Shown here: positions 1 through 64,000 of the stretch, in pieces
Layout: each line of letters begins with the position of its first letter
Position numbering within the stretch: position 1 is the first letter of the stretch
DNA from: Vreelandella sulfidaeris
Lineage (GTDB): Bacteria; Pseudomonadota; Gammaproteobacteria; Pseudomonadales; Halomonadaceae
Length of the DNA: 64,000 nt
Direction of reading: 5' to 3'
Assembly: GCA_007182875.1 (NCBI GenBank)
Contig: AP019514.1
Coordinates: forward strand, 3,782,001-3,846,000
Position numbers and translations under genes: made by a program
The notes under the pieces: model-generated
Seen by the model: the letters and a program-made list of their open reading frames with translations, nothing else
What the model was told of the DNA's origin: nothing
The model's database searches: none

Positions 1-1713
1 TCAGGCCTGAGTGGTTATCTGCATCATCAGTAGCCGCACCAAACACGAACACTTCCCAGGTAAAGGCGTTCGGCAGACGACTTTCACGCCAGCGGATGAT
101 GTGTCCGGCCTCGTTATTGGCACGCGGATTCGCCGCGTTGGTCGGTGCTAGATCGTAACCGACACCCCTTTGCTCCAACCGCTCGCCGTCGTTGGTGAAA
201 GTAGGAGAGGTATCCTCTGCAGTACGTTGGCTATTATTGGTTAGGGTGAGATAGACATCGCCCGACGCGGGATCAACCGACGCCCATTCCGGACGATCCA
301 TCGGCGTTGCACCCAACAAATCCGCTGCATCGCAGGTGTTGATAATGAGACCTGCCACATCGTCGTCGGTTAGCCCTAATGCCGCCGCCAGCGTACGGCC
401 ATCGCGTGTTTGAGCACTGGGCGTTAGCGGCAGCCACTCACCGCTGCCATCTGCATGGAAACGGGCCACATAGAGGGTGCCGTTATCCAAATATTTGTTG
501 CCAATGGCAAGACGATCGTACTCTGCACCTGGGCGGTTGGCATCGGCGGGATCCCAGGCAGCATCAGAAACATATTTATATACGTACTCGTTGCGGGCAT
601 CGTGCCCCGAGTAGTAAACCACCGGCTGCCCTGCTTCCAGTTTGCCTAACCAGCACCCCTTCATGGCGAAAACGCCCTAATGCCGTCCGCTTAACCGCCC
701 CGGCGTCAGTGTAAGGATCGACTTCTACCCGATAACCGAACGTACGTGCTTCGTTACGGTAGTCATTCTCGGCGCGCTCGCCACGTGGAGTAATATCAAA
801 GCGGGCAAATTCCTCATTTTCCTCCGAGATGTCGCCTGCTGAGGTATCCCAGCCATAGCGGCTCTTGTCCGTAGGAATACCGATACGGGCGTCGTCTTGG
901 AAACGCTCGCCACGATTGACGAAAATATCGGGCCAATTCTCTTCACAGGCAATGTAAGTGCCCCAGGGCGTGACCCCGTTGCCGCAGTTATTATTCGTGC
1001 CGCGGGTTTGCATGCCCGTCGGAGAGAACTGCGTTTTTACATAGCTGCTACCCGCGACAGGACCGGAAAGATCCATCACCGTCGCACTCGTGAAGCGGCG
1101 GTTATAGCGCGATCCCGGCACATGCGTCCAGCGGCCGTCAGCATCTTTCTCTACCTCTACCAGAGTGACACCGTGGGCGTTGATCCTCGGTGCGTGACTC
1201 ATCTGCTGGCCGCTTGCCCTCTTCGGTATTGGTGGGGCCGCCTTGGGGCGCCCATAGCGCAGCTTGATCGATATATTCATTGTTCAGTGCCAGCACGAAA
1301 CGACGCGAGGCGTTATCGGCGTCCAGAGCAAAACCAGCCATGCCGTCATGATGCATGCCCACGCTTGCCGCCTGACGCTCAGGGGGTCATAGCCTGATCA
1401 GCCTGCCACGTGTCGCCCACACTTAACGGCGTGCCCCAAGGTACTAACACCTGAGCCACATAGCCTTCCGGTACCACGATCGCATCAGTAAGTGAGCCGC
1501 GCACTGCTTCGAAAGCGAGTGACAGGGTGTTTTCTGCGTGCCACTTGCAGCAAATGCTTGGGCAGCGCCACCAAAGCTGAGCATCGAAGCAGCCGCTACT
1601 CCCAAGCCACCGCGCATCACATCACGTCGGGATACATGACGTGCCAACACCTCGGCGAAAGGTTGATTGCTGCTGTGATTAAACAGGCGATGATCTTCTA
1701 TCTCTTTACTCAT
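1..1713 (-). CDS. phoX: PhoX-family alkaline phosphatase (DUF839), 3' end outside window
   Basis: Secreted phosphatase of the PhoX family, which releases phosphate from organic esters in the periplasm or outside the cell. The N-terminus has a twin-arginine signal (SRRDVMRGGLGVAAASML), fitting Tat export of a folded metalloprotein. Family-typical stretches follow: EGYVAQVLVPWGTPL, DGMAGFALD, NNEY, TPWGTYIACEENW and the C-terminal AGHIIRWRE. The start at 1713 has GGGGAGA upstream; the ATG at 1752 has no comparable site. The last codon read in frame is at 2-4, so the C-terminus lies beyond the left edge. The frame changes near 1530, 1385, 1215 and 640, with good family sequence on both sides each time, so I read this as one gene with indel errors. 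It is transcribed away from the haem locus. Confidence 0.85.
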
Positions 1714-1886
1714 TTTGGTCTCCCCAGATGTTTGTAGGTCACAATTGAACATGAGAAGACACTAAAGAGGCTAAGTGACAGCATGATGACGGGGAGACTG
1801 CAAAGAGATGAATGCCGTTTGTAGTGTTGGACGCTTTTACTATCCAGGCCCTATTGAGGGACGCTCAGAACTCTGCTAAATTAACG

Positions 1887-1905
1887 CTAATAGTTATCAT
1901 TAACA
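1887..1905 (+). promoter_or_regulatory. Fur-like operator upstream of hemP
   Basis: The 19-base stretch CTAATAGTTATCATTAACA resembles, on its reverse strand, the GATAAT-type repeats of a Fur box. It lies about 17 bases before the hemP ribosome binding site (AGGAG at 1908-1912), at the head of the haem uptake genes, where Fur control is usual. It is an imperfect match judged by eye. Confidence 0.45.
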
Positions 1906-1921
1906 TAGGAGTTATTCTCTC

Positions 1922-2092
1922 ATGCAGCTACCCGAGAAGGGCACTGGTCAGGGAGATACGTCATCCTCAATGCCCCGCGAGGTGGAGAGTAGAGAATTAC
2001 TTGGCAGTTCCGGCCAATTGATTATTCACCATGAACAGCGCCGCTACGTTTTACGCCGCACCAAAAGCGGCAAGTTAATACTTAACGCCTGA
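1922..2092 (+). CDS. hemP: Hemin uptake protein HemP
   Basis: A 56-residue protein whose C-terminal half (GQLIIHHEQRRYVLRRTKSG, then KLILNA) matches the short HemP/HmuP family: a compact basic beta-rich segment ending in a KLIL motif. In known cases HemP/HmuP helps expression of haem receptor genes or haem uptake. The start ATG has AGGAG ten bases upstream and a Fur-like site before that. It is the first gene of the haem locus, about 100 bases ahead of the receptor, the usual position. No frameshift. Its small size makes it easy to overlook. Confidence 0.82.
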   Translation: MQLPEKGTGQGDTSSSMPREVESRELLGSSGQLIIHHEQRRYVLRRTKSGKLILNA

Positions 2093-2189
2093 TATAAAAG
2101 TTAGTCACTCATCATAGCCAGCCACCTGCAGCCTTACTGCAACCAGCCAGCGATGTCTTCCACCTCTCTTTGTTGGAACTCTCTGGCAC

Positions 2190-4166
2190 ATGAAACACAC
2201 ACGCACCTTTAGTGGCCTCTTGTTAACGCTACTCCCCTGCTAACCGCCCAAGCAGATGATGCCGAACTTAACCCGGTGACGGTCACCGGCACCCGAGCGC
2301 CTACCGACCCTTTCCCGGGCACCGCTGATTATCGATATTATTGATCGCGATGACGCCGTGCTGGCCACCGCTAGCCGAGTCGAAGATGTGCTTAGCCGCC
2401 AACCAGGCCTGCACGTCGCAGGACAAGGCCGCCGCAATGGCCAAACACTCAGCATGCGCGGTTTTGGCAGCAAAGGGGTGCTGGTGCGCTTGGATGGCGT
2501 TCGTCAGGATATTTCCACCGGCCACATCGGTAACTTCTTCCTCGACCCTGGCTTGATTCAAGAAGTGCAGATAGCGCGCGGTGCGCTCTCAAGCCTATAT
2601 GGCAGCAATGCCATGGGCGGGGTCGTCAGCTTTACCAGCGTGGATGCCGATGACCTGCTTACCCCTGGCGAAGATAGCGGCGTGCGCCTTTCCGTCGGCG
2701 GTGCAACTGCCAGCGATGAGCTGCGGGGAAGCCTTACCGCCTTTGGCCGCCACGATACCAGCAACGGCGAAGTAGACGGCCTGTTTTCAGTCGGCCGCAG
2801 TGAATCTGGCGACATCCGCCGCGCCGGTGGCGATGAAGCAGAAGAGGATGCCACGCTCAATAGCCTGCTGCTAAAAGGTGGTTGGGAGCCAAGCGACGAG
2901 CAACGGGTATTTATGAGCTGGCAGCACTATGACGAAGACGCCACCCAGCCCGCCAACCCACAGCAGCTTTCAACCGATGCCAGCAATCGCTGCGCGACCG
3001 CGATGTTCAGAGCAACAACGTTCAGCTCGGCCACCGCTGGCAGCCCAGTGGGACAACCGAAGTCACTTCACGGCTTACCTTTAGTCAGCAGGATATTGAT
3101 GAGGCTCAGGCCAACCGCACGCTAGAGCGGGTCGGGCTACAAAGTGACGGCTACCACACCATGAATCACGGCTGGCTTACGCAAACGCTGGTATTTGGTG
3201 CCGAACTGGAGCAGGCCCGCCAACGACCGGAGGGTGACGCCAATGGCTTCCCCAACGCCGATATCGATACCCAGGCCGCCTATCTCGACACCACGCTTAC
3301 CGCTGGTCGCTATCTGGCCGATGGCGGTGTAGGGCAGTTTGACGTTTGCCTGGGTGCCCGCTATGACCGTTACGATGCCAGCGGACAAAACGATGCCGAT
3401 AGCGTCCACGATCAAGTGTCTCCGCGTTTTCGTCTCGCTTGGCGGCCCGATGACGCTTTGATGCTATTCTCCGGCTACGCCGAAGCCCTCCGCGCCCCCA
3501 GCCTGTCCGAGCTTTATGCGAACGAGCGCCACTTCGCTGGCTTCTGCGCCGGGCCCTTCTTCTGTACACCAGATAACTATTGGATTCCCAACCCCAGCCT
3601 ATCGCCTGAATCCAGCCACACCTGGGAAAGCGGCGCCGTTTGGCATCAGGGCGATTGGCAACTGCGCGCCAGCTACTTCGATACCCGCGCGGACGACTTT
3701 ATTGATACCCAGGTCGACATTATGGCGGGCACCACCCAAGCGGTGAATGTGCAGCGTGCTCAGCTTTGGGGCTATGACGCCCGGGTTACCTGGCAGCCTA
3801 CCCCCTTCCCATTCCCTAACAAGCTTTGCAGGCCTCTCGGAAGTTTCCGGTAAAGATCGCGACTCTGGCGAACCGCTGGGCAGCCAGACACCCCTGGAAG
3901 CGACCCTAGGCAGTGAATTAACGCTCAATAACGGCAGTGTCCGCCTGGGCTGGCAAGCACGCTTTGCTAAATCCTTCGATAAACAGGGCGACGACGAACG
4001 CCTGCCCGGCTATGGCCTGCACGACGTTCATCTTGCCTGGCAACTCACTCCGGCCGTGGATACCTCGCTGCGCCTAGCCAATCTTGGCGACAAGGTTTGG
4101 TACCGCCCTGACGGCAGCCTGGGCGACGGGCGCAGCCTGTTCGCCACTCTTAACTGGCAGTGGTAA
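2190..4166 (+). CDS. hmuR: TonB-dependent haem receptor
   Basis: Outer-membrane receptor that imports haem using TonB energy. After a signal peptide (MKHTRTFSGLLLTLLP) comes NPVTVTGTRAP, then a plug domain with SRVEDVLSRQPGLHV, SMRGFGSKGVLVRLDGVRQ and GALSSLYGSNAMGGVVSF. The barrel contains LRAPSLSELYA followed by IPNPSLSPE, equivalent to the FRAP and NPNL boxes of haem receptors. The C-terminus FATLNWQW ends in an aromatic residue, as expected for outer-membrane beta-barrels. Length after frame repair is about 660 residues, normal for the family. The frame breaks near 2240, 2320, 2990 and 3815. No exbB, exbD or tonB is in the window. Haem as ligand is inferred from motifs and neighbours; a related siderophore is less likely. 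Confidence 0.85.
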
Positions 4167-4197
4167 ACCCATCCAGTCAACCCGATAGAGGTGCGTC

Positions 4198-5226
4198 ATG
4201 ATTTCATCCCAACAGATCGCCATTATCGAAGCTTTTGATGCGGCGCGCACCGCTCAGCCGCGCCTCCCCGCGATTGAGATTGCAGAGCGATTATCTATCA
4301 GCGAGGGCGAGCTTCAGGCCGCCCGTTTAGGCCGTGATGTATGGACGCTGCCACTCGCCTAGCGATATCGCCGCTTACCTGCCGCAGTTGGGGCGGGTTA
4401 AAGCCCTAACCCGCTCACGACTGGCCGTGCTAGAACAAACCGGCGATTACCCTGAGCTCCGCGACGGGCCACAAACAGGTTTATTACTCGATCCCGGTGG
4501 TCTGGACCTACGGCTACTCTACACACACTGGCACTGGGCTTGTTTGATTCGTGACCCAATGCCTGACGCAAAGAGCCAGCGCCTCCGTGGCGTTGGAGCC
4601 TGCAGATATTCAACCAGCATGGCTGCGCCGTTCACAAATGCTTTGCCCTGGAGAACCCACTGCCGCGCCCTTGGGGTGCATTAGCCGCCTTGGGCACCCG
4701 GGACACACCGGCGTTTACCCAGAGCATGCCGCGCCTAAAGCGCCCGCTGCCTGAAGCGCCGAACCTCGCTAGCGAGTGGGGTGCAATGCGCGATGTACAC
4801 CAGTTCTTTGCTCTCCTTCAGCGCCATCAACTGGAGCGTATCGAGGCTAACCAATTAATGGAAGGTCGCTATACCCGTGCGCTACCTGTGAACGCCCTGG
4901 AAACAGTGCTTCAGCAGGCAAGCCAACGTGCGCTGCCTTTGATGCTGTTTGTCGCCAGCCCCGGCTGCGTGCAGATCCGTACCGGTGATTTACCCGCTCC
5001 CCAACGTGCTCGCGGTTGGTTAAACCTGTTTGGCGAGCAATTCACCCTGCACCTTGATGACACTGCGATTGACCAAGTGTGGCAAGTCAGCAAGCCCAAC
5101 CGCGACGGTGGCGTGACCAGCATTGAAGCCTTCGATGCCGAAGGCTCGTTAGTGCTGCAGCTTTACGCGGAGCGTCAGGAAGGGGTACTGAAAGACGCGA
5201 GTGGCGGCAACTACTGGACGAGCTAG
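4198..5226 (+). CDS. hmuS: Hemin-degrading/haem-carrier protein HmuS (HemS family)
   Basis: Cytoplasmic haem-handling protein that in this family binds imported haem and carries or degrades it. The second repeat is clear: LLQRHQLERIEANQL, FVASPGCVQIRTGDL, WLNLFGEQFTLHLDD and WQVSKPNRDGGVTSIEAFDA. The first repeat has VWTLPL, a VKALTRS segment and, across frames, VHKCFALENPLPRPWGALA. ATG at 4198 follows AGAGGTG. Length of about 343 residues fits the family. The frame shifts near 4360, 4550, 4600 and 4690. It sits 31 bases after the receptor and 19 bases before hmuT, so it is very likely in one operon with them. Confidence 0.82.
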
Positions 5227-5245
5227 GAAGCTGCGAGGAGGTCGC

Positions 5246-6149
5246 ATGATCCAGCACCACTTAAAGACACGCCTGTTGCTTGGCATCATAGCATTGGGAT
5301 GGCTGCTGGTAGGCGCACCGCTAGCCCATGCCGATGAGCACCGGCATGCTGACGGGCGTTGGCTAGTACTCGGCGGAGATATCGCCGAAATCCTGGGCGC
5401 CTTGGATGCCGATATTAATGTTGTCGCGCGGGACGATACTGTGCTTTATCCGCCGGAAATGGCTGCTTTACCGTCAGTCGGCTATCTACGTCAACTCTCT
5501 GCGGAAAGCGTGCTTTCTGTTCAGCCTGACCACGTGTTAGCCGCCGGGCACGCAGGGCCCAAAGAGGTGCTGGAGCAGCTAGAAGCGGTGGGGCTTGAGG
5601 TAGCGCTCATCAACGCCCCGCCCTCCCTCGATGCCATGGCCGAAAAAGTCCGCGCCGTTGGTCAACTAACCAATCGTAGCCAGGAAGCAGATGCCTTGGC
5701 GGCCACACTGAACGAGAAACTTGACCGGTTAGCCAACCTGCCAGCCCTACCCTCGACCCGTGCCATGTTTATTATGCAGCATAGCGGCTTAACGCCCCGT
5801 GCGGCGGGCAGCAACACGGCAGCGCATACCGCGCTCGAAGCGGTGGGCCTGGAAAATGCCTTTGCCGAGATGCAGGGCTATCACAGTGTGGGTGCCGAAG
5901 CTCTGGCCCGCGAAGCCCCGACATCGTGGTTGTCTCCGAACGAGGGCTGGCAGCGATGGGCGGAGAGGACGCACTGTGGCAACTGCCCGGCATGGCGTTA
6001 ACCCCGCAGGACGCGAGCAGCAGTTTATCGTGATTAACGACCAAGCGTTGCTCGGCTTTGGCCCTCGTACCCCTGATCAGTTGCTCACCTTGCGTCAGGG
6101 CGTCGAAGCTCTGTTAGGCATAACCGCCACCGCCCAGTTAAGTCCATGA
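5246..6149 (+). CDS. hmuT: Haem ABC transporter, periplasmic binding protein
   Basis: Binds haem in the periplasm and delivers it to HmuUV. It has a signal peptide (RLLLGIIALGWLLVGAPLAHA), then a type III binding-protein fold with WLVLGGDIAEILGALDAD, DDTVLYPPEMAALPSVGY and MFIMQHSGLTPRAAGSNTA, close to known HmuT proteins. The Tyr in the TVLYP segment is the likely haem ligand by family analogy. The start at 5246 has GAGGAGG just upstream. Frame junctions lie near 5918 and 5995; the C-terminal half continues with DIVVVSERGLAAMGG and VINDQALLGFGPRT. Its stop overlaps the hmuU start (ATGA), showing coupling in the operon. Confidence 0.86.
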
Positions 6150-7183
6150 TGACCATTATCAACGCTTACCGTTTTCGCGTTCAGCTACCGGTAAACCGTA
6201 CAACCCGCGTTCTCGTCGGTTTAACCGCTGCCTTACTGTTGGCTCTTTGCGGGGAGCCAGCTCCGGTGCGCTGGGCATCTCCCCGTGGGGTCTATTCAGC
6301 GGCCAAGCTGACCCGCTCAGTGTTCAGGTGTGGTGGCAACTGCGCCTACCCCGATTGCTGCTTGGCGTCGCGGTGGGGCGATGCTCGCTGGTAGCGGCGC
6401 CGCCATGCAGGGGCTATTTCGTAACCCATTGGCCGACCCTACCCTACTCGGCCTTGCCAGTGGTGCGGGGCTGTTTGTAGCGGTATGGATTGTACTCTTT
6501 CAAGACAGCGGTGCAGGCAGCCTATACGGACAGTTTGCGGCAGGTTTTCTCGGGGCCCTCTGCGTTTGTTTAATAGTGTTTGGCTTAGCCAAACGCCAAG
6601 GTGGTGGCAGCGCTGCGGTCATGACCTTGTTGCTGGCAGGCTTAGCCATCAATACGTTGGCCGGAGCGGGCGGTGGGGTTTTAGCCTTTATCGCCAGTGA
6701 TGAGCAACTGCGCCAGCTTAGCTTATGGGGCATGGGCACGCTCACTAACGCCCTGTGGCGCACCACGGCCTTAGCCTTGGTACTCATTGCTGTTGCCCTT
6801 TGGCTGTTAATGCACAGCGCTCGCGAACTCGACCTGCTCCAGCTAGGTGAAGCGACCGCTCATGCGGCGGGACTGGACGCGGCTCGATTAAAACGCCGTG
6901 TGGTTATCGCTACCTCGCTGGGGTGGGCATTTGTGTGGCGCTCACTGGGGTGATTGGCTTTCTAGGCCTGCTGGTGCCCCACTGCCTGCGGCTGTGGTTA
7001 GGACCTAGCCACCGATTATTGCTTCCCGCCTCCATGTTAGGCGGTGCACTGTTGCTAGTCGTCGCCGATACCTTAGCCCGCACCGTTGCGGCTCCTGCGG
7101 AAATTCCTGTAGGACTGCTTACCAGCCTGCTCGGCGGCCCCTACTTCTTATACCTACTGATGCGCAGGAACCGAGCATGCTAA
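6146..7183 (+). CDS. hmuU: Haem ABC transporter, permease (FecCD family)
   Basis: Inner-membrane permease that moves haem from HmuT into the cytoplasm. It is hydrophobic throughout. FecCD signatures are RLPRLLLGVAVG, GSGAAMQGLFRNPLADPTLLG, LLLAGLAINTLAGAG, LSLWGMGTL, and near the end GVIGFLGLLVPHCLRL with ADTLART and EIPVGLLTSLLGGPYFLYLL. That set covers the whole family core, about 345 residues. The frame changes near 6245, 6385 and 6920. It overlaps hmuT by four bases and hmuV by seven. The EIPVG(L)LT stretch is the usual contact region for the ATPase. Confidence 0.87.
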
Positions 7184-7925
7184 CGCTCCATCAGGCCGGC
7201 TTAACCACCACCCCCGCTATTGCCCCACTAGATGGCACGATTCGACCCGGCGAGCTGCTAGCCATTGTCGGCCCCAACGGTGCAGGCAAGAGCACTCTGC
7301 TCAGCATGTTGTCGGGCTTTCGCCCTGCTCAGCAGGGCGAACTACATCTGGATGGCAAGCGCCTAAGTGAGTGGCCAATTGCCGAGCTTGCCAACCGCCG
7401 GGCGCTGGTTGCCCAACAGGAGCTACCTGGCTTTGACTGGCAAACCGATGAGTTGGTGAGGCTTGGCAGTAACCCTGCTAACTTACTGGTAGCTGAGTTA
7501 CTGGGCGACTTGGATCTAACCCATCTTGCCAAGCGCAGCGTGCACTCACTTTCGGGCGGTGAACGCCAACGAGCGATGATCGCCCGAGGCGCCTGCCAGC
7601 TCCTTTCAAGGGTTCTCCTACCGCCAAGGATGGCGGACTTCTACTGCTGGACGAACCCACCAGCGCTTTGGATATCGGGCAGCAGCAGCGCCTGATGCGC
7701 CAGCTACGCAGCTGGGCCGCGCAGCACCGCATGGCGATTGTTTGCGTACTTCACGACCTTAATCTCGCCAGTACCTATGCTGATCGCGTGTGGCTGCTGC
7801 ATCAAGGGCAGCGTATTGACCACGGCCTACCTAGCCAAGTGCTCAACCCTGCGACCATCGCCAACATTTATGCGGCCGAACTGCAGCGCATAGAGGGCCT
7901 CCCATTACTCGCCTTAGCGCCTTAA
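7177..7925 (+). CDS. hmuV: Haem ABC transporter, ATP-binding protein
   Basis: ATPase that powers the HmuTUV importer. The N-terminal half shows the Walker A motif GPNGAGKST, a Q-loop region (LVAQQEL) and the signature HSLSGGERQRAMIARG. The C-terminal half has Walker [13 protein letters not shown] and the switch His in VCVLHDLNLASTYADR. The stretch between (about 7590-7640) reads QGSPTAKDGGLLLLDEP in a second frame, so two junctions lie there. Length of about 250 residues is normal. It overlaps hmuU by seven bases and closes the haem operon. The DLNLA wording after the switch His is typical of the iron/haem/B12 subgroup. Confidence 0.88.
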
Positions 7926-8046
7926 GACAGCTTTCTGCAGCCAACGAGCACTATCCTGCTGAGTGGCAAAGCCATAATATAAGTCCATACTTATCCATAC
8001 GTAACGGGCTTTATATATATCGCTGTGTGCCAATTTGGGAGAAACA

Positions 8047-8433
8047 ATGAGACTGATCAGCCTCATGTGGGTAGCGCTGGCGGGGTTGAGTTTTAGCATC
8101 GGGGTACTGGGAATTTTTCTACCTCTGCTGCCGACCACCGTGTTTATGCTCATGGCTGTTTACTGTGCATCCAAAGGTTCACCCCGTTTCGAAGCCTGGA
8201 TTCGCTCCCAAGAGTACGTCGGTCCCCTGCTGGTCAATTGGGAGCAAGAGCGCGCTATCCCCAGACGCGCCAAGCTGGCGGCTGTGAGCATGCTCGCCTT
8301 AAGCGCGCTGATCGTGGTCTGGTCGCTCGGCCAAGGCTGGCTGCGCTGGGCGGTGGTTGCCTTACTATTTGTCATTGCCCTTTGGCTGGCCACCCGGCCA
8401 GAGCCCTCTTCGTCGCCTTACTCTAACGACTAG
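8047..8433 (+). CDS. DUF454 (YbaN-like) inner-membrane protein
   Basis: A 128-residue membrane protein of the YbaN/DUF454 family, whose function is unknown. The family hallmark GVLGIFLPLLPTTVFML lies near residues 17-35, followed by a charged loop with SPRFEAWI and two more membrane segments around residues 78-115. The start at 8047 has GGGAGA six bases upstream and begins MRLISLMWVAL; the upstream ATG at 8035 would overlap that site. It has no frameshift. It lies 121 bases after hmuV on the same strand. YbaN-type genes are often near iron or haem genes, but a link here is only inference. Confidence 0.82.
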   Translation: MRLISLMWVALAGLSFSIGVLGIFLPLLPTTVFMLMAVYCASKGSPRFEAWIRSQEYVGPLLVNWEQERAIPRRAKLAAVSMLALSALIVVWSLGQGWLRWAVVALLFVIALWLATRPEPSSSPYSND

Positions 8434-8472
8434 CCTTCCCACTGCGTTCAATTTCAAGCGCTTTCAAATTAG

Positions 8473-8979
8473 CTAAACCAGCACCTTATGAGTCGACACC
8501 ACCTGTCGCAGCCCCATAAACGAGCGAATCTGACGCACGCCGGGCAGGTAGAGCAGTTGTTCGGCGTGCAGCCGATTAAAGCTCTGGCTGTCCCGAGTGC
8601 GCACCAGCATAAAGTAGTCAAACTCCCCGGTAACCACGTGGCACTCCATACAGCCTGACACCTTCTGGGCCGCCTCTTCAAAGGCGGCGAAGGATTCCGG
8701 CGTTGAGCGATCCAACACCACGCCAATCAACACCACCATACCTGCATGGAGCTGCTCCGGATCTAAGTGCGCCACCACTCGGCTGATCACCCCGTCACGC
8801 TTGAGCTTTTCCACCCGGCGTAAGCACGCCGCCGGGCTCAAGCTCACCTGCTCTGCCAGTGCCACATTGGAGAGCGTGGCATCTTCCTGAAGCAGTTTAA
8901 GGATACGCCGATCTGTTCGGTCTAGTTCAGCGGCCTGATCATCAGGCTCAGGGCGTGAGCGGGAGGTTTTTGAGCGCAC
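8473..8979 (-). CDS. acdR: Lrp/AsnC-family regulator, likely controlling ACC deaminase
   Basis: A 168-residue regulator. Residues about 20-80 form the Asn/Lrp helix-turn-helix (LDRTDRRILKLLQEDATLSN, then VALAEQVSLSPAACLRRVEKL). The rest is the RAM ligand-binding domain (VVAHLDPEQL, VSGCMECHVVTGEFDYFMLV). It is divergent from acdS with about 210 bases between. In several proteobacteria an Lrp-type AcdR sits in this arrangement and activates acdS. The gene is intact. Naming rests on position as much as sequence; it could be a general amino-acid-sensing Lrp paralogue. Confidence 0.78.
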   Translation of the reverse strand: MRSKTSRSRPEPDDQAAELDRTDRRILKLLQEDATLSNVALAEQVSLSPAACLRRVEKLKRDGVISRVVAHLDPEQLHAGMVVLIGVVLDRSTPESFAAFEEAAQKVSGCMECHVVTGEFDYFMLVRTRDSQSFNRLHAEQLLYLPGVRQIRSFMGLRQVVSTHKVLV

Positions 8980-9010
8980 TATTATTTACCTTATTTATCT
9001 ATCAACAATA

Positions 9011-9058
9011 TTTAAACCCATAAAAAACATTTTATGGCAATTTTCATTGCTTTAAACC
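9011..9058. promoter_or_regulatory. Candidate regulator site between acdR and acdS
   Basis: The AT-rich divergent region holds an inverted repeat GCAAT-TTTC-ATTGC (9037-9050) flanked by two direct copies of TTTAAACC (9011-9018 and 9051-9058), 40 bases apart. This symmetrical arrangement in the intergenic region suits an Lrp-type oligomer. Assignment to AcdR is inference. Confidence 0.35.
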
Positions 9059-9188
9059 AGCCAATTTTGCAACACAAAAATTATAGCTAACACTTACTAT
9101 AAATAGCAGAGAGCACGCCAACTGTTCACACCAACCTTAGCCAAGCGACCTTTCTATCGCACCCAATGTTTTAAAGCTGGAGATTGCT

Positions 9189-10205
9189 ATGAACCTCGAA
9201 CGCTTCCCACGTTATCCACTCACCTTTGGCCCCTCTCCCATTACGCCGCTCAAGCGGCTAAGCGAACATTTAGGCGGCGAAGTAGAACTCTACGCCAAGC
9301 GCGAAGACTGCAACAGCGGCTTGGCCTTTGGTGGCAATAAGACCCGCAAGCTGGAGTACTTGATTCCCGAAGCGATTGAGCAGGGCTGCGATACGCTGGT
9401 TTCGATTGGCGGCATTCAATCAAACCAGACCCGCCAGGTTGCCGCCGTTGCCGCTCACCTGGGTATGCAGTGCGTATTGGTGCAGGAGAACTGGGTCAAC
9501 TACTCCGATGCAGTTTATGACCGCGTGGGCAATATCGAGATGTCGCGCATCATGGGCGCCGATGTCCGCTTGGATGACGCGGGCTTCGATATCGGCATTC
9601 GCCCCAGTTGGGAGCAGGCGATGGAGGATGTTCGCCAGCGGGGCGGTAAGCCGTTCCCGATTCCCGCTGGCTGCTCCGAGCACCCTTACGGCGGTTTAGG
9701 CTTTGTAGGCTTTGCTGAAGAGGTGCGCCAGCAGGAGAAAGAACTGGGCTTCACGTTTGACTATATCGTGGTGTGCTCGGTCACCGGCAGCACCCAGGCG
9801 GGCATGGTCGTCGGCTTTGCTGCCGATGGCCGCGCCCAGCGCGTGATTGGCATTGATGCCTCTGCAAAACCCGAACAAACCCGCGAACAGATCCTACGCA
9901 TCGCGCGCAATACGGCCGAGCTGGTGGAATTGGAAGGCGGTATTAGCGATGACGATGTCATTTTAGATACCCGCTACGGTGGCCCCGAGTATGGCCTGCC
10001 CAACGAAGGCACGCTGGAAGCTATTCGCCTGTGTGCCCGCCTGGAAGGCGTACTCACCGACCCCGTTTACGAAGGCAAATCCATGCACGGCATGATCGAC
10101 AGGGTGCGCAACGGAGAATTCCCAGCGGGCTCCAAAGTTCTCTACGCCCACCTAGGCGGCGTACCAGCGCTGAATGCATACAGTTTCCTGTTTCGGAATG
10201 GTTGA
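9189..10205 (+). CDS. acdS: 1-aminocyclopropane-1-carboxylate deaminase
   Basis: PLP enzyme that cleaves ACC, the plant ethylene precursor, to 2-oxobutanoate and ammonia in the cytoplasm. At 338 residues it has exactly the family length. Key residues are in place: Lys51 for PLP ([12 protein letters not shown]), Ser78 ([10 protein letters not shown]), Tyr294 and Glu295 ([11 protein letters not shown]), and Leu322 (YAHLGG). Glu295 with Leu322 separates true ACC deaminases from D-cysteine desulfhydrase homologues, so activity is well supported. GCTGGAG precedes the start. The gene is intact, unlike most of its neighbours. An ACC-degrading ability would suit association with plants or algae, or use of ACC as a nitrogen source; that is inference. 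Confidence 0.94.
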
Positions 10206-10228
10206 GCCACTCCAGTAACTCACCAGAA

Positions 10229-10258
10229 CCGCCTGAACGATGAACCTCGATCAGGCGG
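10229..10258 (+). terminator. Hairpin downstream of acdS
   Basis: Perfect inverted repeat CCGCCTGA / TCAGGCGG with a 14-base loop, starting 24 bases after the acdS stop. There is no T-run, so it may act only as an RNA-stabilising hairpin or weak terminator. Confidence 0.5.
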
Positions 10259-10461
10259 CAGCACATCCCTCAAGCACTTCCAACACTAAAAAAAAGTCGC
10301 GCAAGAAACTTACCAATCAATACCCCCCTTTCTAACCAATCCAGTGCTTTGGCAAACACCTTTCATGGCTTTCAACCCAACCTGTCGATAAGATCCATAG
10401 TGAGCCATCACGAGCTTTCAAATCGTTGTGTTAAATATTAGTTTCCAAAAGGATGGACTCC

Positions 10462-11814
10462 ATGCGCGATGATGAAAAATATACCAACGCAGAGGAGCAG
10501 CTGCTCTATCTTCAAAAACTGCTAGATGAAGAAGATACTTCCGCCCTAAAAGAGCTATTCACTGAGCTCGATATCTTATCGATTGCACGCACACTGGAGT
10601 CTTTTCCCGCTAAAACCCGAGATATGCTTTGGGAGTACATCCCTGAAGAGATAATTGGTGAAGTGCTAGCAGAAGTCGATGAGGGCATACGCGCTGATTA
10701 TGTAGAAGACCTATCGGCCAGCGACGTTGAGCAAATTGTTAAAGGCTTGGATGCTCAAGACGCTGCAGAAGTATTAGATGTTGCTGACAAGGCGATAAAA
10801 ACCAGCGTTTACGCCAGCTTAGATCAGAACATTCGCGCACAGGTTGAGAACCTTCACGCCTATGAAGAAGATGTCGTCGGGCGTTATATGGACCCCGAGA
10901 CGGTCAATGTAAAACAAGGTGTCTCATTAGAAGCGGTACAGCGATATATTCGAATTCACCACCTGCTCGACGAAGAATCGCAGCAAATAATGATCACCGA
11001 CAAAGATAAGCGTTTACTCGGCACACTGACCCTAATTGATTTAATCAAGCAGCCACAAGAAACCGTGGTGGATGATTATATGGATGACCCGTTTACCTTA
11101 AATGATCAAATGAAGGTCAGTGATGCTGCCGTGTTGTTGCGCTCTAAAGAGCTCCCTTTGTGCCGGTATGCGATAGCGATGGGTTATTGGTCGGGCAGCT
11201 AAATGCTGCCGACGTATTAGAAATCACCAAGATGATGCCGACATGACGCTCAAGCATATGTCAGGCGTTAGTGATGAAGAAGAGGTATTCACGCCGATTG
11301 TGCGCAGCGCGAAAAGCCGCGGTATTTGGCTGGGCATTAATTTACTGACCGCTTTTTAGCGGCCTTCGTTATTGGCCAATTCGAAGCGGTATTGGATCAA
11401 ATTGTGGCATTAGCCATCTTGATGCCTGTGGTGGCGAGCATGGGCGGGATCGCGGGAAGCCAAACCCTCACCGTTGTCATACGTGGTTTAGCGCTAGGAC
11501 AACTCGCCGGTAACAATAAACGCTGGCTGTATAATAAAGAGATGTGGGTAGGAATGAGTAATGGCCTAGTGTGGGCACTGGTGGTCGGCGGTATTTCCTA
11601 CCTGTGGTTTAGCGACCCGCTGATTACGCTCGTCATCACCCTAGCGATCTTTATCAATATGAGTCTCGCCAACCTTTCTGGTGTTGTCATTCCTTTGGTA
11701 TTGAAACGCTTACAAATTGACCCTGCCCTCTCGGGCGCGGTAATTCTCACTACGGTCACTGACGTAGTTGGCTTTCTCTCGTTCCTGGGGCTGGCGACGC
11801 TGATTATTTTGTGA
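10462..11814 (+). CDS. mgtE: Magnesium transporter MgtE
   Basis: Mg2+ channel/transporter. The N-terminal acidic helical domain (residues ~1-125) is followed by a CBS pair (RYMDPETVNVKQG, DYMDDPFTLNDQMKVSDAA) and the membrane domain, with AILMPVVASMGGIAGSQT, NMSLANLSGVVIPLVLKRL and ILTTVTDVVGFLSFLGLATL. The last segments form the family's Mg2+ pore. I chose ATG 10462 because AAAAGG lies about nine bases upstream; the ATG at 10453 sits directly on that site. Three junctions, near 11155, 11220 and 11359, separate good MgtE sequence (for example VCDSDGLLVGQLNAADVLEI in another frame). Length of about 450 residues is normal. Confidence 0.88.
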
Positions 11815-11837
11815 CCTTTTCTTTCTCCCAGCAGACG

Positions 11838-11863
11838 TTTGGGCCTTTATGCGAAGGCCCAAA
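11838..11863 (+). terminator. Strong hairpin after mgtE
   Basis: Ten-base perfect stem TTTGGGCCTT / AAGGCCCAAA with a six-base loop, 24 bases after the mgtE stop and 22 bases before the end of the convergent dehydrogenase gene. It probably ends transcription from both sides. The T-run is weak. Confidence 0.6.
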
Positions 11864-11884
11864 TGCTATGTGCAGTAGCAACGG

Positions 11885-13005
11885 CTATACCATCACCCAC
11901 TGCCCCGACTGATCTGACGTTTCGATGGCCTCAATCAATCGATTAACGCGTGCTGCTTCACGAAAGTCGGGGTAAAGGGGGCGATCGTTGATAATGCCTT
12001 CGACAAGATCGCGCACCTCAATAATTTTCTGATCGTTATAGCCCAGGCCGTGTCCGGGCGCAGGACTGAAAGCGGCATAATCGGGATGTTCCGGGCCAGC
12101 TAAAGGGTGGTGAAGCCCCGCCTACCGTGAGCATCGCCATGCCGATAGAGTTGCAGCTCGCTCATGCGCTCTTGGTCAAACACAATGGCGCCTTTGGTGC
12201 CCGTTAGCGTGTAGGCCAGACCCATCTTGCGGCCAGCCGCCACCCGGGAGGTCTCGATATTACCGATTAAACCCTGGTCAAACCGCAGCATGGCCTGGGC
12301 TTGATCGTCGTTTTCTACCGCCGCCATACCGTTGCCGTCGGCCGTGGGGCGCATGGGAATGACGGTTTGTAGTTGGCCGCAAATCTCGGTAATGCGCTGC
12401 CCGGTTAAAAACTCGGCCATATTGAGAATATGCGAGCCCACATCGCCTAACGCACCGGCGCCTGCGGTCGCCCGCTTGGTATGCCAATCGTGGGGCTTTT
12501 CCGGGTCGAGCAGGTAATCCTCGTTGTGCCGTCCACGAAAATGAATCAGCTCACCAATTTCACCGCTGGCAACAATCTGGCGGGTCAGCTGGGTAGCGGA
12601 ATTGCGAATGTAGTTAAAGCCCACCAGGGTTTTGACACCCGCCTTTTCAGCCGCGGCAACCATCTCAGCGGCGTCTGCCGTACTCAGCGCCAGTGGCTTT
12701 TCGGCGTAAACATGTTTGCCAGCAGCAATGGCGGCCAACGCCATCTCCTTGTGCAGGAAGTTAGGCGCACAAATGTCCACTACATCCACGTCGCTGTCGG
12801 CTACTAGGGCGCGCCAGTCATCGGTGGCGCGTGCAAATCCCCAGGCCCGCGCTCGGCTCTCTGCAGTGGCGAGATCGACATCCGCCAGTAGTTCGCAAAC
12901 AGGCTTGGCGGGTAGTTCAAAAACACTGGACGCCGCATTAAAGGCAATGGCGTGGGCTTTGCCCATAAAGCCGGTGCCAATTAGGCCAATTTTGAGAGTT
13001 TTCAT
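11885..13005 (-). CDS. Gfo/Idh/MocA-family dehydrogenase at the end of the inositol cluster
   Basis: NAD(P)-dependent sugar or cyclitol dehydrogenase. N-terminal Rossmann motif GLIGTGFMGKAHAIAF (residues ~6-21), then the conserved AEKPLALS with the catalytic-region Lys, and GAGALGDVGSHILNMAEFL. About 373 residues. A lost T near 12107 shifts the frame; past it the protein continues LAGPEHPDYAAFSPAPGHG and ends GQWVMV at 11885. The start at 13005 has AGGA nine bases before. It lies downstream of iolA but behind a strong hairpin. The pathway dehydrogenase IolG is encoded separately at 24493, so this one may act on scyllo-inositol, another stereoisomer or an inosose. The exact substrate cannot be read from sequence. 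Confidence 0.78.
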
Positions 13006-13030
13006 TGTGATTATTCCTGTTTTAAACAAT

Positions 13031-13053
13031 AACGCCGGGCTGAGCCCGGCGTT
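13031..13053 (-). terminator. Hairpin between iolA and the second dehydrogenase
   Basis: Perfect ten-base stem AACGCCGGGC / GCCCGGCGTT with a three-base loop. On the minus strand it is followed by ATTGTTTAAAAC. It lies 27 bases after the iolA stop and 26 bases before the next start, so it either ends the iolCDEA transcript or reduces read-through into the last gene. Confidence 0.7.
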
Positions 13054-13079
13054 GAATGGTGTCGTGCCCTGTCGTCTGT

Positions 13080-14579
13080 TTACATGGTCGGCATGGTGAA
13101 GTGGTTGGTCTCTTCACGAATACCGCTGGGCCAGCGCTGGGTGATGGTCTTCATGCGGGTGTAGAAGCGCACACCGTCGGGGCCGTGCATATGCAGCGGG
13201 CCAAACAGCGAGCGCTTCCAGCCACCAAAGCTGTGGAACGCCATGGGCACTGGAATCGGCACGTTCACTCCCACCATGCCCACCTGGATCTGCTCGCAGT
13301 ATTGGCGCGCAGCATCGCCATCTCGGGTAAAGATCGCCGTACCGTTGCCGTATTCATGGGCGTTGATCATGCTGACCGCTTCGTCGAAGCTCGCCACGCG
13401 GGCAATCGCCAGTACCGGGCCAAAGATCTCCTCTGCGTGAATACGCATGCTGGGTGTCACATGGTCAAACAAGCTGCCCCCGATAAAGTAGCCATTGCCT
13501 GCGCCATCAACAGTGGTCTGGCGACCATCGACTACAAGCTCTGCGCCTTCATCCACGCCGACCTGGATATAGCCCGCCACTTTCTCAAGATGCTCGCGGG
13601 TGATCAGCGGCCCCATATCATTGTCCGGGCCATCGACCAGGCCAGGCCCGACCGTCAATTTATCCAGTTCGGCCACCAGTTTTTCACGCAGGCGGTTGGC
13701 GGTCTCTTCACCGACGGGCACCGCCACCGAAATCGCCATGCAGCGCTCACCTGCCGAGCCATAGGCCGCGCCCATCAGGGCGCCCACTGCTTGATCGAGA
13801 TCCGCATCGGGCATGATCACCATATGGTTTTTGGCGCCGCCCAGGGCCTGAACACGCTTGCCATGTTTAGATGCCGTGGCGTAAATGTACTCGGCGATGG
13901 GTGTGGAGCCCACAAAGCTCACCGCTTGGACACGCTCATCGGTAAGCAGCACATCCACCGCTTCTTTATCACCATTGACGACATTGAAGACGCCATCCGG
14001 CAGGCCCGCCTCTGTCAGCAGCTCGGCTAAGCGCAGCGGCGTAGAGGATCTTTTCCGAGGGCTTCATTACAAAGGTGTTACCGCAGGCAAGCGCAATGGG
14101 AAACATCCACATGGGCACCATGGCGGGAAAGTTGAACGGCGAGATACCGGCGCACACGCCCAGCGGCTGCATCATCGAGTAACTATCAACGCCGGTGCCG
14201 ACGTTCATGGAGTGTTCACCCTTTGTAGATGAGGAATGCCGCAGGCAAACTCGACCACTTCCAGGCCACGGGTCACTTCGCCTTTGGCGTCAGAAAACAC
14301 CTTGCCATGCTCGCTGGAGATCAGGCGCGCAAGCTCATCGGTGTGCTCCTCAACCAGCGCTTTAAACTTAAACAAAATACGCGCGCGCTTCAGCGGCGAG
14401 GGTTTTAGACCAGGCGGCAAAGCCTCTTCGGCGATGCGAACTGCTTCGCGGGTTTCATCGGCGGTGGCTAGCGCCACCTGGGCGCTCTGTTCATCGGTGG
14501 CCGGGTTATAAACCGGCGAAGTGCGTTGGCTATTACCGGCCGAGAACTCACCATTAAGATAATGGGGTAACGTCTTCAT
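13080..14579 (-). CDS. iolA: Methylmalonate-semialdehyde dehydrogenase (acylating)
   Basis: CoA-dependent aldehyde dehydrogenase that turns malonic or methylmalonic semialdehyde into acetyl-CoA or propionyl-CoA, the last inositol step. It begins [20 protein letters not shown]. Family features are [32 protein letters not shown], the active-site Cys in [12 protein letters not shown], and EIFGPVLAI. The C-terminus [12 protein letters not shown] is typical of MmsA/IolA. Repaired length is about 500 residues. The frame changes near 14225 and around 14020-14060. It follows iolE by 35 bases and precedes a terminator hairpin. Beside inositol genes, the iolA role is more likely than the valine-pathway mmsA role. 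Confidence 0.88.
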
Positions 14580-14614
14580 ACGAGCTCCTGATTAAAGGGC
14601 GGTGCTGGTGTTGT

Positions 14615-15516
14615 TTATTTGGCAACGTCGAAACCTGCCTGCTCGGCAAGTTGGCGTAAGTTGCGGTAACCCAGGCGGGCATAGGTCAGCGGGTGGGCGA
14701 CTTCCGGGTCTTGTTCGGCTTCAACCACTAACCAACCCTGGTAGCCCTGTTCGCACAGATGGGTTAAGGCGGGCAGAAAATCCACATCGCCGTCCCCCCG
14801 GCACCGTAAATAGGCCATCTAACACACCGTTTAAAAAGCTTTTGTCGCGGTTGCGCACCGTATCAAGCACTGGGAAACGCAGGTCTTTGCAGTGCACATG
14901 ATGGATACGCTGACTGTAGCGTTTGGCGATGGCGAGCGGGTCACCGCCAGCTCCGCGCAGATGGCCAAAATCAAGCAGTAGCCCCACGCCTTCGCCGGTG
15001 TTGTCCATTAAGCGCTCAACGTCGGCTTGGCTTTCGATCACAGTGCCCAGGTGGTGGTGATATACCAACTGAATGCCCTGGGATTTCAGGTAGTCGCCCA
15101 CTACCTCCAGGCCACTCAGCAGGCGCTGCCACTCTTCCTCGGAGATGGGGACGCTGTGAAAGCGGGCGCTCCTGATCGCCGTGTACACAATGGGTAACTT
15201 CACACAGCACCACTACCTTCGCACCGCATTCCTTGAGCAGGTTCATATGATCCTGAATGGCGTCAATCTCTTCTTCAGGAGCGCGCTCCAGCAAGCGTGC
15301 GGAGTACCAGCCAGAAACGAGTGTCAAATCGTGAGCGCTAAGCACCTGATTCAAGGCATCAGGCGTGCGGGGAAACTTGTTACCTAATTCAAAGCCGCTA
15401 AAGCCTGCCTCGCGGCCTTCTTGCAAGCAGGTTTCCAGCGGTGTTTCACGGCCCAGGCTGGGCAAGTCGTCATTCGTCCAGGTGAGCGGGTTGATGCCTA
15501 AAGTAACCGTTGGCAT
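14615..15516 (-). CDS. iolE: Inosose dehydratase
   Basis: Removes water from 2-keto-myo-inositol to give the diketone that IolD hydrolyses. The IolE N-terminus [16 protein letters not shown] is unmistakable. Further TIM-barrel motifs are [42 protein letters not shown] and [10 protein letters not shown], which supply the metal-binding His, Glu and Asp residues. About 300 residues. The frame changes near 15185 and 14815; the second spot is a C-rich run (GTGCCGGGGGG on the minus strand). It sits between iolD and iolA in the same direction. Confidence 0.9.
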
Positions 15517-15599
15517 AGCGTATTCCTTATGATTGTTTGAGCATTCTCGGCGTTAAGGTGCTTTAACCTATCGCCGACTATCTGATGTACTGCATTCGA

Positions 15600-17445
15600 T
15601 TAGCGGGCCTGGCGCTGCTTAGCCTCACGATAGCCTTGATAGGCTGACTTAACCTGCTCACGCTCGGAAACCTCGGGCACGGCCACTTCCCACCAGGCAC
15701 CGCCTTCTTGGGTGCTGGGTAACGGGTCGGTATCCAGGGCAATCACATAAGTCGAGGTGGCGCTGCGAGCGCGCACTAGTGCTTGCTCTAGCTCCGCGAT
15801 ACCGGTGACCGATTCAGACTCACAGCCCAACGCTTTGGCGTGGGCGGCAAAATCGGTTTTCGGAGCGCCGGCCTCCACAGTGCGGCAATCTTGCAGCAGG
15901 TTGTTGAACCCTGCCCCGCCAGTGGCCTGCTGCAAGCGGTTGATACAGCCATAGCCGCGGTTATCCAACACCACCACAATCAGCTTGTGGCCCAGCATCA
16001 CCGAGGTAGCCAGCTCCGAGTTGTGCATCAGGTAGCTGCCATCGCCCACCATCACCACCACTTCCCGCTCTGGCTTGGCCATCTTGACGCCCAGCCCGCC
16101 CGCAATTTCATAGCCCATGCAGGAGAAGCCGTACTCCACGTGGTAGCTGCCAGGGCCCGAGCATTGCCAGAGCTTATGCAGCTCGCCGGGCAAGCCACCG
16201 GCGGCGCATACCACGGTGGTATCGTTGCCTGCTTGGCGATTAACCGCACCGATCACCTGGGCATCGGTGGGCAGCGCCAGCCCTTGGTCGGCGGTCACGT
16301 TGCGCACTATGTCGGCCCACTCGCGCTTTAGCGTGCCGGTCTGCTCGCGCCATTCATCGCCGCCGCGCCATTCACCCAGCGCCGCGTCGAGTTGACCCAG
16401 CCCGACCAAGGCATCGCAGCTTAGCGGCAGCGCTTGATGCTTCAGGCTGTCGAAGCGGCCAACGTTGAGGGCTATCAGCGTTTTATCGCTGCTTTCAAAC
16501 AGCGCTCGGGAGCCGGTGGTAAAGTCCTGCAACCGCGTGCCCACCGCCAGAATGACATCCGCCTGCTCCGCCAATTGGTTGGCGGCTGCGCTGCCGGTCA
16601 CCCCAATGGCACCCACTGCGCAAGGGTGGCTATCGGCCAACGCGCCTTTGCCGGCCTGGGTTTCGGCTACCGGGATGCCCCGCGCTTTAGCAAACTCTGC
16701 CAGGGCATCGCAGGCAGCGGCGTAATGCACGCCGCCACCGGCGATAATCAGTGGGCGCTTGGCCTGTTGCAGCGCGGCGATGGTTTGGCGAAGCTCGTAA
16801 GCATCCGGTGGCGAGCGGCGAATGCGATGCACCTTGGGAGCAAAAAAGGCCACCGGATAATCGTAGGCAAAGGTTTGCACATCCTGAGGCAGCGCCAGGG
16901 TCGCAGGGCCGCAATGCTCCGGGTCAAGCAGGGTGGCCATCGCCTGGGGCAAACTGGTCAGCAGCTGTTCCGGGCGGTTAATGCGGTCGAAGTAGCGCGA
17001 CACCGGTCGAAAACAGTCGTTGGCGCTAATGGTAGGGTCTCCAAAGTGCTCCACCTGCTGGAGTACCGGGTCGGGTTCGCGGGTGGCAAAGGTGTCCCCC
17101 GGTAGCAGTAGTATCGGCAATCGGTTGGCGTGGGCGAGTGCTGCGGCGGTGACCATATTGGTCGCCCCGGGCCTATCGAGCTGGTCGCGGCCATTAAGCG
17201 CTGGCGATTATTGGCTTTGGCAAAGGCAATCGCCGCGTGGGCCATGGCCTGTTCGTTGTGAGCGCGAAAGGTCGGAAGCGTGTCTTGCACGTGGTAGAGC
17301 GCTTCCCCATTCCGGCCACATTGCCATGACCAAAAATCGCAAACACGCCTTCAAACAGCGACACTTCTTGGCCATCCACCTCTATACGTTGTGCAGCAAG
17401 GTACTTGACCAACGCCTGGGCCATGGTGAGTCGAATGGTGCTCAT
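15600..17445 (-). CDS. iolD: 3D-(3,5/4)-trihydroxycyclohexane-1,2-dione hydrolase
   Basis: Thiamine-diphosphate enzyme that opens the cyclohexane dione to 5-deoxy-glucuronate. It begins MAQALVKYLAAQRIEVDG and has the family's FEGVFAIFGHGNVAGMG. The ThDP-binding part near the C-terminus contains VVMVGDGSYLMHNSELATS with the GDG...N cofactor motif, then VVVLDNRGYGCINRLQ. The middle domain has PLIIAGGGVHYAAACDAL. Repaired length is about 615 residues, the usual size. Only the N-terminal fifth is broken, near 17305 and 17180; the remaining 518 residues are continuous. The start lies one base past the iolC stop with GGAGG inside the iolC end, so the two are coupled. Confidence 0.92.
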
Positions 17446-17446
17446 T

Positions 17447-19400
17447 TTACGCCTCCTCCGTGTGAGACAGCATTTGCGGCTGCGCCTGCCTTAATTGCCG
17501 CCACGCCTTTATCAGCTCGGCATAGTTCTGGGCGACCCGCTCTACCAAGCGGGCATCGTCGATACGCCCGGCTAGCCAATCACGACTCGCACTGGCAAAT
17601 AGCGTGCGGCCAACGGTGAACCCCTTACAGCAGGCATGATTGGCCGCTGCTTCAAAGCCGCGTTTCATGTCGTCCATAGGGCGTCGAGCCCAAGCAGTAC
17701 GACCCCACGGCAGTAGGCATCCTCGCGCTCAATCGTCTCGCCCACCGCCTGCCAGGCAACATCCGTCATTGAGGGCAGCTTCCACCAATCAGGGCGAATA
17801 CCCAGGTTGTAGAGCCGCTGAAGACTGCGTGGCAAAGTGGTGTCGTTATTGGGCATATCGGCGGGAGGAATGACTTCAATCAGCAGCTCCAGCCCATAGG
17901 CACAAGCCGCCTGGTAGAGCTGGCGCAGCCGCTCCTCCTGCTCTAGGCGCAGCGAGAGTTCGTCGTCGGGATGATAGAACACCAGGCATTTAATAATCTG
18001 TTCTCTAGGCCAGTTGCGCAGGCAGGCACCTAAATCATCGCCATGCTGGAAACGCAGCGGGCGTGAGCCTGAAGCTCCACCGGTCGACCAATCCACCAGC
18101 CTTTTCCACTAGCTTGATTGAGCGCGTCCTGACCCAGCACGTCGTCTACCAGGATCGCGGGCGTGGAAATACCGCCCAGTTTGGCACCCTCTTCGGCGGC
18201 GGTGACCAGGAGTTTTTTAAGTGCTGGCAGCCGCGCGCTGTCGGCATACTCTTCGCGTGCCATATCGGTGAGCTGGCGGCGGTGGTCAAATGCCAACCCC
18301 AATACTTCGGGCCACTGAACGGGCATTCGGGTAGTGACGCGGTGTAAATGGTTTAGGTGCTGATCGATATCCGGACGGGGTACCTCATCGCGGCGTTCCA
18401 GGTAATCGAATAACTCATCTTCGGTGGGCATGGCCGGGGCGCAGCCGTGGCGGGAGACCACCAGCGCGCCGCAGGCATTGGCATAACCGGCGCTGGCTTG
18501 CCAGGGTTCATTGCGCAGCCAGCCGCGTAGCAAGCCACTCATAAAGGCATCCCCGGCACCCAGCACATTGAGCACCTCGACCTGTACGCCCTTAACTAAA
18601 ATGCCGTCTTCAATACGGTCAGGAATGGCGCCTTCAAACACCACACAACCCATGGGCCCCAGCTTGCATACCAGAGTGGCTTCGCTAACCTCTCGCACTA
18701 CGCGCAAAGCCGCTAAGGTGTCCGTGCTGCCGCCGGCAATATGAAACTCCTCTTCGGTACCTACAATCAGGTCAAAGTCCGGCAACCAGCGCTGAAGATC
18801 GGTGGTCACTTTATCATCGGCGATAAAGCGGGTTTCACCATCGCCAGGGTTAGTCAGACCCCACAATACGGGGCGGTAGTCGATATCCAGCACCCGCTTC
18901 ACGCCATAATGTGCAGCGGCGTCCAGCGCTTTGCGACACGCCCGCCGGGTGGTATCGGTAGAAAGATGCGTGCCGGTAATCGCCAGCGCCTTGGCCCGGG
19001 CGATAAATTCAGGGTCGATGGCGTCGGCGTCGATGGCCATATCAGCACAGTCGCGACGATAAAATAGCAGCGGGAAGCTTTCACGGTCTTTTAAAGCCAG
19101 AAGAACCAGGCCGGTGTGGCGCTCGGGATCGGTTTGTAGCGCGGTGGTATCTACCCCACCCGCTCCAGCTCTTCGCGCACGAAGTTGCCCATCTGCTCTT
19201 CGCCGACTCGCGAGCATGGCGGATTTCAACCCGAGGCGAGCGGTGCCGTAGGCCATATTGCCCGAGCTGCCGCCAAGGTACTTGGCAAAGCTGGCCACGT
19301 CTTCTAAACGACTGCCAATCTGCTCGGCGTAAAGATCGACCGCCACGCGTCCCAGGCAAATCAGGTCAAGCGGTCGGTGTTGATTATTGTTATTCAGCAT
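17447..19400 (-). CDS. iolC: 5-dehydro-2-deoxygluconokinase fused to DUF2090 aldolase-like domain
   Basis: Two-domain protein of about 650 residues. The N-terminal PfkB kinase (residues ~10-330) has LDLICLGRVAVDLYAEQIG, YLGGSSGNMAYGTARLG, VGTEEEFHIAGG and the catalytic VLGAGDAFMSGLLRGWL; it phosphorylates 5-dehydro-2-deoxygluconate. The C-terminal domain (VLGLAFDHRRQLTDMA, LKKLLV, IIKCLVFYHPDD, LELLIEVIPP, KGFTVGRTLFA) is DUF2090, a TIM barrel related to class I aldolases. Such fusions are common in proteobacterial inositol loci. No separate IolJ aldolase is in the window, so this domain may cleave the phosphorylated product (inference). The frame changes near 19170, 18075 and 17685. It is the first gene of iolCDEA. 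Confidence 0.88.
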
Positions 19401-19500
19401 AAATGTCTCCCCACGTCACAAATTCGTGGTACTAGTCACAGGATGGCACTGGGCATAAAAGCGTCTTGGCTGGCAATCGATAAGGCTTATCAACCGTGGA

Positions 19501-20301
19501 TTAAAGTGTGAAGGCAGCGCGAAATCGGTCGAGAGCGAGGTTGTCGTCGCCAGAGGCCCAGCCTTCCAGCCCTATGGTGCCGCGATAACCTATGTCGTTC
19601 AGCGCTTTGGCGATGGCCGGATAGTTAATTTCGCCAGTTCCCGGCTCGCAGCGCCCAGGCACATCAGCCACTTGCACTTCACCAATGTACGGCCCACAGC
19701 GACGAATCAATTCGATCAAATTACCTTCGCCAATTTGGGCGTGATAAACGTCCAACATAATGCGCAAGCTGGGTCGATCTACACTCTCCACCAGCGCCAG
19801 AACATCTTCTAAACGTGCAAACGGCACACCGGGGTGATCAACGTCGATATTGAGGTTTTCAAGCACAAAGGTGACTTCGTTCTGCTCGCCGAGATCCGCC
19901 AGCCGATTGAGTGTGTCTCGGGCTTTTAGCCACATGGCACCGGTCATCTGTTGGCAGGGGTTCACGGGAAGACCTTCGCCATCCAACCCCGTGCCATGCA
20001 GGTTAAGTCGCGGAATACCAAGGCGCTTGGCTACCTCAACCGACTCAGCGGCGGTTTTCAGCAGTTCATCTGCACCGGCGGCATCCGCTAAGGTGCCGGT
20101 GACATAGCCGGTCATGGATGAGAATGTGGCCCCACTATTGGCCAGTGCCTCGATATCGTGCTTAGTCCAGTCCCAGATTTCGACCTGAAAACCCAAATCA
20201 GAAATACGCTTAACGCGTCCCAGAACGGGTAAATCACGGAACACCATTTCAGCGCAGACGGCCAGCGTGAACGGAGATGATGGGGTCGGTTTGTTCATCA
20301 T
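19501..20301 (-). CDS. Hydroxypyruvate-isomerase-like TIM-barrel protein
   Basis: Intact 266-residue sugar isomerase of the AP-endonuclease-2 TIM-barrel superfamily. The motifs FVLENLN (catalytic Glu), RIMLDVYHAQIGEGNL, QVADVPGRCEPGTGEINYP and GLEGWASGDD are those of the Hyi/OtnI hydroxypyruvate or oxo-tetronate isomerase group. It lies six bases after the ABC ATPase gene and about 100 bases before iolC, within the inositol genes. Here it could interconvert inososes, as IolI does, although the PGRCEPG block points to the Hyi branch. The role in inositol use is inference. GGAGCC stands before ATG 20301; ATG 20298 is an equal choice. Confidence 0.78.
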   Translation of the reverse strand: MMNKPTPSSPFTLAVCAEMVFRDLPVLGRVKRISDLGFQVEIWDWTKHDIEALANSGATFSSMTGYVTGTLADAAGADELLKTAAESVEVAKRLGIPRLNLHGTGLDGEGLPVNPCQQMTGAMWLKARDTLNRLADLGEQNEVTFVLENLNIDVDHPGVPFARLEDVLALVESVDRPSLRIMLDVYHAQIGEGNLIELIRRCGPYIGEVQVADVPGRCEPGTGEINYPAIAKALNDIGYRGTIGLEGWASGDDNLALDRFRAAFTL

Positions 20302-20307
20302 GGCTCC

Positions 20308-21197
20308 TTAATAGCCGCTCGCACTTCGCGGTGCTGGGGCCTCAGTGCTGCTTGTTGCATCGGCAGGCTGAGTTTCTTGACCGGCTAAGTTGGCCTTCTT
20401 GGCTTTATCGTCGCGCTGGAATTCCGCAAGCTCCGCATCCAGGCTTTCAAGCTCAGCACCACCCGCCATCATATTGAGCACTTCTTCGCGGCTGACTTCT
20501 TCTTTGCGGAAAGAGCCCAAACTGCCGCCGCGTGACAATAAGGTGAACGCATCGGCCACTGGGTAAGCATGGTGGACATTGTGGGTAATAAAGATGACCG
20601 CAAGCCCATCCGCGCGGGCTTTGGCAATGTAGCGCAGTACGACGGAAGCCTGCTTGACCCCAAGCGCTGATGTGGGCTCATCAAGAATCAGCACCTTGGC
20701 GCCAAAATAAACGGCACGGGCAATCGCCACACACTGACGCTCCCCGCCAGAAAGCGTGCCCACCGGCTGGCTAGGGTCGCGTACATCGATACCGATTTTA
20801 GCCATTTCCTCTTTGGCAACTCGATCGGCATATTTCCAATCAATCCGCTTCAAAGGCCCCCAGCCCACCGTCGGTTCGCGACCCATAAAAAAGTTACGGG
20901 TGATCGACATCAACGGCACCATTGCCAGATCCTGAAACACCGTGGCGATACCGGCATCGAGTGCGTAAGCCGGAGACTTGAAACGAGCGGGCTTGCCATC
21001 CAAAAGCATTTCGCCATGGGTGGGCTGATGAACGCCGGAGAGGGTTTTGATCAACGTTGACTTGCCAGCACCGTTATCCCCAGCAGGCACATAACCTCAC
21101 CGGAATAGACCTGCATTGAGATATCACTGATGGCGATGACGCTGCCGAAGTGTTTGCTAACACTGCGCATTTCAATCATTGGAGTGCGTGTCGTCAT
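20308..21197 (-). CDS. Sugar (inositol) ABC transporter, ATP-binding protein
   Basis: ATPase of a ribose/xylose-type importer with a single nucleotide-binding domain. It starts [20 protein letters not shown], with Walker [28 protein letters not shown] (Q-loop), signature [16 protein letters not shown], Walker [13 protein letters not shown] and switch His [10 protein letters not shown] single G missing from a GGGG run near 21088 breaks the frame just before Walker A. The C-terminus after residue ~245 is a charged extension ending in a [12 protein letters not shown] tail. It sits one base after the permease stop. Inositol as substrate is inferred from the surrounding iol genes. Confidence 0.85.
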
Positions 21198-21198
21198 G

Positions 21199-22326
21199 TT
21201 ATTTAGCCTCCATTGCCTTTTTGCGCATGTAATTGTTGAATAGCACCGCCACCAGCAACATCACGCCCAGGAAGACTTGGAACCAGTCCGTATTCACACC
21301 GGTGTAAAAAATGCCCATTTGCACCATGCCGAAGATCAGCGCACCGAGGGCCGCACCAATGGCAGATCCATAGCCGCCGGTCAGCAAAGCGCCGCCAATG
21401 ACCACTGCGATAATGGCCTCCAGCTCTTTTAATAAACCGCGAATGGTATCCGCCGAACCGGTATCCATGACCTGAATGCAGGCAAATATGGTGGCGGAGA
21501 AAGCGGTAAACATGAAAAGCGAAATCTTAACGCGCTGAACGGGAACGCCTGAATTGCGCGCCGCATTGGCATCGCCACCGCTGGCGAAGATCCAGTTGCC
21601 GTAAGGCGTACACAGCAGCACCAAGTCGCTACTGCGGTTAAACCCAGCCACCAGACAATCGAGACGGGAATACCGGTGACCGTGGGGTTGCCCGCAAAGT
21701 TAGTCGCCATCCAGCCATTGGCCGCCATCCAACTAAATAGTCCCGTACCGACTTCTCCAGAGAAAAGCGCCGCGAACCAATCTCCGGGGATATGGTCCTG
21801 CACTCCCCACCTGAGTACGTCCCGTCAACAACCGGCTAGTACCAATAGCCAGGCCACGCAGAATGAACAGGAAGCCTAGGGTAACGATAAATGACGGCAA
21901 CCCCGTTTTATTGACTAGATTGCCGTTAATCCAGCCCACCAGGCCCGCACAGGCGAACGCCAGTAAAATAGCGGCCCATAGCGGCCAGCCATACTCCACC
22001 GCAGGGATGGCAATCAGAATGCCTGCCAAGCCAATCATCGAACCAATCGAAAGATCAAACTCTCCGCCGATCATCAGCAACGCAGCCGCCGTGGCGATAA
22101 TGCCGAGCTGAGCGGCGACTTCAAGGAAATTAATAATACCCGCTGGGGTAAACATCCCAGTTCCGCTGGAAGCAGCTATAAAAAAGGCAAGCACCAACAC
22201 GGCACCCGCTAGCGCCCCCAGCTCCGGGCGATTAAGCGCTTTCTTCCAGAAAGAGACTCTCTGGATCCGCTCATCTTGATCAACCGCTGCTGGCGCAACC
22301 GATTGTTTCGTTTCAGTGGAATTCAT
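21199..22326 (-). CDS. Sugar (inositol) ABC transporter, permease
   Basis: Inner-membrane permease of the ribose/xylose importer family, about 375 residues with roughly ten membrane segments. Motifs include [20 protein letters not shown] (the conserved GGxDLSVG region), [40 protein letters not shown] and [24 protein letters not shown]. The cytoplasmic N-terminus is about 45 residues. The frame changes near 21815 and 21620. It is preceded by the binding protein (54-base gap) and followed immediately by the ATPase gene. Confidence 0.85.
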
Positions 22327-22380
22327 GGTGACCGACTCCCAAGGCTCGACACCGCAGAGCCTTTTCCGATTAGGTAGTTA

Positions 22381-23331
22381 TCAACGGATGCCCTGGCTAC
22401 TCAACTCAATGACCTGTGCAGCGTTATCTTGAGTGACAAACCCTGGGCCGGTGGCAACATCCCCTGCGGGGAGCAGTCCGTTCTTGACGAACTGATCGAG
22501 GAACATGACGGGCAAGTAGCCCTGCATGTACTGCTGTTGGTCGATCGCGAAGTCCAGCTCACCCGCATCCAAGGCTTCCAAAATGCCGGGTGAAAGATCA
22601 AAGGTACCGAGGGTGAACATATCGGTTGCCCCCTGCTCACGCATGGCCCGAATCATCGGATCAGCGGCCAATGCACCCAAGGTCAGTACTCCACGCACAT
22701 CACTGTTCTCGTTGAGGTAAGCGACAATGGCATTGCGAATATTGGTGGGGTCGTAGGTGGTCGCTAGCTGCTCAGCATTGCCATCGAAGCCCTCGACAAA
22801 TCCATCACAGCGCTGGTCAAGTCCCTGATTGCCTTGTTCATGGTTAACGCAGACGCCTTTTTCAACGCCCAGTTCCTGCATGCGCTCGGCGGCCTGTTTG
22901 CCCGCCTCGTATTCACTCTGCCCGACGTGCAGTCGAGCGCCATAATCCCTCGCCACGTCGCCACCGGAGTTAATGGTGATGACGGGTATGCCGTTATCGA
23001 CAGCATTTTGAACAACACCGCCCAGGGCATTTTCATCGGTAAAAGAGAGAATCAAGCCATCGGGGTTAGACGCTACCGCTGCTTGCACAAGCTGTTGCAT
23101 CTTGGCCATATCAAAAGTGGATGGGGCTCGGTACTCCAGCTCAGCGCCTACGAGATCAGCGGCTGCCTCTGCGCCGTTTTTCACCACTGACCAGAAAGGG
23201 TCAGAGGGAACACCATGGGTCACCATGACGAAACGGCTCGCTTCTTGTTCCTGTGCTTGTACTTGTGCGGCACCTGCCAGTAATGCCGTGGTGGCGGCAG
23301 AGGCTAGAAGCCATTGAGATAGACGTGCCAT
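22381..23331 (-). CDS. Sugar (inositol) ABC transporter, periplasmic binding protein
   Basis: Intact 316-residue binding protein of the ribose-binding type (Peripla_BP_4). The signal peptide is residues 1-26 (LLASAATTALLAGAAQVQA). It then reads FVMVTHGVPSDPFWSVVKNG, ASNPDGLILSF, GIPVITINSGGD and CVNHEQGNQGLDQRCDGF, and the C-terminal half has GVLTLGALAADPMIRAM. It is the first minus-strand gene next to the two IolR-type operators, so it is probably the start of an inositol-induced transcript. Inositol as ligand is inferred from context. Two Cys residues (VCVN and QRCDG) may form a disulphide. Confidence 0.85.
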   Translation of the reverse strand: MARLSQWLLASAATTALLAGAAQVQAQEQEASRFVMVTHGVPSDPFWSVVKNGAEAAADLVGAELEYRAPSTFDMAKMQQLVQAAVASNPDGLILSFTDENALGGVVQNAVDNGIPVITINSGGDVARDYGARLHVGQSEYEAGKQAAERMQELGVEKGVCVNHEQGNQGLDQRCDGFVEGFDGNAEQLATTYDPTNIRNAIVAYLNENSDVRGVLTLGALAADPMIRAMREQGATDMFTLGTFDLSPGILEALDAGELDFAIDQQQYMQGYLPVMFLDQFVKNGLLPAGDVATGPGFVTQDNAAQVIELSSQGIR

Positions 23332-23393
23332 AAATAATTCCTCTTAACGTTATCATTGTTGGTAGGGAAGTGGCATTAAATGCCTTGGCACTA

Positions 23394-23409
23394 TGGAATA
23401 TAGATTCCA
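23394..23409. promoter_or_regulatory. IolR-type operator 1
   Basis: Perfect inverted repeat TGGAAT-ATAG-ATTCCA, which fits GGAA-N6-TTCC, the motif reported for the RpiR-type IolR of Sinorhizobium meliloti. It lies 63 bases upstream of the binding-protein start in the divergent promoter region of the inositol locus. Confidence 0.65.
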
Positions 23410-23453
23410 AACAGTAATTTCAGCAAATTATTTATTCTATACTTTGGTATAAA

Positions 23454-23469
23454 TGGAATATTTATTCCA
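23454..23469. promoter_or_regulatory. IolR-type operator 2
   Basis: Perfect inverted repeat TGGAAT-ATTT-ATTCCA, the same arms as operator 1 and exactly 60 bases from it, close to six helical turns. It lies about 100 bases before the rpiR-type gene. The pair could allow one repressor tetramer to bridge both sites. Confidence 0.65.
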
Positions 23470-23569
23470 ATAAACTAGACTGCATAACAGCCAGCCACTT
23501 TGCTCAGTGCCACTGCCCAGACGTACATGAGTGAATGAGTGGTACATGAGTTAACGCTAAGGAATGTGT

Positions 23570-24450
23570 ATGCCGCAGCCACCACAAAGCTACCGTGAGC
23601 TGGAAAAGCTGATCACTGCCGAGTACGCCACGCTAAGCAAACGTTTGCAGCAAACCGCGCGTTTTATGCTTGATCACCCCCAGGAGGTGGCTCTGGCGAC
23701 CGTGGCCAAAATTGCCGAGCAGGCAGATGTCACTCCATCCACCTTAATCCGCTTGGCCAATAGCTTGGGCTTTAAGGGCTTTTCCGAAATGCAGCAGCTG
23801 TTTCGCAGCCGCTTAGTTGATGAGTTGCCTAACTACACCGAGCGAATTCGCGCGGTACGCAGTGCCACCGGAGAAACACCGGATAGCACCCAGCTGTTAT
23901 GGGAATTCGCCGACGCCAACCGCGCCGTGCTTGAGCAACTACCTAGCCGTATTAATCCAGAGAGTCTGGAAAAAGCGTTGGATATTTTTGAAAAGGCGCA
24001 CGCCATTCATGTGATGGGCGCACGACGAAGCTTCATGGTCGCCAGCTACATGACCTATGCCTTAGCGCATGTGGATAAGCCCGCTTTATTGGTCAGTGGA
24101 TTAGGGGTATGTACGGCGAGCAACTACGCGCTATGAGCCAACATGACGCACTGCTGACCATCAGCTTCTCTCCCTATGCCGAAGAGAGCCAAAAGCCTGC
24201 GAGGACGCCCATCAGCGCGGTCTACCCATTGTAGTGATTACCGACTCGAACCTGAGCCCGCTGGCACGTTTCGCGGATGTCGCTTTCGTTGTCAACGAAG
24301 CTGAAGTGAAAAGTTTCCGCAGTTTGACTGCGTCGCTTTTGCTTAACCCAGGCCTTGGCGATTGCCCTGGGCGTGCGGCAGGACAAATCACGAGACAAAG
24401 CGCTGGAAAAGTTCAGGAAAACGCCTCAAGTAAAAAACGTAAAAACATAA
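23570..24450 (+). CDS. iolR: RpiR-family transcriptional regulator of inositol genes (IolR)
   Basis: About 293 residues. The N-terminal RpiR helix-turn-helix spans residues ~15-85 (LSKRLQQTARFMLDHPQEVA, then VTPSTLIRLANSLGFKGFSE), followed by a SIS sugar-phosphate-binding domain (IHVMGARRSFMVASYMTYAL, ALLTISFSPYAEE, IVVITDSNLSPLARFADVA). The start at 23570 has AAGGA six bases upstream; ATG 23564 would touch that site. The frame changes near 24108, 24195 and 24345, then ends at 24450. It is divergent from the ABC transporter and upstream of iolG and iolB. Family members sense a pathway intermediate; the two palindromes before it are its probable targets. Confidence 0.83.
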
Positions 24451-24492
24451 ACGCCACAGCAAGCCAACACCAACAACAAAACAGGAGAGCTT

Positions 24493-25487
24493 ATGAAACT
24501 CGCGCTTATCGGCGCTGGACGCATCGGCAAGGTGCATGCCCAGGCCATTCACTCGCACCCGAACGTTATCCTGGCCGCCGTGGCCGATTTTCATCAGCCT
24601 GCCGCAGAGGCGTTGGCCGAGCAGTACGCCAGCCGAGCGGTCTCTGTAGATGAAATCTTCGCGGACGACGCCATTGATGCCGTACTGATTGCTTCAAGCA
24701 CACCTACCCACGCGGAGTATCTGGAGCGTGCCGCACGCGCGGGGAAGGCGGTTCTGTGCGAAAACCCATCGCCCTGGATTTAGCCCGCACGAGAAATGCT
24801 CTGCAGGTACTCAGTGAGCATCCAGTGACCTGCGCACTAGGCTTTAACCGCCGCCACGACCCTCAATTTGCTGCGCTTAAAAAGGCCATTATCGAAGGGC
24901 GTATAGGCGCACTGGAAACACTGACTATCATCAGCCGCGACCCCGCGCCCCCGCCAGCCGAGTATGTGGGTGACTCTGGCGGTCTGTTCCGCGACATGAT
25001 GATTCATGATTTCGACATGGCACGCTGGCTGCTAGATGAACCGATCGAAAGTGTCTTTGCCGTCGGCAGTAGCATTATTGACCCTGCTATTGGCGAAGCG
25101 GGCGATGTGGATACCGCCATGGTTACTCTCACCACGGCTAGTGGAAAACTATGCCAAATCAGCAACTCAAGGCGCGCCTGCTACGGCTACGATCAACGCA
25201 TCGAAGCTTTTGGTAGCCAAGGCATGCTCCAGGCCCAAAACGAAAGCGACACCCGGCTGCGCTTCACCGGTGAAGCAGGCCAAGTGGAAGACAAACCCAA
25301 ATGGTTCTTCCTGGAGCGTTACGCCCAAGCCTATCAACTGGAAATTGGTGATTTTGTCGCCGCCTGGCAAGAGAATCGCGCACCACTTGCAGGTGCCCAA
25401 GACGGCCTAGAGGCGTTGCGCTTAGCCGATGCAGCGGAGCGTTCATTGCGTGAAGGTCGCAAAATCCCGCTCGACGCCTCGGTGTAA
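24493..25487 (+). CDS. iolG: Inositol 2-dehydrogenase
   Basis: Oxidises myo-inositol to 2-keto-myo-inositol with NAD+, the first step of the pathway. Rossmann motif LALIGAGRIGKVHAQAI (residues ~3-19), then IDAVLIASSTPTHAEYLE. The catalytic-region CEKPIALDLA is restored by one extra A in an A-run near 24765. Next come GFNRRHDPQFAALKKAI, the metal/substrate segment DMMIHDFDMARWLL with Asp and His, and ISNSRRACYGYDQRIEAFGS, close to known IolG proteins. About 332 residues. It follows iolR by 42 bases and has AGGAG upstream. Confidence 0.9.
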
Positions 25488-25577
25488 ACAGACACCAACG
25501 TGTCTATTTTTTCATAATATTAATATCGTAAATGGCTAGCTGCCAACAGAGCCGCTAGCCATCAGAAGGAGCGACAT

Positions 25578-26380
25578 ATGGCTTCCCTACTGGTACGCCC
25601 CACCGCCCCAGACACCCTAGGCACCGTCATTGACGTTACCCCAGCATCCGCTGGCTGGCAGCACGTTGGCTTTCGGGTGCACAAACTCGCCAAGGGCCAA
25701 CGCCTGGAAACCAGCAGCGATGATCAAGAAGTCTGCCTGGTGCTGCTTACCGGTCGCGCCACGGTGACATGCGGCGAACACCGCTTTGAAGATATCGGCC
25801 AGCGTATGGATATCTTTGAGCAGATCCCCCCTATGCGGTTTATCTGCCTGACCATGTTAGCTACGCGGTGGAAGCGACCACGGACTTAGAGCTAGCGGTG
25901 TGCGCCGCCCCTGGGTATGGTAACCATGCCCCACGCCTCATCGCGCCTGACAACATCAAGCAGAGCACCCGTGGCCAGGGCACCAACACACGCCATGTTC
26001 ACGATATTCTGCCGGAAACCGAGCCCGCCGATAGCCTATTAGTAGTCGAAGTATTCACACCCGCGGGTAACTGGTCGAGCTACCCGCCCCACAAACACGA
26101 CGTGGATAACTTGCCCCACGAAACACTGCTGGAAGAGACTTACTACCACCGCATTAACCCTGAACAAGGGTTTGCCTTCCAGCGCGTTTACACCGATGAC
26201 CGCAGCCTTGATGAAACCATGGCGGTGGAAAACGGCTGCTGCGTATTGGTGCCCAAGGGTTACCACCCTGTGGGCGCCGCCCATGGCTACTCGCTCTACT
26301 ATTTAAATGTCATGGCGGGGCCCAAGCGGGCATGGAAATTCCACAACGACCCAGATCACGAGTGGTTGATGAACGTTTGA
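25578..26380 (+). CDS. iolB: 5-deoxy-glucuronate isomerase
   Basis: Isomerises 5-deoxy-glucuronate to 5-dehydro-2-deoxygluconate, between IolD and IolC. The protein is a double cupin of about 268 residues. The C-terminal half has the diagnostic WSSYPPHKHDVDNLPHETLL, EETYYHRINPEQGFAFQRVY and YHPVGAAHGYSLYYLNVMAG, which carry the metal-binding His and Glu residues. The N-terminal cupin has CLVLLTGRATVTCG. One junction lies near 25830, where the next frame reads AVYLPDHVSYAVEATT. AGAAGGAG precedes the start. It is the last gene of iolR-iolG-iolB and has a terminator downstream. Confidence 0.92.
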
Positions 26381-26428
26381 TGGAACAACTCTTCGCCCGC
26401 TAACATTTATCTAATGCTATGCTGTTTT

Positions 26429-26451
26429 GCCCCGCCTCTGCGGGGCTTTTT
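26429..26451 (+). terminator. Rho-independent terminator after iolB
   Basis: Seven-base GC stem GCCCCGC / GCGGGGC with a four-base loop, followed by TTTTTATT. It lies 48 bases after the iolB stop. Confidence 0.85.
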
Positions 26452-26479
26452 ATTGACCTCTACTATTCGAGAGAATCTC

Positions 26480-27219
26480 ATGCTCCCCGATTACTCCATC
26501 ATCGCTTGGCTGTTGATTATCTTTTCGGTGTATCTCACCGGGGTATCCAAAGGCGGCTTTGCGGGTGGTTTTGGCACGCTCTCGGTACCGCTCATGGCGC
26601 TGACGATCAGCCCCACCCAAGCGGCAGGGTTACTGCTGCCGCTACTGTTGGTGATGGACGTATTTGCGGTGAAGGCGTGGTGGGGCAAGCAATCGAATGC
26701 GGAAGTATGGCGTTTTGTGCCGGGCTTGTTCATCGGCGTGGCGGTGGGAACATTGCTATTTGGCAGTTTGAGTGAGCAAGGCGTGCGCCTAGCATTGGGA
26801 ATTCTATCCGTCGTGTTCGCCGCGTATATGTTGCTAAAACCTGTCGCTAAAAGCCAATTTCCAGCCGCTGGGCACTACCGGCTGCAAGCGTTTGCGGCTT
26901 TACCAGTTTTATTGCCCATGCGGGCGCACCGCCAATGAACATGTACTTGATGCCGCGCAAGCTCACCAAAGAGACCTTTATTGCCACCTGTACGATCACT
27001 TACGCGGTAGTGAACACCACCAAACTGGGTCCTTATGTATGGCTTGGCGAAGTCAATATGACCAGCGCCTGGGCCTCATTGCTGTTAGTGCCCGTGGCCT
27101 GGATCGGCGTGCGTAATGGCCTCTGGCTGCAGAGCAGAGTCAATGAGAAGCTGTTTTACCGCTTAGTCATTCTGGCCATGTTCGCAGTCGGGATTAACTT
27201 GGTATGGCAGGCGCTTTAA
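26480..27219 (+). CDS. TauE/SafE-family sulfite or anion exporter
   Basis: Membrane protein of about 248 residues in the TauE/SafE family (formerly DUF81), which exports sulfonates, sulfite or related anions. The first helix is followed by GVSKGGFAGGFGTLSVPLMA, the family's glycine-rich motif. The second repeat contains GFTSFIAHAGAPPMNMYLMP, which mirrors the first in the expected inverted topology. Its C-terminus is YRLVILAMFAVGINLVWQAL. The frame changes near 26880. The terminator at 26429 separates it from iolB, so it is probably transcribed on its own. The substrate cannot be read from the sequence. Confidence 0.8.
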
Positions 27220-27280
27220 CCTGGCGCTTCTAACCTAGAGAATCTCACTTGGCGATTATCGGCCTAAAAGTCAGTGCTGC

Positions 27281-28173
27281 TTACAGCGCCACCAACATCA
27301 ACCCCGCCAGCATCACCAGAGTGCCGAGGGTTTTAGCGCTGGAGGCGGGTTCTTTCAGCCATAGCACGCCCATGAATACACCCACCGGAATCGAGAGCTG
27401 ACGCAGCGCCACTACGTAGCTCACCTCATCGGTGAGTGCCATGGCGATCAATACCAGGCCGTAGGTGCAGGTCATCATCAGCCCGGTGGTGACTAGCATC
27501 GGTAAGCCTTGCTGGCGAAGCGCTGGCAGTCGACGCCGCTCGGCGGGCAACAGCGCCAGCAGCGGTATCGCCCAGGCCAGCGTCATCACCGCCTGTAGCA
27601 CCATAAAGACGGCTCCGGCGGTGAGCCCGCTGTGCCCAGTGCTTTGCATCAGCCCTAAGGCCTGCTTATCGATCAGAGAATAGCCAACCGTGCCCGCCGC
27701 CGCTAGCAGCGCAAACCCCATGGCAGGCGTTAAATAAGTGGAAAAACGACGCGCCTCCGGGTGGCTAAGCGGCAGGCAAAGTGCGCCAGCCACTACCAAC
27801 GCCATCCCCAGGCCATCCCACATATCCAGCACGCGGCTGCCCAGCAGCGCGATTGATATCAGAGGCACCAGCACGACGGGCAACGCCCTGGCGATGGGAT
27901 AAAGCACGCTCACCTCCCCCCCGCGCATAGGCCCAGGCCAGGCCGCCCATATAGAGCATCTGGCACAGTCCAGAGAGCGCCAGCCAACCCCAAAAGTATT
28001 GGGTAACGTCACGAGTGAGGGCCCAAGCAACACTAGCGGAAACATCACCAACCCCCCGTGCCGTAGGCAAGAGTAAAGGAAGACAGCGACGGCGCATTGC
28101 GTTTGCCCAAGACGTTCCATCCGGCGTGCATACACACCGACACCAGCACTAGGGCGAGTGCGGCTGGGCTCAA
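27281..28173 (-). CDS. EamA/DMT-family transporter
   Basis: Ten-helix drug/metabolite transporter of about 297 residues. I propose TTG at 28173 as start: AAGGAG lies seven bases upstream, and the frame reads LSPAALALVLVSVCMHAGWN, then VLGKRNAPSLSSFTLAYGTG. The ATG at 28210 is in another frame. The rest has GGLVMFPLVLLG, LSGLCQMLYMGGLAWAYARG, EVSVLYPIARALPVVLVPLI (EamA core) and, in the second repeat, EVSYVVALRQLSIPVGVFMG with LKEPASSAKTLGTLVMLAGL. Junctions lie near 28055, 27990 and 27915. Substrate unknown. It follows the HAD phosphatase gene by 36 bases on the same strand. Confidence 0.75.
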
Positions 28174-28209
28174 AAACGCTCTCCTTGTTGAAGGCGTGTA
28201 GTGATGACA

Positions 28210-28932
28210 TCAGGCATGCGCCGATTTTCCTGACAGAGTATTAGGCGACGAAGTGTTCGGGGATGTTCGCCAATCTAACCGACGCCACCCTTCAACGCTA
28301 GCCACCTCGGCCAATACCGGGTCGGGGTTGACCGCCACAGGGCAATCGACGTACTGCAGCAGCGGGAGGTCGTTGCGGGAGTCTGAGTAGAACGTGGTGT
28401 GACTGGGGTGATCTGCTGCTCGACCAACCACTGCTTCAAGCGCAGCACCTTGCCGCCGCGATAGGGAAAAAATGCCTTCGCTACCACCGGTATAGCGTGC
28501 GTCTTCATTAATGCCGTGCTCGATGCTCAGCTCTACCGCCAACACATGCTCGATCCCCAGAGCAGCCGCAATGGGCTGAACCAGATGCTGCGCCGATGCA
28601 GAAATCAGCAGCAGGGTATCGCCTGCCTGGCGATGCGCTTCCAGGCAGGCCCAGGCTTGTTTAAAAATACGCGGCTGTAAGTGCGTGGCGACAAACCGCT
28701 CGACCTCTTTTGCACATCCGTTACCCGGCGCCCGCAGCGGCGCCAGGGTCATGGCTAAATACTCTTCAAGCTTTAGCTTGCCCGCGTGATAGGCCTGGTG
28801 CATTTGCTCCGCCCGGGCCATAAAGGCGCCGGCATCGCTGACCCAACCTTGCTCTATCATCCATAAATTCCAGCGGTCGCTGCAGTCTCCATCCAGGAGG
28901 GTATCATCAAGATCAAACAGGGCCAGGCGCAT
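28210..28932 (-). CDS. HAD-superfamily IB hydrolase (SerB-like phosphatase)
   Basis: About 240 residues. Motif I is LALFDLDDTLLDGDCS with the two catalytic Asp, motif II is LLLISASAQHLVQPIAAALG, motif III/IV is TFYSDSRNDLPLLQYVDCPV, and the end reads AVNPDPVLAEVA. That is the HAD-IB pattern of the phosphoserine-phosphatase-like group. The open frame looks intact, but between about 28400 and 28460 it is out of phase. The correct frame there gives PYRGGKVLRLKQWLVEQQIT, so two indels compensate, one at a TTTTTT run. A translation from the raw sequence would contain about 20 wrong residues. The natural substrate is unknown. Confidence 0.82.
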   Translation of the reverse strand: MRLALFDLDDTLLDGDCSDRWNLWMIEQGWVSDAGAFMARAEQMHQAYHAGKLKLEEYLAMTLAPLRAPGNGCAKEVERFVATHLQPRIFKQAWACLEAHRQAGDTLLLISASAQHLVQPIAAALGIEHVLAVELSIEHGINEDARYTGGSEGIFSLSRRQGAALEAVVGRAADHPSHTTFYSDSRNDLPLLQYVDCPVAVNPDPVLAEVASVEGWRRLDWRTSPNTSSPNTLSGKSAHA

Positions 28933-29041
28933 GGGAGCACTCCTTTCATCGCGGGTTGGCGGCGCGTAGGGTATGCCAACATTGATGACAGGACGATGAC
29001 GCTCCTATCGCGGTTAAATGGCTACGTAGTCAAAGGTAAGG

Positions 29042-30342
29042 TTAACGGGTCATGGCCTCAGGCAGATAGAGCGCAATGCCGGGGAAGATATGCATTAAGG
29101 CAATCGCCAGCAGCATTAATAAAAGAACGGCAGCGTGGCGCGGGTAATGGTCAGGATATCTTTGCCGGTCAGCCCTTGGATCACGAACAGATTGAAGCCA
29201 ACGGGGGGGTTATCTGCGACATTTCGACGACGATCACCAAATAGATACCAAACCAGATGAGATCGAATCCTGCCGCACTCACCAGCGGCATGATGATCGC
29301 CGTGACCAGCAAAATCAGCGAAATACCGTCAAGAAAGCAGCCCATCACTAGCAGCAGCAGGGTGAGCGCGATCAGCAGCATGGTGGGCGACAGGCCCATT
29401 TCGCCAATTGCCTGAGCCAGCTTCATCGGCACCTGGGTAAAGCCCATGGCCGAGGTCAGGAAAGACGCCCCGCAATGATGAAAGCGATCATGCAGGCGGT
29501 ACGTACCGCGGCAAACAGCGAGCTTTTGAAGATAGCGCGGTCAAAATGACCATTGAAGCGGGCAATCACGATCGACAGTACCACGCCGACTGCTGCGGCC
29601 TCGGTGGGTGACGCCAAGCCGCCATAGATCGAGAAGATAATCCCGCCAATCAACAGCAGAATGGGCATCAGCGACCAGGTATTACGTAACTTTTCGCCAA
29701 AGCTCATTCCCGACTCATCTTCGCCGGTCAACCCTTCACGGTTGCCTTTGAGCAGCGCCCACACGATGAGATAGCTCATGAAAAGCGCCAGGATCATCAG
29801 GCCGGGGCCGATGCCCGCCATAAACAGCCTGGAGATCGACTGTTCGGTCACCACGCCGTAGACAATCAACACAATGGAAGGCGGAATCAGCAGCCCCAAG
29901 GTCGAAGCACTGGCCAGCGTACCAATCGCCATGTTGCTGTCGTAGCCGCGCCGCTCAAGCTCCGGCAGCGTCATCTTGCCCACCGTGGCACAGGTGGCCG
30001 CTGAAGACCCGCACACGGCCGCAAACATGCCGCTGCCAATGATATTGGTATGCAGCAAACGCCCGGGCAGGCGGTTTAACCACGGTGACAGGCCACGAAA
30101 CATATTATCGGCCAGCCCCGAACGGAAGAGAATCTCGCCCATCCAGATAAACATGGGCAGCGCCGTCAGGTCCCAGCCGTAACTCGCCCCCAGAAATCGG
30201 AGGCCAGAATAGAAGCGGGTGAAAAGGAGCTAAAGAACTCGAGCGCTATCCAGGCAGTACCGATCAACGCGAAGGCGATCCATACCCCGCTCCCCAGTAG
30301 CAGCACTAGCGTAAAAATGGTGGCGAGACTTAGTAGCAGCAC
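29042..30342 (-). CDS. dctM: TRAP transporter, large permease subunit (DctM)
   Basis: Twelve-helix ion-coupled permease of a tripartite acid transporter, about 433 residues. GTG at 30342 is the likely start: GGAGAG lies seven bases upstream and the frame reads LLLSLATIFTLVLLLGSGVW. Family motifs are MFIWMGEILFRSGLADNMFR, GSGMFAAVCGSSAATCATVG, GTLASASTLGLLIPPSIVLI, VYGVVTEQSISRLFMAGIGP and LGCFLDGISLILLVTAIIMP (written here across a small difference in the first residues). The frame changes near 30190, 29465, 29180 and 29110. The end reads FPGIALYLPEAMTR. It is transcribed with dctQ and dctP. Confidence 0.85.
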
Positions 30343-30446
30343 GAGGATCTCTCCGGTTTAAGAGGCAGAAACGCTTGTCGCAAAAGCGCAGTTAAAAGAG
30401 AGATAGCTAAAAGCGGGGGTCGTAGAAACAATAGTAAGGCCATCAT

Positions 30447-31009
30447 TTAATACTCCTCGCTGTCATCTGGGGCCACCGCTTCGCGAAAACCCGAGGGGTC
30501 GCGAATGGCAGTTTTAAGCGCCATCAATAAGGCTTCAGCCAGAGCTAAACAGAGCAAGCCGACGCTGAACGCTAGCACGAGCTGGGGGATCCACAGCGGG
30601 ATCGACACAAATCCAGAAGAGACATCGTTGTACTGAATGCTCTCGCGCGCCAAGCCAACCAAGCCGTAACTGAGCATCAGGCTGATCGCGAGCGCAATAA
30701 TCAAGCAGAAGACTTCAAACCACACACGGATTGCCGGTGGTAGACGGGTAATCAGCAGCGTCACGCGAATATGGGCATGATGCACAAAGGTGTAGGCCAA
30801 GCCAAGAAATGTCGCGCCGACTAATAAGTAAGACGCAATTTCTGAAACGCCGGTAATGCTCATGCCTAGCCGGCTCAAACCCACCAGCACCAGTAGCGCA
30901 TCTACTAAGCGGAAGGTCACCTGGAGTGCTATCAGCGCACAGATAGCCACCATGCACGCCGCCGCCCCCAAGCACCGAGGCGATAGAGCTTGTCGAATTT
31001 AAACGTCAT
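30447..31009 (-). CDS. dctQ: TRAP transporter, small permease subunit (DctQ)
   Basis: Four-helix DctQ subunit of about 187 residues that pairs with DctM. I start it at 31009 (MTFKFDKLYRLGAWG); the frame changes near 30965, and the rest begins ACMVAICALIALQVTFRLVD. Conserved DctQ parts are ITGVSEIASYLLVGATFLGL, AYTFVHHAHIRVTLLITRLP and SGFVSIPLWIPQLVLAFSVG. It lies 82 bases after dctP and 104 bases before dctM on the same strand. Confidence 0.83.
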
Positions 31010-31091
31010 GTTCGCAGCCCTCATAAAGCGCGCGGAAAAAGCAGGGCCGGTGGCATTGCCGCGGCCCCTGCAAGAAACAATGATTCGGCTA

Positions 31092-32076
31092 TTAGCTGTC
31101 GCGTTGCTCGCGGTAAGTTTCCAGCGCCTGTTTGGCTTCATCGTCGGCGCGTGACTGCCAATCTTCAAACAGCTCATCGCCAGCGGCTTGCAGCGCCTCT
31201 GAAACGGCTTCGTTTGGCTCAGAAACCGAAATACCGTTCTCTTCCAATGCCTCCAGGCTTGCCTGGTTATCCTCGCGGCTCATCTCCCAACCACGTTTTT
31301 CAGCCTCAGCGGCGGCTTCCATCAGGGCTTCCTGGGTCGCTTCATCCAGGCCATCGAAACTGCGCTGGCTGATGAAAACAATGTTCTTGGGCAACCAAAG
31401 GTTAGCGTCGGTGTAGTCGGTGACATAGTCCCAAGCCGCCATGGAGTTACCGGTAGAGCTCGAGGTAATCATGGCGTCCACACGGCCAGTGCTGAAGGCG
31501 GTCGGGATATCAGACTCTTCGGTTTCCGTGGGGCTACCGCCCAGGTTGTCGACAAAACGCTGGGTATTGATGTTGGGTGCACGCACGCGCAGGCCTTCAA
31601 ACTGCTCAGGATCGGTGAGCGGCTCTGACGTATAGATACCTTGCGCAGGCCAGGCGACCGCGTAGAGCGGAATCAACCCTTCATAGGCGAATAGTTCGGT
31701 GATCATTGGCTTGGTGGCTTCCCATAATGCGTAAGCATCATCGTAGCTGCCGGCAACCCCCTGGCAGTGTGTCCACTTCGAAAATGGGATCATCATTGGA
31801 AAGTACCGAGAGGAAGACTTCGCCCGCATCGATGGTGCCCCGGCGAACCGACGGCTTGATTTCACCATGCGATACCAATGAGCCGCCGCTATGTACGGTA
31901 ATAGTTAACTCGCCATCGGTAGCTTCGGCCACGTCCTCGGCGAACTGCTTGTTGTTTTGGGTGTGAAAGCTGGCATCACCGTAAGGTGTGGCCATGGTCC
32001 ACTCTGCGGCGTGCGCCGTGAACGTTAAACCGCAGGCGGTGGCCAGAAGCAGTGTGGAAGTTAATGTTTTGCGCAT
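31092..32076 (-). CDS. dctP: TRAP transporter, solute-binding protein (DctP)
   Basis: Periplasmic binding protein of about 328 residues. The signal peptide covers residues 1-23 (STLLLATACGLTFTAHA). DctP features are WTMATPYGDASFHTQN, ELTITVHSGGSLVSHGEIKP, VRRGTIDAGEVFLSVLSNDD and LRVRAPNINTQRFVDNLGGS, where the Arg binds the substrate carboxylate in the family. Then comes SDIPTAFSTGRVDAMITSSS. The frame changes near 31755. The start at 32076 has GAGGG upstream. It lies just downstream of a LysR gene and across from pxpABC, so 5-oxoproline or another small acid is a reasonable but untested guess for the substrate. Confidence 0.85.
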
Positions 32077-32112
32077 TGTGAGAACCCTCTTATTTCTATT
32101 AATAGTATGGTG

Positions 32113-33094
32113 CTAACAGTGTGGTGCTTTGGTGGTACCAGAGGAGGCGCGGGTGGCAACCCAACGCCCGGAGAAAAGTATTGTGGTCATATCAGCACGG
32201 CGCGCTTGTGCATAGCGGCAGGCACACTCTTGGGCCAGGCGGGCAACGCCGCGACAAAAGCGCGGATGGTTAGCGTGACGCCATATCACATCATAGTGCA
32301 TCGCCGGTAACGGCACCGGCAGTTCAAGCCGGTAAAGCTCCCCCTCGCTGCCACTCTTCCAGCACGGTGGCCACCGGCAAGGCACCAATCCCCAACCCTT
32401 CAGTGGTCATGCGGACTATCGTCATCAACGTGCTGACGCTGTGAATACGTGGGCTGGCCACGCCCTGCTCTGCCAGGTAGTTCACCAGTTCCGTATAGGG
32501 GCGCGCCAGCTTGCCAAAGGAGATAAATGGCAGTTGCCTGCCCCAGATGTCGGCACTTTCGCTGAGCAACGGCGCGTGCCGGGGAGACGAACATGCCCAT
32601 CTCATAAGGACTCAATGACTCATAATCGATCTGCTTCTGGGGTGAATATCCGTTCATTGCCAACACGATATCCAACTCGTTGCCGAGTAACCGCTCATTG
32701 AGCACCGGCGAATAATCCACCGTCAGTTCGATGGTCAGGCGCGGATAGCGCTCGGTAAGCTGGCGCATAAACTCGGGAAACCAGCTATGGGCAATGGTTT
32801 CAATCGTACCGAGCCGCAATGGTGCAGAAAACGCCTCTTCATCATCGAAAAGCCTCATTGCCTCGTCACGCTGGTGCAGCATTCGCTCAGCGTGCACAAA
32901 GAACTCGCGGCCCCGCATGGTGGGCTGAATGGGCCGGGCGGCACGCTCTAGCAGTAGCTCCCCACGGCGGTTTCAAGACGCGAAATACGCTCAGAAATTG
33001 AGGGCTGGGTCAGATGTAATCGGGTCGCCGCCTTACGGAAGGAGCCCAGCCTCACCGCCCATACAAACGCCTCAAGTTCCTTAAAATCGAGCAT
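32113..33094 (-). CDS. LysR-family transcriptional regulator
   Basis: About 327 residues. Winged helix at residues ~1-60 across frames: MLDFKELEAFVWAVRLGSFR, then KAATRLHLTQPSISERISRL. The effector domain has RLGTIETIAHSWFPEFMRQL, LDIVLAMNGYSP and GLGIGALPVATVLEEWQ. Junctions lie near 32975, 32585 and 32345. It is upstream of dctP on the same strand (36 bases) and divergent from pxpA across about 350 bases, the classic place for a local activator. The effector is unknown; 5-oxoproline or the TRAP substrate is a natural guess. Confidence 0.8.
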
Positions 33095-33178
33095 TGTGAC
33101 ACGCCTACAAATGACTTTTGAGAGTAACTAAGCGCCGTCCTGCTGACACGCAACGCTGACAGCTGTGTGCTGATGCTC

Positions 33179-33194
33179 GTGAACACAAGTTCAC
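33179..33194. promoter_or_regulatory. Inverted repeat in the LysR-pxpA intergenic region
   Basis: Perfect palindrome GTGAAC-ACAA-GTTCAC, 85 bases upstream of the LysR start and about 255 bases before pxpA. It is the clearest dyad in the 354-base gap. Use by the LysR protein is inference. The remainder of the gap (33095-33448) shows no gene to me. Confidence 0.4.
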
Positions 33195-33448
33195 TATGCA
33201 ACTTCGAGACCATCTTCGGCAGCGCTGTTTCACCAACGTTATTATCACGCCCGCCCTTACTGTGATAAGCGTATCGTGCCCAAGCGTCAACTATTTTTCC
33301 ACCAAATAACAATATGATAGGAGGGCCCGATAGTTAGTATCGTCAAAAACGATTGGCACTCAGGATGCCGTGTTCATATATTGGTGATGGTTTTTATTTC
33401 AACATCAGCCACGTGCAAGCACCCACTGCATCAACGACAGGAGTCGCT

Positions 33449-34202
33449 ATGGCCATTCCCCCTGCTTAATTGCGATATGGGCGAAAGTTTCGGCAACTGG
33501 ACTATTGGTTTAGATGCCGAGGCGATGCCCTACGTCGATTGCGCCAACATCGCCTGCGGCTTCCACGCGTCTGACCCCCATGTGATGCGCCGCACCGTCA
33601 AGCTGGCAGTCCAGCATGATGTTCGCATTGGTGCGCATCCTGGTTACCCGGATTTGATGGGGTTTGGGCGCCGTTCCATGGCCTGCTCGCCCGAAGAGGC
33701 CGAGGACATGGTGCTTTACCAAGTTGGCGCCCTAGCAGGCATTTGCCAAGCCGAAGGCGCACGGCTCAGCTACATCAAACCCCACGGGGCGCTGTATAAC
33801 GACATGGCCGCCAACCCGGCGCTACTCGAAGGCGTCATGCGCGCCGTGCGTGCATATGACGCCAGCCTGCCATTAATGATCATGTCGACCGCTAATCCCG
33901 AACCGCACCGCGAGCTAGCCGCCAAACTGGGTATTACCCTATGGTTTGAAACCTTTGCCGATCGCGCTTACGACGCCAACGGCCACTTGGCTTCGCGCCG
34001 GTTACCCAACGCCGTGCACCACGACCAGACCACCATCGTTAACCAAGCGGTAATGCTGGCCAAAGGCGAGCCGCTCACCGCACTCGACGGCACACCGCTG
34101 CAGTTAGCCTGCGACACGCTCTGCGTTCACGGCGACAATCCTGAGTCCGTGGCGGCCGTGCGCGCCATTCGCGAGGCCTTTCAGGCGCTGGAGCAAGCGT
34201 GA
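33449..34202 (+). CDS. pxpA: 5-oxoprolinase subunit A (LamB/YcsF family)
   Basis: Subunit of the ATP-dependent 5-oxoprolinase that opens 5-oxoproline to glutamate. ATG at 33449 has ACAGGAG upstream and reads MAIP; one C too many in the CCCCC run at 33461-33465 then breaks the frame, after which [16 protein letters not shown] follows. Family motifs are [76 protein letters not shown] and [16 protein letters not shown]. About 250 residues. Its stop overlaps the pxpB start. Confidence 0.9.
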
Positions 34203-34946
34203 AACCAGGCATTGAAACAACACGCACTGAAGCGACCCGCATTAAAATTCGCATTGAGACCACCGCCATGGATGCCTTGATGGTGCGGCTGTTCGACACC
34301 ATCGACGAGGCCAACATGGCTTGGGTGATCGCCGCCGACCAAGCGCTGCGCGATGCCTTCGGGGCTGCCTTGACTGATCTGGTGCCCTCCTACACCACGC
34401 TACTCGTGCACTACGACTGCGAACAGCTGGACCACGGCGCGGCCTGTCAGCTGATCAACCAGGCGCTATCCGGGCTCTCCCCCTGCCAATACCCAAGCGG
34501 GGGAGCTACACGATATTCCCGTGTGGTATGACGAAAGCGTCGGACCCGAGCTGGCCCTGGTCGCTAAACGCGCGGGCTTGAGTGTCGACGAGCTAATCCA
34601 GCAGCACTGTAACCATGATTACTGCGTGTTCGCGCTGGGCTTTGCGCCCGGTTACGGCTTTATGGGCCTGGTAGACGAAGCGTTGGCAACGCCACGCCTG
34701 AAAACCCTGCGTCGTAAGGTAGCCGCTGGCAGCGTCGGTATCGCCGACCGGCAAACGGCGATTTATCCGCTGCTCTCGCCGGGAGGATGGAACATTCTGG
34801 GCCGCACCAACGTGCCACTATTCGAATACGCCAAGCGCGGTGAACCACTGTTTCGCCCTGGCGATAAAGTGCGCTTTAGAGCGATCTCCCGCGAAGAGTT
34901 CGAAGCGGACGGTGGTGACACCACGCCCATGGAGGAGCGGTCATGA
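34199..34946 (+). CDS. pxpB: 5-oxoprolinase subunit B (KipI-like)
   Basis: Subunit B, about 248 residues, homologous to KipI. Clear family parts are [40 protein letters not shown] (the first residues differ slightly: [20 protein letters not shown]), [40 protein letters not shown] and [19 protein letters not shown]. One junction near 34495 separates the N-terminal domain. The start at 34199 overlaps the pxpA end by four bases; an internal ATG at 34268 ([10 protein letters not shown]) is an alternative start, since the first ~23 residues look unlike the family. Confidence 0.88.
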
Positions 34947-35891
34947 ACCCCGCGGCTAACAATGATGCATCAAAAGGGCTAGTGGTTAAGCAGGCGGGCC
35001 CGCTGGCGTTGATACAAGATGCCGGGCGATTTGGCGTCGGCCACTTAGGCGTCACTCAGGGCGGCGCTGCCGACTGGATCTCGTTTCGCTGGGCCAACTG
35101 GCTCTTGGGTAACGCACCCAACAGCGCCGCGCTGGAAATCGTCATGGGCGGCGGTTTGAGCTTGGAAGCCGAAAGCGAAGTGCGTCTGGCGCTAACCGGC
35201 GCCGATCTGGATGCCCAGTTGGATGGCAAACCGCTCGCGCCCAATGTCAGTTTTAAACTCCTACCCGGCCAGCGTTTGGTATTTCGCCAGCCGCGCCAGG
35301 GTTTGCGCACCTATCTCGCCTTCCCAGGCGGGCTGAATGCACCGGAGGTGCTGGGTAGCCGCGCCTGCACCGCCCGCGAGCAACTGGGCGGCCTGCACGA
35401 AGATGGCAAACCGCTAAAAGCGGGTGACCGCTTGACCTGGAAAGGCGCCGCCCCGGCGGTTCGACGTCTTGCAGAAGGCCAAGGCCCGCAAATGCCAGTG
35501 TCAGGCTGCCGCTTACCCATCGTGCTCGGCTCGCAAATCGCCGCTTTCAGCGGCCGCTCTCTTCCAAGCCTTCAACCAACCGTGGACAGTGGATAACCGT
35601 GCCGATCGTATGGGCGTGCGGCTGACAGGCCCCGCCCTGCATGGCTCCCCTGACGGGCATCATTTCCGAAGGCATTCCGCTGGGGCGGTACAGATCCCGC
35701 CGGATGGCCAACCTATCGTGCTGATGAATGATCGCCAGACCATTGGCGGCTATCCGCGTTTAGGCGCTCTCACCCCGATTGCTTGCGCCAACCTGGCCCA
35801 ATGTTTGCCCGGCACCCAGGTATGGCTGACACCGGTCAGCGCCAGCCAGGCGCAAGATGATTATCGCAAGCAGTTAATGGTTTGGCGTTAA
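34943..35891 (+). CDS. pxpC: 5-oxoprolinase subunit C (KipA-like)
   Basis: Subunit C, about 316 residues, homologous to KipA. Family motifs are VKQAGPLALIQDAGRFGVGH, GVTQGGAADWISFRWANWLL, SAALEIVMGGGLSLEAESEV, TYLAFPGGLNAPEVLGSRA and, after the junction near 35570, DRMGVRLTGPAL and DGQPIVLMNDRQTIGGYPRL. The end reads QDDYRKQLMVWR. It overlaps pxpB by four bases; all three subunits form one translationally coupled unit. A convergent symporter gene starts 10 bases after the stop. Confidence 0.9.
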
Positions 35892-35901
35892 AGGCTAAGT
35901 C

Positions 35902-37396
35902 TTACAGGCCCCATTGGAGGGATTTTTTACCCAATTCTTCAGAGATAGCAGTAAAGAACGCATCCGTGGTCGCCTGATGAGGCTTGGTCATCAGGCTGAC
36001 GCCCACAAACAGAACGCTGGCGACCAGAATCCCCCATACACCGGCGGGCAGGCTCAGCAGTGAATTGCCGGTGGCATACATCAGCAGTACAAACGCGCTA
36101 GTGCCCACCACACTGACCACTGCGCCAGCAGCGGTGCCTCGCTTCCAATAAAAAGCGCCGATAAGCGCAGGCACCGTAGCAACCAGGCCTGACGAGGCGG
36201 CCACCGAAAGCACGGCGATCAGATCCAACTCCAACTCGGCAAAGGCCAGCGCCATTAGTGCAATTACCGGCACAACAAACTTACCCATTAGCAGTTGGCG
36301 CTTTTCACTGACATTCGGTTTAACGTTTGCATAGACGTCACGCGATACCATGGACGCCAGGGTCAGCATGATCGAATCAATAGTAGAGACCGCGGCCGCC
36401 ATGATGCCGATCATCACGATCACCCCTAATACCGGCGGAACAAACTCTGAAGCCAGCAGCGTGGGTGTCGCTAAATCTGCTCGCTCCAAAGCAGGGAAAG
36501 CGGCTAAGGCAGAGAAACCCCACAGCACAGAAACCATAGTGTAGATAAAGCCAAACACCAGGAAACCAATCAGCATGTGACGCATTGAACGCAGCGAAGA
36601 GGGCATAAAAGACGCTGGCTGACTTGCGGGTTAGAGAGGCTAAAGAAGAACCAGGGGGATGGTGAGCCCCAGGAAGGTGACAAAGCTGAACAGCCCAGGG
36701 CCAGGTACCGTCAGTGACTGCGGGTGCTCCGTTGCCAGCGTATCGAATAGCGCGCCGAAACCTCCCAGGCCTTGAATGACCAGAAAAGCCACTAACGTAG
36801 ACGCTACTATCATCATGATGGCCTGGAGCGAGTCGGTCCACATGACCGAACGGATCCCCGCGATATAAGTGAAGAAAATAGCGATCAGCGTGGCCAGCAC
36901 CACACCCGTGGTAAAGGTAATAGCGCCATCGGTCATGCCTTGCAAAGATAACCGACGCCAGCGAGCTGAACGGCCGAGTAAGGAATCAGGAAGATACAGC
37001 TGGTAATCGACACAGCCATGGCCACATGCGTGCTGTTGTAACGGTGGCCCAGCATCTCGCTGGGTGTCACATAGCCGAATTTATTGCCGACTGCCCAGAA
37101 CTTGGGCCCGAAAACAGCCACCAGAGAAACACCGGCGAAATAGATGATTTCAAAACCCAGCGCCCCACGCCTCCGGCATAAGTCAAGCCCGCCAAGCCCA
37201 CCATCATAAACGCACTATACGTCGTGGCGCTGTAACTAAGCGCCGATACAACCCCGTTCATTTGTCGGTTGCCCAGAAAGTATGCCGACATACTTTCTGA
37301 AGCACCTTTCGCAGGTTTCTGGCGCGACAGAATCGCAATCACTATCGCGATCAATAAGTAGACGGCAATGGACCACCAGATGAGGGACTCAGTCAT
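35902..37396 (-). CDS. Sodium:solute symporter family protein
   Basis: Na+-coupled symporter (SSS family) of about 498 residues with some 13 membrane segments. Features are SESMSAYFLGNRQMNGVVSA, LSYSATTYSAFMMVGLAGLT, SVMWTDSLQAIMMIVASTLV (a core SSS motif), AAVSTIDSIMLTLASMVSRD (the Na+-site helix) and SAASSGLVATVPALIGAFYW (first residues read VAASSG). Junctions lie near 37165, 36945 and 36630. The start at 37396 overlaps the end of a small membrane-protein gene. The substrate is unknown. Convergence with pxpC makes 5-oxoproline or proline possible. Confidence 0.83.
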
Positions 37397-37577
37397 TACG
37401 GTGGTCCTCAAAATCTTTAGTAATAAACACGTTCAGAACAATGACCGCTAAGCCTGCACACGACCAAAACAGGAAGCTACCGTACCAAAGCGCAACACCA
37501 CTCAAGAGGGTGTAAGGCACTAAATAGCTTAACAAGACTACGGCCCATACTAGCCATATCCATTTACGACGCTTCAT
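37389..37577 (-). CDS. Small two-helix membrane protein, partner of the symporter
   Basis: Intact 62-residue protein: a basic start (MKRRKWIW), two hydrophobic segments (LVWAVVLLSYLVPYTLL and FWSCAGLAVIVLNVFI) and a charged tail KDFEDHRND. It overlaps the symporter start by eight bases, so translation is coupled. Small two-helix proteins next to SSS permeases are known (DUF3311-like or YhdT-like), and this one resembles that group by size and pattern. I cannot assign it firmly. Confidence 0.65.
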   Translation of the reverse strand: MKRRKWIWLVWAVVLLSYLVPYTLLSGVALWYGSFLFWSCAGLAVIVLNVFITKDFEDHRND

Positions 37578-37737
37578 TGGCCACCTCGTTTTGTTACGTC
37601 AGGGTGAGGAATGTATTGTAGTCAGGCTGATATGTTACCGATGTCTGGGAAATGCTCCATATAAACACCGTTTACCCCTGAGACCATTCGCGAGACACTA
37701 AAACCTCCCTTAGCCACCCCATGAAGGCGGTTAGTTA

Positions 37738-38698
37738 ATGCAGCACCTAGATTTACAGGTCATTGAGCGGGCGCTTAAATGGGCCAACCAAGGGCTGACC
37801 GTTTGGCTCTGTACCGTTCTGAAAACGTTTGGCTCCTCACCCCGAGAGCCTGGCGCTATGTTGGTCGCGTGTAAAACAGGGGAATATATAGGTTCGCTAT
37901 CAGGCGGCTGTGTTGAAGAAGACTTTATTGCCCGTCTACACAGTGGTGAGTTCGACAAACCCGTTCAACAGATACGCTATGGTGACGACAGTAGCGCCGC
38001 TAGCCTCCGTCTACCCTGCGGAGGCAGTATGGAGGTGCTCGTTGAACAATTGTCGCCAACTACCGAAAACCTGACTCACCTTGAAGTCGTCCACGCCACC
38101 CTGCTTGGCCGTCAATCGCTCACCCGCTGTGTCAAACTGGATGGCAGCGGCAAACGCTTTAACCCTGCGACGTTGACGGAACCCGCCGTTACCTTCGATG
38201 CCACCAGCGTCAATATCCGCATCGGCCCAGCGCTACGCCTGATCATCGCGGGGATCTCCTCAATCTCTTCACCTTGCGCCCTATTTGCCCAATCGCTTGG
38301 GTTTGAAGTAATTGTCTGCGATCCCAGAGACGAAGTCCGTAAAAATTTCGACGTTCCTGGCGTTGAAGTGCAGGCAGTTCTACCTTCTGTCTTCATCGCC
38401 TCGGGCGGCTGCCATGCCAATACAGCTGTTGTCGCGTTGACGCATGACCCGCGCATTGATGATTTAGCAATGATCGAGGCCGTCCGGACGGAGGCCTTTT
38501 ACATTGGCGTTATGGGTTCTCACCAGACCTCGCAGCAGCGCAAAGAACGGCTGCTGCGCTCAGGCGGCCTGACGGAAACCCAAGTAGCGAAAATTGTAAT
38601 GCCCATTGGCCTTAACCTGGGCAGCAAAACGCCGGCTGAGATTGCGTTAGCCGTTTTGGCAGACATTATTCGTCTCTGTCGTGGAAAAGCGCGCGATG

Positions 38699-38706
<8 letters not shown>
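37738..38706 (+). CDS. xdhC: XdhC/CoxI-family molybdoenzyme maturation protein
   Basis: Intact 322-residue protein. The N-terminal XdhC domain has TVLKTFGSSPREPGAMLVAC and GEYIGSLSGGCVEEDF. The C-terminal Rossmann domain contains LIIAGISSISSPCALFAQSL, GFEVIVCDPRDEVRKNF, ALTHDPRIDDLAMIEAV, YIGVMGSHQTSQQRKERLL and IGLNLGSKTPAEIALAVLAD. Members sulfurate or insert Moco into xanthine-dehydrogenase-type enzymes. The usual AGGGHV-like turn reads AGISSI here, a small deviation. It overlaps the next gene, a MobA-like nucleotidyltransferase. No molybdoenzyme gene is in the window, so the target lies elsewhere. Confidence 0.85.
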
Positions 38707-41513
<2,807 letters not shown>

Positions 41514-41693
41514 TTATTGCTTTTATTGGTGGCGATTAGATGATTCGCTACCAAGCCAACTGACGTTGTGCGTCTTCTACGTTGCGTTTCGTACTAGTAA
41601 GAACGCCTCATTAACTTGGTACTTTTTAAAGCAGAACGCTCATAGTCACAATTTGCATTTTGCGACTGCGCTGATAGCTTTTAACCATCACCA

Positions 41694-42695
41694 TTAAAAA
41701 GAGAACTCCTCAGTGTCAATGTCTGCCTGCTGCGCCTCGCTGTAGCGGGCACCAGCTACTTTGCTTGGCGTCATCATAGCGTCCAGCTGCGACAGTGTGT
41801 TGGTATCAAGGCGTAGCGTTTCCGCCGCTAAATTTTCGCGCATATGATCAGGGGGAGCGGGTACCGGGTATGGGGATGATGTCGTCGCCTTTCGCCTTCA
41901 GCCATGCCAGTGCGAGCTGCCCCGGCGTGACGCTTAAGGCCTGCGCCAGCGCTGCCAATTGTTTAAATAGTTTTTGATTATGGGGATAGTTCTCGGCACT
42001 GAAACGCGGCATGTTGCAACGCATATCGCCCTCTTCAAGGCGTTCTGGGTCTTTAACAGCACCCGTTAAGAAGCCTCTTCCCAACGGGCTAAACGCGACC
42101 AGGGCAACCCCTAACTCACGGCACGCATCAAGTAAGGCTATTTCGGGATTGCGTGTCCATAGCGAATACTCCGACTGCACCGCTGTAATAGGGTACTCCG
42201 CTACTGCGCGGCGCAGTGTCGTCGCCGAAATTTCAGAAAGCCCCACGCCGCTGATCTTGCCCTCCTCCACCAAGCGCCCCAGCGCCCCACGCTCTTCTAT
42301 AGGAACTTGACGATCCAAACGATGTAGGTAGTAGAGGTCCAAATGGTCAGTACGCAAGCGCTCAAGACTCGCTTCGCACTGCTTGCGCAGCGTTTCAGGG
42401 CGACCGTCAATTACCCGCTTACCTGTCTCCGGTTCGATTGCCATACCGCATTTGCTAGCCAGAAAGAGCTGGTGCCGTTTGCCTTCAAGGGCTCGGCCCA
42501 CCAAACTCTCATTGGCGGTTGCCCCATATATTGTGGCGGTATCAAAGTGGCGATAGCCCATATCAAACGCTTCATCCAGCGCTCGTAGGGCCGCATTTTC
42601 AGGCACGATGCTGCCGTAACCGTGGGAGAGGTTCATACAACCCAAACCTATGGTTGGCGCCTTAACAGCATTAAGACGTTGGAAAAACTCGACAT
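41694..42695 (-). CDS. Aldo/keto reductase
   Basis: NADPH-dependent oxidoreductase of the AKR superfamily, about 333 residues. The catalytic tetrad is visible: Asp in GYRHFDTATIYG, Tyr in the same block, Lys in QLFLASKCGM, and His in DLYYLHRLDR. The cofactor region has AFSPLGRGFLTGAV and IPIPGT. The start at 42695 has GAGGGGAG upstream; a T missing from a TTTTT run near 42680 breaks the first residues (repaired start reads MSSFFQRLNAVKAPTIGLGC). A second junction is near 41865, and the end is DIDTEEFSF. The substrate is unknown. Confidence 0.85.
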
Positions 42696-42725
42696 AACAG
42701 CTCCCCTCTTAATGAATTGGTTTTA

Positions 42726-44491
42726 TTACGTTTCACCGCCAAACTGAAGCGCGGCTAAATGACGATAAAGCGGGCTGGAGATGATTAATTCCTCGTGTGT
42801 ACCCGCCGCCACCAAATGTCCGCCATCGAGTACCAGCAAACGATCAGCGGCGATCACCGTCGCGAGTCGATGCGCGATCACGATACTGGTGCGCCCCACC
42901 ATCAGCCGATCCAGCGCCTGCTGCACCAGCCGCTCGCTCTCCGCATCCAAGGCACTGGTGGCTTCATCCAGTAATAACACTGCCGGGTTTTTGAGCAACG
43001 CCCGGGCAATGGCAAGCCGCTGACGCTGGCCACCGGAGAGCTGAACGCCGCCGGGGCCTAGGGGCGTATCAAAGCCCTGAGGAAGGGCATCGATAAAATC
43101 GAGGGCGCTGGCATCCTGGGTGGCGATGCGCAGCCGCTCATTATCCGCGTCAGGGTCGCCGTAACGCAGATTGTCGGCCACCGAGCCACTAAACAGCACC
43201 GGCTCCTGGGCAACTAACCCCATGGCGCGCCGCAGTGCAATAAGGTCTAAGGTGCGAATATCGCTACCATCAAGCGTTATATACCCCTGGCTGGGATCAT
43301 AAAAGCGCAGCAGCAGCGCCAACAGCGTACTTTTCCCCGCCCCTGAAGGCCCTACTAGGGCGACCCGCTCCCCGGCTGAATATGCAGATCAAAGCCATCA
43401 AGCGCAGGGGTTTCCCCTGCCAGGATAAGTGAAATGGACGTTTTCCAGCCTAATCTCGCCACGCAGTGGCGCTTAGGCAGAGAGGGCGGATTGTGAGGGG
43501 GACTGGATAGTGGGTGGCGTGTCGAGCAATTCAAGCAAGCGCTCCGCTGCCCCGCCGCGCGCTGTACATCGCCTGCCACCTCAGCCAAAGTGGCGATCGC
43601 TCCTGCCGCCAACACGGCGTAGAAAATAAACGCCGAAAGCTCCCCTGCACTCATGGTGCCTGCCAGCACGGCCTGGCCACCCTGCCAGAGCATTAAGCCA
43701 ACGGCGGCAAACACCACCAGCATGGCGATACCGGTCAACCAGGCGCGTTGCTGAGTGCGCTCTACGGCGCTGTCGAACGCCTGCTCCACGCGCTGAGCGT
43801 AATGGGCTTTGTCCACCGCTTCGTGAGTAAACGCCTGAAGTGTTTGAATACCGCTGAGCGCCTCTTCGGCATAGCGGCCCAATTCGGCCACGCGGTCCTG
43901 ACTAGTACGCGAAAGCCTACGTACCCGTCGGCCATACCATATGATGGGCAGTAGCGTGGCAGGTATGCCAATCAGCACCATCGCTGATAGCCACGGCTGG
44001 GTCACCAGCATTAACACCACCGCGCCCACCAGCATGACCAAATTACGCAGCGCCAGCGACACTGAGGAACCAAACAAGCTCTGCAGTACGCTGGTATCCG
44101 CGGTTAAGCGTGAGGCGATCTCACCAGCGGCACGACCGGAGCTTGCGCTCTCAAAGAAGCTTGGTTCCAGGGTTAACAAGTGATCAAACACACGCTTTCG
44201 CAGGTCAGCAGCCAAGCGCTCGCCAATCCAGGTGACTTGGTAATAGCGCAGAGCGGAAGCCAGCGCCAGCACGGCCACCACCACCAACATAAGAACCAGC
44301 GTTTGTGCTAACGCCTGAGTATCTGCGGCTAGAAAACCGCGGTCGATGACTAGCCGCAACCCATTGCCCAGCAGCAATACGCTGCCCGACGCCAACAACA
44401 GCGCCAAGCCAGCTAATGCTAAGCGTAATCGGTAAGGGCGCAGTAGACCCAGTAGGCGCAGCAGCACTCGAGGGTTAGAGCGTTGATTCAT
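42726..44491 (-). CDS. ABC exporter, fused permease and ATPase (MsbA/multidrug type)
   Basis: Half-transporter of about 588 residues. The N-terminal six-helix domain has [40 protein letters not shown] and [20 protein letters not shown]. The C-terminal ATPase has [40 protein letters not shown], signature [20 protein letters not shown] and Walker [17 protein letters not shown], then the switch His in [10 protein letters not shown]. Walker A ([10 protein letters not shown]) sits across the junctions near 43330-43440; another junction is near 43555. It resembles lipid or drug exporters of the ABCB group. Both partners could be the same protein, as no second half-transporter is adjacent. Confidence 0.85.
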
Positions 44492-44549
44492 AGTAGCGAG
44501 TGCTCAACAGAATAGGCGGTCTCCGACCATAGCAGGAGTACCGGTGCCG

Positions 44550-44587
44550 TGCACAGAACCCTATGCACAGAACCCCATGCACAGAAC
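44550..44587 (+). repeat. 14-base tandem repeat
   Basis: Three near-identical units starting TGCACAGAACC at 44550, 44564 and 44578, period 14 bases, the last one shortened. It lies between the ABC exporter start and the pntB terminator. Confidence 0.75.
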
Positions 44588-44614
44588 AAAAAGCCCGCGA
44601 TCTCTCGCGGGCTT
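44587..44614 (-). terminator. Rho-independent terminator of pntAB
   Basis: Perfect ten-base stem AAGCCCGCGA / TCGCGGGCTT with a four-base loop. On the minus strand a TTTTTGTT tract follows. It lies 18 bases after the pntB stop. Confidence 0.85.
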
Positions 44615-44632
44615 AGTAACTAACGCCTAGGC

Positions 44633-46070
44633 CTAATCGATCAGAGGCAACAGCGTATTCAAACTATCTCGGGCATCACCGTAGAACATGCGCGTGTTCT
44701 CTTTGAAGAACAGCGGGTTCTCGATACCCGAGTAGCCGGTGCCCTGGCCGCGTTTACTGACAAACACCTGCTTGGCCTCCCAAACCTTCAACACCGGCAT
44801 GCCGGCGATGGGGCTATTGGGGTCTTCCTCGGCCGCGGGGTTTACGATGTCGTTGGAGCCGATCACGATCACCACGTCGGTGGTGGCGAAATCATCATTG
44901 ATCTCGTCCATCTCCAACACGATGTCGTAAGGCACTTTGGCTTCCGCCAGTAGTACGTTCATGTGCCCTGGCAGACGCCCGGCCACCGGGTGAATGCCAA
45001 AGCGCACCGTCTTACCCGCTGCACGCAGCTTGCGTACCAAGTCACTGACTGCCGTTTGCGCCTGGGCCACCGCCATGCCGTAACCCGGCACGATGATGAC
45101 GCTGTCGGCATCGTTCAGCGCGCTGGCCACGCCACCGGCATCAATCGCCACCTGCTCGCCTTCAATCTCTGCCGCGGGCCCTTGGCTGCCACCAAAGCCG
45201 CCCAAAATGACGTTGATAAAGTTACGGTTCATTGCCTTACACATGATGTGAGAGAATCGCACCCGATGAGCCCACCAGCGCGCCGGTGACAATCAATAGA
45301 TCGTTGGAGAGCGTGAAGCCAATAGCGGCGGCTGCCCAGCCGGAGTAACTGTTCAGCATCGAAACCACCACGGGCATATCGGCACCGCCAATGCCCATGA
45401 TCAGGTGATAACCGATAAAGAATGCCAGAGCCGCCAGCACGATCAGCGTCCAGAAGCCGGCCCCGTTGATGTACAAAATCGCCAACAGCAGTGACAGCAC
45501 CGCCGCCCCGCGTTAAGCATATGCCCACCGGGCAGTTGGCGTGGCTTACCATCGACCTTACCGGCCAGCTTGCCAAAGGCGACCACCGAGCCAGTGAACG
45601 TTACCGCACCGATGAAGATACCCAATACCACTTCAATCTGCAGGAACATCAGTTCATCAGGGGCTTTGGTAGCCACCAGCGCAGCAAAGGCGGAAAACTG
45701 ATCTAACGACGCCTCGGCGGCCCGCGCGGCCATGACTCGGCGACGCTCTAAATCAGCGCTCCAAGCCACAAACACCGCCGCTAAACCCTAAAACTATGTA
45801 GCGCCGCCACTAGCTGGGGCATTTCAGTCATTTCGACCTTGCCCGCCACGTAGGCACCAATACCCGCCCCAATCAGCATCATCGGGATCAGCCACCAGTA
45901 GCCGCCAATACCTGGACCAAGCGCAGTAAAGAACACCGCTATTGCCATGCCCACGATGCCGTACCACACGGCTCGCTTGGCTTTTCCTGGTTGCTCAGAC
46001 CGCCCAGCGACAGAATAAACAGCACGCTCGCCGCGATAGCCGCGGCAGATACGAATCCTTGCTCTAACAT
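44633..46070 (-). CDS. pntB: NAD(P) transhydrogenase, beta subunit
   Basis: Membrane subunit with the NADP(H)-binding domain III of the proton-pumping transhydrogenase. About 479 residues. The start at 46070 reads [20 protein letters not shown]. The membrane half has [20 protein letters not shown] and [20 protein letters not shown]. Domain III has [60 protein letters not shown] and [20 protein letters not shown], the diagnostic NADP-site motifs. Junctions lie near 45985, 45783, 45510 and 45240. The start overlaps the pntA end by seven bases, so the two subunits are made together. Confidence 0.92.
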
Positions 46071-47660
46071 ATCGTCTCTCCGCCGCTTAGGATTTTTTGG
46101 AACATGGCCAGCATCCGGCGTGTCACCAGGAAGCCACCCACGATATTGATTGATGCGATAAGTACTGAGATTGCCGCCAGCACGCTAACCACAATGCTGC
46201 CGGAGCCAATCTGCAGAATCGCCCCCAAGATTATGATGCCTGAAATTGCATTGGTGACCGCCATTAGCGGTGTATGCAACGAGTGACTCACTTTCCAAAT
46301 CACCTGGAAGCCGATAAAGCAGGCCAGCACAAACACAATAAAGTGCTGCATAAACGACGCTGGCGCCACTTGACCCAATAGCAGCATCAATACGCCACCG
46401 ACAGCTAACAGGCCCACCTGGCGCGTGGTCTGTGCTTTAAAGTTGGCCAGCTCAGTGGCCTTTTTCTCTTCTGGCGTCGGCTCTTTCTCTTTTTCTTCGG
46501 TTTTGATGCGCCAATCGCTTTTACTTTGGGCGGCGGCGGCGGGAAGGTAATTTCGCTCTGGTGAGTCACCGTGGCGCCACGAATCACGTCGTCATCCATA
46601 TTATGATTGATCACGCCCTCTTTCTCGGGCGTCAGGTCAGTCAGCATATGGCGGATATTGGTGGCGTAAAGCAACGATGACTGCGTTGCCATGCGTGAGG
46701 GGGAAATCGGTGTAGCCGATCACCACGACGCCGTTATCCGAGACCACGCGCTCATCGGGCTTGGTGAGATCGCAGTTGCCTCCCTTCTCAGCGGCAAGGT
46801 CAATAATTACCGAGCCCGGCTTCATGGCTGCGACCATGTCTTCAAGCCACAGCTTGGGCGCGGGACGGCCTGGAATCAGTGCCGTGGTGATCACAATATC
46901 TACATCCGGCGCCTGCTCGCGGAAACACTCAAGCTGCTTCTCGCGGAACTCAGGGCTCGAGGGCGAGGCATAGCCACCGCTTTCAGATCCATCCTGGCTA
47001 TCCTCGAAATCGAGGAACAGGAACTCGGCGCCCATTGACTCGATCTGCTCGGAGACCTCGGGGCGTACGTCAAAAGCGCGTACAACAGCGCCCAAACTAG
47101 TGGCGGTACCGATGGCCGCCAATCCCGCTACGCCTGCGCCAATCACCAGCACTTTGGCGGGGGCACTTTACCCGCCGCGGTTACCTGGCCGGTAAAGAAA
47201 CGCCCGAAATTATTGCCCGCCTCAATTACTGCGCGGTAGCCGGCAATATTGGCCATCGAGGAGAGCGCGTCCATCTTCTGGGCCCGGGAGATACGCGGGA
47301 CCATATCCATGGCAATAACAGTAGCGCCCTGGGCCTTACACTTCTCCAGCAGCGCTTCGTTTTGCGCTGGCCAGAAAAAAAGAGATCAGTGTTTGACCTT
47401 CGCGCAGCCGCTCTGCTTCTTGCTCGGAGGGCTCGCGGACTTTAATGACCACCTCAGCGTCGCGCCAGAGCGCATCAGCCCTTCCACCACGGTAACGCCC
47501 GCATCACGATAAGTGTCGTCATTAAAGCCCGCCGCTAGGCCGGCACCTGTTTCTACCAAACACTCATGGCCTAACTTTTGGATCTGCTTAGCGCTCTCAG
47601 GGGGTTAACGCAACGCGCGCCTCCCCCTTGAGCACTCTCCTTCGGAGCGCCTATCTTCAT
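46064..47660 (-). CDS. pntA: NAD(P) transhydrogenase, alpha subunit
   Basis: Alpha subunit with the NAD(H)-binding domain I and part of the membrane domain, about 530 residues, fused as in E. coli. It starts [10 protein letters not shown] at 47660 with a [20 protein letters not shown] stretch across frames. Domain I has [60 protein letters not shown] and [20 protein letters not shown]. The last third is membrane: [20 protein letters not shown] and [20 protein letters not shown]. Six or more junctions, near 47610, 47470, 47375, 47165, 46685 and 46500, make it one of the most broken genes here. The linker around 46500 is rich in Pro and Lys. Confidence 0.9.
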
Positions 47661-47798
47661 TCTTATTCTCTCCTTATCTCACTATTCCAGCGTCCTACCA
47701 AAGCGTTAAGCGCTGGCCGTTTAAGGGCGTAAAACCTCTCACCTTTTAGCAGTCTAGGATCTTACGGTGTGCCTGCCTGATACTATTCAACCTTTGAT

Positions 47799-48790
47799 TC
47801 AACTGGGTTGTATAACGACAACATAAGTTAGTTTGTGTAGTGCCATCACTATGGATGGCTCCTCTCTTTGAGAATTAAACACTGTAGCAAATTCAGTCAG
47901 CACCTCATAAAGCCACGCATTAGCAGGCTCATTGGCATATAGACCATGCTGAATCAGTGTCATGTTTAGCGCCGGTAACTCCTTGGGCGGCTCTACCAAA
48001 CGCACCGGTAGCATAGCGACGAACCGTTCAGCCATTTGGCGTGGAAGCGTCATGATCGCTTCTGTTAACGCCACTACCTGCGCTGCAGCGATGTAGTTAA
48101 GATTTTTAGAGATCACCCGGCGGGTTAAGCCATGCCGGACTAAGCAACTATCGATATTACTGGGCAATAGACCGCTGATATCGGCCAGTTCCACATGGAG
48201 CTCTTGAGAAAACTGAGCAATATCCAGTGTATTGCCTACTCGATTATTATGATTCGCCGCTAGGCAGACTAACTCTTCATCCATCCAAGGCGTCTGAATA
48301 ACGCCGCTGGGTAGCGTACGTTGACTGTCCAGCCCTACCACCATATCCACATGGCGTTGCTCTAGCCCCTCGCTCAGCACATCGGGGTGATGAGTTCAAT
48401 GGAAAAACTTGATCCCCGGTGCATAGGCCAGTAGCTGACTGAGAAAGGTCGGGTACATGACCTCTTCAAAATAATCCGTGGTCGCCAACGTAAAACGCCG
48501 CTTACTTTTGGCCGGTACAAACACCGCTGGCGGTGCTAGGCCTTCCGTAGCAGTGCTAACGCCTGCTGTACCACAGGCTGCAGCGCCTGCGCCCGGAGGG
48601 TTGGCTGCATGCCATTTTCGGTACGGATAAACAGCGGATCTTCCAGTGCTTCACGCAGGCGTTTCAACGCATGGCTCAGGGCTGGCTGGCTTAAGTGCAG
48701 CTTTTCTGCCGCGCGAGTGACATGGCGCTCACGCATTAGCGCCTCAAATACCAATAGCAGGTTTAGGTCAAAATGGCGTAATGAGCGCAT
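47799..48790 (-). CDS. LysR-family transcriptional regulator
   Basis: About 330 residues. The winged helix spans residues ~1-65: RHFDLNLLLVFEALMRERHV, TRAAEKLHLSQPALSHALKR, LREALEDPLFIRTENGMQPT. The effector domain resumes as RRFTLATTDYFEEVMYPTFL, then VDMVVGLDSQ. Junctions lie near 48535 and 48390. It resembles the NodD/PcpR-like group that starts with a DLNLL block. It is divergent from the agmatinase gene, with a LysR-type dyad between, so local control of polyamine or agmatine use is plausible. Confidence 0.82.
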
Positions 48791-48799
48791 AAATACTCG

Positions 48800-48818
48800 T
48801 CATTCATAATACGAATGA
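48800..48818. promoter_or_regulatory. LysR-type dyad between the regulator and agmatinase gene
   Basis: Inverted repeat TCATTC-ATAATAC-GAATGA, which contains the T-N11-A spacing of LysR boxes. It is next to the regulator start and about 95 bases before the proposed agmatinase start. Another ATTCAT half-site follows near 48832. Confidence 0.5.
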
Positions 48819-48911
48819 TTCAATTCTAAACATTCATTTAATTTATCACCAATTATTCCTTATTGTTTGCGCCAATCAGCGATTACCCGATACGTAAGGA
48901 GAAATACGACG

Positions 48912-49834
48912 GTGACCCACCCACTAACTCAAACGATGCCCAGCCTTTATGGCGATGTGATTTCTACTTTCATGGGCGTGAGAAAGCAACGGATCCCAAG
49001 GCAACCGACGCCGACGTTGTGGTGAGTGGCGTTCCCTTTGACCTAGCGTGTTCTGGCCGTTCGGGCACCCGCATGGGCCCAAATGCCATTCGCCAAAGTA
49101 CCGCGCATTTAATCTGGGAAGGCAAGCGCTGGCCCTGGAACTTCGCGCTAGAAGAGCGCCTTAAGGTGTGCGATGCAGGCAACGTTGATTACGCATACGG
49201 CGAACCGGAAAGTTTGATCGATAATTTGGAAAATCACGCTCACCGCTGGCTAAGCGCAGGCAAAAATGCTGACGCTGGGGGCGACCACTACATTAGCCTG
49301 CCGCTGCTGCGCGCTCACGCCCGCGTTCACGGCCCGTTGGCGTTGATCCATTTTGATGCACACACTGACACCTACGAGCACGGCACGCGCTTCGACCACG
49401 GCACCATGTTCTACCATGCCCTCAAAGAGGGTTTGTTAGTGCCAGAACACTCGCTGCAAATTGGTATTCGCACCAGCTACGACCGCGACAACCACCCTTA
49501 CGAGGTACTGGATGCGGACTGGGTTAACGACCATGGCCCTGCCGCCGTCCTGGAGCGTATTCGTGCCAAGGTGGGTCACCACCCGGCCTATATTAGCCTG
49601 GATATCGATGGCCTCGACCCAGCCTATGCCCCTGGCACCGGCACACCGGTGTGCGGCGGAATGTCCACCGATCTAATGTTGAAAGTGATGCGCGGCATGG
49701 TTGGCATGGAATTGGTCGGTATGGATCTGGTGGAAGTGAACCCTGCCTATGATCACGGCGACATCACGTCGCTTGCCGCCGCGACGCTGGGTTTAGAGTT
49801 CTTATATACCCTGGCGGCATCTAAGCGCGTTTGA
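48912..49834 (+). CDS. speB: Agmatinase (ureohydrolase family)
   Basis: Mn2+ enzyme that cleaves agmatine to putrescine and urea, about 308 residues. Metal-binding motifs are GGDHYISLPLLRAHARVHG, ALIHFDAHTDTYEHG and YISLDIDGLDPAYAPGTGTP. GVPFDLACSGRSGTRMGPNA is the family's N-terminal block. I propose GTG 48912 as start: AAGGAG lies ten bases upstream, and the frame reads MTHPLTQTMPSLYGDVISTF, then MGVRKATDPKATDAD after one added A near 48982. A longer in-frame start (TTG 48863) reads unlike the family. The stretch before GGDH reads KNADA where relatives have a hydrophobic LxLG-type strand. That may be a further compensated error. Confidence 0.88.
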
Positions 49835-49893
49835 GGACTTAGCCCCGCCATCTCTTGCCTTGAGGGCATTGAGAAGGCGGGGGCAAAAACAGG

Positions 49894-51167
49894 CTACCCT
49901 TGAGAGGCCGCCAGCGCTTGATCAATATCCGCCAGCAGATCGTCGATATGTTCAATGCCTATCGACAGACGCGCCATATCCGGCGTAACGCCAGCCGCTT
50001 TTAGTTCGTCTGCGTTCAGTTGACGGTTGCGTGGTAGAGGCGGGAATGGAAGAGCAGCTCTTGGCATCACCGATATTCACCAGCCGCAGAATCAGCGCTA
50101 ATGCATCGTAGAACCGTTCACCAGCGGCCTGCCCACCTTCAATACCAAAGCTAAGAATTCCCGAGGCATGGCCCTGCATATAGTGCTGCGCCAGCGCATG
50201 ATCGGGATGACTTTCCAAGCCTGCGTAATGCACCCAGGTGACTAACGGATGGTTTTCCAGATGCTTGGCAACGGCTAAGGCGTTGGCGCAGATACGCTCG
50301 ATGCGCAGTGACAACGTTTCCAACCCCTGTAGAAGGTTCCAAGCCGCTTGGGCAGAGAGCGCCGCTCCCATGTTGCGTAGCGGCACTACGCGGGCACGGG
50401 CAATAAATGCCGCATCACCCACATCGCGGGTATAGCTCACACCGTGGTACGAAACGTCAGGCTCGTTAAGCAGCGGGAAACGATTGGCATGCTCAGCCCA
50501 GGGAAAGGTGCCCGAATCAACAATCACACCACCCACCGTGGTGCCGTGGCCACCGATATACTTCGTGGCAGAGTGAACGACAATATCCGCGCCGTGCTCA
50601 ATCGGCCGACATAAGAACGGCGTTGCCGTAGTGTTATCGACAATCACCGGCACCCCATGACGATGCGCCGCGTCGGCCAGCTTTGTTAGGTCGACCACTC
50701 CCCGAGGGGTTACCAATACTTTCGCAGAAAACCGCTTTGGTACGCTCATCAATCAGCGCTTCAATGCCGTCAATATCGTCTTTATCGGCAAAACGTACCT
50801 GGATGCCTTGGCGTGGCAAGGTATGCGCAAACAGATTGTAGGTACCGCCATATAGCTCACTAATCGAGACAATATTATCGCCCGCTTCGGCAATGGTCTG
50901 GATCGCATAGGTAATCGCCGCCATGCCAGAGGCCACCGCCAACCCGGCGATCCCGCCTTCCAGTGCGGCTACCCGCTGCTCCAACACAGCACAAGTGGGG
51001 TTCATAATGCGCGAGTAAATGTTTCCTTCCACTTTAAGATCAAACAGATCCGCCGCATGCTGCGCATTATCGAAGGAAAACGACGTGGTTTGGTGAATCG
51101 GCACCGCCACAGCGTTTTGTGAATCAGGCGAATAGCCATGGTGAAGAGCTATGGTTTCTGGCTTCAT
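49894..51167 (-). CDS. metY: O-acetylhomoserine aminocarboxypropyltransferase/sulfhydrylase
   Basis: PLP enzyme of the Cys/Met-metabolism family that makes homocysteine from O-acetylhomoserine and sulfide. About 425 residues. Motifs are [80 protein letters not shown] and the PLP Lys in [20 protein letters not shown]. The C-terminal part has [10 protein letters not shown], then after the junction near 50010 [19 protein letters not shown]. Another junction lies near 50720. I use M at 51167 ([11 protein letters not shown]), since the upstream extension is unlike the family. No methionine riboswitch is apparent in the 226 bases before it. Confidence 0.9.
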
Positions 51168-51340
51168 GAGAACGGCTCGCTGTCTTGTTATTAAGGGTCG
51201 CAATTAATCCTAAACAAGCGCCGCACGGAAGGCCAACTATCGTTCGTCCTACGAGGCCAAACACGTTTACCAATCCACCCACTGTGCGCCACGGCGACGA
51301 CCACCGCGAGAGCCAAGGTGAGCACCAGCTGTTCGCGCCG

Positions 51341-51367
51341 GGGCTCCAGGCCGATGGCTTGGAGCCC
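51341..51367 (-). terminator. Hairpin after the Nramp gene
   Basis: Perfect eight-base stem GGGCTCCA / TGGAGCCC with an 11-base loop, 27 bases after the Nramp stop on the minus strand. There is no T-run, so terminator function is uncertain. Confidence 0.45.
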
Positions 51368-51393
51368 TTATGCTTTTAAACAATTTGCCGCAC

Positions 51394-52856
51394 TTAATCG
51401 CCAAACATCCCAAACATATTCAACAAGTGAGAGAATGGCGAAGCCGAAATAAAGAGCCCGGCAAGCCCCATGATCACCGTCGCGGCAATGCCTGGACGCA
51501 GGCTACTTGGCAACCGTGATCGATTCACATAGAGTGCAGTCAGCGCGATAAACGGCGTGTGGGCGGCGGCGATGATACCCGAGACCGACATTACCTGGAC
51601 GGGATCACTGAACAGCATCAGAATGATCACCGGCACCAACCCGGTCACCGTAATGATGTATAGACGCTTAAGCCAGCGACGTTCAAACAGCGGCCAGGGT
51701 AACTTTCGATCAAGGGCGTCCAGGCTCTTAAGCAAAGCACCGGCGCCCTGATCGTTGCGCTGACTTCGAGTAAGTATCAGGGTCATATCAGCGAAACTAC
51801 GCCCCAACCATCTTGATTTGCCAGGATACTGCCACCTAGAGCAATCACAATGGCCGTCAACAGCAGATACCTGCCGAACTCGCCCCATACGTCCGAAAAA
51901 TGCTAGTCAAATCGACCGCCACTTCTGGCCCCTCGGGCATGATCCCCTCGGGGGCAAGTAGCTCGGCGCCCAGTACCAAAAACGAGAAAATCACTACTAG
52001 ACCGCCCACTACCCCAGCGCGGCAGTTTTCGTCATCACCCGTATCCACCCTTGCGCGTTAGCAAGGCGGGTGTCCATCGCCTCGCTCTCCGTACCCTGAA
52101 GCTCGTTGCGCGATGCTTCCGGCACTTCATCGTCGGGTTCACGCCCTTGCAAACCACCGCCAAAACCGCGGGTGGCGGTCCAGTAGCCGAACCAAACAAT
52201 GCCCATGGAGCCAGCAAGTATCGTACCCACCCATGGCAGGACCACATACAGGTCCAGGTTATCCGGCACCCCAGGCATCAAACCTTGGGCTACCTTCTGC
52301 GGAGCCGGAAAGACAATGGCCGCCGTGACAATGGCCATGACCATCAGAGCCAACGCCATTAATCGGCTAAAGGACTCGATCAGAGAATAACGACCTGTGG
52401 CGGTGAAAAGCGTAGAAAAAACCACCATCCCGATGGCGTAGAGCGTATTAGATCCAGGAAGGAATTCGCCCAACGCACTACCCACTACGGCGGCTAGCCC
52501 GGCGATGCCTATCCCCGCGGCAAGCAGCTGAGGTACAAAATCACCCAAACCGCCCAGTCCCGCGGCCCTCCCAGGCTGTGCATGCCCTCCAGCATGGTGT
52601 GCCCGCTGACGATTGAATAGCGCGCCATTTCACGAATCATGACCCACATAAACAGCACTACGACGAGCAGGATCCAGAGCAGCTGGTATTCGTAGGCAGA
52701 CGCTACGCGTGGGGTAAAGAGTATCGACCCCGTACCTACGGCAGAAAGCATCCACAGCAGGCCGGGACCATACCATTTAAAACGACCGCGACCTTGAGGG
52801 GGTGAAGGCACCTTGTCACGAAAATGCGTTTCTAGCTCATGGTTCGTCCTTGCCAC
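51394..52856 (-). CDS. Nramp-family divalent metal transporter
   Basis: Inner-membrane transporter of about 488 residues. The N-terminal motif WYGPGLLWMLSAVGTGSILF resembles the Nramp GPG start, and MARYSIVSGHTMLEGMHSLG the following helix. In the last third, MSVSGIIAAAHTPFIALTAL and YVNRSRLPSSLRPGIAATVI are preserved. This looks like the divergent Nramp-related branch rather than classic MntH: the DPGN metal motif of helix 1 is replaced by SAVGTGSI. The metal is therefore uncertain. A charged loop (EPDDEVPEASRNELQGTESE) interrupts the middle. Junctions lie near 52560, 52025, 51900 and 51790. AGGAGG precedes the start. Confidence 0.75.
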
Positions 52857-53007
52857 GTTACCTCCTTATTTAAGCCAGTAGGGACTAACCAAGGTAGCAG
52901 ACAATAAGCATTCTTTTGGAACGAGGCACCACTAGGCAGGGTGTTCAGCGGCTTAGAGCGACCAGACTTGTAAGCATTGCCCAGCAGAGGGTTAATTTAC
53001 GATGCTT

Positions 53008-54107
53008 TTATACTGATGCCATAGCGTCGCGGCCACTGAAAGCGTGGACGTTAAACTCACCGGGAGCAGCGCGCTGGGAACCCAGCGTCTCCAGGGCATG
53101 GCTCATATCTGACCGGCCAGCTTCCCACCGTTCAGCTAGGGAGGGGCGCGAGAAATCGAAGGCTCGCATCTCGGTATCGTGCGGCACACCAGCGTGGCTA
53201 AGCATGAGCAGCGTGATCGCTTTCTCGGCTTTGCTCCCTCCGCCAAGGCTGATGCCAAGGCGGGGTCGTTGCTGTTCCGGCACTTGGCTACCTAGTAGCC
53301 GCAGTTGGCGGCGCAATTCATGGCGTTGACGAAAGTGCTGCAATGCTCTCCAACTCTGGCTCGAAAGGAGCAGTTCCAATTGCCGGTCCATCGACTGCCC
53401 AACGGTCCTAAACTCGGGGCCAAGGCGCCGGAATAGATCTATTGCAATGCATAGCCGTTCGTCCGACGTCGGCTCATCCAAAGCAGCTTCGAGTGGAAGA
53501 TTCGAGGTCATGCCCCGTCCACCACTAATCGACCATCGACCCGGGTCGGCGGAAAAAGGGGATAAATCCACAGCTCGCCAGCAAATGGTCAATCGTGATG
53601 GGCGACTTGGCACTGTCAAAACGTATCTCCTCACCGCTATTCGCATCCACGGCGATGATCACCAGCCTTATCTCGCCGTTGTTCAATCGCTTAAAGTCGA
53701 CCAGCCGTTTTAAGCGTTCACGCAAGGGAGCGAGATCGTAGAGACCGGCATCTGAGGGCATTCCCGGAAACATCGATAGGAAGCCTGGAAACCGTACGCG
53801 ATAGAAAGCAGGACTCCCAAGTAGCAGGCTTTGTAGCGCACGCCTGCGCTACCGTTCCAGGTTGTAGACCAAGCAGGCCTAAACGTCCAGGCACCATCTT
53901 GGGCAGCAGTCTCCCAAAACTGCGAAGAACACTGATACGTTTCTCAGGTGGGTTACCAGCAATCAGGGCCGCATTGACCGCACCGGCAGAGACAGCGAAA
54001 ACCTGATCAGGGTGAAAACCTCGTTCATGTATCGTCTCATAAGCGCCGCCTTGGTAAGCGCCGAGAGCATTCCTCCGGCCAGGGATGAGAATGTTTTGCT
54101 CAGCCAT
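53008..54107 (-). CDS. Patatin-like phospholipase with DUF3734
   Basis: Serine hydrolase of about 367 residues. Oxyanion-hole block ALGAYQGGAYE near residue 15, nucleophile Ser in FAVSAGAVNAALIAGNPPEK (GxSxG variant VSAGA) and catalytic Asp in SISGGRGMTSNLPLEAAL region, where the family has a DGG/DGA-type motif. The C-terminal part, rich in Arg and Gln (RQRHELRRQLRLLG), fits the DUF3734 tail seen in proteins linked to PHB or lipid turnover. The N-terminus is disturbed by two compensating indels near 54075-54085 (the repaired frame reads LAGGNALGAYQGG). Further junctions lie near 53850, 53780 and 53555. Substrate and role are unknown. Confidence 0.75.
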
Positions 54108-54195
54108 GCGCTCTCCTTATCCACCCGCACCTTCTCCCCCTGCCGTAAGGCAAAACCCGGTTTATTGATTCAAAACACCATCGTATTTTTCATAA

Positions 54196-54974
54196 TCAAA
54201 ACCGGTAGCTCTTCGGCATCCCCTCTCTGGAGTAAGGGAAGTAGATAGTGAGAGTCACCAGGGCGCCAGCCTTCGCTATAACCATAAAGGGATACGCACG
54301 AGGACCGCCTTTTCCATTTTCGACATTCGAGGGGTTAATAATAATAGCCTGCATAATACCCTCGATTGAAAACAGCGCATCGGTAATATATCCAAACCCT
54401 TTGCCTCCCTTCAGGCTGGCATAATCATCAAGAATGTCCGATATCTTCCATGTTCGCGGCCCTGTCGCAACATCCTCTTCTATCGTGCTAACACGCTCCA
54501 TTTCCTGTTTATAAATGTAGGCCTCATTGATCGTTACATTGGTAAAAGGTCGTATTCTTCCACGTTATCTTGTTGAACGGGGGCTTGAATGCCATCTTCA
54601 ACAAATTCGACCTCATCCCAAGGGATAGCAACATGTCGATCACCGCTGTCCCACATCCCTCCTATTTCAGCTATAACAGCTACCACTTGGTTCTCTTGAT
54701 CAAGAACGATATTTTCCATTTCTCCTATTTCATTTTCTTGAGGAGAAAACACTTTTGCTTCTAATAGTTGCTCGGCGCGAAATCCACCCTGTTCGTACAG
54801 CGCACTATAATTCCATTCATCAAGGGACCGAAGCTCTTGAGCTTCGCTTAAATTAGTTTGATCAGCCTGTGTATTGGCCTGTATCTCTTCGTCTGACGCA
54901 TGGCTTTGCATAGATATTAAAGAAGTGATCATGAATATTGTTGTGAGAGGCAATATATTATGGTGCAGTCTCAT
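54196..54974 (-). CDS. PRC-barrel domain protein, paralogue 2
   Basis: Exported protein of about 260 residues with a signal peptide (LTTIFMITSLISMQSHA). The PRC-barrel segment reads GFRAEQLLEAKVFSPQENEI, then GEMENIVLDQENQVVAVIAE and DRHVAIPWDEVEFVEDGIQA. A second barrel-like segment follows the junction (DILDDYASLKGGKGFGYITD, ALFSIEGIMQAIIINPSN). One T missing from a TTTT run near 54543 shifts the frame: repaired, it reads YDLFTNVTINEAY, parallel to YGLFASDEYI in paralogue 1. The start at 54974 has AAGAGGGAAG upstream. It is about 55% similar by eye to the gene just upstream. Function unknown; PRC barrels mediate binding to RNA or membranes in other proteins. Confidence 0.78.
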
Positions 54975-55099
54975 TTTACTTCCCTCTTTTAACTCTCCAT
55001 ACTTAAGGCCGGTTTCTTTATTGCATTCTGCGTAGTAGCAGCACATGCGTTAAGAAACCGGCCTAAAAGAATAGCGATAATCGCTAAAGCACTTAACGA

Positions 55100-55836
55100 T
55101 TAGTCGTCTAATAATCCGTCATACCTGTCGTAGTCGAAGTCATCCATTTCGCCTACTTCATCTTCACCGTATTGCAAGTAGTAAGAGGTTTGGCCTGGAT
55201 CCCAGCCATAGCCATACCCATAGTAGGGGTAACCATACGGTCCAGCACCATAACTATTATCTGGCTCTACAATGATGGCTTGTACCTCACCCTCGCGTGA
55301 GAAGAGGATATTATCCACATAACCATAACCAACGCCTTCCCCGACCGTTGCATAGTCATTAAGCACGTCAGTGAGCTTCCAAACCCCGAACCGGTTTCAA
55401 CGTCATCATCTACTTGTTGGGTCCGGCTGAGGTCATTTTGGGTAATATATTCATCAGAAGCGAAAAGCCCATAATCCTCGGCGTTTTCTTCTGTTACAGG
55501 TACCCTAACGCCATCTTCATGTATCTCAACTTCATCCCAAGGAACCAAGACATGCGTATCGCCAATATCCCAGAAACCACCTACCTGGGCGATAATAGCG
55601 GCAATCTTATTGTCTTGGGTAACTAATACGTTTTCGACGCTACCGATTTCTTCTTCGTCCTCACCAAAGACTTCGGCATCCATTAAATTGTCAGCTCTTA
55701 TACCGCCCTGTTCATAGACCTCCTCATAATCCCAATCACTTAAAGGACGTATCTCCTCTTGGGCCTGAGCTTGCAACGCGGCAGCAGTAGCAGTAAGCGC
55801 TAATGTAGTAACACAAACATTCCGTTTGATTGACAT
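55100..55836 (-). CDS. PRC-barrel domain protein, paralogue 1
   Basis: Exported, strongly acidic protein of about 246 residues. The signal peptide covers residues 1-26 (VTTLALTATAAALQAQA). First PRC barrel: GIRADNLMDAEVFGEDEEEI, GSVENVLVTQDNKIAAIIAQ, THVLVPWDEVEIHEDGVRVP. Second: VLNDYATVGEGVGYGYVDNI, LFSREGEVQAIIVEPDNS. A Tyr/Gly-rich stretch (GAGPYGYPYYGYGYGWDPGQ) and an acidic tail (DEVGEMDDFDYDRYDGLLDD) close the protein; acidic character suits a halophile. One junction lies near 55390. The start at 55836 has CGGGAGA upstream. Two paralogues in tandem suggest duplication. Function unknown. Confidence 0.8.
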
Positions 55837-56297
55837 TTCGTATCTCCCGTCCGCCTGTTGGTGTAACTGCAAGTTAGAAAGATACTTTCTCCTGTAAAGG
55901 GAGGTATTGTAGCTAAAGAAAAGCGATTCGACTCGTCATTAGCAACTAATTTACAGCGTAAATGCATGAAATAGATGGCTTTCTACGATGGAGAAGGAAT
56001 TTAAGAAACTCCACTTACTATCATTTCCCTCATTCAAATAACTACTATTTAAAAAATTAATAACTTATTTATAAGTAGCTTATAACCTAAAAACGAAGCA
56101 TAACTATAAATAAATAGGCACTGTTAATATTTATCAATTTAGCTCCTCGGGCGACATGTACATCTTAGGTTGAATGGCTATATTGTTTTATTAAAGGGCC
56201 ATATTTGAAGGGCTATGTTTGAAATATACGACAATGGGCCTAGCGCATACCAAGATAGCAATACACGTACGCATCACGGTGTAAGGTAGTCAACATT
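55837..56297. other. AT-rich divergent intergenic region
   Basis: A 460-base gap between the divergent PRC-barrel and asmA genes, clearly more AT-rich than its surroundings. I see no ORF or RNA gene. It contains the dyad ACTTAT-TT-ATAAGT near 56066, and a 14-base direct repeat GGGCCATATTTGAA / GGGCTATGTTTGAA at 56196-56223. It probably holds both promoters. Confidence 0.6.
56196..56223 (+). repeat. 14-base direct repeat before asmA
   Basis: Two adjacent copies, GGGCCATATTTGAA and GGGCTATGTTTGAA, 12 of 14 bases identical, 75 bases upstream of the asmA start. It could be a regulator site. Confidence 0.6.
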
Positions 56298-59200
56298 ATG
56301 CAACATAGAGCTTTTCGATTTCTAAGGTGGTGGTTGCTTGTTCCGATCATCATAGTGGCGCTTATTATCGCGGCTGTAGAACTGATGTCGTGGAATTTTT
56401 AAAACCTGCTATCACCGAACGAATTGAGGAAGCAACCGGGCGTACGGTGGCTATCCACGGTGATGTAGAGATTAGCTTATTTCCTCAACCGCAGCTGTCA
56501 CTTCATGAGTTTGAACTCGACAACCCTGAATGGGCCGAGTCACCGCACATGCTTGAAGCACAGCGGATCAGCATTACGCCATCGCTTGGCGATTTGCTGC
56601 AAGGGGACATGGTACTAGAGGACATTGCGGTTACCGGTTCGACCCTGAACTTGGAACAGCGCGCCGAGGGATCAAGTAACTGGACGCTTGGTGACGACGA
56701 ACAAACCAACCAACAAACACAAGCCGAGGAAAGTAACGCCTCACCTGTCGATTTCCGTAACCTCTCAGTGTCTGAATCAGAAGTGCGTTACTGGCCCGCG
56801 GAGACTCAAACCCCACTCGACATCGCCATTTCATCTCTCCAGTTGCAAGCGGATGACGAAGCACTGCATACCCAGGCGACACTCACATTTCAGCAGAAAG
56901 AGTTCGAGCTGGAAGCACAAACGGATCCCATCGCCACCTTCCTCGATGATGCCCAGGCATTCGAGGGCGATGCGTCCCTCAGCTCGGGAGATAGCCTACT
57001 CTCAAGCACTTTCGAGCTTCCCCAAGCGCCAGCATTCGATCATTTTAAAGCGAGCAGCGAGTTAAGCCTTAATAATCTTGCCGAATGGTCACAATGGCTG
57101 GAATTACCTCAGGTCGAGCTGGAAGGCCTTGAAATTGCGGCACAGCTGGAACGCCAAGGCAGTGAATGGCGCTTATTCGACATCGATACCGCCGTCGCCA
57201 ACAGCCAGGTAAGCGGGGAACTGACGATGGATACCGCGGGTGAAACGCCGAGGCTTAGCGGCCAGTTGAACTCGTCACAACTTGATGTGGCAGCATTGCG
57301 CGCGGCCGTGCCTGAGTCGGAGGAAGAAAGGGGATTTTCCTTGCCCGTGTTACCCGATTGGCGCGGAGAAGTTGCTCTCTATTGACCGTTTGATACTGAA
57401 AGAAGCACGGCTACAAAATATCCAAACTCAGCTGCAGCTTGCCGAACATTCGGCTGTGCTTGCCCCTGACCTTTGATATCGCAAATAGCCATGTCGAGGC
57501 AGAGATCAACCTGACCAGTAGCCCTGAAAGGGGTTACCGCAGGCGCGCAAATCAGCCTGCAAGATTTGGATATGACAGAACTGAGTAGCGACCTGCTCGC
57601 TGGCGCCACGCTGGACGCCGACCTTGCCCTTGAGCTTCAGTCACTCGAACAACGCCCGACGTTCGAGTTCGATACGCTGCTTGCCCACCTGCGTATCGAC
57701 AATGCTCGCTTTGCTTATCGCAATGCCGAGACCGAAAGTGACCTGCAGGGAACGCTTGAAACCGACGGAGAAGCAGAGCCGCCGGGCCTGCTTTTCAATG
57801 TGAATGGCAGTTTTCGTGACAAGTCACTGACATTGCAAGCCAGTGGGGCTCCGCTGCCCCGCCTAGTCGACTTGGAGGATATTTCTTTACAACAAGATTA
57901 CCCCTTGATATTGAGGCAACCTCAACCGGCTTGTTCGTTCAGGCGGATACCACCTTGGCTTCTGTTTTAGCACCGCAGACCTTTGAAGCGGATATGCTTC
58001 TGGATGCGGACGACGGGCGTGCTCTCGAAGCCTGGATTGGCTCGGTGTTGCCCCTTTGCCTAACTTTCGACTCGCAGGCCGCTTGAACCGCGACCATCAA
58101 CAGTGGAACGCCACCGGGCTTGAAGGCGAAATAGGCTCGACCAATGTCACCGGCCGACTAGAGGTACTCACTACGGAGCACCCGGTAGTGGATATCGTCG
58201 TCAATGCCGGACGTATCTATCTTTCCGAACTGATCGCCGCTGCGAACCGAGAGCCCGACGATGAAGCCCAGGACGTCTCCCCTTTTGGCACCGTTACGCA
58301 GTTTCGATGGGCAGCTTAATCTACAGGCGGATGCGCTGGTGCTGCCTAACGACTTGGTGTTACCCGAATTCGCGCTAGCAGCAGAGCTTGAGGACGGCAG
58401 GCTACAAGCGGAGCCAATCCAGTTTCGCCTGGGTGAAGGCTCACTTACCGCTAACCTCGCACTGGATGCGACACAAACACCGGCCTCCGGTCAGTTGGAC
58501 GTTGATGTGAACGACCTTTCACTGGCCAGGCTGGGCGACACCTTTAGCCCTATCGAAGACCGGCTGGGCAGAGTATCCGGCGAACTCCACCTGAAATGCG
58601 CGGAACGCTCCCAAGCGACAGACGCGATGATCTGCTGTTACCGTTCATCGGCCAACTTGCTTTCGAACCTTCAGAGCTGCGTTTCAGCGACCCCCGCCGG
58701 TACCGACCTGACACTGACTATGGAGACCCAAGGTACCGACACAGCGTCGCAAACGTTTCACATGCGAGGGGGAAGGCCGCTACGATGGCGCACCAGCCTT
58801 CTTTAATTTGCAAGGCGACCCCCTACTGAATGCTCGCGACCCGAATCGCTCTTACGCGGTGGATCTCGACGCAGATATCGTCGACACGACTATTAGTTTA
58901 AGGGGCACGCTTCAGCGCCCCTGGCGCTGGAAGGGTTGAACCTTTCCCTCGCTATTGAAGGGCCGAACCCGCAACGCCTGAGCCGTCTGCTAGGCATTGC
59001 GCTACCGGAGCTTCCCGCCTACTCGGTATCGGGAGAGCTGGATCTAGAAGGCCAGCGCTGGGTCTTTACCGAGATACAAGGACGCATCGGTGATAGTGAT
59101 CTCAATGGGCGCTTAACACTCAATACCAATGTCAGCCCTCTTCACGTGAGTGGCGAGCTTAGCTCCACACATCTGGATATTGCAGACCTGGGTTTCCTTG

Positions 59201-60130
59201 CCGGGGCTACGCCAGAGGAGATCGACAATAACGACCGTTTCGTATTGCCCGACACCGAGATAATCACCGATGCATGGCAAGGTATATCGGCTGATGTTAG
59301 CTATCAGGGCGATTCTGTGCGGGCGGGCGATGTTCCATTGAGCAACGTGGAGATCGATTTTGTTCTTGAAGATGGGCGCGGACAGTTTGACCCCGTAAGC
59401 TTCGGCTTCGGCGAAGGAAGTGTTGATCTCACACTCGATTTGGATTCCACCACCAATCCTCCCAGCGGCACGATGCAGGTGGAAGTACAGAGAGTCGATC
59501 TCGACGATGCATTACGCAACTGGGATCTGGCGGACGACAGCGTGGGCATCATCGGGGGCGCGGCAAACTTTGGGTAGAAGGTTCTTCGATTGCAGCGCTT
59601 TTGGCCTCCGCAGATGGCGGCGTGGTCCTGCTGATGACCGGCGGAAGACTCGACGCCTTGCTTGTGGAGATGGCGGGGCTCGATGCCGGCCAGACGTTTC
59701 TGAGTTGGGCACGAGGACGCGACCCAATCCCCATTGATTGCGCTTACGCTGATCTACAGGTAAGAGACGGTATTACCCAACTGGACACGTTCTTGGTAGA
59801 CACCGGCGACACCACGTTCACCGCGGGTGGCCAAGTGGACTTGAATACGGAACGCCTAGACGTCAGTATCATCGCCCACCCCACGACCCCAGCCTCTTTG
59901 TAGGTCGCTCGCCGCTTCACCTGGGCGGCACCTTTGCTAATATCGAAACGGGCGTACATCGTGAAGAGCTTATAATGCGTGCAGGCGCAAGCGCGGCACT
60001 TGGCGCCCTTGCCGGTCCGCTCACTGCTCTTTTGCCGCTAGTAGATGTGGGCGCAGGCCCCGACATGGAACACTGCCAAGGCTTGATCAGTCGATCTCGC
60101 GAGGCCATACAAGAGGGAGATGCCGAATAA
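56298..60130 (+). CDS. asmA: AsmA-family envelope protein, unusually long
   Basis: AsmA-like protein, one N-terminal membrane anchor (FRFLRWWLLVPIIIVALIIA) and a large periplasmic region. The AsmA start block is clear: LKPAITERIEEATGRTVAIH, GDVEISLFPQPQLSLHEFEL, ISITPSLGDLLQGDMVLEDI. Many AsmA repeats follow (FDIDTAVANSQVSGELTMDT, GLEGEIGSTNVTGRLEV, FTEIQGRIGDSDLNGRLTLN). The typical end segment GAAAALGALAGPLTALLPLV reads in the last frame, then GPDMEHCQGLI. Relatives are thought to move or arrange phospholipids between membranes. At about 1,270 residues it is longer than E. coli AsmA (617). At least ten frame junctions occur (about 56370, 57385, 57460, 57900, 57965, 58045, 58300, 58590, 58780, 58925, 59570, 59900). 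Confidence 0.8.
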
Positions 60131-60447
60131 TGTGTCAACGCCACGGGTACAATCGTTGGATAGTAGGCGGCCTGCTCTTAATCACATTGCTGGTCGGCTG
60201 TGCCGGCTCGCCGGTTAATGAATCCGCAAGGCTCGAGCAACAAGATTCACTCGAAGCGGTTCAGATCAAAGCTCAACTTCTCGAGGCCCCAGATTTGGCC
60301 GGCTCGGCCATTGACGTGGATTTGGACGGCAACCGAGCCATTCTGAATGGTTTTGTTGAAACCTCGCAGCAGCGCGACCGGGCTGAAGCGATCGCCCAAG
60401 ACCATGATCAGGTGAAAACGGTGGAAAACAACATCACCGTTAAATAA
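60130..60447 (+). CDS. BON-domain lipoprotein
   Basis: Intact 105-residue protein. The N-terminal signal ends in the lipobox LLVGCAGS, so it is a lipoprotein with Cys24 as lipid site. A single BON domain follows (AVQIKAQLLEAPDLAGSAID, DLDGNRAILNGFVETSQQRD, AEAIAQDHDQVKTVENNITV), related to OsmY and Kon-type stress proteins that bind phospholipid surfaces. The start codon overlaps the asmA stop (TAATG), so the two are co-translated. Role in envelope stress is inferred from domain and context. Confidence 0.85.
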   Translation: MCQRHGYNRWIVGGLLLITLLVGCAGSPVNESARLEQQDSLEAVQIKAQLLEAPDLAGSAIDVDLDGNRAILNGFVETSQQRDRAEAIAQDHDQVKTVENNITVK

Positions 60448-60502
60448 ACATCACCGCCAAATAGCAATGGCTAATTTAAAGCTTACTGCATGGAGATCAT
60501 GG

Positions 60503-61087
60503 ATGAACCAGCCGTTACAAAGTCTTCAACAATTGCTCGAACGAGTGGGTGAATTGACACGACACAACGATCAGGTCTCGATCGGGATGGTCGTTGAGTC
60601 AATTGGCAGCCGTTCTTTCGGCCCCCTGCTAATGCTTATCGGCATCACGCTCTTTCACCATTGAGTGGCGTGCCAGGCATGTCAATATTTATGGCGTCGT
60701 TCGTATTGCTGGTAGCGGTACAGATGTTGTTCGGACGAAAGCAATTCTGGCTGCCACATTACATCCTCAACCGCTCGGTTGAGCACGGCAAGCTTCGCAA
60801 AAGGTGCTGGATTGGCTCAACAAACCTGCACGTGGTATAGACCGGGTGCTCAAGCCGCGGCTAACCTTTCTAGTGCGAAATGGTGGTAGCTATGCGATTG
60901 CCGCAATCTGTGTTGTCGTCGGTCTATTTATGCCATTCATGGAACTGGTGCCGTTTTCATCCTCGGCTGCTGGGCTGGCATTACTGGCGCTAGGCCTTTC
61001 ACTCGTTGTGCATGACGGGTGCTGGTCCTGCTGGCGCTTGTGATATTCGGCGCAACGTTCACGCTTATCGTTATTAACCTACTGTGA
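60503..61087 (+). CDS. exoD: ExoD-family membrane protein
   Basis: Membrane protein of about 195 residues in the ExoD family, linked in rhizobia to exopolysaccharide production and alkali tolerance. Family parts are SIGMVVESIGSRSFGPLLML, PLSGVPGMSIFMASFVLLVA, VQMLFGRKQFWLPHYILNRS and LVPFSSSAAGLALLALGLSL. The start at 60503 has GGAG seven bases upstream. The frame changes near 60660, 60795 and 61020; the end reads TFTLIVINLL. It follows the BON gene by 55 bases and is probably in the same operon. Confidence 0.8.
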
Positions 61088-61426
61088 GCTGCTTCTACCC
61101 ATCTGCATCCCTCCCTATGAGCTAGTTTCTGGTCCCGAATTCTATGCCTATCTAAACGGCAGGTTGCCACAGTAATGGCTCCGATCACACCGAACATAAC
61201 CTGATTGCAATACTGGTAGAGCCTCGTAGCCGTTTACAGATGGTTTACAGCTTAATTGCTAACTGTAACGAACTCGACTAGGTTGGTATAAACGTAGGGT
61301 CGGTAAGAACTCTCAACGCTGGCTTACTCAATTGCCTCTGAACAACGCTGGCTGCGGCTCAGTTCATCTGACACGCCTCATTATCGGCGCAGTCAGCCTG
61401 GGTTAACCAGCCAAGGAGAACATCGA
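61088..61426. other. Intergenic region before the ATP-grasp gene
   Basis: A 339-base gap without a supportable gene. It contains two TTTACAG copies at 61236-61253 and CTGTAAC about 15 bases later, a loose dyad that could belong to a promoter. AAGGAG lies directly before the next start. Confidence 0.4.
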
Positions 61427-62731
61427 ATGTCGATAACATCAGAAAAGCAATTACCCGAAGCTGTCGCTGCCTGGCGTGATCCAGAAATGGACTCGGTTAA
61501 AGGAACCGAGACCCCAAGGATCCAAACAAGGGTTATATCGCCCTTCTTGGCTGGAGCGTTAATGCGATCAAGGCTGCACAAAAGTTTGACCGTCGCTATG
61601 TCGTTGTTGCTCCAGAATGGGCAGAAGATTTCTGCACTGCCAACAACATACCTTTATATCCTGGGATTTTATCCGCTTGAATGATCGGTCCATCGAGATT
61701 GCGCAAAGATTGAAGGCGGAAGGCGTTGATGTAGCGATACCCCCTGTTCGAAGAAACAGTGGAATGGTCGGGCGCTATCAACTCGGTTCTCATGGATAGC
61801 CCGCGTATGTATGGGCAGTCCATACTGTTTCGTGACAAAGCACTAATGAAACGCCGCGCTCAGCTGGGTGGTATTCGCGTCGGGATCTTCGAAGAAGCAC
61901 ATGAGAAAGAAGACATCGTTCGCTTTATGAAACGCGTCAACCAAACGTTGCTCAAGCTCGATGGCGACCCGGACGACCCGATTCACGTCAAGGCATTCGA
62001 CAAGGCCGGTTGCCTCGGCCACCGCATGATCCGCACCATAGAAGAAATCGATAACATTCCGGACGAAGAATACCCGCTGCTGATGGAAAGTCACTTGAGT
62101 GGCTGGGAATTCGCGGTTGAAGCCTGGATCCATGATGGCAAAATCCAGTTCCTGAATATTTCAGAATACGTCACGTTGGGTTATTCGGTATTCGTGCCTG
62201 CGACGGCTGAGCTTGAGAGCTGGCGTAACGCGATCACCAAGCAAATCGAGTTATTGATCAAGACGTTTGATATCCAGTTCGGCTTAATTCACCCCGAGTA
62301 CTTTGTCACGGCGGATGGCGAAATGTACTTTGGCGAAGTGGCCTACCGCCCACCCGGTTTCAAAGCGTTTGAGCTGATTGAACGGGCTTATGGGTTCAAT
62401 GCCTACCAAGCTTCAATGTTGGTGTTCGATCCGAAAAGCACCAAAGAGGAAGTAGCAGCATTCTTCCCAAAGAAGTGGTCGATGCGAAAGGCTATGCGGG
62501 TTGCTTTGGTGTATACCCGCGCCGTCGTGTTGTCAGCAAACTGGAAATGCCTCCAGAATGCGTGGATCACCCCTATTTTGAATCACATGAATTGGTCGCG
62601 CCGGCAGAAGAAACGGTTCCTGATCGGTCGGCCTTCGGGACGCATTGGGGCTGGTCTTCTTCTTCGGTGATGACCCCATCAAGATGCGGGACCTGCTGAA
62701 AGCGCAAGAGGATTTGGATTTCTACGTTTAA
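61427..62731 (+). CDS. ATP-grasp enzyme of unknown substrate
   Basis: About 434 residues across four or five frames. The first part has YIALLGWSVNAIKAAQKFDR, RYVVVAPEWAEDFCTANNIP and SIEIAQRLKAEGVDVAIPLF, an N-terminal pre-ATP-grasp fold. ATP-grasp motifs are HVKAFDKAGCLGHRMIRTI, YPLLMESHLSGWEFAVEAWI (substrate/ATP Glu), IQFLNISEYVTLGYSVFVPA and MYFGEVAYRPPGFKAFELIE (Mg2+-binding Glu and Arg). The C-terminal part is GYAGCFGVYPRRRVVSKLEM. Junctions lie near 61515, 61665, 61745, 62480 and 62650. Such enzymes join a carboxylate to an amine or thiol with ATP. Nothing nearby names the substrate. It is monocistronic, with its own terminator. Confidence 0.75.
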
Positions 62732-62777
62732 GCTTATGTGAAACCAAAAATCTTGTAACACAGTACGTTTCATTAGG

Positions 62778-62834
62778 GGCGCCCTGTCATCATCTGAGAT
62801 ACTTAACCTCAAGATGCTGACAGAGGCGCCTTTT
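62778..62834 (+). terminator. Long hairpin terminator after the ATP-grasp gene
   Basis: Extended inverted repeat: GGCGCC-CTGTCA-CATCT-GAG on the left pairs with CTC-AGATG-TGACAG-GGCGCC on the right, with three small bulges or mismatches, followed by TTTTCTTATTT. It starts 47 bases after the gene. Confidence 0.85.
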
Positions 62835-62899
62835 CTTATTTGACAACCATCGCTCTGTCAGCCAAGTGACGTTGCCTTAATTGACTGTTGAGAAATGCG

Positions 62900-63697
62900 A
62901 TGCGTCTACCTTTTCTTAGGCACCTAGTGTTCATGCTCCCCCTTATACTGCTGGCTGGCTGCGAGGAGACACCAACTGGGCGCTCCCAACTGGCGCTGGT
63001 ACCCGAGAACCTGATGGGCCAGATGGGCGAGGACGCTTTCGACCAGATGCGTCGTCACCAGCCAGTATCGAATGATGCGGCCATCAATCAACGAGTACAG
63101 TGCGTAGCCCAGGCGATAGTGACCGCCGCCGAGGCAAGCTACCCGGCCGTCAGCCTGCCCAGCGTATGGGAAGTAGTCGTCTTTGACGATTCTTCACCCA
63201 ATGCCTTCGCCTGCCTGGGGCCGCATCGGTGTGCATACCGGCCTGCTGCGGGTAGCTGAGACACCGGCCCAACTGGCGGCAGTGATCGGCCACGAAGTCG
63301 GCCATGTATTGGCTGAGCATGGCAATGAGCGACTTACCCAGCAACTCGGCATTAAGGCCGTGCTATTGTTGGTCGGTTTTTTTGGGGAAGGTGATTTAGG
63401 GCACCAACAGTTGATGCAGGCCTTGGGCCTCGGCGCTCAGCTCGGCATCAGCCTACCGTTCAGCCGCACCCACGAAGAGGAGGCCGACCTAATGGGTTTG
63501 GCGATCATGGCGCGGGCAGGTTTCGACCCGCAACAAAGCGTGGCACTGTGGCGCAATATGGCAGCCGCCGGTGGTGGTCAGCCCTGAGTTTCTCTACTCA
63601 CCCCGCCCACGGGTCGCGCATCGAGGCATTGCAGCAGGCGATGGAAGAAGCCATGTCGACCTACCGTACCGTCACACCGGCTGTCTGTTCCTGGTAG
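62900..63697 (+). CDS. M48-family metalloprotease, lipoprotein
   Basis: Zinc metalloprotease of about 266 residues, of the periplasmic M48 group. Lipobox LILLAGCEE near residue 20. The zinc motif HEVGH is in AAVIGHEVGHVLAEHGNERL, and the third ligand Glu is in SRTHEEEADLMGLAIMARAG. Other family parts are SQLALVPENLMGQMGEDAFD and RIGVHTGLLRVAETPAQLAA. The tail FLSTHPAHGSRIEALQQAM carries the conserved LSTHP motif. Junctions lie near 63210 and 63582. ATG 62900 (MRLPFLRHLVFML) gives a compact signal; TTG 62888 is an alternative. Likely a housekeeping protease for outer-membrane proteins. Confidence 0.87.
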
Positions 63698-63741
63698 AGC
63701 ATTATCAGCGCCCCTGCCACTAAAAGAGTAGGTTATGTTTT

Positions 63742-64000
63742 ATGCTAAAAGTTGCCATATTGGTTGATGTTCAAAACGTGTATTACACCGTACGCGGAGC
63801 CTACGGCAGAAACTTTGATTACAATAAGTTTTGGGCTCAAGCAACCGCAAATAGAGAAGTGGTGAAAGCGTTTTGCTATGCCATTGATAGAGGTGACCAA
63901 AAGCAGCGAGAGTTTCAAAACATCCTCAGAGCGATTGGCTTTGATGTGAAGCTAAAACCTTTATTCAACGATCTGATGGTTCCGCAAAAGGCGATTGGGA
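63742..64000 (+). CDS. NYN-domain protein (LabA/DUF88 family), cut by window edge
   Basis: Start of a PIN-like NYN-domain protein, a fold with predicted RNase activity. It begins MLKVAILVDVQNVYYTVRG, with the first catalytic Asp in VDVQN, then FCYAIDRGDQKQREFQNILR. The last part reads, after adding one T in the TTT run near 63961, FIQRSDGSAKGDWD, which contains the second acidic cluster of LabA-type proteins. Without that correction the frame gives an unrelated tail. The rest lies beyond position 64000. Function in the cell is unknown. Confidence 0.75.
   Translation, partial: MLKVAILVDVQNVYYTVRGAYGRNFDYNKFWAQATANREVVKAFCYAIDRGDQKQREFQNILRAIGFDVKLKPLFNDLMVPQKAIG

Follow-up and report, generated by a model that had tools for sequence, protein, structure and literature searches.

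Frameshifted genes in the deposited Vreelandella sulfidaeris Esulfide1 genome attributed to indel errors of a nanopore-only assembly

Indels and gene fragmentation in an R9.4 nanopore assembly are described in the Kastor paper (PMC12007338). As far as the available portion of that paper goes, the Kastor case and the DNA analyzed here share short deletions after runs of 4-5 identical bases, numerous frameshifted genes, and a low completeness that is recovered once the sequence is corrected; the Kastor case also has a few deletions of non-repeated bases. The density of errors is higher here (2.84/kb in the chromosomal stretch studied and 5.8/kb on the plasmid), whereas the errors detected in the Kastor case, again in the available portion, amount to <0.05% of the genome (PMC12007338). 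A sister record, Halomonas axialensis Althf1, was likewise made with Canu 1.7.1 and nanopolish, and the accessible part of its report gives residual errors, as calculated by its authors, of 0.11% deletions and 0.24% insertions (PMC6675999). Re-sequencing of Althf1 reduced its coding sequences (CDS) from 5,603 to 3,365 (PMC13049983). Insertions thus exceed deletions in that part of the Althf1 report, while the opposite holds in the stretch studied here (95 deletions versus 49 insertions).

The source assembly is that of Esulfide1 (2019), then named Halomonas sulfidaeris and now placed in Vreelandella; an earlier note on this DNA had named the genus Halomonas, which is right under the older naming. 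Its authors used R9.4 nanopore reads with Canu, Racon and Nanopolish, mention short reads nowhere, and themselves reported "uncorrected indels". The genome has 4,480,770 bases, divided between a chromosome (4,207,221) and a plasmid (273,549). In 2026 the same type strain, DSM 15722, was re-sequenced with PacBio Revio and Illumina reads to give assembly GCA_054072535.1 (JBSVSF000000000), upon which the CDS fell from 7,620 to 4,212, annotated pseudogenes fell from 119 to 17, and CheckM2 completeness rose from 82.8 to 100% (PMC13049983). The stretch analyzed here, called the window, comprises 64,000 bases of the old assembly.

Broken genes and indels in the window

When window genes are compared with the ORF proteins of 16 same-genus genomes (references of <60 aa, coverage <0.5 and identity <45% being set aside), 46 of 56 contain a frame change or an internal stop. 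The earlier note had counted about 45 frameshifted genes in 55, and comparison with the relatives' proteins bears this out. The same pipeline, applied to 64 kb from each of four relatives, finds 3/38, 4/50, 9/46 and 4/38 genes broken (20/172). Breakage rises with reference length, from 1/5 below 150 aa through 15/18 (150-299 aa) and 16/19 (300-449 aa) to 14/14 at 450 aa or more; unbroken genes are mostly short, as the earlier note had also remarked. The three intact exceptions that it listed (acdS, xdhC and the inositol binding protein) are all unbroken, and both housekeeping genes (katG, pntAB) and accessory genes are hit, again as it had proposed. The genes concerned include the following, katG being named after the earlier note.

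2190..4163, plus strand: TonB-dependent heme receptor; 2 frame changes, 3 stops
8476..8979, minus strand: Lrp/AsnC-type regulator (acdR of the earlier note), adjoining acdS; intact
9189..10202, plus strand: 1-aminocyclopropane-1-carboxylate deaminase, acdS; intact
10453..11811, plus strand: MgtE, a magnesium transporter; broken, with 7 alignment stops
13083..14579, minus strand: methylmalonate-semialdehyde dehydrogenase of the inositol cluster; broken, with 4 alignment stops
14621..15742, minus strand: iolE; 3 frame changes
15609..17445, minus strand: iolD; 2 frame changes
17450..19400, minus strand: iolC-type kinase/aldolase; 2 frame changes
20311..21197, minus strand: sugar-type ABC ATP-binding protein (matches under curated cut-offs); 1 frame change
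22384..23331, minus strand: periplasmic binding protein, inositol cluster; intact
29045..30342, minus strand: TRAP transporter large permease; 4 frame changes
33353..34199, plus strand: 5-oxoprolinase subunit PxpA; 1 frame change, 1 stop
37738..38703, plus strand: XdhC-family protein; intact
39352..41501, minus strand: presumably katG, catalase-peroxidase; 3 frame changes
44636..46070, minus strand: pntB (NCBIfam match just under cut-off); 4 frame changes, 1 stop
46094..47479, minus strand: pntA; 2 frame changes, 4 stops
54185-54938: gene around the junction at 54543; 2 frame changes
56396..60127, plus strand: AsmA-family protein; 5 frame changes, 5 stops
60073..60444, plus strand: BON-domain protein; intact

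At the nucleotide level, 144 indels of 1-2 nt, each seen against at least two relatives, lie in the 50,731 window bases with coverage from two relatives or more (2.84/kb). They consist of 79 one-base and 16 two-base deletions and of 45 one-base and 4 two-base insertions, and were counted from 286 clusters of one- or two-base events; events of >2 nt, blast pieces of up to 250 columns and overlapping lower-scoring pieces were dropped. Under the same treatment the relatives give 0.15, 0.15, 0.57 and 0.82 per kb. At a uniform rate of 2.84/kb, 6.4 genes (sd 2.1) would be expected to stay intact, and 10 of the 56 do. This number is somewhat above expectation and was counted against an artefact.

The earlier note had expected the junctions to be single-base indels in mononucleotide runs, which holds in part. 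Sequence context was counted in 69 clusters flanked on either side by five identical bases in at least one relative (a set not restricted to the 144). Among the 45 one-base deletions placed confidently, 16 lie in runs of at least 4, versus 5% expected; however, 17 are of a base between equal bases, whose loss creates a run of at least 3. The individual junctions that it cited are similarly mixed. The run at 21088, in the sugar-type ABC ATP-binding gene (a G-run in the earlier note, a C-run in the comparison), is indeed one base shorter than in 3 of 4 relatives. The A-run at 24765 is shortened relative to 2 of 4 relatives, but the lost base is ambiguous because that site holds another base in the remaining two. 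At 42680, two of the three aligned relatives have a base that interrupts the T-run and is missing in the window, while the third aligns differently. At 33461-33465, in the PxpA gene, the extra base falls in the preceding T's in all four comparisons, and the length of the C-run equals that of the two nearest relatives. For the T-run at 54543 none of the four relatives offers aligned sequence, and the evidence there is that of the surrounding gene, with its 2 frame changes.

Essential genes, rRNA and selection

The damage is genome-wide rather than local. Stop-to-stop ORFs of at least 300 aa cover a fraction of 0.24 of the window, 0.05-0.56 of 20 stretches of the same genome and 0.62-0.86 of 34 stretches of relatives; all 20 of the former fall under the lowest of the latter. 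The rpoB gene is broken in 5 matched stretches (two of them overlapping) and rpoC in 2, and both are open in the relatives with a match. A cell with broken essential single-copy genes would not be viable. Ribosomal RNA is affected as well. The six 23S copies have six different lengths, whereas copies are uniform in length within each of three relatives (G006, G021 and G013); length variation alone is not specific, because 23S copies also vary in relative G005 (2886-2903) and have two lengths in G017. Column comparison within the genome itself reveals run shortenings specific to single rRNA copies. Scanning the six rRNA loci for tRNAs shows Ala/Ile tRNAs in 2 of them, and the operon types may differ.

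Codon changes specific to the window, counted outside columns within 10 of a gap, comprise 1372 synonymous, 255 nonsynonymous and 1 stop (n=1628). Judged from these substitutions, strong purifying selection is still visible. The nonsynonymous/synonymous ratio is somewhat higher on the window branch (0.186) than in the relatives (0.124-0.129), which is read as the result of substitution errors and misaligned indels. This small rise, together with the breakage of housekeeping and accessory genes alike, is what could speak for real mass pseudogenization of the segment or the genome, whether by host restriction or by relaxed selection. However, essential genes are not spared, rRNA is hit too, selection is not relaxed, two assemblies of one plasmid DNA disagree (see below), and the same strain, once re-sequenced, has few pseudogenes among a normal number of CDS (PMC13049983). 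Such pseudogenization is thus vanishingly improbable, and the earlier note's opinion that real decay of this extent is very unlikely is upheld by the essential genes, the rRNA and the retained selection.

A plasmid segment assembled twice

The two ends of the plasmid contig AP019515 (1-27,064 and 246,571-273,549) are the same DNA, an untrimmed circular overlap, so that one segment was assembled twice and provides an internal replicate. Comparison of the two versions over 27.1 kb yields 129 indels and 23 substitutions. Relative to KO116 they show 99 and 109 indels, of which 58 are common and 41 and 51 private. Thus, on the plasmid, indels are not reproducible between two readings of one DNA. 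The deposited plasmid also seems to exceed its true length by about 27 kb. A corresponding search of the chromosome ends (C1:4187222-4207221 or C1:4147222-4167221 against C1:1-40000) gave no match at E 1e-20.

Over 75.2 kb aligned with the KO116 plasmid there are 435 indels (10 of them insertions); the comparison comprises five blocks in which the duplicated end is counted twice (L053, L198), the other four blocks holding 335 of the 435. The probability that a run is shortened climbs with its length, from 1-3% at length 3 to 10-23% at 4, 57-83% at 5 and 39/39 at 6. Insertions are commoner in the window (49/144), so errors do not follow one profile throughout; the plasmid looks less polished and appears more error-rich than the chromosome. 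The 63 plasmid deletion sites in runs shorter than 3, taken from the four blocks other than the duplicated one, show dinucleotide tracts of the AGAG/CTCT type, with AGAG at 21 sites versus 5.4 expected. A modified-base motif was considered for these non-run deletions, and an exploratory k-mer scan of the same 63 sites saw no methylation-type motif.

The dependence of deletions on run length would also fit slippage in a living hypermutator, for example one that has lost mismatch repair, in which case the run-length mutations would be real ones of the sequenced culture. Nevertheless, rpoB and rpoC are broken in the consensus, 129 indels separate two ends of a single plasmid contig, and the strain is normal on re-sequencing (PMC13049983), which makes a hypermutator practically impossible. 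The essential genes, the affected rRNA, the retained selection and the twice-assembled plasmid segment led to the rejection of both real decay and hypermutation.

Origin of the errors and use of the record

The insertions and isolated-base deletions of the window, and a contamination estimate of 5.9% for the assembly, could instead point to errors of another platform (PacBio CLR, 454 or Ion Torrent) or to a mixture of strains. Yet the published method is R9.4 nanopore, the plasmid run curve is dominated by deletions, and contamination by one and the same program is 1.08% in the new assembly versus 6.56% in the old (PMC13049983); from this drop we infer that split markers produced the old value. 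Another platform or a mixture is therefore exceedingly unlikely.

Since essential genes and rRNA are hit, selection is intact, the twice-assembled plasmid segment disagrees with itself, the reads are R9.4 and the re-sequenced counts are normal, it is nearly certain that the window frameshifts arose as consensus errors in an assembly built from nanopore reads only and do not reflect gene decay, the re-sequencing lending its support through genome-level figures. The uncorrected indel errors proposed in the earlier note are thereby confirmed as the cause. Basecaller and polisher would get the lengths of runs, of near-runs and of dinucleotide tracts wrong, and at such places a base would be dropped or, less often, added; each of these errors would then put out of frame a gene that the living cell carries intact.

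The feature is an ordinary artefact and not real biology; it carries no biological weight, and the errors matter only as a warning for users of the old record. The old assembly is the one genome of its species in the collection searched, so that calls of gene absence, pseudogenes, gene length or pathways made on it are unreliable. The re-sequenced genome is preferable. It is unlikely, though conceivable, that one or a few of the 46 broken genes are truly broken in the living strain and masked by the errors; 17 pseudogenes beside 4,212 CDS in the new assembly would, under an even distribution, correspond to about 0.2 over a stretch as long as the window. Only 119 pseudogenes were annotated in the old assembly, where gene fragments are taken to have been called as separate CDS.

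Broken genes in the window

The frameshifts of the window are a sequencing artefact, which the depositors themselves had acknowledged and which a later publication has already put right. An earlier note had blamed them on uncorrected indel errors, and this diagnosis proves correct on the reach of the damage beyond the window, the state of rpoB and rpoC, selection, re-sequencing at the genome level, and a replicate within the plasmid.

The V. sulfidaeris genome (G000) comprises two contigs with 4,480,770 bases (completeness 74.6, contamination 5.9). The main comparison used stretches of four same-genus relatives (G017, G008, G003, and G004), whose gene order is mostly common with the window and whose nucleotide identity to it is 73-91% by piece. 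Extra pieces from further relatives chiefly cover 51-64 kb of the window, and reference ORFs were drawn from 16 same-genus genomes in total. With tblastn used to locate the relatives' ORF proteins on the window, 46 of its 56 genes proved "broken" by a frame change or internal stop, as pervasive as the earlier note had claimed. All 14 genes with a reference length of at least 450 aa are broken, as is 1 of 5 below 150 aa; 10 genes are intact, versus 6.4 (SD 2.1) predicted by a uniform indel rate. The identical pipeline, applied to 64 kb from each of the four relatives, scored 3/38, 4/50, 9/46, and 4/38 genes as broken (20 cases).

Gene names proposed from the sequence were borne out where tested (hemP, DUF454, an AsnC-type regulator, ACC deaminase, XdhC, pntA, pntB, and BON), with the pntB match falling just below its cut-off; MgtE, iolE, iolD, iolC, PxpA, and agmatinase can be added. 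Naming rests on scans of 45 of the 56 references, five scanned twice. The name katG, outside the scan, is presumptive and follows the earlier note. Positions 8476-10202 of this deep-sea bacterium's window hold an intact ACC deaminase gene, which an Lrp/AsnC-type regulator adjoins; the enzyme's identity is 97-99% to the best 6 Halomonas/Vreelandella records of 80 loci listed. Positions 11917-25484, aligned in all four relatives, form an inositol catabolism cluster: iolC, iolD, iolE, methylmalonate-semialdehyde dehydrogenase, Gfo/Idh/MocA-type oxidoreductases, an RpiR-type regulator, and a sugar-type ABC transporter, whose binding protein is nearest to the rhizopine type, yet below that cut-off.

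Indel density and selection

Compared with at least two relatives, the window carries 144 indels of 1-2 nt in 50,731 bases, or 2.84 per kb, in alignments that take in intergenic DNA too; each relative, compared with the other three, has 0.15, 0.15, 0.57, or 0.82 per kb. Counts per 2 kb of the window (mean 5.65, variance 7.38) are near random scatter. Coding gaps relative to G017 include 142 not divisible by three and 10 divisible, versus ratios between 34:18 and 121:27 in five comparisons between relatives. Frame-breaking gaps number about 3 per kb in the window versus 0.32-1.39 between relatives.

Codon changes were counted across 39,532 coding columns that lie clear of gaps. The window-specific ones comprise 1372 synonymous and 255 nonsynonymous changes plus 1 stop; the corresponding synonymous and nonsynonymous counts are 1504 and 194 for G003, 493 and 61 for G008, and 536 and 67 (plus 1 stop) for G017. 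The window is therefore under strong purifying selection, and this holds in the same reading frames that the indels disrupt. The window's nonsynonymous share, 0.186, lies above the 0.124-0.129 of the other branches; this excess may reflect substitution errors.

Reach beyond the window

Gene fragmentation is neither local nor gene-specific. Stop-to-stop ORFs of at least 300 aa hold a 0.24 share of bases in the window, 0.05-0.56 in 20 G000 stretches of 20 kb, and 0.62-0.86 in 34 stretches from relatives. The RNA polymerase gene rpoB is found in G000 as five matched stretches (two overlapping) and rpoC as two. Among 18 other genomes searched, rpoB lies in one open frame in 17 (cut short in G026) and rpoC is open in 16; G003 gave no match to either gene and G026 none to rpoC. 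Aligned to G008, rpoB has 2 frame changes along with 15 stops, rpoC has 1 frame change, and the 149-aa ORF after rpoC, which we take by position to be rpsL, has 2 frame changes. In the control alignment of G008 with G004, no frame change or stop was seen in the three corresponding ORFs; one was present in a fourth, unrelated ORF.

The six 16S copies of G000 span 1526-1531 bases and the six 23S copies measure 2884, 2883, 2891, 2886, 2880, and 2881, while 23S length is single within G006, G021, and G013, with two lengths in G017 and four in G005 (all relatives). In the aligned G000 23S copies, runs are shortened and dinucleotide units lost copy-specifically. Columns unique to one copy comprise 28 deletions, 10 insertions, and 22 substitutions in 23S, and 1, 1, and 9 in 16S; variants common to two or three copies may be real operon differences.

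Error profile, plasmid, and re-sequencing

Sequence context was counted for 69 window events whose flanks of five bases, left and right, are identical in one or more relatives (45 one-base deletions, 15 one-base insertions, and 9 two-base deletions). The one-base deletions fall in runs of 4 or more (16/45; 5% of random bases), between identical neighbours, where a run of at least 3 forms (17/45; 9%), in runs of 2-3 (7/45; 40%), or are isolated (5/45; 38%). The expectation that nearly all would lie in mononucleotide runs therefore holds in part but is too strong.

Because Halomonas sp. KO116 carries a plasmid 97-98% identical to that of G000, the plasmid gives a cleaner run-length curve. It differs from KO116 by 435 indels in 75,236 bases (425 deletions, 10 insertions), counted in five aligned blocks, one of which repeats another's DNA; 335 of these indels lie in the remaining four. 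Shortening affects 1-3% of runs of length 3, 10-23% of length 4, 57-83% of length 5, and 39/39 of length 6; for runs of 7 or more, 7/10 are scored as shortened, with gaps above 3 nt left uncounted. Indel density is 5.8 per kb in the plasmid versus 2.84 in the window, figures whose references differ in closeness and whose filters differ. Runs of at least 6 (lengths 6 and 7+ added together, from 160 kb of plasmid contig and 444 kb of chromosome) number, per 100 kb, 0 (G/C) and 2.5 (A/T) in the G000 plasmid, 9.9 and 41.5 in its chromosome, 28.8 and 62.8 in the KO116 plasmid, and 18.5 and 54.5 in relatives' chromosomes. The published methods describe mapping to a 4.20-Mb draft (PMC6554602); we infer that the chromosome was corrected by Nanopolish, the plasmid less so or not at all.

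In the plasmid contig, the final 26,979 bases (246,571-273,549) match 1-27,064 end to end at 99.2%, the two versions differing by 129 gap openings and 23 substitutions. This match begins at base 1 and runs to the contig's end, the pattern of an untrimmed circular-contig overlap, and the deposited plasmid looks to carry such a 27-kb overlap, which would put its true length at ~247 kb, not 273.5 kb. The chromosome ends showed no comparable overlap. Over 17,720 shared bases, one version carries 99 indels relative to KO116 and the other 109; 58 are common, and 41 and 51, respectively, are private. If both are one stretch of DNA, each private indel is an error in one of the two, regardless of which sequence is true; those in common reflect either systematic errors or real differences.

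G000 is the 2019 assembly of Halomonas sulfidaeris Esulfide1 (ATCC BAA-803 = DSM 15722; chromosome 4,207,221 bp, plasmid 273,549 bp), produced from an R9.4 nanopore flow cell at 98x with Canu, Racon, and Nanopolish, with no mention of short reads; its authors noted uncorrected indels (PMC6554602). The type strain has since been re-sequenced with PacBio Revio and Illumina (PMC13049983). This is the check that the earlier note had proposed, and its outcome, at the genome level, agrees: CDS fell from 7,620 to 4,212 and pseudogenes from 119 to 17, while CheckM2 completeness rose from 82.8 to 100, contamination fell from 6.56 to 1.08, and size went from 4,480,770 to 4,504,718 bp (PMC13049983). The new genome is 24 kb longer, though the old plasmid seems overlong by 27 kb, and small deletions, net of insertions and at the rate seen in the window, account for only ~5 kb; therefore, the old assembly may lack some tens of kb. 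Another genome of the genus, G059 (a single contig of 5.0 Mb, with completeness 86 and contamination 6), combines low completeness with raised contamination in one contig, the profile that a frameshift-ridden assembly would have.
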